From Anadara kagoshimensis (lineage: Eukaryota; Mollusca; Bivalvia; Arcoida; Arcidae): a stretch of DNA of 64,000 bases. Both the position numbers and the translations under genes were made by a program. Each line of letters opens with the position of its first letter. Position 1 is the stretch's first letter. Below, piece by piece: positions 1-64,000 of this stretch. The notes beneath the pieces were generated by a model. It did not search any database. It was given only the letters and a program-made list of their open reading frames with translations, and had not been told where the DNA came from. The stretch spans positions 25,062,050 through 25,126,049 of the forward strand of contig CM037869.1 in NCBI GenBank assembly GCA_021292105.1. Reading direction: 5' to 3'.

Positions 1-198
1 CGCGGTTCTTTCGGATGGGAACTTAAAATAAACAAGGTCCCGTGTCACGGTGGGCTAGGCACGACAAAGAACTCTGCTGTATTATGTCATCATATAAAAT
101 GCAAAATTTCTGCACCTTCGTCTATAGCTGGCGACGCCTCGATATAAGTGAAATATTCTTGACTGGTACGTAAAACACCATTACTCAACTCTTATGAT
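1..198 (+). repeat. SINE-A, 3' body only (cut by window edge)
   Basis: Matches the body of the fuller copy at 46055-46375: ttctttcggatgggaac, the gtcacggtgggct block, then the gcgacgcctcgatataagtg tail and the ttgactggtacgtaaaacac end. The tRNA-like head would lie left of the window. Confidence 0.75.
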
Positions 199-427
199 TA
201 TACACCTTATTTATTCAATTTAAATAAGGGACAGTAATGACGTTTTGGCTATTTCGACGGATAACAGCACATCTGCCACATCTTTTGTATTGGCTTGATC
301 CCAATATGGTCTTAAAGAAAAACATACCACTTGCATACATGCATAATTTTAAAAAAAAACGCCGACTTTGGCCTTAACCACAGTTTGTTTTAAAACATAA
401 CCTTTCAATATATTGGATAAAATAAAG

Positions 428-451
428 AAAGAAAGAAAGAAAGAAAGAAAC
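428..451. repeat. Microsatellite (GAAA)n
   Basis: Six successive gaaa units. Confidence 0.9.
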
Positions 452-925
452 ATGGAAAACGCTGACTGTGGTGTTACAAAACAGGTGTTCTTGATAAAAA
501 AAAAAACGTTATACTTTCTTATTTATATATATATATAATTGAAAAAAAGAAAACTCTCGTACTTTATTACACCAAAGGAGGTCATACTGTAGAGAACGCT
601 GACACTGTCCTTATAATACATGATGTCAGTAATAAACAGACACATGAATACATATGCGTCTTTGATTAATCTGTTAATAGATACTTAATTAATGAATATC
701 ATTAATAAGTAATCATTAGTAATAAAACACATTATTGGTGTCAGCAAAATTTATTTAGACCACAGGGAGAGATATAAAAATACTAATTATTACATTTAAT
801 GACCAAGTATTAAGGAAACACGACTAAATTGTATTTCATTAATGCCGATTCGACTTTTATATATAGTATGGACTCCACGTTGGGACCAGTTTCGACTCTT
901 ACTTCTTCTTGTAATCTACTTACAA

Positions 926-1263
926 CTGTGGTAGCTCAGTTGGTAGAGCGGTCCGTAAGTGGGAGCTTGTGGGTTCGAACCCAGTTCTAGTCCAAGACTT
1001 GAAAGTGGGCAGTGATTGTTCTTTCGCTAAGCACTTAATATTACGAAATGAAAGTCACTAGTTTTTTTTCCCGATGAGAACTTTAAATAAACGAGGTCGC
1101 ATGTCACGGTAGGCGTGGTACGATAAAGAACCCTGCTGCATAATGCCATCAGCGCAACGCACAGACAAAATTCCTGCCTCATTAGCTATAGGTGGCGACG
1201 TCTCGGTATACGTGTAATATTCTTGCCTGGTACATAAAACACAACTTTACTCTTGTTACTTAA
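926..1263 (+). repeat. SINE-A, near full length with tRNA-like head
   Basis: The head reads gtggtagctcagttggtaga (A box) and ggttcgaacc (B box), a tRNA-like pol III promoter. The body follows with gaaagtgggcagtgattgtt, the gtcacggtaggc block and the gcgacgtctcgg tail. Many copies occur in the window on both strands. It resembles the V-domain/Meta SINE type described from bivalves, but that is from memory of the family, not a search. Confidence 0.8.
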
Positions 1264-1829
1264 CTCTACCGACTTTATGAAGGCAAAGGAATGAAATCGA
1301 TAAGGTTAACGAGTAAAATTGCAATGATGAGAAGGAGCGAAGATAGAAAGACGAAGGGGTGAAAGGACATGGACTTCTTTTTGCATAAAATGCTCGTTTT
1401 CAAAGACCACTATGAACTTGGAAATTGATGCACAATAGATTAAGATGTTAGTATTTTTCTCATCTTATACAAGACACAAGAAGCTTCAAACTCACTAAAT
1501 ATTTTAAGGAATTATGCTTCATTATTATCAATCAAATACAAACATAGCGGTCCATTTCCAAACAGAATCTACAAAGCATAGTAAAACAAATCAATAAGTT
1601 TAACCCACGAACTTTCACCACGCCGGAAGGTTAAGCACTTACTGTCAAGTGATATTAAAATGTATGTGATACGAACATAGAACTATGGGGCGTTATATTT
1701 GAAAACAAATTTCTGCTAATTTTTGCCTTTTCAAACAGTATAAAATTTTTTGATAGAGATTACTTCTCCTAGCAGTTGCAACCCTATATTAAGGTATAGA
1801 ATATAAAGGCCTTAGATGAATTCGGAGCT

Positions 1830-2045
1830 TCGGTAGCCAATTGGTTTAAGGTGCCTCTTGCAGCTATTGTTCGAATCTAACTCGGGCAGATAATAAAATA
1901 ATAAAGTTTGTCTGTTTGCTTATTAAGGTCGATGTTTTTTATCTGACATACCAGTATCTCCCTATCATCCCAGAACTGACCGCCTCGATATAATTCAATA
2001 AATCTTGACTGTTGCGTTAAACACAACTACTCCATTCTCCACTCC
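1830..2045 (+). repeat. Degenerate tRNA-headed SINE
   Basis: A tRNA-like stretch (cttcggtagccaattggttt, then gttcgaatctaactcggg) is followed by a tail (cgcctcgatataattcaata ... gttaaacacaact) like that of SINE-A. A similar diverged copy is at 56560-56765. Confidence 0.5.
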
Positions 2046-3519
2046 TTTGATGAAATTTAACTTGATAAACACGCATATAATCAGATGACTGCTATTAATC
2101 AATTATCATGAATTTTACCTAAAATGTAAGTCAAAATTTTTGATAGAAAATATTCAGACATATTATTAAGGAAGTATAAGCTAATGCGATATTATGGCAA
2201 TTGAAGAAAAAAGATTAATTGACCTTAAAATAGAAATATATATTTGTAGTTTTTTAGGCTACCAAACATCGACAAAAAGTATATCGATAGTTGGGTACAG
2301 AAGTACCAATATCCATATTCATTAAGTTGTTTTCGTACAAATAGCCCAAACCATTGTTTTCAGAATTATTAAGGTTTTTAAAATCTTTAGTATCGGGAAA
2401 AAAACTGTGTCTTTTTAGGGGTGGGTGGGTAGGCTCTGTTCTGTTATTAGTTACTATGGACACATGTTGATGTAGGAAGTCATACTTTAATACTACAAAC
2501 CAAATAGTTCACGTAACGGATATGAACAGATCCGGTTTAAGTATAGGTTCTTTACAATTATTCCTTTTTTGCAAAAAAAAAAAATGTGTATGTTGCATTA
2601 CTAATAATAATAAAATGACAGAATTACTTTTTTGTTTTGTATAAGTATATAGGTCCTCTGTGATCGGGTGGTCCAAAGCACAGGCTTAGCAAACACAGTG
2701 CCTAGGTTCCAAAGATTCAAGTGTGAAACATTTTTCAAACGCCTAAGAGAACGGATTTTGTTAATCATGGCCCATGTTGTTCAAATGCCTTAGCTTTTCC
2801 AGTTGGTTCGTTAAAGTTTGCATTTTGTGCTTTAGGCAATAACTCTGAAATTCATGTTGAAAAATAAAGGAATGCATTAATTATTATAAAAAATTTAGTA
2901 AAACTGTATTTCTTATTGCTAACAGTTCTAGTATTAATGACATTTTTGATTTTCACTAACCATTTGTATAAGCCAACTGATCTTTGAACAACAAGACCAC
3001 AAAGCCCAACACCATCAAACCACGGATTAGGTTTCTGCTCATTGCTTTAGTTGTTACTTGATTTAACTCAAATTCATGTCATGCAATATCTTAAATGTTA
3101 TAACGTGCATAGATGCAAATACGCAAGGGATCGTGTGTGCAGCAATTTGTAACATCGCACTCGCATCATGGCTTGAATCACCACACTATTTCTTTAGCCG
3201 TTAAAATAATATGGATTGATTAGTGTCATGGTGTTTTACTCAATTTTTGTTAAATAAAATAGGCATTTTGAGGCGGTCAATTTTGGAAAGGTATAAGAAA
3301 TCGGAGAATCTACCTTCTTAGTGTCCAAAACAAATATACCAACCCATGCCCGAAACCACAATCTAAATGCAAAGTAATAACTTTGAAGCATGCAAAACTA
3401 GGTTAAACGTTACTTTGCGATAGGGAAGTCAGACCGGGTTCACCGGAATGGTAAGCAGCTCCAGCTTAGCTAGCTACGAGTTCCAAGTCCATTTGTCTAG
3501 TGCTTATAATAATTACTAA

Positions 3520-3800
3520 ATCTGTTTTAATTTTGCAGCACTAGACGGTCGTTTCGGAATCAAATTCCTCGTCAGAAGTGTTCGGACCAAAATTGTGGAA
3601 ATTCAATTTTTTTTAAAGATATTCAAATGAGGGGAAAATTGAAGGACAAAAATGTATATAACAACATCCACCTAAGAAAATACTTTGAATAAAACATAGC
3701 TCAGTTTTTGGAGGTATTTGGAAATGTTAAGAATCGGATAATTTTAATGTTTTTGTAACAATACTATGTATTGCTTAATATTTTGTATTAAGTCTAGGAT
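3520..3800 (-). repeat. Repeat C copy
   Basis: Dispersed family marked by gcactagacggtcgtttcgg and aattcctcgtcagaagtg (minus orientation), an A/T-rich middle, then a ttttggaggtatttggaa piece. Other copies give the consensus gcactactgatgaggaattg followed by accgaaacggccgtctagtg. Confidence 0.65.
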
Positions 3801-3827
3801 TTGAGTTGAGTTGTAGTTTTTTAACCT

Positions 3828-4141
3828 ACCAGTCAAGAATACATCACTTATATCGAAATATCGTCAGCTAAGGGCGAAGGTGCAGAAATTTTGTCTATGC
3901 ATTGCGCTGATGGCATTATACAGCAGGGTTTATTTATCGTATTATGCCTACTATGACACGTGACCGCGTTTATTTTAGGTTCCAATTCGAAAGAACCAGT
4001 TTTTCATTCCGTTTTGCCGAATGCTTGGCGAAATAACAGGCACTACCCACTTTTGAGTCTTGGTTCAGACCCGGTCGGGGTTCGAACCAAGACTCCCCAC
4101 TTAAGGAGCGATCACTATACGAATTGAGCTACCACAGAGGT
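3828..4141 (-). repeat. SINE-A, near full length
   Basis: Reverse-strand copy with the tail at 3828 (agtcaagaatacatcactta) and the tRNA-like head at about 4070-4141 (ggttcgaacc, then gagctaccacag). Same order of blocks as the other copies. Confidence 0.78.
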
Positions 4142-4523
4142 ATATTAAGTATATTGGAGAACAAGGGCAGATAAGTTAAATTGGTACTAAATGAGACCAT
4201 GTATCCGTGTTTAATGATTACGAGGAAGGAAAGAGGAGTACATTTTTCACCGAGACGTAATACACAATTCATATGTTGTAACCATACAAATATTTTGTCA
4301 TACCGCATTGAAAACATATTAATTAAAGTAATATTACGAGGATCTTTAAGTTATAATATTGAGTGTGGCAATTAATTTGTATAAACAAATGTGATGTCGC
4401 TGTTTAAAATTACGTATCCAATATAAGTATTAAGTCAAACAGATAGCATTGAGTTTGCGGAGTTTGGCGAATGAGGTAACATTTAGCTGAAAGGTATGTA
4501 TGCAATATATGATACAGTTCAGG

Positions 4524-4966
4524 CAGTGGCGTAGCGTGCATATAAGCCAATAATCCTGCGCTTGCACATAATTTTTTAATAAAAAATCAAATAATTAATT
4601 CAGTCTACCATCATGTTCTTGTCAATGAAAATAAAATTTAAAATATTATGAAAACAAAACAATAATTTTTTCAAATCTTTAACAGAAAATTTCGTCTCGC
4701 TCTTAGCGTAGTATTGATAAGCCAATATGTTCGTAACTCGGATGATAAGCCTAGTACTTGTACCGCGAATGCGTGCAAGCCAAAATATCTAGATGCTCCT
4801 CAAGTTACTACTGACGTGCAAGCCAAAATATCTAGATGCTCCTCAAGTTACTACTGACGTGCAAGCCAAAATATCTAGATGCTCCTCAAGTTACTACTGA
4901 CGTGAATACGGTGCGTTTTTAACCTTTGGCTCCAGACTTGCACATTTCTTTCTGGCTACGCCACTG
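4524..4966. mobile_element. hAT-like MITE with a 43-bp triplicated core
   Basis: The termini cagtggcgtagc and gctacgccactg are a perfect 12-bp inverted repeat, a sequence common at hAT-type ends. The interior (4774-4904) holds three perfect copies of a 43-bp unit containing caagccaaaatatctagatg. No open frame. I could not make out a clean 8-bp target duplication. Confidence 0.6.
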
Positions 4967-5047
4967 ACAGGCCTGTCGATATCAAATAACGAGTAAGTGT
5001 GGAATCAACGGATCGTCTCGGATCTTCGTTAGTTACTGCTTTTTGGT

Positions 5048-5421
5048 TATTTGGTTGGTTGAATGTTGCTTAAGGTCGCATCAGCAATTTTTTTAGCTTT
5101 ACGTGACATAACTATTTTATTAATCTCTGTGGATAAATCTATAAACAAGTTCGTGTATGCATTTGAAGTGCGAGTGTGTTGTATTATCTGTCTTGTACTA
5201 GCGCGCACTCAGGGCGACGTCGACTTTAACGTGCTAGCTCACCGAGTCATAAAGCCTCAGACAAGCGAACCACTCCCCCAGTCACATTCTACTGATACCA
5301 GTTGAACCAGTGAAGACCAACGGCAAGTGAAATTCACATGTGATCTTAGCAGGACTCGGAGTGATGAGAGAACCCGGATTTGTGGACTGACGTCTTATCC
5401 ATAAGACTTGCACGGCTTCTG
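5048..5421 (-). repeat. SINE-R: second copy, reverse strand
   Basis: The body (gcatcagcaatttttttagc, cttgtactagcgcgcactca, cgtgctagctcaccgagtca) and head (gatttgtggactgacgtctt) are the reverse complement of the 15772-16123 copy. The tRNA 5' end is degraded. Confidence 0.7.
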
Positions 5422-5619
5422 GACATCCTTTTGAAGGCTGTCATTTATTTCAGGGCAGCTTTTCGGTCATTAGTTAATACTACTAGTATGTGACTTTATG
5501 TTAACCTTTCGACAGGCATGTACTGTATGTTTAATAGAAAGTTTATGCTCTTAATTTTATTAATGTACTTGTACCTATCGTCTTTAAAAAGTTCTGTTCA
5601 TTTCCTACTCACAAAACGA

Positions 5620-5770
5620 TGAAGATGGCCGAGTGTTCAAAAGCGTCGGCAACGGATAAAAAGTCTTTTTTTTTTGATTAGGTTAGAATCCCATTCTGGC
5701 AAATGATATGTGTTTGATTACAGAAATTCGCGATTTCCGTGGACATTACGGGTCTCCAGCTTCAACATTT
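5620..5770 (+). repeat. Possible tRNA-Leu/Ser-like SINE remnant
   Basis: gatggccgagtgttcaaaag resembles the 5' half of a tRNA-Leu/Ser, and ggttagaatcccattctggc a T-arm, with an inserted T-run between. Only one copy was seen. Confidence 0.4.
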
Positions 5771-6780
5771 CAGAACTAAGGTCTTCGATACAAACAAAAA
5801 CAAAAATACTAACCCATGCCTAAATTACAAGTCCAAAGCAAATTAAAGTAAAATAACTTTGAAACTATCAAATTAAATTGAACACATCTTGACAGAACTT
5901 GAAGAATTAATAGGTTTTTTTTATTTCAAAAATCAATAAGATAGATGGCATTTACATAGTCTACAAATTTAGGATTGTTAAGAGACAAACGTTATTTATA
6001 CATCTGCATGTGAAGTTGCATAATTTGGCGCCAATTGTGGGCACAGAAAAAATCATGCTCATCAACAATATTAACATAAACGATCATCTTACAGGGACTT
6101 GATAAGCTTGGTCTTGCAAGATCCTTGCGTCAACAAAGTATTTTTAAACAGCTGCTTTGTTGTTTAAATTCTTCCATAACGTATTATTTGTGAAACAAGT
6201 ACACCATATGTCAGAGAGACATTTATGTTGCTGTGTAGAAAAATGAAATTTGAGAATAGAAAAATTTATGTCATTACGTTTGCCATACAGCTTCAATAGT
6301 AGCCTTTCGTAAATTTACAATGAATTCTTATTAAAGAAGCAGTGGACTGTTATAACATAAACCACCATATGTTCATTATTTTACTTTTTAATATCCAGAA
6401 CCTGTCGCTCACAAACAGTTTTTAACTTATGCTCTGTAAAAAAAACCTATTTCTGGTGATTTTTTATGATTAGGTTTTTAATTAACTCGTTCTACCTTTA
6501 ATAATTTTATCAGCGAAGAAAACTTTATTCGCTATATAGTTTTATAGCATATATAATATTTCTAAAATACCTTTTTTAGTGATAATGTATATTTAATATC
6601 TCTTTTCCTGTTTCAAATACCACCACCTGTTTAAAAGACTGTAAGCAGTAATCTACAGTTTTTATTCATAAATATAACTAATATATTAAATCGAGATCAT
6701 TATACCAGAAATGGGCCTTCACCAGTCTTAATTGGTAGAACAAAGTTACTTCAAGTTCAATATTTTTTGCAAAATAAAAG

Positions 6781-7076
6781 AGTTAAAGTTAAAGTCTGTC
6801 CCGAGCCATTAGGCCTATCAGGCCGAAGCTTATACTAGTTTTGGTGGCGATAAGCGACTGAGAGTACAAGACTCTCCCCTGAATGGGACGCCGGTCCATC
6901 GCAGGGTTAACCCCCGGCATTTTGCTGGTACTCATTTATTTTTCAGCTGAGTGAACTGGAACAACGTGAAATTAAGTGTCTTGCTCAAGGACACAACACA
7001 TCGCCTGGTCCAGGGATCGAACCCACGACCTTCGAATCATCAGTCCAACGCCTTAACTACTAGGCCACGCGCTTCC

Positions 7077-7112
<36 letters not shown>
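6781..7112 (-). repeat. SINE-C: another tRNA-headed SINE, with a 35-bp A tract beside the head
   Basis: Read on the minus strand, a tRNA-like head (gcgtggcctagtagttaagg ... gtgggttcgatccctgg) is followed by caagacacttaatttcac and a body containing gcgatggaccggcgtccc. On the plus strand 35 As (7078-7112) abut the head end. The body blocks look like a SINE found widely in marine invertebrates; this is recognition only. Confidence 0.7.
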
Positions 7113-7117
<5 letters not shown>

Positions 7118-7439
7118 GAGTACCAGGACAATAAATGAGAACAATTGAATTCCAAACACCATTTAAATCGGGACAGTATTATATTTTTCTGTTTTTGCTT
7201 GCAATTGTTTGTACTTGTAACTTTAAAAATTAAAGTTTCATTAATCATAAACAACCCATAAGCAAACCGATCGATGTTCAAATCACAACCCTAGAAAATA
7301 CAAGCTAAAACTGGCAAATTAAGTTAAAACAATAGTTTTCACTAGGGAAGTTAGGTCGGGTGCTCCACAATGGTGAGCGCTGCCTGTCTATCTAGCTACT
7401 CGTCGATCTTGTTTTTATTGTACCACAGGTAATTTTGTT

Positions 7440-7655
7440 TGTTATACTATAAACGTATTTGATTTCGAGTTTATTTATTTTCGCGGTGAAGGAAATTTAG
7501 ACATGTCCACATAGTTAAAGTTTTGCTATTTTGAAGTATGCACTATAATACAATAGCCATAATTTTTTCGATCTGAATTAACTTTTGCGCAAAACAAACG
7601 ACCGCAAAATAAGCGAAAATTAGTACATCGCAAAAATAAATATGTTTATAGTACT
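7440..7655. mobile_element. MITE-3 (TIR taaacgtatttatttt-like)
   Basis: The left end tataaacgtatttgatttcg and right end aaataaatatgtttatagta are inverted copies. The interior has gcgcaaaacaaacgaccgca. A second copy at 28885-29012 shares this order. Confidence 0.55.
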
Positions 7656-7671
7656 AAGATTTTCTTTCACT

Positions 7672-7838
7672 TAAGAAATGACATTCTGCTCATGGTATTT
7701 CAAGGGGTTATGAAAGATAGTGTGGCGCGTGCCAAATTCGATGAAGAGCACAGCCCTTTATTTTGAAATTTACACGCGCCACACTATCTTTCATTACCCC
7801 TTGAACTACCACGAACAGAAATGTCATTTCTTATATTC
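7672..7838. mobile_element. Foldback element, arms about 65 bp
   Basis: Near-perfect inverted repeat: gaaagatagtgtggcgcgtg at 7711-7730 pairs with cacgcgccacactatctttc at 7773-7792, and pairing extends outward through caaggggtta/taccccttg to agaaatgacat/atgtcatttct. A loop of about 30 bp remains. Likely a palindromic MITE. Confidence 0.65.
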
Positions 7839-8589
7839 ACAATTCCTTCTTTTACTAAATATTTTTTACCTTGGCGCTATTTGTTCCATATCTGCTCGTG
7901 TGATATAGGGTTTTTAGACATGCGAGATCGGCGTATCTCACATGATCACGTGACCCCCTGTGCGGGACATAACGTAATATATTGCGGGAAAATTGATACA
8001 CATCAAGGGTCATGACCCTTATTGTCTTTAAACGGGAACTGCAATACAGTTGCTTCTGTATGTTTCATCGAATAGAGATACAGTCATATTGTAAATATTT
8101 AAATTTGACAAAATTTGAAAATCAATTTTTTTAAACTTATACACATTTTTTTCAAAACTAAGTAAAACTGCTATTAAGCTATAAAGATTTGAAATTTTGC
8201 TAGATTTATGGTTAGGGGAATTTTAGCTAAAGGATGATTGTTCATATTGGCATATAAACTCCAGGGTAAAACTTTATTCCGAAGTAAATTGCTTAAGTTA
8301 GTAGAGTGCTGGCTTTGTATGTTGGAGGTCGGATGTTCGAACCCCGTCCAGGGTCTAACAAAGTCGGGTTCATTATTGCACTTGAAAATTACCTAAGTGA
8401 TCTATGTATTTACGGCATAAGTTTTATCATTGCACATCAAGAACATCTGTACACATGATTTGTACTCTTGCATGAACACATAATATAACCGTGGTCGCAA
8501 TCAATAATGCTAGTTGCACTTGTCATTAAGTAAGACAAAGCAATGCATTTATATCACTGAGCTCTTTGTCGTATCTTGTTTTCAATGCG

Positions 8590-8790
8590 GAGGCGAGTTG
8601 TGACCGGAATAATAATGTTTTACTCCTCAGTCAAGATTATGTCTTTCATATTGAGGCTGTCAGTTCTGGCAAAGGCTGGATGATCGAGGTCACCGGAGTA
8701 ATGGAGACAAAAGCACTGACTTTCGACAAACAAATTTACAAAGTTTCTAGGGAGATTCGAACCTTCGCAATGAGAGGTTCTATGAACCGT
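8590..8790 (-). repeat. Degenerate SINE-A-like remnant
   Basis: tgttttactcctcagtcaag and a later gagattcgaacc B-box-like piece are in SINE-A order, but the middle is diverged. A short open frame across it (8566-8817) is best read as repeat translation. Confidence 0.45.
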
Positions 8791-9386
8791 TCATCTAAGA
8801 AAATAAAAAAGAATTAAAAATGAATTTAGATGCATCTAAAGGATGCTTGATATCACGCACTAAGCAGGTGTTACTGTGAAATATAAAATATTATAATATA
8901 TAACTTAAGGCTAATGGCTTTTAATAAAGATAATCTATTCTTTATGTCAAATTATAAAAAATAATTGTTTAATAAAAAAAATGATAAAATCATCAATGAA
9001 AAAAATTGTACTTTGGCAACAGCTAACACTATCAAGAAAACGATTGATTAAACCACCAAACGAGAAATGACAAGAAAACACATACCTACAATGTATACTG
9101 GTGATATTAAATGATATCGTTCTATAACATTCTATATTTTCGGAATAACGTTGGCGTATATGTCCAGGTTGTAGACCATAAAACAACTTTGAGTGTCTGA
9201 ACCATTGAAAAGAATAAATGAATGAATAACAAGCTATCTTAGCGAATAAACAACAACGTACCGATCCATGTCCAAATTACAATCCTTAAACCAAAGTAAA
9301 AAAAAAATAATAACAGGCAAAACAAGTTATACATATTTTATACATTGTCTGCTAGTTTAACGATATTCTTGGGAATGCTTAGTCTA

Positions 9387-10029
9387 CACTAGAAGGGGGT
9401 TTTACCGGAATAATTGCGAAATTCCGGAATAGTAAGACACTTTCCGTAATCTTTGCGAAATCCGGAATTTAGATCAATTCGGAATTTTAGACTAAATCCG
9501 AAATAATCGGACAAAATCCGGAATAATGGTCAAAATCCGGAATAATAAGAATATTTTTACGGTAAATTTACGGATTCTAAAAATTCCGGCAAGTGTCTGA
9601 TTATTACGGTAACTTGTCTGATTATTCCGGTAAAAGATGATTATTACGGTAAAAATCTAATTATTCCGGCAAATGTCCAATATACGGTAAAACATTTTTT
9701 TTTTTTTTAAAAAATTATTATTTTTTAGAAAATTTCCCGTAATAATTGGACATTTGCCGGAATAATTAGACTTTTTCCGTAATAATCGGTCATTTTCCGG
9801 AATAATCAGACACTTACCGTAATTTTTAGATTACGGAAAACTTACCGTAACAAAATAGTCCAATTATTCCGGATTTTGCCTGATTATTCCGGATTTTGCC
9901 TGATTATTCCGGATTTTACCGGTTTATTCCGGACTTTACCTGATTATTCCGGATCAATTTGGTTTATTCCGGATTTGGTCTGATTATTCCGGATTTTCGC
10001 AATTATTCCGGTAAAACCCCCTTCTAGTG
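9387..10029. mobile_element. CACTA-like non-autonomous foldback element
   Basis: Perfect 34-bp terminal inverted repeats beginning CACTAGAAGGGGGTTTTACC, flanked by the 3-bp direct repeat CTA on both sides (9384-9386 and 10030-10032). Inside are many short units such as ttattccggattt and tccggaataat in opposite orientations on the two halves. CACTA ends, a 3-bp target duplication and subterminal repeats are features of CACTA (EnSpm) transposons. No transposase is encoded. Confidence 0.75.
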
Positions 10030-11124
10030 CTACTAGAGAATGTTAAAATATTAAAGCAATACTACCAACATTCAGCATCAGGAATGATGCATTAGTGTTA
10101 GACTGGACAACGCTAGCCACTGCACAACTTGATCTCCCGGCACCCAAGAATACAACACAATGCAACACCCATAAAGACAATTGTTAGGCTTCAAACTAAA
10201 AAAAAAGTCAATGAAATTATCACTAAAGCGGTTTGGAATTTTCAGTGTATGACGAGTTAAGATTTAGGTGAATAAACAAATAAGGATTAAAATATAATAT
10301 ATAAAATGAAGTAAGACTTCTAAAGGATGCTTGATATCACGCACTAAGCAGGTCTTTCCACGTCATATATACTGGTATAATATTTGATTTAAGGCAAATG
10401 ATTTTAATGAAAATAATCTCCTCTTTATGTCATATTATAAAAAAATAATTGTTAAATAAAATGTTTTAATTTTCATTTTAAGAGGTATTATCTTAATTAA
10501 AATTGAAGAAATCATCAAAGAAAAAAATGTACTTTTGAAACAGCCTAATGTTCTGGAAATGTAAGCACCTCCTGGTAAGCAATCGTAACCCACCGCGCGT
10601 GTTTACTGTGAAATAAATACAACATAGGCAGGAGAATACAGTATGCTATTACTGGATAGAAAAAGGAAAGTTGACAATAATAATAATGTTGTCAACACAT
10701 TTAATTCTTTATATGATTACTCAGCATGTGGATATAAAATGTATTTATTTAATAGATATAAATAAAGTATATGTAATAATTAACAACAGAAAAACAAAAT
10801 AAAATCGAAATCAACCGGTCAATGTTAATGTCTTTGTTGTTTAATTACGTCTTGTAATATGTTTTGTGATCACATGATCATTTTAACACAGTTTTTAAGT
10901 GACGCTGTAGAATCCTGCGTTTAAATAACTTCAGATGCTACTGTTTTATGGATCGACAATAAAGTATACATATTAACGTGAGTATTCAACATTTATTTTT
11001 TGGATTTAGTTTTATTAAAACTACATTTTAGTTATATAAGTGTATATTTATATTTAATGAATTCAACAAACAAATTTGCTTGATTAAGGTTAAATTTGGT
11101 CTCAATATAAATTTTTGTTTTTGG

Positions 11125-11128
<4 letters not shown>

Positions 11129-11152
<24 letters not shown>
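11129..11152. repeat. Poly-T tract
   Basis: A T-run of about 25 bases interrupting AT-rich intergenic sequence. Confidence 0.85.
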
Positions 11153-11155
<3 letters not shown>

Positions 11156-11372
11156 CTTTGGTATTTTTTGTAATTATATTCTCATAATATTCAATACACT
11201 GGCATATTTCACGTCCCGTAATTCCACGATCCTTTTATTCTTAAATTATGATTTAATACGTTTCGGTTATTGCCGGTAAACATAAGGTGCTTTCCGTTCC
11301 ACAACAACAAGCAACACTTAATTGGTGTACGTTTCCTCCAACTTAAAGATGTTACTAAGCATTTGGATGGTG

Positions 11373-11375
<3 letters not shown>

Positions 11376-11420
<45 letters not shown>
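11376..11420. repeat. Microsatellite (GA)n
   Basis: About 22 perfect ga units, directly upstream of a repeat B copy. Confidence 0.95.
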
Positions 11421-11422
<2 letters not shown>

Positions 11423-11458
11423 ATAATTCACAAAACTATTTATTAACTGTTAATCAAA

Positions 11459-11730
11459 AACAAACATTTTTATCCATGTCCGAATCACAATTCAGAAGCA
11501 AAGTAAAAACTGGAACTGACAAGTCATGGTTAGTTAGACACGTGAACTTCCACCAGGGAAGTGAAGTCGAGTGCTCCGTAAATGTAAGTACATGTGTTTC
11601 CTGTTCAGCTAGCTATACCCGTCACGCGTGTACTCATAATTGTGTGAAAGGAACATGGAACTATGGGACGTAAAATATATCCAGAACAATCCTTGACACC
11701 GATACATCAAAATTATCCACAGTACTGTTA
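11459..11730 (+). repeat. Repeat B, long copy
   Basis: Dispersed repeat recognised by ordered blocks: tccatgtccgaatcacaatt, aagcaaagtaaaaac, the acacgtgaacttccaccagg block, the agctagctatacccgtcacg block, then gtgtgaaaggaacatggaac. About 280-350 bp when full. No tRNA-like head and no clear terminal inverted repeats. A non-autonomous transposon of unknown class. Confidence 0.75.
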
Positions 11731-13304
11731 ATTATTTAATTAATGTTTTGCCTTAAGGACATCGTGAAGTAATCCATGTCATTAGTGTATACATTTTGTA
11801 TGTTTTTGTTACAATATACGATTGCATTCTTCATAAATAAAATAAATTAAAATCACATAAGCAATTGTTTTTTTTTTTTTTGCAAAACAAATTTTGTTAA
11901 CATGGAATGTTCTTAAAGCTTCCGGTCGTCCACTAGCTAACAAAGTTTGTGGTTCTGGTCAAATCAATCCAACGTCTGTAATAAACTGCATACCTGGTTC
12001 CAAGGAATATTGTGAAACTTATTGAAATTCAACATCAGAACGAACTGGGTGACAAAAACACGGGCAAAAATGACTTTACTGAAATGTGGAGGCTTGGTTA
12101 TCTGACCAGTAAAAGTTAAAGATTAAGGAAGAAACAAACGAAAATTTACTAATGAAATCAAGATGTATAATAAAGTTGTGTGCAATTTTTAGAGGGATAA
12201 TGACCCAAAAAATATATTGTTGCAGTTTGTTTAGGGGGGCGAAACCCAAAATGGGATTATTTTTGACAAATTTAGTCAAAATTCCAAACTAAATTCGATT
12301 TAGAATTTGTTAGAAAGTTAATGTGATAAAAGTATCACTTTTATTCATGTTAAACATGTATTGATGGTTCAAATTTTGGACTTAACACATAACATACCAA
12401 ATGGATTGGTATGCGGGGATGTCTAAGTATAAATTATTTGATAAAACATTAATTTAAATAACTCCCATGTAGTGCAAAAATAAATGTAATGATAAAATTC
12501 AAATTGTTAATGTTTTTTTATAATATGAAATTCTCAATAATTATGAGGTGTACTAAAAATTAGTATTGATACCAAAATCGTGCTGTCTTGTCTATTTCTA
12601 CTCAAGTTACATTTTATACTCTCATCTTGAAAATTGCTTAGTACACTGACATGTTTTTGTTTTTCTTAAAATAAATGAAAATTTGTTTTTTTAAATAAGA
12701 TATTATCTCAAAGTACAATATATTTCTTTTTCTTAATTTTTTTTTGTGTTTCTTTTTGGTTGCAATCGTTATGTACAAGTACATACACATGATTGTGTTT
12801 AAACTTATTCCAATCCATGCCCTTTTATTTTCTTTGCTCAAATAAGATCCATATTAGGTTTGAATATTTTCTTCTAATTCTTCTTCACTTTCAATTTTTT
12901 ATTTTATTTTCTGTTTTTGGTTTATTGGCAATTGTTAAGGACGTGTAATAAGGACGTTTTCATGTTCTCAGTACTTGATCATTGATTTGTACGTAAATAT
13001 GTTTGTAGTTGTCCTTGAATTAATACTACTTTGTTTTATGTGATCTTTAATGTTTTAAAGTAGTGTATTTGCCTTTAATTTGGGTCGGTGAAATATATTA
13101 AGTGAGCCTAATTATTTTATTTTGTTACAAATTTCCTTATATTATCTTAACTTTTTATACAAACAGTTTGTAATTATATTGTTACTTTAAGGAAATCTGT
13201 CGACAATTACATGAATTTATTAATGAATAAATTAGTCGACGACGTTTCTTTTTAACTGAAGTGATCGGCTCTGAAATGGTGGAAGAAACAGCAGAATTGA
13301 TTGA

Positions 13305-13570
13305 TTGAATGTGGTTTTACGTTTTAATCAATGATATTTAATTTATATCGAGACGTCACCAGCTATTAGTGAAAAGGCATATAATTTGAACGTTGGAGTA
13401 AGCCAAGGTCAATGACATGGGATATTTATTAACGTGCCTCGCCTTTCGTGACACAGGGCATCGGTTTTTAAGGTCTTTTCCAAAGGATCTCATGACTTCC
13501 ATTTATAAATGCCGAATGTCTGGTGAAAAAACTGCCACTACCTATTTCAAGTATTGAGAAAACCATTGAC
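13305..13570 (-). repeat. Degenerate SINE-A body, head lost
   Basis: Contains atatcgagacgtcaccagct, ttcgtgacacagggcatcgg and atgccgaatgtctgg in SINE-A minus-strand order. The tRNA head cannot be recognised. Confidence 0.6.
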
Positions 13571-13969
13571 TTTTGGCAAGCTTCTTGATTGACTTCCTTA
13601 TACCACAATTGCAATAATCGAAAAAAATTGTTGAAGGTCTTTGGTTGGTATAGTTCGCAATAAGCATACGAAATCCTTAATAGCTGCTGGTACTAAAAAA
13701 GGAAAAAATAACATAAATATCAGTTAGACGTTTAGTAATGGATCGACTTTGTTCAAGAAACATAAATTTGATATATCCTCTGAAACCGCTTGGCCAAATC
13801 AAAATGAATATGGCAAGAAAGATCCTTGGTGTAGACAAATTGACATTATCTACGTCACTATCTGAGTAGAAACAAAGCATAGATAAACAGCCATTGTATA
13901 CTTATCTGAATTATTGATGAACCGATACAGTTAATATTAAACATACAGAAAGTATGATAAAAGAAAATC

Positions 13970-14262
13970 AAACATACTAATCCATGCCCGTATCACAATC
14001 CAGAAGCAAAGTAAAAACAAACATACTAATCCATGCCCGTATCACAATCCAGAAGCAAAGTAAAAACATACTAATCCATACCCGTATCATAATCCAGAAG
14101 CAAAGTAAAAACAAACATACTAATCCATGCCCGTATCACAATCCAGAAGCAAAGTGTAAACAAACATACTAATCCATGCCCGTATCACAATCCAGAAGCA
14201 AAGTAAAAACAAACATACTAATCCATGCTCGTATCATAATCCAGATGCAAAGTAGAAACTTT
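13970..14262 (+). repeat. Tandem array of the repeat B terminal sequence, about 6 copies of about 49 bp
   Basis: The unit reads actaatccatgcccgtatca plus caatccagaagcaaagtaa and an A-rich spacer. Six successive copies are present, the third about 6 bp shorter. The unit equals the first 45-49 bp of repeat B, so only that end has been amplified. Confidence 0.85.
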
Positions 14263-14794
14263 AGAACTAACAATTCAAGTTAGACACCTTAGATTTTAGT
14301 TTAAGTTGATTATTTGAACATCTGTTCTGAAACCACAAGACCTAATAGATTCAACTTTAACAAAGATAATCATTTGTTTATGCAAATAAAAATTGTGTTA
14401 GAAACAAACTGATAACTAGTCATAACATTTTGTTTAAATGCCAGTTAACTTTTTAATTAACAGACATTGAATTTATGGCAGTATATGACAAGTGTATACC
14501 CTAGTTTTTTAAATTATTACTTTTGTTACAGATTATGTCATTAATTTGTGATTTGAGCAATGTCTTACATTCCTTATAAAGGCTTCTCATCTAGATAATA
14601 AGGACTAAATTAAGTGATATTTCTTGTGAAATAACATTTGTTGGTGTTGGCATGAATGTCTATAATCGAAATGTTAATACAGCCGCTAAACAATGACTCT
14701 GTTGGGCTTTTTTGTTTTTTTAATAATAAAAATTTCCCAAAAACTATATTATGCTTCAACAGCTAACTGTATTAGGATTCCATTTCTACAATTA

Positions 14795-15115
14795 CGGCCG
14801 GATCAAGTACTACAGAAGAGGAATTGCATTCCGAAACTGTTGTCTAATGCCGTGAAATTAAAACAGGTTTGATAAGTTTTCAATTTCAGTTGTACTTTAA
14901 CAATCATTGAAGTTGTTAAGCTGTAAGATGACTTTGAGTGATTTGAGTCGCTGATTTTGGTAAAATATATTTTGGTCCTTTGGGTTTCTTTTCAACATCT
15001 TGGAAAAAAGTTTTGATTTCATGATTTTGGTCCAAGCACTACTGGTCAGGAATTGTATTCCGAAACGGCCGTATAGTAATGTGAAATTAAAACCGGTATA
15101 ATATGAGATTAAAAC
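14795..15115 (+). repeat. Repeat C, two partial copies in a row
   Basis: Core motif twice: near 14806-14880 (agtactacagaagaggaatt, gaaactgttgtctaatgc) and 15030-15105 (agcactactggtcaggaatt, gaaacggccgtatagtaatg). Confidence 0.65.
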
Positions 15116-15771
15116 TATGTTAAAGATAAATTTACTACTTATAATTAAATTTACTTTGAAACACTATATTTTATTTATATTATGCCAATATATTACCTCT
15201 AGATATCAGTACCAGATTGTTCAAAGCTAACTTAGCTGAAACAGCTGGTTAGCAAAATGTAACACCTTGCGTAATTTATGTTCAGAAGTAAATGCAAACA
15301 ATAGCTATTATCAAAATAATGTATTAAAATCAAAACATTTATGATTAAAACATGTTTATTTTAAATAACAATTAAAATATTTGATTAGATATTCCGATTT
15401 CACTCACCATTCCATTAAGCTAAAAGAGCTTAAAGTAACTGCTTTAAGAAATTAATAAGTTGGTCATTTACATGGACACCAGATCTTAATACGATATTAA
15501 CAACCAAATGTGGATTTATCATTTAGGTTTACAAACAAATACAAATTGATAGTTTCAAACTTTTTTAATTACCTTTCATTATATATTCTGTACGGAAACA
15601 TAACCATACTAGTAAACAGCAAATAAACAAACATGGTACCATTGTGTAAGACATTAGTTGATTTTACCTCCGATACAAAAAGGGTATCATTTTTTACATA
15701 ATTTTAGAGATGCAAACATTATCCAATTGAGATACCATTTCACAATATTATTTGTTTCTAATAACTTTTAG

Positions 15772-16123
15772 AGACCGCGGTGGCCTAATGGATAAGACGT
15801 CAATCTACAAATCCAGGGTCTCTTAAGACTGAGTTCGAGATCCGCTCATTTTTTGCCGTTGTCCTTTACTGGTTCATCTGGTATTAGTACAATGGACTGA
15901 GGGAGTTGTGCGCTTGTCTACATAGTACTGACTCGGTGAGCTAGCACCTTAATGTCGCACTGAGTGCGTGCTAGTACAAGGCAGACCATACAACACGCTT
16001 GCACTTCACATGCATACACAAAATGGTTTATAGATTAATCCATAGAAATTAGTGAAATCGATTTCGTCACGAATAGCTAAAAAATTGCTGATGCAACGTT
16101 AAACTACATTTAATCCACCAACC
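15772..16123 (+). repeat. SINE-R: tRNA-Arg-derived SINE
   Basis: The head gaccgcggtggcctaatgga, then taagacgtcaatct and gagttcgagatccgc, resembles tRNA-Arg. The body contains gactcggtgagctagcacct, tgcgtgctagtacaaggcag and tgctgatgcaacgtt. A reverse copy with the same head and body is at 5048-5421, which supports one SINE family. Confidence 0.75.
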
Positions 16124-16389
16124 ATCTTATAACTATTATTTAAACGTGACGCTAAGTTTTACCCTTATTTGTTTTTGACATTAACAAAAGCTTTCGCGTG
16201 TACTGTTTCAGAATAATTAAGACCCAAAGATATTTAAACAAATCATTTTAATTCTTTTTATTTTAAGTAAGGTATAGGGGAGACAATCGTTATAACATCT
16301 CAAAAACGAACGCACGTTGATTTTTTCCTTTAATTTTAAACAGTATCAAACATTATTTCTATATTAAAGTGCTGTAGATGCTGATTAAA

Positions 16390-16728
16390 GTTGAGTTGAG
16401 TAATGGTGTTTTACGCCACAGTCAAGAATATTTCACTTATATCGAGATGTCGCCAGCTATAGGCGAAGGTGTAAAAATTTTGCCTGTGCGTTGCGCTGAT
16501 GGCATTATGCAGCAGGGGTTTTTATCGTGCCAAGCCAACCGTGACACGGGACATCGTTTATTTTAGGTTCCGACCCGAAGGAATCGTGACCTTTATTTGG
16601 TAATGCCGCCGAGTGCTTGACGAAAGAATAGTCACTATCCACTTTCATGTCTTGGGTCAGACCCGGTCGGGGCTCGAACCCACGTCTTCCCACTAACGGT
16701 GCGAGCACTCTACTAATGTTGATTAAAG
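16390..16728 (-). repeat. SINE-A, near full length, just upstream of CHS exon 1
   Basis: The tail is at agtaatggtgttttacgcca, the body has gtgacacgggacatcg, and the tRNA-like head ends near 16728 with gctcgaaccc. It ends about 75 bp before the first CHS coding exon. Confidence 0.8.
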
Positions 16729-16804
16729 GACAACATGATAATATTCATTGTAATATTTCGCTCTATTTTTACTTTCCATTTGTAACTCTTTATTACAGAC
16801 ATCA

Positions 16805-17075
16805 ATGGCAGCAACACAAAATCCCAAAGGAAAAATAAATAACCCGAACAGTGGACCAACTAAAGACAATGTTAGTAAACAGCAAGACGACCAATATAAC
16901 CAACCCACCAACACATTGATATTCAAAAGTGGTGCTAGTAATGTAGTGCTAAATGGTGACTGTACTACTACACTACAAAAAGACAAAGTTAAGGAGAAAT
17001 TATCCAATGGTTCACAAAATAGCTGCACCAAAAGCGACATCAGTAATGTTTTCAAGAAAAGTGATTCAGACACAG
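16805..17075 (+). CDS. CHS: CHS paralog 1, exon 1 (N-terminal cytoplasmic tail)
   Basis: Encodes about 90 hydrophilic residues, rich in N, K, Q and S, with no membrane segment and no recognised domain. It ends in phase 1 inside a glycine codon at cacag|gtagg and joins exon 2 to read DSDTGSDVEED. An acceptor-like pyrimidine tract ending in AG at 16798 sits just before the ATG, so transcription probably begins in an unseen upstream exon. The two codons between acceptor and ATG are open, so upstream coding sequence cannot be fully excluded. Confidence 0.75.
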
Positions 17076-20000
17076 GTAGGAATATTTATTATTATGTAAA
17101 CTAACCCTTGCAAGCTCGATGAAATATCGGGCCAATTCGGGACAATATTTCCTAATATCAGTCTAATAACCCTTTCATCGAAAATATAGGTAAACAAAAT
17201 TGACCTGTCCATTGACCTTTCATTAGAAATATATGTATATAGCGGGATTCACCCGGGTAGTAGTAGAATTCGCAGTAAATAATGTGTACACAAGGTACAC
17301 GATTAATGTTAACATTCTGTAGAAAAAATTAACACCTGTGATTTCTATACAAAGATGCACTCATTCGTGATAATTGTTTTAATTAAAGGTCAAGCGGACA
17401 GGTCAGTGCTGTGTCTATACCTGTTGTCTCACAATACATGAAAGTGCATTAGTACTAGTATTTAGATATAAGAACTAGTGTAATATGGTACCAACACAGC
17501 GGTGACATCCTCAGTCATGTTACCACAATCGTATGACGTCATGACCAACAATGTCACACCATAAAGCATGTAATATGAAAAATGATTCGGAAAATCTCGG
17601 AAGGAACAAAGTTTGCATGCAACCTAACGGTTCGAAATTTATCGCTTAATTCATATGCAAAGTATATATTGCTATATAACAAATATCTTCGTGAGTTATT
17701 CAGTTGTCTTGTTTTTTCTCTCTCTGTAATTGTTTCGTTACTTGTGATATCGTATCATTCTCCCATACTTTACTTAAATGAAGTTTGATATATTTCTGCA
17801 GCCCCTTCACTAGAAAACATTTTTACAAAAGCAACCAACATACATTCACCTTTTTTGCATAGCTTATAAGTACAAGTACGACAAAAAATTGATGTAAAAC
17901 ATTTCGTTAATGTAGCGGTACTCTCATAACAGGGATTTATATTATATTTTTTAAACTTTTACTTCTATAGGCATAGTTATTGACAAGTAGTATGAATAAT
18001 CATTCAGTTTTTTATACATTCTGAATAGGGAGTTTGCCCTTAAGACACATACAAATATAAAAAAGTATGAGTATATGCATAACATTAAGAAAGTAAGTTA
18101 GACTTAAGTATTGTTTGAGAAAGTAATAAAAAAAAACTTATTGAGAGTGATAGTGTTGGAATTTCTCTCATTCATGTTATTGATACCCGCGCATTAACGC
18201 GTTACTTTATGTCTCTTTTAGGGTCCGATGTTGAGGAAGATTTTGACTTGAGTGATTTAAAAGAACAGAAATTTAGACAAAATGAATGCTGTAATACAGA
18301 GAAGTGGGGTCACTATTTTTGGCTCGTTATGAGGTTTACAACACAAATATTCCTTTGCTTGGCTGTATTTGTTTGTCTTATTGCATCAAAAATTTCATTT
18401 CAATTTATTGCCAATGGGATAGATAGACGGAGACGGAATGATGCGGGATTCAATCATGGCCAGGTATTTGATTAATTTAGTTTTTCTACAAGGTACTTGA
18501 TAAATATGATTTAATTGGAAATCAGTACAATCCATTAACTGTACTGTGTTTTAGATATCATGTGACATAGTTCCATGTTCCTTTCACACACAATTTTTAT
18601 TACATACATGGCGGGTGTAGTTAAATAGGAGGTGCTTACCCTTCCGGAGCACCTGGCCTCACTTTCCTAGTGGAAGTTGACGTGTCTAACATTATTTTTC
18701 AGTATAGCTAGCTAAACAGGATGTGCTTACCCTTCCAGAGCATTCAGCCTCATAGTCCTGTTGTTGGTTCATGTGTTTAACCTAATTTGCCATATCCAAC
18801 GTTTTTACTTTGTTTCTGGATTGTGATTCGGACATGGATTGGTATGTTTGTTTTTGTTTAAGTATGACATTTTAACAATTCAGAGCTGATGCAAAATGAG
18901 CCGTTCGCAGGTGTCGTATTGGCATTTCCTGGACATCGCAATAGCTGTTGTTTGTTTGGTACAAATATAATTAAGCCAATTATCTGCGATGTTAACTTTC
19001 TGTATTGTTGATAACGCACTAGCATCAAAAGGTCGTCATGAGCACTTGATAAATTCTTGTTGTGATGCATACTTAGAATTATTGTCTTGTCGTTCATTAT
19101 CGCCAATAAGGAAAATCATTGATAAAATGAAAAATAACCATACTCAAATGAACGGGCCTAACCATTTAATTTTTTTATAAATTAAACACTTATGCCAAAC
19201 ATAATTAAATTTAGACATACTAATCCATGCCCGAATCACAATCCAGAAACAAAGTAAAAACTTTGGAACTGACAAATCAGGTTAGACACGTGAATTTCCA
19301 CCAGGGAAGTGAGGCTGGAATCTCTGAAAGGGTAAGCACCTCCTGTTTAACTAGCTACACCCGCCACGAGAGTAATCAAAATTTTGTGAAAGGAACAAGG
19401 AACTATGGGATGTCAAATATACCCAGGGCAATCCTGGACATTAAACTTATAAACAGTTTGGTGACGACCATAAAACTTTTTGAGGGTCTTGATAGGTCGA
19501 GGCTTGCAATATCCTTAAGTCAATGTATTTGCAAGCAGCCTGCTTCGTTTATCGTAAGTTCAACTATAACTGATCGGTATGTTTGTTTTTCGCTTTTCCC
19601 TTTGGTGCGTAAGATGCATTTAACCATTATAACATATACTTTGTCTTTCGGTCTTATTTATTGCGTCTGTTTATTTACACGTATCAAGTAGTATAAGTAT
19701 TTTTCCAATGTTTTTCTGATGAGGAAATGTATTCCAAAACGGTCGTCTGGTGCTATAAATTTAGATTGACATACAGTGTTTCGTAGTTACTGAACTACTG
19801 AACTTCTGAGAGTGTGTCCTAGTAGGTACAGTCTCTTAAACATTACATAAGAATTTTTACAAAAATCCGCAGATGGTTGACATTTTGGTTTATTAATGCT
19901 GTTCTGGAACAACAAGCAGTTCCGGCTTACATGGTCTCACATCCAAGGTGAAAGTTCATGTGTGTAACCTTAGTTGTATTTTTCAATTTTTTAACTTTGT

Positions 20001-23000
20001 TTTGGAATAGATCTTTGGACATGTATTTGTTTTTGATACATATTTACTTGTGAATTTTTAATTTTAGCACCTAGATCAACATAATGTTTTCGTTTGTCAA
20101 CTTGTGATATGTCTTATGGTACCGGATATACTCAAACTGATTTCAAGTCTTTGGCAGTTGGTTATTTATAGAAGGATAAGGTCCAGAAATTGTATACAAG
20201 AAAGCACAAAAGATAACGATTCTACTGTAGGGAATAATAAGAAATCCCGCTGGTTTAAACAGAATAGCTATGAGGTGAGTATATCAAATTGTAGTTTCTG
20301 ACAGTGAATTATGAAGATTTTCCAAAAAAAACCTATAAACTTCAGTGATGTTTGGTATTACGTACTTACGTACCTGAGGCTATTTATAATTAATAATAAG
20401 TAGTTATAAATAAAAAGAAGTCTGTAGAAGGTAAACAGCTGCTATTAGTATTACCCTGGTTGAACAATTGCCATGTTAACACAGGAAATAATGTCCTTAG
20501 TGACATATTGTGTCGTATTTGCAAAATGACTCTCCAATTGCCTCATTTCCAACATGTGAAATACCCACATTAGAAATATTCCAAGCTGTGCAGTGATATT
20601 CTATTTAACCACAGATGCGCATATATATTTCTAGAAAAAATTTATACACTATTTTGTAACATATTGTAACTTAAAGACATAGCAAAAAAAGTAAAAATGA
20701 TAATTTTATTTAAATCAATTTGGAAAAAACTAAGGTCTATGCAATTTCTTCCGATTGAAATTCAGTTTTTTCTAATTAATTTTCCCTCAATTTTTTTTAC
20801 CATGACCTATTTTAAAGGTTTGACCATTTTGCTGTTAGATTGCTGAAAAAATAAGAAAAACTTATTTGCAAAAAAATTGTTTTTCTTACTAACATGTACT
20901 TATATTTTGAATTTTTCCTTGTCATTTCAGATAAAACATATATGTTTAGAATTCCTGCAGTGTAATGCAATGTACGTATTTGCATTTATCGTTTTTCCTC
21001 TATTAAGTTCTTTGGAATTTTGTGTCTTTTCTGCTGGGATATCTATTATTCCATGCATGATGAGAACGCTAGGAAGAAGATGTGACTTTAGTGCCAAGAA
21101 AACAGTGTTTTATGTCATATATGCAGTATTATACTGTGTAGGACTTTCTGGAATGGTTTTTGTAATAGGGTATAAAACTCTTATTTTATATGGAAAATCT
21201 CGACTAATTTTTGCTTCTATTTCTATGTTATTATTTGGACTACGATGGTTACCTTTAACAGACAAACAGCAGGAAAGAGGAATATCAAATATTTCTCACT
21301 TGATTTCAAATCTAGTTCGTATCGCTACAGCTGTTATTTTAACCCTAAATTTCTACCCGGATGTCGTGTCGAAAACTTATTTTGTGAAAGATATTATACG
21401 AAATTGCGGATTTTACTCTATCACGGGGCTTATAGCTAACCAAACGCATTCACAATTACTACAAAATTTATCTAACTCCTCCGTGGGTATAACAGGCACA
21501 ACACTTTGTATTCAATATGAATATTATTTCCCTTTTCTTTTGAGCATTATTACGTCATTACTTTCTTATCATTTTGCTACAATGGCATGTAGATTACGAA
21601 TGCAACAAACCAGTTTCGCATTACCTCTAGCAATAGCTTTACCCGTTTACGTGGCATACTTATTTATTGTGGAGCTGGGAATAATTCCTAATGACAAGTT
21701 TGGACTCGTCTCTCTTGGTGAATCAAATGAGGCTATATCTATTCTGCTATTTGGATCATTTGTATTACTTTGGGCATGTCAGATGTGGTCTTGCAGGAAC
21801 ATTTGGAGAGAACAAACAGAACATTTACCAGAAACAGGCAGGTATGTGATAAATGTTCATAACAATTGTTAAAGAACCTTAAATTGTAAATGTCTCAAAC
21901 CTTGATAAAGTCAAACAAACATACTAATTCATGTCTGAAATCTCAATCCAGAAGAAAAGTAAAAACGCTTTGAAACTGACAAGTAAGGTTAAACACGTTA
22001 ACATCCACCAGGGTTGTGAGCCCGAATGCTCAGGACGGGTAAGTACCTCATGTTCAGCTAGCTATTCTTGCAACGTGTGTAATCAAAATTGAGTGAAAGC
22101 AACATAGAACTATGGGACGTCAAATATGACCATGGTAGTCCTTGACACAGAGACATCAAACTAAAACATTATGTAACCGTATTTTATTTATATTTTATTG
22201 TTTTTACTACATGCAATGTATATGCATTCGTAAAGAAAACCATATTCAGTTATTGTCACCAAAAGTTTATTTTATTAAAACATTACAACCATCCATAGAA
22301 AATGCTAATTATATTCAAATTAATGACATTCCGCTTTCATTATTCGCATAAAAGAATCCCAAATGTTAATGGGGCGTAGTTGAATGTTGATTACACCTTA
22401 GAGCATAATTATAACTAGAACTTTAAAATTAACCACAAACAGGCCAATCCATGTCCAAATCACAATCCCTATGGAAAGTAAAAACTTTGAAAATTATCAA
22501 ATTGAAGTCAAACACATTCACTTCCACCAGGAAAACCGAACCTTGATGGGTGCTCCAGCTTAAGCTAGCTATTCAAACTAGGCGTTCAATTAATATTAAG
22601 ACTAAAAGCAACTTAGAACTATTTGATGCCAAATATATCCAGGATAAGGTTGGATACAGACTCATCATGCTAATCAACACTATTAGGAGAACAGCTATAA
22701 AACGTTTTGTGAAACCATTAATGAAATTCATATATAAGGACGCAACATATTCCACACAACAACAGAAATCGCACAACAACAAATACCACACGAAGTGCGT
22801 GTTATTATTATTATTTATAATCATACATTTCATTGTTTTACAGGCTTTTTAACTGTTCTAGTTACTTTGGTCCGTTTAATGACATATCACTGATGAATAG
22901 TAGAAAGCAAGAACCAACTATAAACAAAGCACGTTTACATCCAGAGGAAACTAAGTCTTTACTCAACATTAATTTTGATGATGATGAAAATAACAAAATG

Positions 23001-24558
23001 CGACCGATAATATTTGTGTGTGCAACAATGTGGCATGAAACTTTGGAAGAAATGAAGATTTTGATAACATCTCTATTGAGGTAAAATAAAAAAATATTAA
23101 CTGTACTAATATATTGAAGAAACCTAAATGAAATAAAATTGTATACAGTTGAGTCATCGTGTTAAAAGTCCCATTCAAGAATATTTCATGTATATCAAGA
23201 TTTTGTCAGCTTTAGGCGAAGATATAGAAATAGTGTCTGTGTTTATGCGTTGCGCTGATGGCATTATACAGCAAGACTCTTTATCGTACCAGGCCTATTG
23301 TGACACTGTTCCACGTTTATTTTAAGTTCCAATCCGAGAGGACATTAACTTTCATTTCGAAATGCAGAGCGCTAGACAATAGAAAAGTCACTATCCACTT
23401 TCAAGTCTTTGATCAGACCCAGTCAAGGTTAAAACCAACATCACCCCCACTTAAAGTGATAGCACTCTATAAACTGTTGCCACAGTGGCTAGAAATAATA
23501 TTATAAAAGATACACTGTCATTAACTTTAGATAATAGTAAAATATTTTATTCTGATTAATTTTAAGGTTTTATGAACGTAATGAAAAATTTTTCCACATT
23601 CGAGGCTAAAACTTTTTAGATAGGACGAATACCTCCTAAACTTTGGCATTTTATAATTATAGAAGCACAGTCAAACCTGTCTATAAAGGTCAGGTGATCT
23701 TTATATACAGGTTCAAATAATATGAATAAAGAACAATTTGAATATAATTATACTGACCTTTATAAGCAAGTAGTCCTTATATAGAGGTGGCCTTTAAGGC
23801 AAGTTGGACTGTATTTGATTTTACAGTGAATCCAGAAAAATATGTATTCGCTTAAAATGAACAATTCCGAACAAGCTGAAAACAGATTGCATTTTTTCTT
23901 TTTAATAAAGATTTGTTTTCTTTGTTTTCAAGGCACGTTTAAATCATTTACACTAATTCGCTTGAGGATGTCTAACATTTTGCTATGAAATGTACAGATG
24001 ATTTTAAGCAATTTGGTAACATAATTAATTATGATTCTCGCTTTTGTTTAAATTTCAAAATCTTCAATGTCCCAGTCAAGAATATATATCTTATATCGAG
24101 ACGTCGCTTTAAGTGAAGTGCAGACATTTTGCCTGTGCGTTGCGCTGATGACATTATTCAGCAGGGATCTTTATCGTGTCTTACCCCCAGTGCCACGGGA
24201 TATCGTTTAATTTAAGGTCCCATCCGAAAAAAACTGCGACTTCCATTTTGTAATGTCGAGTGCTTAGCAAAAGAACAGTCACTACCCATTTTCATGTCTT
24301 GAGTCAGACCCGTCGGGACTCGAACCACTTATGGAGCGAGCTTTCTACCAACTGAGCTACTGCAGTGGTATGATCATGAGGAACGCGTAATGTTTATTGT
24401 ACTGTTTTAAAGCTTTTTAATTCATCTGGGTTTATTTTATTCCTAGTAATGATCATTACACTTGAAATGTAAAGAAGTCAGTTTAGGATACAGAGAAACT
24501 ATTTGCAACGTAAACGTGAACTGTAAAACATCGTAAGAGTGATTTCTGCCCTATAAGG

Positions 24559-24598
<40 letters not shown>

Positions 24599-27198
24599 GT
24601 TTCATAATTTTGGTCCAAGCACTACTGATGAGGAATTGTATTCCGAAACGGCCGTCTAGTGCTGTAAAAATTAAAACTGGTATAATATGGAATTTTGGCT
24701 ATATGAACAAAATCATTTGTAAATCCACATGATGTCTGAACATTTGGTTTCTTTTTACAGACTTGATTATGACCATGCGTGCAGACGACGGCAACTTCAT
24801 TCATACATATATGAAGATGAATTTGATCTTGATAGTAAGAAACAATATTGATATGCTCATAATATATTGAAGTTAATAGATGATTAAGCAAATACAATAG
24901 AATCGCCACAAATATCATAACGGACTCTGTACTTAAAATAGTCCCAAGGGCAGTAACTCTCAGCTGAATATTTATTTCAGCCTCTAATCAAAACTTTTCA
25001 CAAATGTGCAACATCAGTATTTATTAAACCTGGATATATTTGACGTATCATAGTTAGATGTTCCTTCCAATTTTGATTCAAAACGTGGTGAGTGTAGCTT
25101 TAGAGACAGGAGGTGTAAAAATCGTCCCGTCCCACCTTACTTTCGTGGTTAAATTTATCTTTTTTTTTTCCTTTTCGGGTTGTGATTTGAGCTTGGAGGA
25201 TATGTTTGAATTTGAAGTATTATAATGTTGTAGAACAGATTGTTTTCGACCTTTATCACTAAGTTATATTCCAAAGGTAAAATAACTAATTGACTGTAAA
25301 TATGATAATTTTGTGCAGAAATAAACAAAGTGGTTTTGTGCACACTACATGTCTCGAGCCGGAATAAATAACATCTAATCATTGTGATTATATTACATCA
25401 ATTTCTAAAAGAAATGAGTAAAATTTTAAATCAGCTTTCTTTTGGTATAAAATGTTTGAAACAGTAAACTTAAAATAAAATAAAAAAAATAAATTTTTTG
25501 CGAAATAAGAGTACGCTGATCTGATTTAAAATGACGTCACTGTCGTTCACCTTGGCAACAATCTGTAGATGTAACGTTTACTAAACGTGTTTTAATTTTG
25601 CAACACTAGACCGTCGATTTATGATAAAATTCCCTCGTCATTAGTGCCCAGTCAAAGGTTAAATTTTAGATGTTGAAATGAGAAAAATAGAAGCAAAATG
25701 TTTTTTACCAAATCCATCAAAGCAATACATGTACTTTATCGATTATTGATGGGTTAGATTCTTGAGGTATTTTTTTTTAAAATTTAAAAAACATCTTGAT
25801 TAAAAATATTTATATTATGATACAATATAAGATTCAAACCAAATACATCTAATTACGTATACATTTCAACCAATCTGAAAACTTAATATATGCTAAATGT
25901 AATATTGAAAAAAATGTCATTACATTACTTATGGGAAATTGCATAATGCAATTCATTTTAATTAATCTTTCCTTTTTCCTTTTTATATTTTGACAAATTC
26001 TTAGGCAAAATTTTAGTTTGTCACACAATTAACAAACAGATTTTAATAGTCCAAGTAAAATTGCAACAATGAACAGGTCAAAATTTAATCGCAAACTTGA
26101 CTGCAAGGACTAAATGTCCGTCATACCTCAGAATTCCAGGGCAGGCGAAACAAATGAATTAGGTTGTTGTATCAGTTGTTGTTTTAAAAGGCTCTTCTCA
26201 ACACATGATTTTTGTATTTTTAGTGCACATTTTCTTCGATGATGCCTTTGAAATAATTGATGGTAGCGGGAAGGGATTAAACGCTTTTGTTAACACATTT
26301 CATAGTGCAATCAACGATGTTATAAGGTATGTTGGAGTTATTAAGGAATACTTACATGTATTTACTTTTTAGACTACAGTCAATTCGTCTTCCCCTAAGG
26401 CCATATCTATAAAAGGGCCATCTGCGTATTAAACCTTGTAAGATTGCATCCCATTTATTCTTTATTTACATTATTTGAACCTGTATATAAAGGCCACCTG
26501 TCACTAAAGACCACTTTTAATGGTTCCCTAGGGTGGCCTTTATAGACAAGTTTAACTGTACCTTACATTTGAGTGAAAGTGTCTGTATGTATAATTTTGT
26601 TCATATTTTAGGTGCCAAGTTAAAACCATGATAAAGTATAAAAATATCAAGGTTTGAACAGTTATAACTTAAATATTTAACGTTAATCCTTGTTTTTTTG
26701 TGTATTTGTCTGTAGTCTGTGTTTTGTATGCAATACGCGTACCTTGTTGATGCGTTCTAATGACCTATGTTGTCTTTGCTTCCAGTATGCGCCTATCTCT
26801 GCCTGTATTGTGTGTGTGTGTCAATTGACTCTTATTTATACATAGAAATCACACAAAGTGTTTTGGGTTGTAGAATATTATATCAATTGTTTATTTTCCG
26901 AAAGATATATTTTCTGTTATTTTTTATTACTACATCAACGAATTCAAACGCTAAGAAGCTTATAGATATTATCACCTACAAATTAAAAAATTCTATATAA
27001 ATATTATATGGACAGCATATACTATGCGCGTTATATCTCTTTGTTAGTACAATGGGTTTTAATATGTCTATATTTTGACCTCTTAACAACTGGTTATAAG
27101 ATAAGTGTGGTTCGATCATTACAGAAAGGCCAATAACCACGATAAAGGAATAAAGTAGTCTATAATTTCTAATTTATTAGTTTTATCAATGTGTTTGG

Positions 27199-27244
<46 letters not shown>

Positions 27245-29524
27245 TTGTATTTTATGACTGTTGTTTTAATTATTTGAATTGTTTTAAGGCTCTATCGATT
27301 GTTAACGAGTATATTGTTTCCCATTCTTTATGGCTGTAATTTACTACAGTGGTTTAACAGCAGTGAACATAAATACCTTGCCTTATTAATTAGTAATGCT
27401 TTGAACAAAATTTTTTCAAGGGTTTTAAAAAAAATATCTTAAGGACCAAAATCTATTAAAACAAATTTAGAAATTTAGCAAAGGACATTCTTTGCATGTG
27501 GGAGTATACCTTAATTATTGAAGATATTCAGATTTTACCTAGCAGCAAATTTACACAAAAGTACAAAAGTATTTCCTATCGTATGATTGTTTTTAATTAC
27601 AGGGAACATTATTCAACAGAATTTGAAATAAAACGAGTATTGGAATATACGACACCATACGGATGTCGTAAGGTTTGGACCCTACCTGGAAAGAACAAAC
27701 TTACTGTTCATTTAAAAGACAAAGAACTTATTAGAAACAAGAAGAGATGGTCACAGGTAATATAGCATTTAAAGGTTACTAAATATGTTTATTAACATGC
27801 ACTTGACACTAACCACAGTTACACAAAATTCAAATTAGGTGGTTTACAGCAACTGAGTTCGCGGCTGATACTCCTGATCGATAAACCTTAACGTTTATGT
27901 GGGATGTTTTGGAAAACGTTTCCGTCGCCAATTCCTGGAATAACTTGTTGTCACAAGAAAACATGAACTAATAGATCCCATATCCAATGGAAATAATAGT
28001 TTCACACAAACATAATGGGGTATCACGTTTTACAGCGGTCAAACCATGGAAGAAATTTTACTACTGATAGTACAGGCAAACCTGTCTATAAAGGTCACCC
28101 TAAAAGACCAGCAAAAGTGAAATCTATTCTATTCTATTAATATACATAAAGAACAATTGGGATACAATCCTACTGGCTTTATAATCAGGTGGCTCTTATA
28201 TAGAGGTGACCTTTAAGGCAAAGAAATTCTTAAGTGTCTATACATATTTAAACTTATGTTGTGCAAGAAGCCAATTGATGTCATGTTACTTATATGATAA
28301 AATATAGGATAAAAGATAAAATATTACCTGTTATAAAACAACTCATTGTTTTGTTAAATGCTTTTTCTGTTAAGTACTTATTAAAAGAAAAACATCCGTA
28401 ATAAATTATAATATCTACGCATATTAGTTGTTGATTAAGGAAACCGTATTATATTTTACTAAAAAACATCATATGATGAATAGATTTGCTTAGTAATTAC
28501 TTTGCTTCATTTGTATATGTTACCTATGTATAGGGTTGGCTCTTTCATATGAATATTCCTCATGAAAGGTCAAACGGAGACGTCGATGTTGTTTACCTAT
28601 ACTTTTTTCATTTTTATGAAACAACAACAACAAAGAAAACAAGAAATAAATAAATAAACATTAACAGGTTACGATACAGTGTAAAGGCCATCTGTTTTAA
28701 ATAAATTATTTGATATTTTGTTTTTAATTAAAATATTAAGGTGAATGTTTATGTTCTTTGATCAAAGTTGGTGTGTTCACTTTATTTGCAAGTTTAAGTT
28801 TTTTAATTTGCTATCGATTATGATTCAGACAACGGATTGGTATTTTCAGTTTTAATTATTTTTGTTATCACTAATATGAAACATGAATAATACTGTAAAC
28901 GTATTTATTTTTAATGTTTAATGTTTTCTAATGGTATTAATTATGCGCAAAACAAACGACAGCGAAATAAGCGAAAATTAGTTCACAACGAAAAATAAAT
29001 ACGTTTAAAGTACATTATTGGTTTCCCCTGAAGTCACAGTGTTTTTTAAACGCCGTGTTTAATTCATTCGAACAGTTCATTTGCATACTTTTAGACTCAT
29101 GAGCCATTAAGTAGTTAAAAAAGCAGAACATGGAGTAAAATACTTTGAAACTTTGAACACAATTGTCAATTCCAATAATTTATATTGTTAAAAAGACAAA
29201 AAACTCTAAGGAAGGAAACATAAGTAATAAACTATTATGATGATAAAATCCGTATTTCTTGTGTATTTAGGTATATCTGTGTAAGTGTTTTATTTAAACG
29301 ATGAACTACATCCGTGCGAATGTTTTATTGAATGATGAACTATCAGATAAATTTGTAGGATTATTTGCTTTATAAAGTGTAGCTATCCGAAGAGTGTTAT
29401 TGACAATGGATAAATGTGTTTAAATAAGTTTTATTTATCTTACAGGTCATGTATTTCAATTATATCTTAAAGCGAAAAGTATCCGAGATATCGAAAGAAA
29501 CGCATTTTGACAGAAAACATGTGG

Positions 29525-29573
<49 letters not shown>

Positions 29574-32500
29574 CTCTCGTATATATATATATATATATAA
29601 GGTTCTTGAAAATACTCGAAGGAAATGACCGTAGTAATAATGTAAAACATATAACTGTCCACCCATTTTTAGAGTGGAGAAGATTGGATAAAGGTTTACT
29701 ACGCAGTATATAACCATTGTCTAATATCAGAGCGATAAGTTCAGGGATTGTCAAGTCCACAGGAATGCCCGGAGAAAACTATCGACCTTATTTTATTGAA
29801 CTGACATTCTCTCTCGAAACCGATTGGGGTTCGAACCTACGTAGTGTGTTGATCGGAAATTTTCATCAATTTGGTCACAACGATACATATCAAACAATAG
29901 AAAAGTAACTTTAGTTTTATTTTAGTTTTGTATACAAGCAAAACAATATTTCTATCGATAGCGAAGTGAAAACTAACGTCAATATTCGTACATTTCATAA
30001 TAATTCTTATATATTAATTTTACGATACAATTTCAAATACAATTATTCAAAGGTATAAAGATAAATGGAAAGGAGAAGTCCTTTTAAAACAAATAACAAA
30101 ACAAAAAAGACATAATTAAAAACATAAAAGTTTTCTTTAGATATTCCAATTCTGAGACCAAAGAAGAACTTTGTGAAAAAATAATTTTGTCTTCATAACA
30201 TGTCAATAATGGCAGTGTTTAGTACATGTAGCGTATTCAGTTACTTTCATTACTTTTACACACATTAACTGAACAGGAGATAATTTTGCTTCCGTAGCAA
30301 AAGTCCTAACTTCCCTGGTAGATTTTAACGCTTGTTAAACTATATTTGCCAGTAGGAAATGTATTTATTGGAATGTGATTTGAAAATGAATTTTGTTTGG
30401 GTTTGTTTATAAGCTGATAAGTTTTATTTTTATAAGTTATTGCTTGGTTTTTGGATTCGAAAGGACAAACGATACCCTCATTTTTTATAATATTTTTAGC
30501 TATTTCAGGAAATCATAATTTCATTTATGTTAAATTCTTTTATTTCAGGAAGATAACATTTTTATACTAACATTAGATGGCGACGTATCTTTCACGCCAA
30601 GCGATGCCAAAAAATTATTTATAAAAATTAATGGATCTTCAAAAATTGGAGCAGTAACAGGACGCTCTATTCCATGTGGATCAGGTATTGTAATTAGTTA
30701 TTTTTGAAAAAAGCTTCTGGATATAACGATGTTTGGTTGCTTCAGAAATGTGTTAAGCGCCTTCGTTTGAAAGATGTATATTATGAAGGACAGAAATTGC
30801 TATAAAACCCTTTAAATTTATGTTTGCCTATTTTTGAAGGATGTGACTTTGAAACAATGTTTTATGTTAAAAATATAATGTGGCAACGCATTAAATTTTA
30901 GCTAGGTTACTTTTTATGTCACCATTTTCGAGATTTCTGAATTACATTATAGAACAAAGCTATTCCCGAAACACCACAAAATATTCAAAACCAATCTTTA
31001 AAGTTAACGTGAAAACATAATGTTGTTTATTGTCTTTGATTTCATGAAATTGTGATATTTGCTAGATAAATAATTGGCATTTAAAGTGGTTACATATTTT
31101 CACACCATGTACACACACAATTACTACTCTGTTCTTTCAATTTAGGACCAGTTATTTGGTTTCAAAAATTTGAATATGCAATAGGACATTGGCTATGGAA
31201 GACCGCTGAACAAGTATTTGGTTCCGTTCTCTGTGCGCCTGGCTGTTTTTCAATCTACAGAGGATCTGCAATATTGACCACAGGGGTGTTGGATACCTAT
31301 TCTAAGATACCATCGACACCTAGAGAATTTCTTCAATTTGATCAAGGTAAATTAAAATATCAAGGCAAAAAGTCGAGGCCATCTTTTGTTTAAAAAATAT
31401 CTGTTTAAAAATATCAAAAACAAACATGCCAAATCAAGTCCAAATGTATAAATGACAATCCCCGAGCAAAGTAAAAAACTTTGTTTTATTTCTTCATTAT
31501 TTCCCCACTAGATTTCTTTATTGTGTGTTTAAGACATCACATTATAGTGTGTCTAGTCACTTTGGTCAAACGTACTTTGAGTCAATAAAACCGAATGCGA
31601 TCATGTTTTGATCAACATTTTTCGTATCTGCTGCTAAACTCGCTATTTAAATCATTCATATTATTAACTAGTCTTAATTTAACAGCGGAATACAATTCCT
31701 CATCACTAGTGCTTGAACCAAAATTATGAAACCAAAATTGTTCTCAAGATGTTAAAAAGAAACTCAAAGGACCCAAAGATATTTTACCAGATTAAGGAAA
31801 TACTTTGCTTGAGGTAGTATACTTTAGTTTTTGAGGAATTTCAAATTTTAACTTGCAGCAAATTCAGACAATAGTATATTTTTGACAATATTACACAATT
31901 ATTGCCTACTAAGTTTTCTTTTGCTATTGCAATCGGTAATCATTATCTTTGTTATGTGAAAGGATATGTGTGGATAAATCTAGTATATGTTTTATTTGAT
32001 AAATGTCTCTGATATGTATATCTTTGGTTTACGTACATTGGGGATTTTCCTACATTTTCGATACCCGGACAAACAAGGTACAAATAAAATCTTTATTCAT
32101 AGCCAAAAAATGTTTAGTCCAGTCAGATTTTGATATTATAGAGAGTTGACGGTAAAGAGGTATATTCAAAATATAAAAGACTTTAGCAATTTAAAATAGT
32201 GTGACGATAAGCTATTACAATGTATTTTACCAACTTACTGTATATGTTTCCTAGTACATTAGTGAAACAAAACAAAAAATGTCTTATTATTGCAACTGCA
32301 AAAAGGCAACTGTGGCCAGAAACGTCTTTCTTTTGTTTATTCTTCAAATTGTATGTTCAGCAAACCATTTTTATTCTTTTCATCCCCACTTGGACATAAG
32401 GTATCAACAAACGTCCTCCATTTGTCTCTGTCCTCTTCCATATGTTGAATGTGCTGCTAGGTGTATCCCAGTCCCTGTAGTTCTACTTGGATGATTGTTT

Positions 32501-34951
32501 TCCAGGTGATATGAGGTCCACCAGAATGTTTTTACAAGGTTGTGTCCAATTCGATGCCGTTTTTGGTATTCTCGAATATTTGGCATTCTCATCACATGAG
32601 CTAACCAACTAGAGCGCCGTTGTTTTATCTGCATGGTGATGATGTTACATTTACTGATATTGAAAAGATTTTCGTTGGGTACTAGCACATAAGTGAAACA
32701 AAACAATTAATCTCTTATAATTGCAACTGCAAAAAGACAACTGAGGTCAGAAACGTCTTTCTTTTGTTTATTCTTCAAATTGTATGTGTATGTTTTGTAA
32801 ACATTTTTGAGAGCTATTAATTAAAAAAACGCAAATGATATTCGTGTTCAATACCAATTCTATTCTGTTAAAACATTTAAAGCAGTTGTAAATTCCATTT
32901 TTACAAGAAGGATATTTTGACGTCTCTGTATCCAGGATTGTCCTGGGTATATTTGACGTTCTATAGTTCCATGTTCCTTTTACACAATTTTGATTACACA
33001 TGTGACGGATGTAGCTAGCTAAACAGGAGCTTCTTACCATTCCGGAGTCTTGCCTCACTTCCCTGGTGGAAGTTTACGTGTTTAACCTGGCTTGTCAGTT
33101 CCAAAGTGTTTACTTTGCTTCTGAATTGGGATATTGACCTTTACTCTTTGTCGCATTGAAGCATTAGGACGTTCTGCTTTGCATTTCTTGCTAGGGAGTA
33201 AATGGGTCCTAATTAAAGCCACACATTGATATTAATGGAGCTTGTTCGTATTGCATGAACATTTATAAAATAAATATTATAGCAGTGGGATCGTATATTG
33301 CGGTCGATGGTACATTAAGTTATCTAATAACTGAATAACTGAATAATTTTGTGCAACAGAATGGATGATAAAAAATTAAAGTTAAAAAGTTAAAATAAAT
33401 TCATTAATTCGTTAAAATATTATTTTAGCAATTTTAGTGTCATTCGATAGATTTATTGATCTCCATATTTCAGGAATGTTTATGATTTTGCTTTGCAAAG
33501 TATTTACTAAGCTTAATTTAGTAAAATATATTTTGGTCTTTTGGTTAACTTTTTGAACATCTTCAAAATACTTTTGCTTTCGTAATTTTTGTCCAAGCAC
33601 TACTGATTAGGAATTGAATTCCTTAAACGGCCGTCTAGTGCTGGTATTATATGTAATTTGAATGTGTTTTGTAGGAGAAGACAGGTGGTTGTGTACACTT
33701 TTATTAAAGGAGGGATACCATGTTGAGTACATTTCAGATGCCGCATGTTTAACTGCTGCACCAGAAGACTTACCTGAATTCCTCAGGCAAAGACGTCGCT
33801 GGATAGCGTCTGTTATTGCAAACTTGCTAGATATAAAAGAATGTTCAAACATTTTGAGAAAAAGAAACAGTGCTATATCAATGTTTTATATATTTTATAT
33901 ACTACTATTATTAAGTATTTCATTATTTACTTCATCTATTGCTTTATGGGGAATTGAAATGTCTCTTCTATCCTTGACTACTGTTGAACCTTGGATTGTA
34001 TACATTGTCACATATGTACCATTCATTGTACATTTAGCTGTTTGCGCTCAGGTGAAATCCAAAGATACACAACATAATGTTACGTTAGTTTTGACAATAT
34101 TTTACGCATGCCTAATGGTTTTAATTACTATTGGTCAAGTGGCGGCATTTTTACATGCTGGGTGGTCAAAATATTCGTTTGTATATCTCCTTCCTTATCT
34201 GACACCTGCACTTCTTCATATATCTGAATTTCATAATTTAATACATTTTGGTATTTTTTATATTCTATATCCATTCGCTTACGGATTGTTGAACACCTAT
34301 AGCGTATGTAATATGAATGACATTTCCTGGGGAACAAGAGAATCTAAGACAAGAAAAGAAAACCATAAAAGTGAAAACGATGAAACGATTTTGAATATTT
34401 ACAATGATATTAAATCAGAAATCGGACACACAACTCCAGTTTATAAGTTTTTAAAATCATTAGTTAAGATTAAACTAATTGAATCTTTGCATACGACAGA
34501 AATAATCGATGTAGAAGAATCTAACAACAAAACTGAACAAGTATCAGTCACGCCAATTGGCCAAGATAATATTGAAAAAGAAGCAATATCGTCGGTATTC
34601 ATTTTAAGGAGAAGTGAAAACAAGTTCTGGAAAGATTTAATAAAAGAAACACTAGAACCAATGAACATAGAGGATGGATCAAAGAACTCTTTGATGAACG
34701 ATTTTCAAATTTACAGAAATAAATGGGTCTTAGGTTATTGTTTCCTTAATTTTGGCATAATCTTATTCAGAAAATGTTTGGGTGTTTTGAATATTAATCT
34801 TATCATAACCATATTTAATTTACATTTTACGCCGTTTGGATTTTTAATGTTTAGCATTTTTTCATGTCTTACTTTGTTGCAGTTGCTTGGGTTAATCATT
34901 TTTAAATATAACTCATTTCTTGATAATGTTTCCCGAACAATTATTTGGTGA
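16805..34951 (+). CDS. CHS: Chitin synthase, complete 12-exon gene (paralog 1)
   Basis: Membrane glycosyltransferase (GT2) that polymerises UDP-GlcNAc into chitin. Exons: 16805-17075, 18222-18463, 20068-20274, 20931-21841, 22844-23080, 24761-24834, 26224-26326, 27603-27756, 29446-29523, 30549-30684, 31146-31346, 33675-34951. All introns are GT-AG and the phases join into one open frame of about 1296 residues. Family hallmarks in order: ATMWHET (604-610), HIFFDDAF (about 649-656), KRWSQ (about 729-733), LDGD (768-771), GEDRW (872-876), QRRRW (910-914) and SWGTRE (1089-1094). About nine membrane helices precede the catalytic core, five follow QRRRW, and two close the C-terminus, which is the usual animal layout. 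No myosin motor motif was seen upstream. The start ATG lies 6 bp after a strong acceptor (ttattacag), so a 5' untranslated exon probably exists further left. A convergent paralog lies at 52708-63551. Confidence 0.93.
17185..17430. mobile_element. MITE-2 in CHS paralog 1 intron 1
   Basis: The left part aaaattgacctgtccattga and right part aaaggtcaagcggacaggtc form terminal inverted repeats around a non-coding centre (gtgtacacaaggtacacg). Further copies lie at 41380-42440 and in the duplicated blocks. Confidence 0.65.
17455..17680. repeat. Repeat D copy in CHS paralog 1 intron 1
   Basis: Blocks aagaactagtgtaatatg, caacacagcggtgac and cgtatgacgtcatgacc are the reverse complement, in order, of blocks at 58440-58560. 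It contains the palindrome atgacgtcat. Confidence 0.55.
18222..18463 (+). CDS. CHS: CHS paralog 1, exon 2 (acidic region and first membrane helix)
   Basis: The acceptor is tctcttttag and the donor is ggccag|gtattt, with phase 1 in and phase 0 out. It encodes an acidic stretch (SDVEEDFDLSDLKEQ), then a WGHYFW segment leading into a first hydrophobic helix (about TTQIFLCLAVFVCLIASK), then a basic RRRR cluster. Animal chitin synthases commonly have this acidic stretch before transmembrane segment 1. Confidence 0.85.
18540..18855 (-). repeat. Repeat B in CHS paralog 1 intron 2
   Basis: Minus-strand copy with gttccatgttcctttcacac, tagctagctaaacagg and gtgattcggacatggattgg. The agctagctaaacagg core occurs twice in part (near 18620 and 18705), suggesting an internal rearrangement. 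Confidence 0.72.
19218..19560 (+). repeat. Repeat B, full-length copy in CHS paralog 1 intron 2
   Basis: One of the two longest copies, from actaatccatgcccgaatca to gcaagcagcctgcttcgttt. A 154-codon open frame (19227-19691) runs through it but only translates the repeat. Confidence 0.75.
20068..20274 (+). CDS. CHS: CHS paralog 1, exon 3 (second membrane helix and basic loop)
   Basis: 69 codons, phase 0 on both sides (acceptor taattttag, donor tatgag|gtgagt). It encodes a helix (VFVCQLVICLMVPDILKLI) and a basic loop ending KKSRWFKQNSYE. The paralog exon at 63330-63551 aligns (HSILKGIFVYQLVICLMIPD) but is 15 bp longer in the loop. Confidence 0.9.
20931..21841 (+). CDS. CHS: CHS paralog 1, exon 4 (large multi-helix membrane block)
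   Basis: 911 bp, phase 0 to 2 (acceptor gtcatttcag, donor caggcag|gtatgt). It encodes about seven hydrophobic helices, beginning IKHICLEFLQCNAMY and including a LLFGLRWLPL turn and the segment CRLRMQQTSFALPLAIALP. It forms the N-terminal membrane domain ahead of the catalytic core. The paralog exon has exactly the same length. Confidence 0.93.
21915..22165 (+). repeat. Repeat B in CHS paralog 1 intron 4
   Basis: Blocks ttcatgtctgaaatctcaat, aacatccaccagggttgtga, cagctagctattcttgcaac and aactatgggacgtcaaatat in the family order. Confidence 0.72.
22440..22660 (+). repeat. Repeat B, diverged copy in CHS paralog 1 intron 4
   Basis: Begins aggccaatccatgtccaaat, then ttcacttccaccaggaaaac and taagctagctattcaaac. 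More diverged than the neighbouring copy. Confidence 0.6.
22844..23080 (+). CDS. CHS: CHS paralog 1, exon 5 (start of catalytic domain, ATMWHET)
   Basis: Phase 2 to 2 (acceptor gttttacag, donor ttgag|gtaaaa). It encodes SSYFGPFNDISLMNSRKQ, then a variable acidic linker, then RPIIFVCATMWHETLEEMK. The ATMWHET motif is a signature of animal chitin synthases near the start of the GT2 domain. The paralog exon is one codon shorter. Confidence 0.93.
23150..23500 (-). repeat. SINE-A in CHS paralog 1 intron 5
   Basis: Minus-strand blocks in order: cattcaagaatatttcatg, gcgttgcgctgatggcatta, ccacgtttattttaagttcc and gtcactatccactttcaagt. The head is degraded. Confidence 0.72.
23667..23812. mobile_element. 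MITE-1 (terminal inverted repeats ACAGTCAAACCTGTC...)
   Basis: About 146 bp, with left end acagtcaaacctgtctataa and right end ggcctttaaggcaagttgga plus ctgt forming imperfect terminal inverted repeats. No coding capacity. It lies in CHS paralog 1 intron 5. Related copies are at 26376, 28072, 46685 and 48413. Confidence 0.7.
24070..24368 (-). repeat. SINE-A in CHS paralog 1 intron 5
   Basis: Second minus-strand copy in the same intron, with atcgagacgtcgc, tgcgttgcgctgatgacatt, gggactcgaacc and a head ending gagctactgcag. Confidence 0.75.
24552..24593. repeat. Poly-A tract in CHS paralog 1 intron 5
   Basis: About 35-40 As immediately before a repeat C core. Confidence 0.9.
24590..24692 (+). 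repeat. Repeat C core, upstream of CHS paralog 1 exon 6
   Basis: Contains ccaagcactactgatgagga and ccgaaacggccgtctagtgc, directly after a 40-bp A tract (about 24552-24593). Confidence 0.7.
24761..24834 (+). CDS. CHS: CHS paralog 1, exon 6
   Basis: A 74-bp exon, phase 2 to 1 (acceptor tttttacag, donor ttgata|gtaaga). It encodes LDYDHACRRRQLHSYIYEDEFDLD. Its boundaries are fixed by exact length and phase agreement with the paralog exon at 60224-60297. A dispersed repeat copy lies less than 100 bp upstream in the intron. Confidence 0.9.
25590..25790 (-). repeat. Repeat C copy in CHS paralog 1 intron 6
   Basis: Minus-strand core gcaacactagaccgtcgatt and aattccctcgtcattagtgc with the family's flanking AT-rich region. 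Confidence 0.6.
26224..26326 (+). CDS. CHS: CHS paralog 1, exon 7 (FFDDAF motif)
   Basis: A 103-bp exon, phase 1 to 2 (acceptor tatttttag, donor tataag|gtatgt). It encodes HIFFDDAFEIIDGSGK followed by GLNAFVNTFHSAINDVIR. FFDDAF is a conserved animal chitin synthase motif in the nucleotide-sugar binding half. Length and phase are identical to the paralog exon at 59363-59465. Confidence 0.92.
26376..26560. mobile_element. MITE-1 copy in CHS paralog 1 intron 7
   Basis: Left end acagtcaattcgtcttcccc, right end gcctttatagacaagtttaa plus ctgta. Imperfect inverted termini of the same family. Confidence 0.65.
27205..27246. repeat. Microsatellite (ATT)n in CHS paralog 1 intron 7
   Basis: About 13 perfect att units. 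Confidence 0.9.
27603..27756 (+). CDS. CHS: CHS paralog 1, exon 8 (TPYG...WTLPGK...KRWSQ)
   Basis: A 154-bp exon, phase 2 to 0 (acceptor tttaattacag, donor tcacag|gtaata). It encodes EHYSTEFEIKRVLEY, then TTPYGCRKVWTLPGKNKL, then a basic stretch ending KKRWSQ. TPYG, WTLPGK and KRWSQ are all typical of animal chitin synthases. The paralog exon has the same length. Confidence 0.93.
28072..28222. mobile_element. MITE-1 copy in CHS paralog 1 intron 8
   Basis: acaggcaaacctgtctataa at the left and atagaggtgacctttaaggc at the right; the last bases of the right end are eroded. Confidence 0.6.
28885..29012. mobile_element. MITE-3 copy in CHS paralog 1 intron 8
   Basis: Left tactgtaaacgtatttattt, interior gcgcaaaacaaacgacagcg, right aataaatacgtttaaagta. 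The inverted termini are clearer here than in the other copy. Confidence 0.6.
29446..29523 (+). CDS. CHS: CHS paralog 1, exon 9
   Basis: A 78-bp, phase 0/0 exon (acceptor atcttacag, donor catgtg|gtaatc). It encodes VMYFNYILKRKVSEIS plus KETHFDRKHV and completes the KRWSQVMY motif. The donor is followed within 6 bp by a (CT)n then (AT)n microsatellite. Confidence 0.9.
29528..29600. repeat. Microsatellite (CT)n-(AT)n at the exon 9 donor of CHS paralog 1
   Basis: About 15 ct units then interrupted at units, starting 4-6 bp after the exon 9 donor GT. Confidence 0.95.
29735..29850 (-). repeat. SINE-like fragment in CHS paralog 1 intron 9
   Basis: Contains gtccacaggaatgcccggag and ggggttcgaacctacg, a B-box-like end seen in tRNA-derived SINEs. 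It is single copy in the window. Confidence 0.4.
30549..30684 (+). CDS. CHS: CHS paralog 1, exon 10 (catalytic LDGD)
   Basis: A 136-bp exon, phase 0 to 1 (acceptor ttatttcag, donor atcag|gtattg). It encodes EDNIFILTLDGDVSFTPSD and continues to GAVTGRSIPCGS. The DGD holds the metal/UDP-sugar binding aspartates of GT2 enzymes. The sequence is close to its paralog exon through the catalytic motif. Confidence 0.94.
31146..31346 (+). CDS. CHS: CHS paralog 1, exon 11 (core acceptor region)
   Basis: A 201-bp exon, phase 1/1 (acceptor caatttag, donor tcaag|gtaaat). It encodes GPVIWFQKFEYAIGHWL, then EQVFGSVLCAPGCFS and YRG, and ends in QFDQG just before GEDRW. This is the most conserved part of animal chitin synthases. 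By my alignment only 8 of 68 residues differ from the paralog. Confidence 0.95.
31675..31880 (-). repeat. Repeat C copy in CHS paralog 1 intron 11
   Basis: tacaattcctcatcactagt, then aaactcaaaggacccaaaga and gcttgaggtagtatactttag in family order. Confidence 0.65.
32251..32356 (+). repeat. Left direct repeat flanking the LINE fragment
   Basis: About 105 bp, with gtgaaacaaaacaaaa, attgcaactgcaaaaag and gaaacgtctttcttttgttt. The same blocks in the same order occur at 32682-32787 with about a dozen differences. Confidence 0.8.
32357..32681 (-). mobile_element. 5'-truncated LINE (non-LTR retrotransposon) 3' end
   Basis: Read on the minus strand, this encodes RRSSWLAHVMRMPNIRE and, after a frame change, pieces such as TWKTIIQVELQGLGYT and DRDKWRTFVDTLCPSGDE. 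This is the pattern at the C-terminus of many LINE reverse transcriptases. An in-frame stop and a frameshift show it is dead. It is bounded by direct repeats of about 105 bp. Confidence 0.65.
32682..32787 (+). repeat. Right direct repeat flanking the LINE fragment
   Basis: Direct copy of 32251-32356, including the shared end attcttcaaattgtatgt. Confidence 0.8.
32890..33130 (-). repeat. Repeat B in CHS paralog 1 intron 11
   Basis: Minus-strand copy with tttgacgttctatagttcca, gtagctagctaaacaggagc and acttccctggtggaagttta. Confidence 0.72.
33525..33658 (+). repeat. Repeat C copy abutting the last CHS paralog 1 splice acceptor
   Basis: agtaaaatatattttggtct, then agcactactgattaggaatt and aacggccgtctagtgctggt, ending at about 33658. 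The acceptor AG is at 33673-33674. Confidence 0.7.
33675..34951 (+). CDS. CHS: CHS paralog 1, exon 12 (QRRRW, translocation helices, SWGTRE, C-terminus)
   Basis: A large last exon (acceptor gttttgtag) ending in TGA. It encodes GEDRWLCTLLLKEGYHVEY, FLRQRRRW, five membrane helices thought to form the chitin-conducting channel, and NMNDISWGTRE. A hydrophilic charged linker follows, then a segment with FWKDLIKETLEP and two final helices. The usual APEGF-like stretch before QRRRW reads TAAPEDLPEF here. A dispersed repeat ends about 20 bp before the acceptor. Confidence 0.95.
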
Positions 34952-35011
34952 ATCAATTTCCAAAATTTTCGAATTTAAAAAAAAACGGATTTTATAATCT
35001 CTTTTTTTTTG

Positions 35012-35017
35012 AATAAA
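35012..35017 (+). promoter_or_regulatory. Candidate polyadenylation signal AATAAA for CHS paralog 1
   Basis: AATAAA lies about 60 bp after the stop codon, preceded by a T-run. It is the first canonical signal downstream of the gene. The short 3' untranslated region it implies is an inference. Confidence 0.5.
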
Positions 35018-35269
35018 CGCCATTGCAGCGTTATAATTTTATTAGTTGTTTCATCATATATATTTATAACATATTTTAAATGTTATTTCACAGTAACTCG
35101 TGTATCATTAATCAAATAACACACAAGCAAAACTGATCATGTAAAAGACACAATCAGAAAAGTAAAGCAAAGGCCAGGGTATGTATCTCTTTTCTAGGTA
35201 CACTAATGTATAGATGTATACTCCATGTGCACTAGGGGATATGCATCTTACTATTAAAGTTCTTTTCAT

Positions 35270-35900
35270 TAGCACTCCATTAAATAAAACTTCTATAATA
35301 TTTAATTTAAACCACTGAGTCTGTACCTCTGCTATTGGTTGTTGCCTCAAGGATATCACAAACTCAGTAGGCAATAATTGTGTCAGAAATATACTATTGT
35401 CTAAATTTGCTGCTAGTTAAAACTGAAAATTCCTTAAAAACTAAGGTATAATCCCTCATGGAAAGTATTTCCTTAGCTAAATTTGGTAAAAATTTGGTAT
35501 TTTGAGTTTCTTTTAAACATCTTCATTGAATTTCTAAACGGCGTTCTAGTGTTGTAAAATTAAAATTGGTATAAAATGTATTTAAACCATTGAGCAGCCA
35601 TTTCTGCTGGGGTTGTTGCCCTGAGGATTTCACAAACTAAAAATCAATAAATGTGTATATTGTCAGAAATATACTATTTTTAAATTTGCTGCTAGTTTCA
35701 ATTAGAAATTCCTAAAAACTAAGGTGTACTCCCTGATCTAAAGTAATTCCTTAGCGAAATTTGGTAGAATAAATTTTGATCTTTTGGGTTTGTTTTTAAC
35801 ATAGTAATAAAAGTTTTGGTCGAAACACTTCAGATGAGGAATTGTACTCCGAAACGGCCTTCAAGTGTTGTAAAAATAAAACTGATGTAATGTGTAATAC
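35270..35900 (+). repeat. Repeat C, two tandem units of about 300 bp
   Basis: Blocks occur twice in order: taaaccactgagtctgtacc / taaaccattgagcagccatt; aaactcagtaggcaataatt / its counterpart near 35635-35655; ttttggtcgaaacacttcag with aaacggccttcaagtgttgt. The family is therefore tandem in nature here. Confidence 0.7.
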
Positions 35901-36649
35901 TCTGGAAATATGGCTTTCGTTGTGGCGATAATTAATATATTGATCGATATACAGCTTTAGTTGAAGTATCACATGATTATCTCGTCAGAAAGAAGCTATT
36001 TAAATTTTAAAAGTTGATATTGTTACATTGGCAATTCAAAGCAATGCATATACTCACAAAAGTAAGCTCATTAAACGATTTCATTTACTAATGTGAACAT
36101 TATGTGTTTTAAACATTTCATTGCTTATTTAAACAGTTCTTTATCTTTTTATTGTTGATTATAATGTGACAGGAGATGGGTAAAGCTACTTACATGGGGT
36201 GTACCATCCCGAACCAAACGTCCGCACTCTCCCAGTCGAAATTTACGCGTTTAACCTCATTTGACATTTTTAAAAGTTTTTTTTTTCTGTTTTTGGGATT
36301 TTGATTTTGAAATAGACAGATATGTGTGGTTTTGGCACTGGTTTTAAAGTCATCAATGCTTACATAATTTATTAAAAATCTTTTTAGATATGATATTACA
36401 TTTGTTTAATGAAAACGACTTAATATTCATATGAAGCAAAACAACAGTTTAAAATAGATCAACATATATTTGTTTCAATCTTTTGCTGACAAGAAACCAA
36501 ATGGTAATTTATCTTTTTTATGAAAATGAAATTTCAGAACAAAAACAAACATATCAATCCTAAGTCATATAAAGTTCTTATCACAATTCCAATGAGAATA
36601 AAAAGTTTGAAACTGGCAAATTAAGCTAATAATAAAATAATAATACAAG

Positions 36650-36755
36650 TAACAATAATAATAATAATAATAATAATTATTATTATTATATTATTATTAT
36701 TATATTATTATTATATTATTATTATTATTATCATATATTATTATTATTATTATAA
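36650..36755. repeat. Microsatellite (ATA)n / (TTA)n, inverted
   Basis: ataataata runs turn into ttattatta runs, forming an AT-only self-complementary stretch. Confidence 0.9.
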
Positions 36756-37199
36756 CTCTTTCCTTTTTTATTTAGTTTTTGTCTTTTTTTTATAAAAAAT
36801 TATGCATACTGATGTATTTTCATGTGCATTGTATCTTATTAGAAAAAAATCATATTTTCAAACGATTACTCTTTTTCTTATGACCCTGGTTTGACTCCAT
36901 TCAAGTATCTGCATTTACTTGCGGTTTATTACATTTCCAAAGTTTCTACTTTGCTTCTGGATTGTGATTCGGACATGGATTAGTGTGTTTGTTTTTGATT
37001 TTATTTGATTCCGGGTGGCGGATTAATAAATAATGTTTGATAAAGATTTTATTTGTTTTCAGTAATTAATCACTGTATTATTTGTTATTGGGTATGCATT
37101 GTTTGTTGTTCCTGAAAGGTTGTTAAAGAATTTGAAAATAAAGTTGTAAGTTGTATACAGAAGTTAACAATTTTATTCATTTTGTTGATTTAGAAAATT

Positions 37200-37335
37200 A
37201 TATTCTGACCCTTTAATTTTTCTCATTTTAAAATCTTAAAAATATTTGGATTTCCTCAATTTTTGGTTGAGTACTACTGATGAAGTATTTCATTCCCAAA
37301 CGAATAATAATGCAACGATTAAACTGGTTAAGGAA
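37200..37335 (+). repeat. Repeat C fragment
   Basis: gagtactactgatgaagtat and ttcccaaacgaataataatg match the core in degraded form. Confidence 0.45.
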
Positions 37336-38719
37336 ACAACATCAAATGAAATAAAATTGTCATCATAGATATACGATTATTTTACCGAATCAAGATTATA
37401 AGTTCGTAATTAAAAATAAAACAGATTTTGTTTAGCATATAGGAAATTGTTCAATGCTGAAGTCAAGGTAAAACACTTTAAAACAAGCAGCTGTTCAAAG
37501 CAATAACGATACTTGATCGCCTCCAGACAAGTATTGTCAGTAATACCGTAACAACATCTTATCGTTCGTATTCAACAATGTGTTATAAACATATTTTAAA
37601 ACAATGTGTGAATTTAATTGATTAAACCTGCCGTTTGTTTTGACCGCTACAAAGATGCTTTTTTGGTTGATTTATATATATTAAACATGGAGTTGTTCCA
37701 GTACCATCACGTTTGTCGCTTAATTTCAATCAGAAGCGGAATGTAATGAAACAGTAGTATAATTATTTCAAAATTACTAAGATAGATGACAATCACATTC
37801 AACATGATTCGACGATCATCTTTCTCATACAACTTCAAATGTAGCTTTTCGCAAACGTCATAATTGAATGTATCAGTCCATATATATCTAAGTGTCAGAG
37901 AAACCTTGAAGAGTAAGCAGCTTCTGTCTAGCTAGATATCTTGAATAATTAATGATATTGCGAAGATTATAATTAAAACGTTGAATTTTTGTATAATATA
38001 GAAATTTAAATCTCATCCTGCACGTGCATATTGACACAAGCCATATAAATGAAAATATCCTTACTTTGTGTGAAGTCGAGAAATTGTTAACAGTAATTAT
38101 CAAATAATTTAATATTTAAAGTTAATATTTATACATTCTGTTTTATTCCTGTCTTGTTTCTTCTGACCATTTGGTTAAACTCAAGATTAGGGTGACCAAG
38201 AGGAATATTTACGGTTTACGTGCATTAGTTATTCTTCAACCTTAATTCCCTTCTATAAATCCAAGTGTTTATCCCTTATTTGCAAGCTTCAATGTTTTAC
38301 TTTGTTTTAGGATTTAGGTTTGGACATGGTTTTGGTATCGCATAAAAAAGAACTAAAACCGACGGCATTGCAAAATACAATGGTAATACAAGGGAACTCC
38401 TGATTAGTATGAGGATCATTACCTGTAGAGGTTATAGAGACTAAAATGATAACTTTAAAAATCGTTCTGTGACCAACGATACTGGTATCACTTATTTAAA
38501 GTTAATATTCATACAGTCGGTTTTATTTCTTTTTTTGTTTCATCTGGCCGCCTGGCGAACCTCAAGATTGGGGTGAGCAAGAGAAATATTTACGGTGCAT
38601 TTGCACCCAACCTTACTTTACTTTTGGAAGTCAAATGATTAACCCTAATTTTGCCAATTTATATCTTTTTTACTTTGCTTTAGGATTTTTTTTTAGACAT
38701 GGTTAGATATCTTTTCAAT

Positions 38720-38825
38720 ATCTTGAAAACCAATTTCATTACATAATTTAATTTAGTCCAAGCAATACTGATGAAGAATTGTATTCACTCTAGTGCTGTA
38801 AAATCAAAACTGGTATAATATGTAA
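38720..38825 (+). repeat. Repeat C fragment
   Basis: tccaagcaatactgatgaag and tctagtgctgtaaaatcaaa match the core, with a deletion of the aaacggccg piece. Confidence 0.55.
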
Positions 38826-38924
38826 TTATGTTTTCACAGTAAAAAGAATTTAACCCGTCAGCATTACAGAACAAAATAGTAATATAAGGATTTAAAAAGA
38901 GGTTTTAAAAAGTTTTATGGCCGT

Positions 38925-39205
38925 CATCACAGTATTGTTGATAAGTTTGATGTCTCTGTGTCTAGGATTGCCCTGGATATATTTGACGTTTCATAGTTCC
39001 ATGTTCCTTTCACTCAATTTTGATTACACACGTGGCGGGTGAAGCTAGCTAAACAGGAGGTGCTTACCCTTCCGGAGCACCCAACCTCACTTCCCTGGTG
39101 GAAGTTCACGTGTCTAACCTAACTTGTCAGTTCCAAAGTTTTTACTTTGCTTCTGGATTGTGATTCGGACATGGATTAGTATGTTTGTTTTTGATTATAG
39201 AGATT
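38925..39205 (-). repeat. Repeat B, well preserved
   Basis: Nearly complete minus-strand copy, from ccgtcatcacagtattgttg through agctagctaaacaggaggtg to cggacatggattagtatgtt. Confidence 0.75.
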
Positions 39206-39334
39206 AAAATGATAACTACAAAAATTGTTTTTTGACCAGAGTTACTAAAATCCATTTTTCGAGCTTACGCTTTCGCATCAAAACTGTTCGTTTGATGTAC
39301 GTAACTATTATACGAAGATGACCCATATCATTAA

Positions 39335-39420
39335 AACACAGATTATATTAAGTGACAATGACCTTCAACTGTGGTCAAAATTAGTCTACACAACATCCTT
39401 TGCCCTTGACACAGATCATG
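39335..39420 (+). repeat. Local repeat (acagattatattaagtgaca), copy 1
   Basis: aaaacacagattatattaag, then tgaccttcaactgtggtcaa, is repeated almost exactly at 40335-40420. A reverse copy of the later part lies near 39675-39740. Confidence 0.75.
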
Positions 39421-40334
39421 AAAATATTTATCAGCTCCAAAAGGCGGAAATATAATTTTAAAAAAAACAATGACATTGCCATTTAGATTAAATTAAATTA
39501 TATAAAACAATTATAAATTATGATGAGTAAGACAGAATACATGTAGGTTGGATTTAAAAAACGTGTAATGTAATAAAACAAGATTTCGCATAATTGCTGT
39601 GTATTGTAAAATTTAAATTGGACAAATTAAGGGCCTACGTTTTGTTCCAACCACTGACCTTAAGATTGACATTGAGTCGTCTTTGTAAAGGGCAACGGAC
39701 AAGTTTAGACTAATCTTGATCACAGTTTAATGTCGGTGTCACTGTACTTTAATGGCATGGACTGAGAGGGATTCGGGTATTACATACTTCATCTAGCTAG
39801 CATCAAGAAGACATTAGTGGCCCAAAAATACCTTGAACTTAAATATCAAGTGAAGTTTCCATTTTGTTTGCCTGAAAGGAAAACATATTTTGACAATGTG
39901 ATGTCCTTGAGGTACAGGCTCGGATTTTAATTTCTATTGAGTTTTTACGAAGATATGACATAATAATCGTCTCCGACAGTTTGTCTATAACTTCCTTTGC
40001 TAGAACCGCTGTTCACCAAAAACATTTTCCGAATTCTTAGTTTTGGTCATTTGTATTTAAAAAAGCTACTTTTTGATAACCTTGTCCTATCAGTATACCG
40101 AAAAAGGACATTAAAATATTTCAAATGTTACCAAAGTATCCTTCAAGTAAAGTAAAGGTAACGAGTTTAAAGGAATATTAACATTTTGCTTTTTAATGAT
40201 CCCTATCAGGATAAAAATAGAAACGTCACTTGATATTTAAGATCAAGGTAATTTTTAGCCAGTAATGATTTAATGCCTTTGATCTTGTTAATGAATTAAG
40301 TCTGTAATGCCTGGAACCCTCACGACCAATATAA

Positions 40335-40420
40335 TTAAAACACAGATTATATTAAGTGACAATGACCTTCAACTGTGGTCAAGATTAGTCTAAACAACAT
40401 CGTTTGCCCTTTACAAAGCC
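40335..40420 (+). repeat. Local repeat (acagattatattaagtgaca), copy 2
   Basis: Matches 39335-39420 with few changes. It ends just before the foldback element at 40425. Confidence 0.75.
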
Positions 40421-40424
40421 GGCT

Positions 40425-40875
40425 TGTTACGCCATGCTATGTAATAAATACCAAGCGATGTAATACCCCGCCTTATAGTGTAATATTTATTTTCGTGTTG
40501 TGTAATAACACCTTGTTATTTAAAAAGAAAAGATGCATAATGTAATAAAACAAGGTTTCGCGTTAAATAATAAAACGTCAAGGTGGTAGGAACGAAATCG
40601 TTTCTACCACCCTGACGTAACACGGCGTAACATTGCTAAATGTCAACGCCAAGGACAGTTGTTAGAACACAATTGTTTATCTTTACGTTGCATAATTTCA
40701 TCTTTACATTACACGGAAAACTTTATTACAAAACGACAAACCTTGTTTATAACATTACACGTAGTTTTTTGTTGCATAACTAAGTGTTATTACATTACAG
40801 GAAAAGAATTATTACACAACAAGGTGGGTATTACATTTCTTGACTTTTAAGACATAACCCGGCGTAACACGGGTG
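40425..40875. mobile_element. Large foldback element with strong central hairpin
   Basis: Central hairpin at about 40578-40618: ggtggtaggaacga pairs with tcgtttctaccacc. The outer ends (ttgttacgcc at left, ggcgtaacac at right) and intermediate motifs (tgtaataacacc / gtgttattaca) are also inverted. No protein encoded. Confidence 0.55.
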
Positions 40876-41031
40876 TTCTGGAAGAGTACGCAGCTTCTGT
40901 CTAGTCAGATAGGCATATTCTATAATTAATAATATAGTGCAGATTGAATATAAAACGTTATATTGTTGAATAATATAGATATTAAAATTTCATCCTGCAA
41001 GTTAATTTTTACATAAGACATATAATTGAAG

Positions 41032-41062
<31 letters not shown>

Positions 41063-41379
41063 TGGAACCGAGGAATTTATAATACTTTTTCATATAACTG
41101 TAAACAGCAATTATCAAAAACAGTATTACATGTATATTTAAAGTTAATATTTATACAGTCGGTTTCTTCTTTTCTTGTTTCATCTAACCGTTTGGTCAAT
41201 CTCAAGATTGGGTTGAGCAAGAAGAATGTTTTCGGTTTATGTGCATTGATTTTATACATAACCACATAGCCTCGCTCCCTTTTATAAGTTTATGTGGTTA
41301 ACCCTAACTTGCCAGCTTCAATGTTTTACTTTTATACATATATTATATTATGTATATATATTGAATATAAATCGTAACA

Positions 41380-42440
41380 CTATAGTCAATCAACATTGAT
41401 CCGTCTGTTTGACCTTTCATTAGAAATATCCATATAGAAAGGCCCACCCAATACATAGTAGTAAAAGTCGCAGTTCGTAATATGTACACAAGGTACATGA
41501 TTAGTGTTCACATTATGTAGACAAAATAAACCGATGTGAACCCTGTATAGGGAGAAGTCTTATCTTTGATTTAAATATTCATTATAGACGAGTAAATTTA
41601 AGTAATAGGAATCACGCGTGAATTTTTCGTCTATATGATTTGAATACTAATCATGGACAATCTGTATATGTATTAGCTGCGAATCCTAACGCTACCTATG
41701 TATTGGGTAGAACCTCCCATATGAATAATCCTGATGAAAGGACAATTGGACAGGTCAAAGTTGTTTGCCTATACATAATTATGCTTGTTCATAATACAAA
41801 TTCAAAGAAAAGGCCAAGTGGACAGGTCAATGGTGTTTACCTATACTTATATATTGGGTTAATCCATCTATATGAATATTTCTAATAAAAGGTCAAGTGG
41901 ACAGATTAATTTCTTCTACTATATTTCGTCAGCGATATTATGGCGGAGTGTTTATAAACAAGGGCAAGTCTATCGTGCACATTTAGGTATAGATCATCCA
42001 CCTTCTGATGTCAAAGTATACAGCGAGCCTTTGTGATTATACAATTACGACGATAGGCTACTTACACCTATATGCGTTATTTAAACATGTTCGTACTTAT
42101 AAACACTCAGCCATCAGATCGAGGACGAACTACTATTGATATAGCATAGGCAAACAACTTTGACCTGTCCGCTTGACCTTTTATTTAGATATTTATCAAG
42201 GACCAAATGCATCTATGTATAGGGGACACAGGTGTTTATTTTGTACACATCATGAGATATACTTAACTCAGAGAATAAACATGTGCACTATATTTACTTG
42301 GATATCATCACTACCCATTTATTGGGTGGACTCTCCTATATGAATGTTCCTAATGAAAGGTCAAACGAACAGGTCAATGTTGATTACCTATATAGTCCGT
42401 CAGCGATATTGTGGCAGTATTTATAAAAACAGACGAGTTT
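41380..42440. mobile_element. Cluster of MITE-2 copies
   Basis: The GACCTGTCC / GGACAGGTC terminal motif occurs repeatedly in both orientations (near 41410, 41745, 41820, 41890, 42165 and 42360) with centre pieces such as atgtacacaaggtacatg. This indicates several copies, some nested or partial. Confidence 0.55.
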
Positions 42441-42684
42441 ATTATACACAAATAGGTACTGATACCGTGTTGTCTTATACGTATATTCACATTTGACAAA
42501 CCATGCAATCTTATTTAACGAATGATTGTGAAACTGGGTCCAGTACTTACAGTAAAAGTAAGAAGAATTAGTTATTTTACAAAGTTGAGTGTCAGTATTT
42601 GTTTTATTTTGCAGTTTTCTGAAATTTTATTCCTGGAGATTTTATCGTATTCTAGTATTTTCTTTTGTTTTAACCTTGCTATTT

Positions 42685-42885
42685 GTCACGATTCTTTCAG
42701 ATTGGAATTTCAAATAAACGAGGCCCGGTGTCATGATAGGCTCGGCACGCTAAAGAACCCTGCTGTATGTCATCAGTGCAACGCACAGGCACAATTTCTG
42801 CACCTCCGTCTATAGCTGGAAACGTCTCGATATGAGTGAAATATTCTTGTCTAGGACGTTAAACGCCATTACACAATTCTCAACT
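42685..42885 (+). repeat. SINE-A body, truncated at 5' end
   Basis: Starts within the body (cacgattctttcagattgga) and runs through gtcatgataggctcgg to the gtctaggacgttaaacgcc end. It overlaps the left end of the duplicated block A. Confidence 0.7.
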
Positions 42886-43552
42886 CCCTTTTTTTAATTT
42901 AGCATTGAATTGAAACCATCGAATGCATCCCGCCGACTAATCCATTAGTTACGTCCCCAGAAGCTAGACCTTTCAAATGTAAATGCAGTGACCAAAGAAG
43001 AAACCCGGTTACCTTCCAGATACAGGTTTTTTTTTGGCCCCACTGATTCGAGATTGTAATGAATTATTAATTATTCTTGAAAATATATGACGTCATATTT
43101 TATTTCAATGCCTGAATGGACTTTATGATCATGATATTAAATCTCTCGCGACAAAAAATTATCTATAGTATCACTCGTCCTCAAATGAGAACACATGTGT
43201 ATTTTATATTAACTGCGAATCCTAACACTACCCTTAATTTAAATATTTGTATATTACGGTCCAGTGTATACGGGTGTCAAAATCATGTCGAACATGCATT
43301 GTTTATTTATAAACTGTAAATCCTACCACAAGATATGTATATTGGGTTATCATTCTAAATGAAAGGTCAATAGGACAGGTCAATGTTGTTTGGCTTACCT
43401 ATTTATACAAGTGAATAGACATGTAGGTATAATGGTGCGAAACATTTACTTAATAACACATAATATCTTTTATTTAGATGCATTGTCGTATACCATGTTT
43501 TTTTTAATGTTATCATTTAATACATTAAAACTAATAAAGTCAAACCCGCCTT
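42795..43552. repeat. Segmental duplication block A (copy 1)
   Basis: Near-identical to 47657-48413 over about 755 bp, including an identical 67-codon open frame (43116-43319 and 47979-48182), which has no recognisable product. The copies differ by a few small indels. Confidence 0.9.
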
Positions 43553-43559
43553 AACCCTT

Positions 43560-44590
43560 TCCCGTTCTGGATAAAATGCCAGGTTTTGGTGGGATTTCAG
43601 GTGCGGTTTAATAAATGTAAAATACAATATGGTTTAAAGAAACAGTGCTATGATGTGTGGTACCATTGTAGAGCATATATGTCGGACAAAATTTTAAAAT
43701 GATTGCCGATTCTAATAATAGAAAATAGGTCACGTGATATGGGGTCAAAGGTCAATTTAAATCACGATTTTTAGCCAAAAATAAGTTTTTTTCGTAACAA
43801 ATATCTCAATTCTGTCAACTCTTTGTACAAATAGGGTGAAGTGACTTTTGATTCTTAAAGAATATTTAGTCCTTAAAACAATACTTATGAAATTTTAAAA
43901 ATGAGACATTGCCCATAACAATAGAAGGTCAAAGGTCACGTGTACTTTTTACCAAATTTCATGTTTTAAAGGTGTTATAATCAACGGAAAGTTACCTGTT
44001 AACTAAAACCGACATTAACTGTAATAATCTTGTGTAGAGACTGAAGGTTTAGTTTCAGGAGACTTTCATGCCAAACTTAGTCTTTCTAAAAATAACACAA
44101 AAGGTCACGTGACCTTGGGTCAAAGATCAAACTTAATCAAGACTTTAAAAGAAAATCACGCTGTCTTGCTGCTTATTTGTTATTTGTTACATCAAAGAGT
44201 AAAGACAAGACTAGATGACTTGTAGATAATCAACAAGAACAAGTATTGAAGAATTTTCGGTTTTATTTTCATAATAACACGATTCCCATAGCAACCAGAA
44301 GGTCAAAGGTCAAATTCCCTGTTGTTGTAAAACTGCTGAGCATGAATGGGAAATCGGGTGGGCAACTTGAATAATCAATGGACAATTTGAATAATCATTT
44401 AATTACATTCTTATACCTGTATCAAGCTTATGGTATCATATTTTAGAGGTAAGGCAGATAAAATAGTAATTGTTGTTTCTAAAAATGGCATGAGAGGACA
44501 CGTGATTAGGGGTCAAAAGCAACATGGATAATCTAAAATCAACTATATCATGCGTTTGTACATAAAGATGCATTGTATTTTGTTCATCTG
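43560..44590. repeat. Degenerate tandem repeat with GGTCAAAGGTCA motifs
   Basis: Motifs at 43742-43754 (gggtcaaaggtca), 43926-43938 (aggtcaaaggtca), 44117-44129 (gggtcaaagatca) and 44300-44312 (aggtcaaaggtca), spaced about 180-190 bp apart and often next to cacgtga. The regular spacing suggests a diverged tandem repeat of that period. Confidence 0.6.
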
Positions 44591-45004
44591 GCTCTTTACA
44601 AATGTAAAGTTATTTTATTACACAGCAATGCGCCTCTAATAGGTAGATAATATACAGACATTTGTTTCAGTATACGGCCTCTTATACTAAGTATTTATAT
44701 AATTTGATATATGGAAGGTCCTATACTAAAGCAATAATCTGCTGTGGTGGATCTGGGAGCATATATACACTCCTACATGATTTGAAATTAGAACTTAATT
44801 TTCTAAATTTTGTAGACCATATGAATTACTTTTTCCCTGTATCTTTTAGTAACATAAGTCGATAGTTCAAATCTCTAGCCGTACCCATTTGGTCGTAAAA
44901 TAAACAGCGTTCGTACAAAGTCGGGAGTAGAACTTCGCGGACCAGTTTGATTGAAATTTCAAATTTCCGAAGAAATCAACTGATTTTCCGCGTGTGGTTT
45001 TTAA

Positions 45005-45136
45005 AGTTTCCCAGTCAGACTAGGTTTCTTACTTCAGATGGTTTGTGTATCGAAAAAATCCTCACACCGTGTTCGTACTTCAGATGGTTTATGTATCGAA
45101 AAAATCCTCACACCGTGTTCGTACTTCAGATGGTTT
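45005..45136 (+). repeat. 46-bp tandem repeat, about 2.4 copies
   Basis: The unit cttcagatggtttatgtatc plus gaaaaaatcctcacaccgtg and ttcgta is repeated, ending in a T-run. Nearly perfect copies. Confidence 0.85.
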
Positions 45137-45654
45137 TTTTTTTTTAAAAATCGTGACTCGTCAGGAAATTATTTTTTATCAACATGAAACTTTCTGCGAT
45201 TTTAATTTCATGATTTCTATACAGATCAACCTATAGTAAAATTGAACAAAATATATAGTCACATTGAATATTTCATGTTGAGACTTTCAAAGTTGAAATT
45301 CGTTTATGTATGTTCAAGATCAATTATTCATAGAGTGTCTAAGCAGTTTTAGATTGAAAAGTGATGATGTCTAAATGACAGTAAGTTCTCCCGATATGTT
45401 TGCAGTATCCGTAGTCTTCTAGATTTACGTTTTACCATTTCATGGAACTTTGTCGCATTTTATTTAAAACTGTTGAAATTAAACTCCGTCTCAATTCTTA
45501 ATAAGACTGCGATTTTATTTTCAATTTGTTAAGACAAAATATGCATAACAGGGCGTTGTTTGTAAGACGCGTTGATTTGTAAAACTTACAGTCTGTCGAA
45601 AGTTTAACAATAAGCTAACGAATAAGTGCCGAATCGACCGTTCAAATCGATCCC

Positions 45655-46018
45655 TCATTAGCGAATGGTGGACAACTTGTGTCCAAGACAACTCGCACGC
45701 AGGACAACTCGAACCCATAATGAGACAACAATAACCCAAGACACCCTGTACCCAAGCCGAGACAAGAAAACAATTTAAGAAAACTTACATCCGTTTTGGT
45801 TATTGTCTTCCTATCAATTAGAGTTTATAAGATTTATTTAGAAAAACAGTTTTCTAGCAATACCTAATTATTTTGAACTAATTACATAAAATATCTAAGT
45901 TTAAGATTTAAAAAAAAAATGTGTTGATTTTCTTGCTTTTTGGGTACAAGTTGTCTAAAGTTGGGTGCGGGTTGTCATGATGTGGAAACACATGGGTACG
46001 AGTTGTCTTGATACCCTC
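45655..46018. mobile_element. Inverted arrays of a GGGTNCGAGTTGTC motif
   Basis: On the left, gacaactcgcacgcaggaca and acaactcgaaccc repeat; on the right, gggtacaagttgtc, gggtgcgggttgtc and gggtacgagttgtc repeat in the opposite orientation. The centre is AT-rich. Probably a foldback transposon with tandem-motif ends. Confidence 0.5.
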
Positions 46019-46054
46019 GATAGCTATGTAAATCTCGACGGCTTTTTGCAACCA

Positions 46055-46375
46055 CTGCTGTAGATCAGTTGGTAGATTGCTCGCTTCATAAGTGGGAGGT
46101 CGTTGGTTTGATCCCCGGCCGGGTCCGACACAATATTTGAAAGTGGGTAGTGACTGTTCTTTCGCCAAACACTCAGCATTACGAAATGAAAGTCACGATT
46201 CTTTCGGATGGGAACTTAAAATAAACAAGGTCTCGTGTCACGTTGGGCTTGGCATGGTGTATAATGCCATCAGCGCAACACACAGGCAAAATAGCTGCAC
46301 CTTCGTTTGTTGCTGGCGACGTCTCGATATTATAAGTGAAATATTCTTGACTTGGACGTTAAACACCATGACTCT
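46055..46375 (+). repeat. SINE-A, near full length
   Basis: The head has gctgtagatcagttggtaga and ggtttgatccccggccgggt, and the body has gaaagtgggtagtgactgtt through to the ttgacttggacgttaaacac end. One of the best preserved copies in the window. Confidence 0.8.
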
Positions 46376-46684
46376 TTACTCGACAGCTTTTCGACACGGC
46401 TATTATTTATCTCTTGTCCACTAGCTATCTTCTAATATATCTTTGCTACTCGTAGCCGAGCGTCGACCTTTTTCGTTAGCTCAGTGTTAAACTTTAGACA
46501 GGCCTGTACTGCATTTTTATACATGAATTACATTTGCATAGTTCTTGTTAGTTGTTACAGTTAATACTCTTGTTAACATGGTGTCTCTCGATTTATCATA
46601 CACTAGAGATATACGACAAGGATAAATTTCTTTTAAAGCACTTGTTTGGACCATCTAACCCACGGCAGTGAGATGCCTTGAGTT

Positions 46685-46808
46685 TAAAGGCCGCCTCTAT
46701 ATAAAGGTCACCTGCTTATATAGGTCACTAGAATTTTATCCAAATTGTTCTTTAAAGGCCACATTACTGGTTCCCTTGGATGACCTTTATAGACAGGTTT
46801 GACTGTTC
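46685..46808. mobile_element. MITE-1 copy inside duplicated block B
   Basis: taaaggccgcctctatataa at the left and ctttatagacaggtttgact plus gt at the right. Its duplicate is at 48413-48560. Confidence 0.6.
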
Positions 46809-47169
46809 GTGTATACATTATCTATTGGCATTTACCATTTGTAACCATTAAATACATTATATTGTCTATTGGCATAAATAGACAACCAACATTGACCTGT
46901 TTGCTTGACCTTTCATTAGGAATATTCATACAAGAGAGTCCATGAAATACATGGGTAGTGTTAGAATTCGCGGTTCACGAAAATTGTTCGTATTATGTAG
47001 ACGAAATAAGCAAGCGTGATCCCATTCTGTTAATGCAATCGTCCACGATAATTTTTAAAATTAAAGTTAAAGCGGACAGGTCAATGTTTTTTGCTTTTAC
47101 AAATTCAAATGTATTTGATGAACCGTTTAATGCAAAAAGGAATACAGAACAATACTGTATAGAGTTAGG

Positions 47170-47490
47170 TAATGGTGTTTTAAGTCTCAGTCAAGTTTTC
47201 AATTATATTCAGTCATTGACAGCTACATAGGAAGGTGAACAAATTTTGCCTATGCGTTGCGCTGATGGCATTATACAGCAGGGTTCTTTATCGTGCTACG
47301 CCTACCGTGACACGGGACCTCGTATTGTTTTTAATTTCCATCCGGAAAAATCGTGGTTTACATATCGTAATGCTGAGTGCTTGGAGAAACAACAGTCACT
47401 ACCCACTTTCAAGTCTTGGATCAGGCCAAGCCGGGGATAGAACCCACAACTTCCTACTTACGGAGTGAGCACTCTACCAACTGGGCTTAC
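47170..47490 (-). repeat. SINE-A copy inside duplicated block B
   Basis: Minus-strand copy with tgcgttgcgctgatggcatt, ccgtgacacgggacctcg and actctaccaactgggct. Its duplicate is at 48925-49255. Confidence 0.75.
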
Positions 47491-47614
47491 AATTTACGGA
47501 TTATCGTCATTTCGTACCTGCCTTTAGATGATAAACTAATGACTAATTATAACCAATTTTATGCCGTTTAAACTCTTATTTATGACAACACAGTGCTATA
47601 AGGATAAAGTTTGA

Positions 47615-47750
47615 AGTATAATGTATACTGCCATCGGCGCAAAGCCCAGAGAAAATTTCTGCACCTCCGTCTATAGCTGGCAACGTCTCGATATGAGTGA
47701 AATATTCTTGTCTAGGACGTTAAACGCCATTACACAATTCTCAACTCCCT
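47615..47750 (+). repeat. SINE-A 3' tail at the junction of duplicated blocks
   Basis: Tail portion only (gaaaatttctgcacctccgt to ggacgttaaacgccatta). It marks the seam between block B and block A. Confidence 0.6.
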
Positions 47751-48413
47751 TTTTTAATTTAGCATTGAATCGAAACCATCGAGTGCATCCCGCCGACTAA
47801 TCCATTAGTTACGTCCCCAGAAGCTAGACCTTTCAAATGTAAATACAGTGACCAAAGAAGAAACCCGGTTACCTTCCAGATACAGGGTTTTTTTTTGGCC
47901 ACCCACTGATTCGAGATTGTAATGAATTATTAATTATTCTTGAAAATATATGACGTCATATTTTATTTCAATGCCTGAATGGACTTTATGATCATGATAT
48001 TAAATCTCTCGCGACAAAAAATTATCTATAGTATCACTCGTCCTCAAATGAGAACACATGTGTATTTTATATTAACTGCGAATCCTAACACTACCCTTAA
48101 TTTAAATATTTGTATATTACGGTCCAGTGTATACGGGTGTCAAAATCATGTCGAACATGCATTGTTTATTTATAAACTGTAAATCCTACCACAAGATATG
48201 TATATTGGGTTATCATTCTAAATGAAAGGTCAATAGGACAGGTCAATGTTGTTTGGCTTACCTATTTATACAAGTGAATAGACATGTAGGTATAATGGTG
48301 CGAAACATTTACTTAATAACACATAATATCTTTTATTTAGATGCATTGTCGTATACCATGTTTTTTTTAATTTTATCATTAAATACATTAAAAACTAATT
48401 CAGTCAAACCCGT
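47657..48413. repeat. Segmental duplication block A (copy 2)
   Basis: Second copy of block A in the same orientation, placed between the two copies of block B. Confidence 0.9.
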
Positions 48414-48560
48414 TTTAAAGGTCATTTCTTTATAAAGGTCACCTGCTTATATAGATCACTAGAATTTTATCCAAATTGTTCATATTTTTGCAACTTGTAT
48501 ATAAAAGCCACTTTTACTGGTTCCCTTGGAAGACCTATATAGACATGTTTGACTGTACAT
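48413..48560. mobile_element. MITE-1 copy inside duplicated block B'
   Basis: Same internal sequence as 46685-46808 (tcactagaattttatccaaa). It keeps about 25 bp near the centre that the other copy lacks. Confidence 0.6.
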
Positions 48561-48924
48561 TTATACATCATCTAATGACATTTACAATTTTAACCATTAA
48601 ATACATTATATTGTCTATTGGCATAAATAGACAACCAACATTGGCCTGTCTGCTTGAGCTTTTATTAGGAATATTCATACAAGAGAGTCCAAGGAATATA
48701 TGGGTATTGTTAGAATTCGTGGTTCACGAAAATTATTTGTATTATGTATATTATGTAGACGGAATAAGCAAGCGTGATCCAATTCTGAAACTGCAATCGT
48801 CCACGATAATTATTCAAATTAAAGGTAAAGCGGAAAGTTCATTTTTTTTGCTTTTACAAATTAAAATGTATTTGATGATTAACCGTTTAATGAAAAACGG
48901 TATACATACAATACTGTATAGAGT

Positions 48925-49255
48925 TGAGTAATGGTTTTTTAAGTCCCAGTCAAGTTTTTTAATTATATCCAGTCATCCACAGCTGCATGGGGAGGTGAAA
49001 ATTTTGCCTATGCGTTGCGCTGATAGCATTATACAGCAGGGTTCTTTATCTTGCTACGCCTACCGTGACACGGGACCTCGTATTGTTTTTAATTTCCATC
49101 CGGAAAAATCGTGGTTCACATATCGTAATGCTGAGTGCTTGGAGAAACAACAGTCACTACCCACTTTCAAGTCTTGGATCAGGCCAGGCCGGGGAAAGAA
49201 CCCACAACTTCCTACTTACGGAGTGAGCACTTTACCAACAGGGCTTACAATTAAC
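48925..49255 (-). repeat. SINE-A copy inside duplicated block B'
   Basis: Near-identical to 47170-47490, including gtcactacccactttcaagt and cggagtgagcac. It arose by the local duplication, not by a separate insertion. Confidence 0.75.
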
Positions 49256-49369
49256 GGATAATCGCCATTACGTATCTGCTTTTAGATGATAATCTAATGA
49301 CTAATTATAACTAATTTTATGCCGTTTAAACTCTTATTTATGACAACACAGTGCTATAAGGATAAAGTT

Positions 49370-49500
49370 TGAAGTATAATGTATACTGCCATCGGCGCAA
49401 AGCCCAGACAAAATTTCTGCACCTTCGCCTGTACCTGGCGACGTCTCGATATAGTGAAATATTCTTGAATGGAAGATTAAACACCATTACTCAACTCACT
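49370..49500 (+). repeat. SINE-A 3' tail
   Basis: Repeats the junction tail (aaatttctgcaccttcgcct to agattaaacaccattactca). The left part matches 47615-47670. Confidence 0.6.
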
Positions 49501-49784
49501 CACTCGTAAATTGTCACTCAAATTGGTGTTCGAATAATCACTTCTTACCCAAGTGTGAGAAAGTTTGTTGAAGATTGACAGTTTCAATCTGTAACTCTGA
49601 TTTCCTATACCACCGTCGAACTTGCCGAAATGTAAGAAAATTTACTATCATGTTTTACTTTTTATTATACACATATCTTGTAAAATCAAGATAATATATA
49701 TAATAAGTTTAAATAAGTGAATTTATTCTTTCTTAAACAAGTTTCACCATTGTGTACGCTTCTTGCAAAATATACATATCAAAA

Positions 49785-50140
49785 ACAAACATACTACTCC
49801 ATGTCCGAATCACAATCCAGAAGCAAAGTAAAAACTTTGGAACTGACAAGTTAGGTAAGACACGTGTACTTCCGCCAGGGAAGTAAGGCCGGGTGCTCCG
49901 GAAGGGTAAGCACCTCCTGTTTAGCTAGCTACACCCGCCACGTGTGTAATCAAAATTGTGTGAAAGGAACATGGAACTATGAGACGTTAAATATATCCAG
50001 AACAATCCGGGACACAGAGACATCAAACTTATCAACAATACTGTGATGACGGCCATAAAACTTTTTGAGGGCCTCTATAAGCCTAGGTTTGCAGAATCCC
50101 TGAGTCAACAATTTTTTGCAAGCAGCCTACATCGTTGTAC
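49785..50140 (+). repeat. Repeat B, full-length copy
   Basis: Begins caaacatactactccatgtc, continues through the ttagctagctacacccgcca block, and ends near gcaagcagcctacatcgttg. With 19218-19560 it defines the full family length of about 350 bp. Confidence 0.78.
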
Positions 50141-52119
50141 AAAGTTCCCGTATATTATTAAATGAAATAAAATAGATAAAGTGACTTTTAAATACATAGA
50201 TATTGTTATGACATACAGGCTAAACATTAGATATTCCCTGAAATGTATAACATATTTTATCGGTTGCTTATCGAAAAAGCGAACAATACGACAATACCTC
50301 TTGTATCAATGGTACTGGACACAAGTACTGTTCACTTGCAGTGTTGACTATCATGCAAATACTGCCGTCAAAAATAACAGACACATTCAGTGTGTGTGTA
50401 TAGCCGCGTTTAATGTCTACCACGAGACTACTAAAGTAACATTGCGCATGCTCATAAAGTATATACAATAAAGATTGGCAATATATAAGTATTTAAGACA
50501 CAGTTGCATGATAAAGATTCATGATCTACGGATAAAAATCAAATGCATCACCAAGTACTGTAAAAACATATTTAACAATATACATGAACATTGTGATATT
50601 AAATATTTAACTAACTCAATATCACATACAGCAAAGCAATGTAATACAAATCATATTTCGCTTGTGCTATAACGTTTTTGTGACCTTGGTAACAAACACA
50701 CGACATGGCAGTGTGCGCGTTCAATGACATCGGCTGTTGTTTGTCTCACTGATACACTTAATTAGCAATTTTAATATTTAAAAAATAGCTCATTTAAGTT
50801 TAAAAAAATGTTGGGTTTTTTGTATTTGTTCTTATGAAAAGTTAAGGTTATATTTTTGACATTTTAAAACTCATACAAATCAAGCAGTACTCTTTGGACT
50901 CGTGTTCACGTCTTTACGTGACTTCTGTGTATTGCAACTTATCAACTCAGACTGGTTATTTTTCGTGAATTTTTTTTCCTGGATTATATAATAAATAGAA
51001 TCTTACTTTTGTGTTTATGTTCTATTGAATTTATGAAACTCGTTGAATAATTTATTTAATAAATTCAATAATACGTAAAAAATTAATGTGAGATCTTCTA
51101 TATGTTTAATTTCAATATTTTTATTTTAATAAGTTATAAAAAACAAATCGGTTTAATATAGGTAACAGAAACATATAATAAAATCTATAACATAAAGTTA
51201 ACATTTATTTACCATTATAGAGTGTCTAGTTTGACCTTGCCGTTTCATCTAATTTTGATATTATATTGGCTAAACGACTATGAGATTAAGGCAAGACAGC
51301 ATGTTTTATTAGCATAAACACTCACCAACCAGTATAACTATCATCTATATTAATATATCAACTTTATATATACCCCCTAAATTGCATAATGGTTATGTCT
51401 GTTTGAATATTCAAATTGAAGACCAAACTGACCCACAATACAATTACGTTAACCTTTACTTAAAAAGTTTGTTTTTCAATTTGTGACGTCTTTTGTTTTA
51501 AGTAATTTTATTCGACGTGTTGTGCCCATGATTATTGAAAGTCATAATTTTCAGTTTAATGCTTTTTATTTTAGAAATTCCTCTTAATCTTCTTTATTAC
51601 GTTATTGCTAGGTATGCACATTTATAGGACGATAATAAATACAATTATAGAAAAAAAATCTAAATCGAGATAACCGTATTATATAAAATTATTTTTATAA
51701 AGTACATTTGATCTTTTGTAGTTCAATGTCCGATATATTCAGATAAAAGTTTAAAAAAAACAATACCAGTTCATGTCTAAATCACAATCCCAATAACATG
51801 ATAAAAAAGCTTTGAAAACTGGCAAATTAAGTACTGTGTGCCACGGACGTTGTTAATCAGAATAGACCAATCGGAATTCTAACACTGATTTAGTGGAAAA
51901 GTGGAAAGGAGTCGATGTGAATAAGGGATATGAATAACTAGTGGCTTAAAAGATGTATAGCAGTTGTTGAAAAGCTATCGAGATACTGTAAAGCTAACGA
52001 AGGTGTATGGATGAACTGCCGTGGTTAGCTAAGTATTTAACTTTTGGCAGACTTGTACTGTATACCAACAAAATATGGAATCAAAACTGGTAGCTAAGTT
52101 TCTTTATAATCTTTAATTT

Positions 52120-52520
52120 TGTTATTTCATATACTCCGTTGTATAGCCAATATTCTTTATACTCCTTAATGTTGGTATGGAGATACTCTGTTGTATAGCT
52201 AATATTCTTTATACTCCTTAATGTTGGTATGAAGATACTCTGTTTATAGCTAATATTCTTTATACTCCTTAATGTTGGTATGAAGATACTCTTTTGTGTA
52301 GCTAATATTCTTTATACTCCTTAATGTTGGTATGAAGATACTCTTTTGTGTAGCTAATATTCTTTATACTCCTTAATGTTGGTATGGAGATACTCTGTTT
52401 ATAGCTAATATTCTTTATACTCCTTAATTTTGGTATGGAGATACTCTGTTTTATAGCCAATATTCTTTATACGCCTTAATTTTGGTATGGAGATACATCA
52501 TTTTATAGCTAATATCCTTT
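52120..52520. repeat. 52-bp tandem array downstream of CHS paralog 2
   Basis: About 7 to 8 copies of a unit containing tagctaatattctttatact and ccttaatgttggtatggaga. Degraded traces continue to about 52700, close to the stop codon of paralog 2. On the gene's strand this is the 3' flank or 3' untranslated region. Confidence 0.88.
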
Positions 52521-52707
52521 TTTACGACTTATTTTGGGTACCTAAGATTTAAGATACTTTGTACATGTTTTTTAACTTTTTACTCCTTCCTTGATTTGGG
52601 TACATATTTTTATAGCTTCGTTTTTACTCCTACCTTGATTTTGGTATTTGGGATATGTTGATTTTATAGTTAATATTATTCATACTCCTTATTTTGGGTA
52701 CGTAAAG

Positions 52708-54050
52708 TCATTGTTTTATTACTCCGTATCTGGAAATTTTATCAAGAAATGCATGGTATTTAAAAATCACCAATCCAAGCAACTGAAACGAGGTTACAAA
52801 TCCAAATATGAAAATTATTAGAAATCCAAATGGTTTAAAGGTGTAATCAGCGACTGTTATGTCAAGTTTCATTTTCAAAATATCTAAACATTTTCTGAAA
52901 ATCATTATACCACAATTTAAAAAAATGTAACCAAATACCCAGCGGTTTCTGCAAATTTGAAATTCTTTCATCAAAGAGCTTTTCGCGTCATCCTCAATTT
53001 TAATTGGGTCAAGAGTTTCTTTGATTAAATTTTCCCAAAATTCTTTTTCACTTCGACGTAAAGAGTGTATATTTGGAACTGGTTTCCTGACATGTGTTGC
53101 TGACTTCTCATTCTTCGTGTTGGCATTTTCATTTAGATTATTGAATTTTGTATGATGCATAGAAGATGACTCCTCATAATTTGCACTGTCATTTTCATTC
53201 AGATCATTAACTTTTGATTTGTGCAAAGACTCAAATAATTTAATTATAATCAAAGATTTTAACGTTTTGAAAAAAGAATGTTTTCTAGCATCAGATTGGA
53301 TGTCTTCGTAAATGTTCAAAATGGTTTCATTGTTGTAAATTATGTTTTTGGTATTAAGAATTTTATTTGCCGTTTTCTTTTCTCGTGTTCCCCATGACAT
53401 ATCATTCAGATTACAGACACAATATGTATACAACAACACATAACAAAGGGGCGAAAGTAAATAAAAAATGCCAATATATACCAAGTTATGGAACTGTGAT
53501 ATATGCAATAGTGCAGGTAAAAGATAGGGGATTAAATATACAAACCAATATCTAGACACCCCACGATGTATAAGAGCAGATATATGACCCATAAAAATAA
53601 AGACCATTAAGCATGCGTAAAATATTGTTAAAACCAACGTAACGTTATGTTGTATGTCTTTAGATTTCACCCGAAAACAAACAACAAAATGAAGAACAAA
53701 CGGTGCATACGTTACGGTATAAACCACCCATGGCTGTGCAATTGTCAATGATTGGAGAGATACCTCAATTAACCATAGAAGTACAGCCGCCGGAGTAACG
53801 GTTGTTATACCTACCAAAAGGAATATATAAACTATGTAAAACAGTGATATAGAACTGTTATGTTTTCTCAAAATATTGGAACATTCTTGTAAATCTAACA
53901 AGTTTGCAATAATAGACGAGGTCCAACGTCGTCTTTGTCTAAGGAATTCAGGAATACTTCCCGGTGCAGCAGTCAACACGGTAGCATCTGCAATATACTC
54001 TACACGGTATCCCTCTTTGAGTAAAAGTGTACATAACCATCGGTCTTCAC
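52708..54050 (-). CDS. CHS: CHS paralog 2, terminal exon (QRRRW, SWGTRE, C-terminus)
   Basis: 1343 bp, 66 bp longer than the paralog 1 last exon (acceptor atttgtag). It encodes GEDRWLCTLLLKEGYRVEY, FLRQRRRW, five helices, NLNDMSWGTREKK, a long hydrophilic linker, FWENLIKETLDP and two final helices, ending in TGA. An AATAAA string overlaps the last codons. Confidence 0.94.
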
Positions 54051-57000
54051 CTACAAATCAATCCAAACAAAAACACTTTTGACGTAAATAAAATTTATTT
54101 CGATAAACAAAGTCCTAACAATAAAATTTGAAACCAGACACGATTAATTTTTTTGAAGATATAAAAAATTAAAGCCGTTTCATTGAAACCAAAATTATAC
54201 CCATCCGATGCAACCTTACAAAGTTACATGTTTCAAACATATTCATCCGCTATAAATAAAATCGAATTATTCTTTCGAACTTTTGTACTGAAATTGTAAC
54301 TCTTACTAGATAAAAACATAATTTCCTTTTATTTTAGATTTTTAGGTATCGTTTTTATAGAAAAACTGGACCAGTTGTTTTTCGATTATATCTGTTTTTC
54401 TTATGATTATTTACGTACCAACTTTTTTGACCAGAAAATATGGGATGCCACGTATTTGTGTGATGGATGACATTCTTAAAAAATCCAAACTATTGAGTGG
54501 TGTCAGTATCTATATAATATATATTGGTTTTGGGTATGGGTTTTATCATAAATCACAAATATATCTAGAAATGCAATTTGTTTGGATTTTTTCTCATTAA
54601 TGTTCTTAATTGGTGCTGAATGTTTTAAATTGTTTTAGAAGATTTATTTTGAGTTCAGCCAAACTATAAAACTTTTTTCATACATATTCTACAATATTCT
54701 CATAGGCAATGTGATATTGTTAAAGAAATACAGGTTATTGATAAGATAAAAACCTTTTTCAAAATTATTAGTTCTTTATACGCTTTACACTAGTTACTTT
54801 CGATATTACATTTTTTCTTTAAGACCTCGTGGACCGAAGGGTCCTTAGGTGGAGATTATTGATCAAACACGGCTAGGGTTTGGAACCTACTCGGGCATAT
54901 CCCAGTTCATTTAGCGAAGATCAGTTGTTTTCTCCAACAACATGGGATTAAAACACCATTTCTAAACTGACCTTGACGATATATGTATAAGTGGAGAGCT
55001 CTTGACTAGAGCGTAAAGCTCATTAAATTCACTCATATAACTTCTTTTTCACATCATATATTTACCTTGGTCAAATTGTAGATGCTCTCTAGGTGTTGAT
55101 GGTATTTTAGAGTAGGTATCCATCACTCCAGTATTAGAAATGGCAGTTCCTCTGTAAAGTGAAAAACAGCCAGGCGCACACAGAACAGAACCAAATACTT
55201 GTTCAGCGGTTTTCCACAACCAATGTCCCATTGCATATTCAAATTTTTGAAACCAAATAATTGGACCTTTATTTAACGAAATAAAATTTTAAATAATAAT
55301 TTCAAATATGGATTTTGCATCTTTTTATACATGTTTTTTAAATTGTTGCACTGTCACTATACTACTATATTGAAAACATATTTCTGACACATGGACAATG
55401 TATGCAATATTTTATTAAGACATTAACAAGTATATGTGAACAGCCTCAAAATATTAACATTGTATTTGATTTAGTCATGAAATTGGACTTTTAAATTTGT
55501 TAGTTTTATATTTCTGATCACAAGTTTGTTGCTAAGTCGATGTTGACGTTTTTGGGATGCGGGTAAAATATAAATTGTTTAGATTTTCTATGACATAAGC
55601 TTATGTGTCAGATTCTAATAACGTTAAAAATAAATTCAAAAGAAGAAACTATTTCGGTTGTCAAACTTTGGAGTATCGACAGTTTGAAGGGTAACCTATT
55701 TTGCATTTTAGACGAGAAAACTGGTTTGCAGACCTGATTCAATAGTGTCTACTTGCACCAAATTCATGGCTTCTATATATTAATATAGATCGAAAAATTA
55801 GATATTAAACATTAGTTTATTGTCATAATAATATTTACTGAATATTAAACATTATTTTATTGAAATTATTGAAAATTTTATTGAAAATAAATACAAAACC
55901 TGATCCACATGGGACAAGGCGACCAGTTACAGCTCCAATATTGGGACATTCTTGCATTTTTATAAAGATTTTCTTGACATCCATTGGTGTAAAGCTAACG
56001 TCGCCATCTAATGTCAGAATGAATATATTATCTTCCTAAAATACAACAAAACATATACTACACATGTTGTCTTTAAAGACACCACAAATAAAAAACCATC
56101 ATACCAATCTATCTCCAATGAAAAGTAAAAACTTTAAAATCTGACAAACACGTAAAACGTACACCAAATCAAAGAAATCAAAGAAACTAAAACATACATT
56201 ATTCTAATATCGACTGAAATTATTCATAAATCAATATAAAGTCGAGGTTTACGCATTTGATCCAACTTGTATCAAATGTTAACCTAAACAAAATTGCGTT
56301 TATTGCCTTATACGCTATTTTTAATGAATGTTGTCAATATTATATTAACAAAATCACGCCACATTCGTCGTAAATGACAACATTGGGAAATTACAACTTG
56401 TCTGCATCAAAGTTAAATAACATGTCTTGGTTGTTTTCATATGATGTTTTAAGACTCAAAGATTTAAGGGTAACAGAATTCATAACAATAGGCATTTTAG
56501 ATCAAAGCTTCATTCTGAGAGAACTAGAATATCTTTAAAGATTTTTGGAGGTGGTATCGGTAGCTGAGTGGCTTTAAGCGCTTAATTACTTACCACAGCA
56601 CCTAATCTTATTAGGGTGATAATAGTTTGACAATGTGCCAGTTCGCTTGTTGTAACCTAGTGATGTTTCCTTGGTACTCAGATTCAACCATCTTTGAACT
56701 AATATAACCGCCTCGATATTTATGAAATAATCTTGACTTTGGTATACAATTCATTCCACCCCATCCGGTGAAAGGTTTAGGTTTGAAATTCACAAAAAAA
56801 CTATGAATGAGTACTGAATGTATATTTTTAAGCGTAAAACTGTATTCCGTTAGCAGAAGTCTTTTTATGATAAGGTTAGTTAAATTAATGCTGTATTGGT
56901 ACATGGATATTGTTTTTCATAGCACCGGTTCGATGTTCCCTATTCATGATAAAACATTTATGTTAAATTAGATACGATTTCATTATGTGCTTATTACGAT

Positions 57001-60000
57001 TTATGAATGATTGTGCAAGTTGGAATTTTACTTTTACAACCCCAAAAAACACTGATTGAGACAATCAATTTGAAATGGAGAAAGGCAGTTTACTCGTTTA
57101 ACTTTTAAATTGATACTGTAAAGTGGACATTATATTCTATAAAATACACATAATTTATATTGATAGAGAGATTGAGAGAGAGAGGGGAAGAAAGAGAACG
57201 AGATAGAGATACTCACCACATGTTGCCTGTCTAAATGTGCTCCTTTTGATATTTCAGTGACTTTTTGTTTCAATATGTAATTGAAATACATCACCTGTTA
57301 AACAATAAAGATAAAAAATAGTGTACAACGTTTGCAAGAAAATCAGACAATATATAAATATGTAGCTTAAAATTGTCTTGCTATAGCAATTTCACTACGA
57401 CAAACATAAAATACATGTGTATAAGACGGTAACAGAACGACAGACGAACGAAACCACTGTTGCTTGTCATTTCTAAGTTGAATATAGAATAATAAAATAA
57501 CTTGAAAATATATGGTGGCTTTACTTACTGCATAATTAACAGGAAGACAAATAGTTTCTACATATATCAGATATTACTAGTACCTATGTTCTACGTTGAT
57601 GTTAAGTTTTCGAACTGATTTCAGTCGAATTGATGTTTCAAAGCAATTAAATAATAATGTTTCGCTGTTTGATTAATATGTCAAATGAACGCAAGAAAGC
57701 TACATATGTATATGAAGCAAACAAAAACGAAATGTTTAGCAATAGAATGATATGATAAAATCACCATATGTTTTGGAGTTATCCTTGGACTTTTACCATA
57801 ATGAGGATTATTATTTCTGACAACATGAGCATACATTTGTAATCATATAGATGATGATAAAAAGTTAATTGATATACTTGGATCCAATCTGAAAAATCTC
57901 ATTGTATAGAATTTCTTTTATATTGTTATTTGTCCAAGCACTACTGATGAGGAAATTTATTCCTAAACGGTCATCTAATGCTATAAAATTTAAACTTGTA
58001 TACATGTAATAAGTTTTTAAACCACTGGGTAGCTATCTCTGCTGGTTATCTGAGGATCGCCGAAGATATCATAAACTCAGTAGGCAATACTTTTGCATTG
58101 TCAAAAATATACTATTGTGTAAATATGGTAATAGCAACAACTAAGGTATACTCCCTCTTGCAAAGCAATAGTCTAGCTTAATTTGGTAATATATATATAT
58201 TTCTCCTTTAGATATTTTTGAACCCCTAAAACAGCAATACTGATGAGGAGATGAGTAATTGTAATCCTAAACGAAAGTGGTGTGAATTAACACTTGTATG
58301 ATATGTAATTTTATTATATAGATATATATGCTTCGCATAGAAATTAAGCATTAAATCCCGAGGTGTTAGCGTGCAATATATACCGATATTTGCACGCTAA
58401 CTTTGTTCCGGTCCGATGTTTCCCGAATCAATTTTTTCATATTGCACGCTTTGTCATATGACGCTGTCGTTTATGACGTCATACGATTGTTGTCGACGTT
58501 ATCGCTGTGTTGTTTGTCGTATTACACTAGTTCTTAAATGCATTTACAAAAACTAGCGTTATATTTATGTATTGTTCAACAATACGGTATTTTACATGAA
58601 ATACTTGACGGAAGTAAACGAAATTTTTTTTGCTATATAATAAAAAGATTATTGAACTAATATTGTGAAATATCAGTTCAATAACCTTATAATATCATTA
58701 TGTGTATATTTATGTCTTTAGCTTTTATATTATGACAAATCTTATATTTCTAATTCACCTGTGACCACCTTTTGTTGTTTCTAATAAGTTTTTTATCTTT
58801 AAAATGAACAGTTAGTTTGTTTTTCCCAGGTAAGGTCCACACCGTTCGCCATCCATATGGTGTTGTACAGTTCACTACTAGTTTCATCTCAGAAGTGACT
58901 GAAAAATGTTCTCTGCAGTAAAATAATAAATTTTATTAATGCATCAAAAAATAGTAAGCCTATGCTTATCAGGCCCTCAAAACTTTTATGGCCGTTGTCA
59001 TAGTATGTTTCTCTGTGGTCACGATTGCCATGGTTATATACATTACAAAGTTTCATGTTCAATTCATTTTCAATTTTTATTACGTATATGCGTAGCGAGT
59101 GAAGCTAGCTAAACAGAAGGTACTTGCCCCTGCTGAGGGAGCACCCTTCCTTCCTTTTTTGAAAAAAATTACGTTTTTAGTCTAATTTGTCAGTTTCCAT
59201 GTTTCCTTCCGTAGGAGAGTAATTTCGACATAGACTAGTATGTTTGTATCAAGCCAATGTCTACTTGTTTTATTTATTTAGAAGTGACATTTTTAACTAT
59301 ATGTCATACAAACAAAGTTAGCAAAGTGGTAACCGATAAACAAAATTATTGAGTGTAGCTACCTTGCAACATCGCTTATTGCACAATGGAGAGTGTCTAC
59401 AAAGGCGTTTAATTCCCTGTCGTTCCCATCAGTGTATTCAAATGCATCATCGAAGAAAATATGTGCTGTAAATATTCAAGTAATATGTTTTATCAAACTA
59501 TGAATACCTCTTCATTAAAATTTCTAACAAAGAGAACAAAGATCACATATATACAAAAAATGAAATGGAGAAATGAGTTTTGCGTCCATGTCAAGATTCT
59601 TTTATTTATAAGAAACCGTCAATTCAGGGATAGTGGTGAAAACTTAGGCACAAGCGATTAGGCAAATGTCAATAAGTGGGGTTCTAATCTAGGCGGCGAA
59701 AGTCGCTAATATTATTGAGTAGGTATATCCCAAAGAGATTTAATGTTTGGTCTATTTTAAATTAATCTATTTGTAAAATATAGCGGCTTACTGCGGATAT
59801 TTAATGTACTTGATTACAGATCTCATTTTTTTGTATTTTCAAAGCTTGTTTTAGCAGATAAAGTGAACCAATCCACAAATTATATGATTTAAGATTTAAC
59901 ACAAAACTGTTTTGATCGAATTTTTATTTTCTAAATGTATGATTGTTACTAAATAAATTCATATTTTTATTTGGTTAGAAGATAATAAAAACAAACATGC

Positions 60001-63000
60001 CAATCAATGACCAAAACCACAATCGTAGCGCAGATTAAAAACTCTGAAGCAAGGAAAATGGATCATACACGTGAACGTCCGACAGTGAATGGAGACCGGG
60101 ACCACTAGAACGGTAAGCAAAAACGCGTGAAGTGAAACCGGGTCCGTTAGAAGGTCTAGAGTAAGAAAAACTAATATGTACTTAATTTCCATTTTTTATG
60201 ATTGATTTTTTATGTATTCTTACCATCTAGATCAAAATCATCGTTGTAACTATGTGAGTGTACATCACTGCGTCTGCATGCGTGATCATAATCAAGTCTA
60301 TAAAAAATTGTTATCATTTTTAGTTTGTTTTGGAATTCATGACATGGATCGGTATGTTTTTGTTCGATCGAAATTTACTTACTGTTAAATAATGAGTATA
60401 TAATAGTGCTAGTGCTTGATAGAATTTCAAGATTTGTTAATTTAAAACAAAACGACGAATGAAATAAAATTGTGAATATACACATATGCCAACTTTAATG
60501 ACATTCATACAGTTTTTGTCACTAACACTATTTATATTTGTCTTTGCAGTGCTTCGGGGCAATGTATAACAAGTAATCTCTAGCCTGACATGCTATGACA
60601 TAGGTCATATTGATTTTAGGGTCCTTTCGTAGGACATCGTGACTTCCATTTCTAAATGCCGAATGATTGGCATAAGAACAGTGTCAGCCTGTTTAACCAG
60701 TCTTGCTTAAAAACAACCTGGGTTCGAACCCCGGCCTGCCACATCCGAAGCGAAAAGTCTTTATTAACTGAACTACCGTAATAGTAAAATGATACAATAT
60801 ATAATATTGTGTTAGTGGTGAAACTGTCATGGAATGATAAATGAGTCAGAACAACTAACTATTATTATGTATTATGTTCTCCAAAAATAGATTTTTATGA
60901 AAACCATAAGTTCAATCCAATGCAATTTACGTTGTTGTCAGAAATTAGCATTGCTGAAAAAATCCATAGATTTGTAAAGTAAGGTTCACTTTTTAAAACA
61001 ATTTCTTTTAGATTTATATTTCTATTCCTGCAAACCATTTAATCTTTTTCTTACTTTAGTATTGAATGTAGTAAAATCTTCATTTCTTCCAAAGTTTCAT
61101 GCCACATTGTTGCACATACAAAAATCAACGGCCGCATTTGGTTACTATCTTCATCAAAGTGAATGTTTAGTAAAGAATTAGTTTCCTCTGAATGTGTATG
61201 TGGAGTGGTCATAGTTGGTGTTTGTTTTCTACTATTCATTAATGATATGTCATTAAACGGACCAAAGTAACTGGGAAAGGTAAAAAGCCTGTAGAAATAA
61301 TATATAAGATTCACTTTGTAATTATATAAAAAATCAGTCATACACTAAATATTTAACATCATAAACAAAAAGTCATTCCATGAACTAATCACAACCAACA
61401 AGGCAAAGGGAACTATTAATCAATAAATTAAGCTAAAGGTAAACTTCAAGCAGTGAAATGAGACAGTGTGTTCTGGAAGTAAACATCTCCTGTCCACCTA
61501 GCTTCACTCATCATGCCTGCATTTAATTAATATAAATTACTTGAATATGTGCATTATGCTTAATGTAAAGAATCAAAGGATATGAAAGTAAAAACTTTAA
61601 AACCGGCAAATTAAGTTAAACACGTAACATTCCACTAGATAATAGTGTTCCGAAATATGACCACTTCCTGTTTAGCTAGCTACATTTACAATGTGTGTAA
61701 CTATTGTTATTTTTTATGTAGTAATTCAGAAATCGTATGACAGTAAACCGTACCTGCTTGTTTTTGGCAAATGTTCTATTTGACGTTTCCAAATATGCCT
61801 GCAAGACCACAATTGACATATCCATAGTAACACAAATGATCCAAATAAAAGATTAATCGTTGCCTTACTTGAATGACTATTAGTTACAAATGCCAAGTTC
61901 TCATTACTTATCAAATCTGACTCCACAACAAACAAAAACAACACATAACACGGTAAGGCTACTGCTAGTGGCAATGCAAAACTTGTTTGCTGCATACGTA
62001 ATCTACACGCAGCGATAGCGAAATGATAAGAAAGAAATGACGTCACAATGCACACTAGAAAGGGAATGTATAAGCTATATGGAATGCAAGCTTCTATTTC
62101 TTTTACATCTTCAGAAACAAACGATAAATTTTGTAACATATGCAAATGTGATTGGTTTGCTTTGTATTCATCGGTTAAGTTCAAACCACAATTACGCTTG
62201 ATTTCATTTATAAAATGTGTTATCGACCCGACATCCGGATAGAACTGGAGGGTCAAACTTACAGCTATTAGAATACGAGTAAGACATGATATCACATGAG
62301 AAATATTAGATATTCCTTTTTTCAGTTCTTTTTCATTTAGAGACAGCCATCGCAAACCAAATAGAAGCATTGATATAGAAATCAGAATTGAGAACGAACG
62401 ACCAAATAAAGTAAGTATTTTATACTCTATCACAAAGGCAATTCCTGAAAACCCCAAGCAGTAAATAGCCGAGTATATAATGTAAAACACTGTTATTTTT
62501 AAAGTAAAGTCTTTTCTTCCACACAACGCTCTTATCATACACGGAATGATCGATATTCCAGCGGAAAAGGCACAAAATTCCAATGGGGTTAGCACCGGAA
62601 AGACTGTTAGTACAAATATGTACATTGCATTACACTGAAGAAACTCTAGGCATATATGTCTTATCTGAAATATATAAAACAAAACATTTAAAGAGAAAAT
62701 TATAAAATTATAAAATACAGACTAATTTTTATTTAATTTCCGTGTTAAATAACTGTACTACGCGTATAGTACATAACAAAATACTTCTGTTTTAATCAAA
62801 AACTGTAAAAATGTTCAATGTCAACTATGTATTAAACAAACATTTAACGTTTTATTGGCATATTTCCATTGTTTTTTTTTTCATGCAATCCTCCTCAGAA
62901 AAAAATCACAACTATTTCTTTGAAGTTAATTTTTACATGGACATTATATGTGACCGAGAAAAGAATTATTCTAAAACTGAAAAATGTTTATATTTTGCAC

Positions 63001-63551
63001 ACACCAATCAATGAATTCATTAATAGCATGTGCATCTATAAAGACACGAGTATTATTACAGATTTCTATAAAAAAAAAAAGCCATCGTAATTAAACATGG
63101 TCCTGACACAATTATAATGGTCCGTTTAGAACCTTAATTCTGCATGCAAAGTAAAAGCTTTAAGAACTGCAAAATAAGTTTAGCACGTTAACAGGCACCA
63201 GGGAAATGAGGTCAAGTTCTCCGAGAGGGTTTAGTTAAAACGAGTGATTCGAATGTTTCGAATTCTTCTCAATAACACTTAAACCCATTGAAAAATTAAA
63301 TTTAAATAAAATGTTTTTCTTATATGCACCTCATAGTTGTATTCTTTAAACCAATGCTTTTTCTTCTCTAGTTGTACGGTAGAACCTGGATTTTTTCCAT
63401 ACGCTTTCAAAGTCCCTTGTTTATAACATTTGTGTGATGTTATTCTTCTATAGAAAAGTAACTGACAAAGACTGTTCAACAGTTTAATTATATCTGGTAT
63501 CATTAAACATATCACCAGCTGGTAAACAAATATGCCTTTTAAAATTGAATG
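52708..63551 (-). CDS. CHS: Chitin synthase, 10 exons, 5' end outside window (paralog 2)
   Basis: Second chitin synthase, convergent with paralog 1. Exons in transcript order: 63551-63330, 62664-61754, 61288-61055, 60297-60224, 59465-59363, 58912-58759, 57294-57217, 56035-55900, 55266-55066, 54050-52708. All have GT-AG introns and one continuous frame of 1151 residues plus a stop. The equivalents of paralog 1 exons 1-2 (about 171 residues) were not found before the right edge. Motifs: ATMWHET, HIFFDDAFE, WTLPGKNK, KRWSQ, LDGDVSFTP, GEDRWLCTLLLKEGY, FLRQRRRW, MSWGTRE and FWENLIKETLDP. Nothing breaks the frame, so it should be an active enzyme. The cytoplasmic linker after SWGTRE is longer than in paralog 1 and contains a 22-residue internal duplication. 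Confidence 0.93.
55066..55266 (-). CDS. CHS: CHS paralog 2, equivalent of exon 11
   Basis: 201 bp (acceptor taaataaag, an unusually purine-rich tract; donor ccaag|gtaaat). It encodes GPIIWFQKFEYAMGHWL, EQVFGSVLCAPGCFS and a QFDQG end. It is about 88% identical to paralog 1 at the protein level. Confidence 0.93.
55900..56035 (-). CDS. CHS: CHS paralog 2, equivalent of exon 10 (catalytic LDGD)
   Basis: 136 bp (acceptor ttttag, donor gatcag|gttttg). It encodes EDNIFILTLDGDVSFTPMD and ends VTGRLVPCGS. The donor (gttttg) is weak compared with paralog 1 (gtattg), but frame and homology fix it. Confidence 0.92.
56560..56765 (+). repeat. Degenerate tRNA-headed SINE in CHS paralog 2 intron
   Basis: tcggtagctgagtggcttta resembles an A box, and the tail ccgcctcgatatttatgaaa matches that at 1980-2010. 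It lies in the intron between paralog 2 exons 9 and 10. Confidence 0.45.
57165..57212. repeat. GA-rich tract at the exon 9 donor of CHS paralog 2
   Basis: Interrupted ga repeats (agagattgagagagagaggg and beyond); on the gene's strand this is a CT tract starting about 8 bp after the donor GT. Confidence 0.9.
57217..57294 (-). CDS. CHS: CHS paralog 2, equivalent of exon 9
   Basis: 78 bp, phase 0/0 (acceptor tttaacag, donor catgtg|gtgagt). It encodes VMYFNYILKQKVTEIS plus KGAHLDRQHV. As in paralog 1, the donor is followed at once by a CT-rich tract. Confidence 0.9.
57880..58312 (+). repeat. Repeat C, tandem copies in CHS paralog 2 intron
   Basis: gtccaagcactactgatgag, then taaaccactgggtagctatc, aaactcagtaggcaatactt and a second degraded core near 58225-58290. 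Same block order as the tandem at 35270-35900. Confidence 0.65.
58365..58560. repeat. Repeat D copy in CHS paralog 2 intron
   Basis: A 12-bp inverted repeat (gttagcgtgcaa / ttgcacgctaac, 58365-58401) is followed by atgacgtcatacgattgttg and cgctgtgttgtttgtcgtat. The latter is shared in reverse with 17455-17680. Confidence 0.55.
58759..58912 (-). CDS. CHS: CHS paralog 2, equivalent of exon 8 (WTLPGK, KRWSQ)
   Basis: 154 bp (acceptor tactgcag, donor tcacag|gtgaat). It encodes EHFSVTSEMKLVVNC, then TTPYGWRTVWTLPGKNKL and a basic stretch ending NKRWSQ. The N-terminal third differs most from paralog 1. Confidence 0.92.
58975..59250 (-). repeat. Repeat B, diverged copy in CHS paralog 2 intron
   Basis: Minus-strand blocks aacttttatggccgttgtca, gtgaagctagctaaacagaa and gacatagactagtatgtttg. 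It lies between paralog 2 exons 7 and 8. Confidence 0.6.
59363..59465 (-). CDS. CHS: CHS paralog 2, equivalent of exon 7 (FFDDAF)
   Basis: 103 bp (acceptor atttacag, donor gcaag|gtagct). It encodes HIFFDDAFEYTDGNDRE and then a LNAFVDTLH segment. Length and phase match paralog 1. Confidence 0.9.
60224..60297 (-). CDS. CHS: CHS paralog 2, equivalent of exon 6
   Basis: 74 bp (acceptor ttttatag, donor agatg|gtaaga), the same length and phase as in paralog 1. It encodes LDYDHACRRSDVHSHSYN followed by DDFDLD. Confidence 0.88.
60560..60780 (-). repeat. SINE-A-like copy in CHS paralog 2 intron
   Basis: Minus-strand blocks catcgtgacttccatttcta, atgccgaatgattgg and a B-box-like gggttcgaaccccggcctg. 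The centre is diverged. Confidence 0.6.
61055..61288 (-). CDS. CHS: CHS paralog 2, equivalent of exon 5 (ATMWHET)
   Basis: 234 bp (acceptor tttctacag, donor actaaa|gtaaga), phase 2/2. It encodes SYFGPFNDISLMNSRKQ, a variable linker with histidines and acidic residues, and RPLIFVCATMWHETLEEMK. Confidence 0.92.
61754..62664 (-). CDS. CHS: CHS paralog 2, equivalent of exon 4 (membrane block)
   Basis: 911 bp, exactly as in paralog 1 (acceptor atatttcag, donor agcag|gtacgg). It encodes about seven hydrophobic helices, starting IRHICLEFLQCNAMYIF and including CRLRMQQTSFALPLAVALP and LLFGSFVLLWICQLWSC. Confidence 0.93.
63330..63551 (-). CDS. CHS: CHS paralog 2, equivalent of exon 3
   Basis: 222 bp, phase 0/0 (acceptor ttattttag, donor tatgag|gtgcat). 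It encodes HSILKGIFVYQLVICLMIPD, then a helix-loop ending KKKHWFKEYNYE. It is the first exon of this gene visible; upstream exons lie past 64000. Confidence 0.88.
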
Positions 63552-64000
63552 CTAAAATAAAAAAATGAGAAAACACATATAGGTGATTAAAGAAACTTTA
63601 AACAAAAGAAAACTTATTTTAAGAATGTTTCGATTCATACATATATTGGCTCGTAATCAATCACATAACAAAAATAAAAGTGAAAATGACTATTGACAAC
63701 CGACTTTAGTAAAGCAGGTGCAATTTAACCAGAGAAGTAAGGCCAGGTGCTACAAAAGGGTAAGTGAAACCTATTAAAAAGTAGCTATATAAAATTTTTT
63801 AGCTAGATTTGGCCCTCAAACATTGATACTGGGAACACTGTGCCGCGCTATACTTAAACTTAATGCCTAACAAATGATGTTATTATCTTACAAAGCCTAC
63901 TTTAAAACTGTTTTAATTTTTAAATTTGTACTGTAAATTTATAATATAAATAAGGGTCTGACGCGATATTATTTGTTAAAATTTATGACATCCGCAGATT
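63552..64000. other. CHS paralog 2 intron sequence (partial)
   Basis: Upstream of the first visible exon of the minus-strand gene. It contains a fragment resembling repeat B (accagagaagtaaggccagg near 63730). No further exon recognised. Confidence 0.55.

Follow-up and report, generated by a model that had tools for sequence, protein, structure and literature searches.

Tail-to-tail chitin synthase paralogs with a shared exon plan in Anadara kagoshimensis, probably the products of an old local duplication

Two chitin synthase genes, here called A and B, lie tail to tail and 17.8 kb apart on contig CM037869.1 of the bivalve Anadara kagoshimensis (assembly GCA_021292105.1, positions 25,062,050 to 25,126,049). 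The whole stretch of 64,000 nucleotides that was analysed is referred to as the window. The locus raises the question of how the two genes came to be neighbours and whether both still encode working enzymes. Very probably, A and B are paralogous and likely functional animal chitin synthases (GT2, Chitin_synth_2) that arose through an old local duplication.

The gene models combine translated matches between A and B with splice sites (Table 1). The exon matches between the two genes reach E = 0 and 5e-137, which rules out chance. Gene A, on the plus strand, comprises 12 exons over 16805-34951 and encodes 1296 amino acids. Of gene B, on the minus strand, the window contains 10 exons (63551 to 52708) that encode 1151 amino acids. 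Both end in TGA and are free of internal stops. Position 63551, which the first-pass annotation used as a bound, marks the beginning of B exon 3 and not that of the gene; the first exons of B presumably lie beyond 64000, the window ending 449 bp past the start of exon 3. An acceptor-like ttattacag is found 6 bp upstream of the gene A ATG, and the frame is open across that site, so that further 5' exons and a longer N-terminus are possible for gene A.

Table 1. Exons of the two chitin synthase genes and the region between them (positions in the window).
Feature	Position	Strand	Remarks
Gene A exon 1	16805..17075	+	ATG at 16805; hydrophilic N-terminus; no B counterpart in window
Gene A exon 2	18222..18463	+	no B counterpart in window
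Gene A exon 3	20068..20274	+	207 bp
Gene A exon 4	20931..21841	+	911 bp; N-terminal transmembrane region
Gene A exon 5	22844..23080	+	237 bp; CATMWHE motif
Gene A exon 6	24761..24834	+	74 bp
Gene A exon 7	26224..26326	+	103 bp
Gene A exon 8	27603..27756	+	154 bp
Gene A exon 9	29446..29523	+	78 bp
Gene A exon 10	30549..30684	+	136 bp; LDGDVSF
Gene A exon 11	31146..31346	+	201 bp
Gene A exon 12	33675..34951	+	1277 bp, TGA stop; GEDRW, QRRRW, SWGTRE, C-terminal transmembrane helices
Intergenic	34952..52707		17756 bp stop to stop; 49% in repeats found elsewhere in window
Gene B exon 12	52708..54050	-	1343 bp, TGA stop; GEDRW, QRRRW, SWGTRE
Gene B exon 11	55066..55266	-	201 bp; splice pair third-ranked of three in-frame
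Gene B exon 10	55900..56035	-	136 bp; LDGDVSF
Gene B exon 9	57217..57294	-	78 bp
Gene B exon 8	58759..58912	-	154 bp
Gene B exon 7	59363..59465	-	103 bp
Gene B exon 6	60224..60297	-	74 bp
Gene B exon 5	61055..61288	-	234 bp; CATMWHE motif
Gene B exon 4	61754..62664	-	911 bp
Gene B exon 3	63330..63551	-	222 bp

The exon plan is common to both genes, much as the first-pass annotation had described it. Order and phase agree in all ten shared exons (3-12), and seven of the ten have equal lengths, namely those of 911, 74, 103, 154, 78, 136 and 201 bp, as it had named them. The remaining exons 3, 5 and 12 differ between A and B by multiples of three (207/222, 237/234 and 1277/1343 bp). The first boundary search accepted only AG/GT(GC) borders and phases that agreed between the copies; it was thus partly circular. 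For blocks 2, 7 and 8, lower-scoring candidates of 911, 78 and 136 bp were chosen over 986/968, 133/145 and 141/141 on grounds of an intact frame or a stronger splice site. A longer in-frame exon 9 (156/147 bp), which would add low-complexity sequence, was set aside. An independent test treated each gene alone and scored in-frame donor/acceptor pairs against a generic splice-site consensus, the weights of which were set from general knowledge. The top-scoring pair was in the phase of the model at 18 of 18 introns, and the model pair itself came top in all nine A introns and in five of the nine B introns. It ranks 2, 2, 3 and 3 at introns 4, 5, 10 and 11 of B, where the better-scoring alternatives are in the same phase, so that the exact B lengths at these places rest on homology and not on splice-site strength. 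The acceptor of B exon 11 (aaataaag) is weak and has no pyrimidine run beside the AG. Since intron positions may be conserved family-wide, the shared exon plan taken alone says little about sisterhood.

The family assignment draws on domain matches, motifs and membrane topology. Both proteins match the Pfam family Chitin_synth_2 (PF03142), A with E = 4e-27 and 95.5 bits, and B with E = 5.2e-26 and 91.8 bits (cut-off 27). CATMWHE, GEDRW, QRRRW and SWGTRE are present in both copies; both thereby contain the catalytic motifs EDR and QRRRW and the WGTR motif. QRRRW is a named chitin synthase motif in the excerpted text of PMC5379566. A profile built from the sequences of A and B found solved chitin synthases (E = 2e-14), the listed alignments pairing the stretches around EDR, QRRRW and SWGT, and the PDB search returned only chitin synthases (913-1160 amino acids, E 1e-10 to 1e-14). 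A crude Kyte-Doolittle count gives 14 transmembrane-like segments per protein, of which the exact number is unreliable, flanking the catalytic domain on both sides. The Pfam match, the motifs and the opposite strands bear out the earlier reading of A and B as convergent paralogous chitin synthases, and membership in this family suggests that both are enzymatically active. A C-terminal SAM domain is a feature of most metazoan type I chitin synthases; Pfam found none at E <= 1 in protein A or B, an absence that is not decisive, as only most type I members carry the domain. A tblastn search of the window with both proteins (E <= 1) matched the exons of A and B only and thus revealed no third copy, and no relatives were confirmed among the pattern matches in the genome contigs and viral contigs searched.

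Divergence between the copies is substantial, with 725 of 1123 protein positions identical (64.6%), and per-exon identity spans from 37/69 in exon 3 to 59/67 in exon 11. The eight differing residues reported earlier for exon 11 are correct, the aligned length being 67 and not 68. Estimates of selection were obtained by NG86 (dN 0.237, dS 0.983, ratio 0.24), LWL85 (dN 0.216, dS 0.680, ratio 0.32) and YN00 (dN 0.218, dS 2.575, ratio 0.08; no YN00 value for exon 12 alone). As dS is method-dependent, dN/dS lies somewhere within about 0.08-0.32. Purifying selection has acted on average across A and B; the NG86 ratio of about 0.24, a measure that the first-pass annotation had asked for, agrees with its view of a constrained enzyme core.

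At four-fold degenerate sites, 121 of 251 differ (48%), versus 69% expected for unrelated sites of the same composition, and 130 of 251 are identical, versus 31% expected (p = 2e-11). The corresponding distance of 0.83 (bootstrap 95%, 0.65-1.08) indicates a duplication that is old, as had been proposed, though unsaturated. Assuming synonymous rates of 1-5e-9 per site per year, the duplication would be roughly 80-420 million years old. Such an age would be lower than expected for members of groups that parted in the lophotrochozoan ancestor. The unsaturated four-fold sites favour a shared lineage-level duplication, an appearance that gene conversion could mimic; taken with the proximity of the genes, they suggest that this duplication was local. 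Differences at four-fold sites are fewer in exons 5-11 (34/90) than in exons 3, 4 and 12 (87/161; Fisher p = 0.018, uncorrected and post hoc). Exon 11 alone has 8/27 versus 113/224 elsewhere (p = 0.044, the groups having been chosen after seeing the data). The slightly younger look of exons 5-11 may reflect constraint, chance or conversion.

Outside the exons little of a common origin is left. Introns 3-11 total 11506 bp in A versus 7388 bp in B, and of the 40 blastn matches between the gene regions, 11 join same-index exons, 2 join corresponding introns (in opposite sense) and 27 fall elsewhere. The only shared sequences found there are dispersed repeats, of which the window has many; this upholds the earlier statement that intron content and length differ, and together with the blastn pattern it indicates that the introns have turned over and that the duplicated segment no longer has recognisable borders. 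For the same reason, an inverted duplication and a tandem duplication followed by inversion look alike here. The two paralogs are adjacent, no gene having been detected between them in a Pfam scan (E <= 0.1) of the six frames of 35200-50198. The search for extra genes likewise gave no Pfam match in the minus frames of 1800-16798 and no match for the ORF at 48455-48928.

The intergenic region 34952-52707 is the part richest in window repeats (49%, versus 30% of the A introns and 16% of the B introns). A dispersed family of about 300 bp with a tRNA-like head is represented at 46040-46430, where an Rfam tRNA match below threshold lies at 46058-46122 (27.5 bits). Further copies occur near 922-1254, 3820-4141, 16398-16716, 23151-23476, 24063-24369, 47169-47483 and 48926-49239, besides shorter pieces, and one copy stops about 90 bp upstream of gene A exon 1. 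This family is most likely a tRNA-derived SINE. The window yielded no RNA genes, either as Rfam matches at gathering scores or as ARAGORN tRNAs; of four sub-threshold Rfam rows, two are tRNA-like and probably parts of SINEs, and those for an Enterococcus sRNA and a plastid UTR model were taken as chance. A 49-bp tandem array occupies 13960-14259, with related pieces near 11456, 18801, 19207, 21907, 33127, 36942, 39138 and 49781; the 49-bp unit recurs at the margin of a dispersed repeat, some 140 bp long, with copies in the intergenic region and in several introns. A 52-bp tandem repeat at 52091-52520 (8.3 copies, 91% matches) begins about 190 bp beyond the stop of gene B and perhaps sits within its 3' UTR. 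The stretch 9490-9997 is made up of units of about 20 bp built around TTATTCCGG or the complementary sequence, which run in either orientation and form inverted arrays.

The origin of the pair may also be explained differently. A and B could be ancient members of different lophotrochozoan chitin synthase groups, brought together as chance neighbours and retaining ancestral intron positions. An aligned identity as low as 64.6% is compatible with this, intron positions can last hundreds of millions of years, and the lophotrochozoan ancestor has been inferred to have had four copies (PMC3942024, in excerpt). The level of four-fold differences, well short of that expected for unrelated sites, is nevertheless hard to fit unless gene conversion acted, and this explanation is unlikely. 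A related and marginally less probable account is that an ancient pair was held partly alike by gene conversion, so that its apparent age is too young. The lower four-fold divergence of exons 5-11, and of exon 11 by itself, would be its trace, but these groups were picked after seeing the data, which makes the support weak and post hoc. The introns adjoining exons 5-11 show no homogenisation, and tighter constraint on the catalytic exons would likewise lower four-fold differences. An old local duplication is the preferred reading.

It is very improbable that one copy, more likely B, is a decaying pseudogene. The weak acceptor of B exon 11, the second or third rank of the model splice pair at 4 of 9 B introns and the lack of exons 1-2 of B in the window could be read as signs of decay. 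The window edge, however, fully accounts for the absent 5' exons, and B retains 1151 codons without stop or frameshift, with all motifs kept and an average dN/dS well under 1. A further alternative concerns the extent of the proteins: the ATG of A at 16805 could be internal to a longer form whose 5' exons encode a myosin head, on the model of shell-forming bivalve chitin synthases. The acceptor-like site just before this ATG and the open frame through it fit such a form. On the other side, Pfam gave no match in the plus-strand frames of 1-14999, PDB gave none in the plus frames of 1804-16802, and neither a myosin P-loop nor an EAFGN motif occurs among the window ORFs. In a control frame over gene A, Pfam caught Glyco_trans_2_3 (1.2e-7) and missed PF03142, so that such frame scans are weak for short exons and split domains. 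In the modelled proteins themselves, B being without its 5' end in the window, Pfam detected no myosin head. A myosin-headed form of A is unlikely.

According to the preferred reading, an old local duplication would have produced two paralogs that now lie tail to tail. Each enzyme would be a multi-pass membrane protein taking UDP-GlcNAc in the cytosol; its catalytic domain would add UDP-GlcNAc to the growing chitin chain, which would exit via the membrane helices of the enzyme itself. A more speculative extension, of rather low probability, is that the convergent pair has long been kept with both copies under constraint, that their separate 5' regions let the copies split roles, for example between tissues or life stages, and that their close tail-to-tail arrangement permits read-through or antisense regulation of one by the other.

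That chitin synthases are expanded in molluscs and other lophotrochozoans, as the first-pass annotation had stated, is documented in PMC3942024, PMC4595640 and PMC8476170. Molluscs have up to ten chitin synthases, and lophotrochozoan members fall into four groups, A-D, with and without a myosin motor (PMC3942024, in excerpt). Lingula has 31 copies (PMC4595640, in excerpt), and two species of vestimentiferan tubeworms have 19 and 12 (PMC8476170, in excerpt). Paralogs with different expression, in mantle versus scale epithelium, are described in the excerpted PMC7142155, and in oyster two genes with myosin heads lie on separate scaffolds (PMC5379566, in excerpt). A literature search returned no publication on the exon-intron structure of mollusc chitin synthases, and none of the matches listed by a search on clustered or convergent pairs dealt with pairs of chitin synthases. 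Local chitin synthase clusters are already published (PMC3942024, in excerpt), and the pair described here is a further example. It adds a well-resolved gene structure to the record of local chitin synthase duplication with intron turnover; by itself it alters no view of the family. Expression patterns in other lophotrochozoans have led to the tentative proposal that duplicated chitin synthases divide their work; in a mollusc, A and B offer a handy natural comparison for such a division between shell, gut and radula.

Among known systems, the solved chitin synthases (PDB 7xs6, 7wjm, 7stl and others) align with the C-terminal half of the catalytic domain, including EDR, QRRRW and SWGT; they are distant, three of the alignments covering about 290-320 of 855 profile positions. 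The metazoan type II enzymes of lophotrochozoan groups A-D, as described in the excerpted literature, share with A and B the Chitin_synth_2 domain, membrane helices on two sides, the family motifs and the multi-copy state. Groups A-C carry an N-terminal myosin motor there; none was found in the modelled proteins of genes A and B, the latter lacking its 5' end in the window, a state that would suit either group D or secondary loss of the motor within group B or C. Ar-CS1 of Atrina, implicated in shell formation (excerpts of PMC5379566 and PMC3942024), has the same enzyme core and QRRRW; it is myosin-headed, while no myosin head was found in the roughly 15 kb upstream of gene A by a scan that is weak for short exons. 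The Lingula and tubeworm expansions are lineage-level, with expression that is tissue-dependent in the excerpted reports. A further parallel is Lottia gigantea, in which CS2-4 and CS7-8 are neighbouring paralogs on one scaffold, as are A and B; the Lottia copies are called 'tandemly repeated' in the excerpted PMC3942024, which gives no orientation there, whereas the Anadara pair is convergent.
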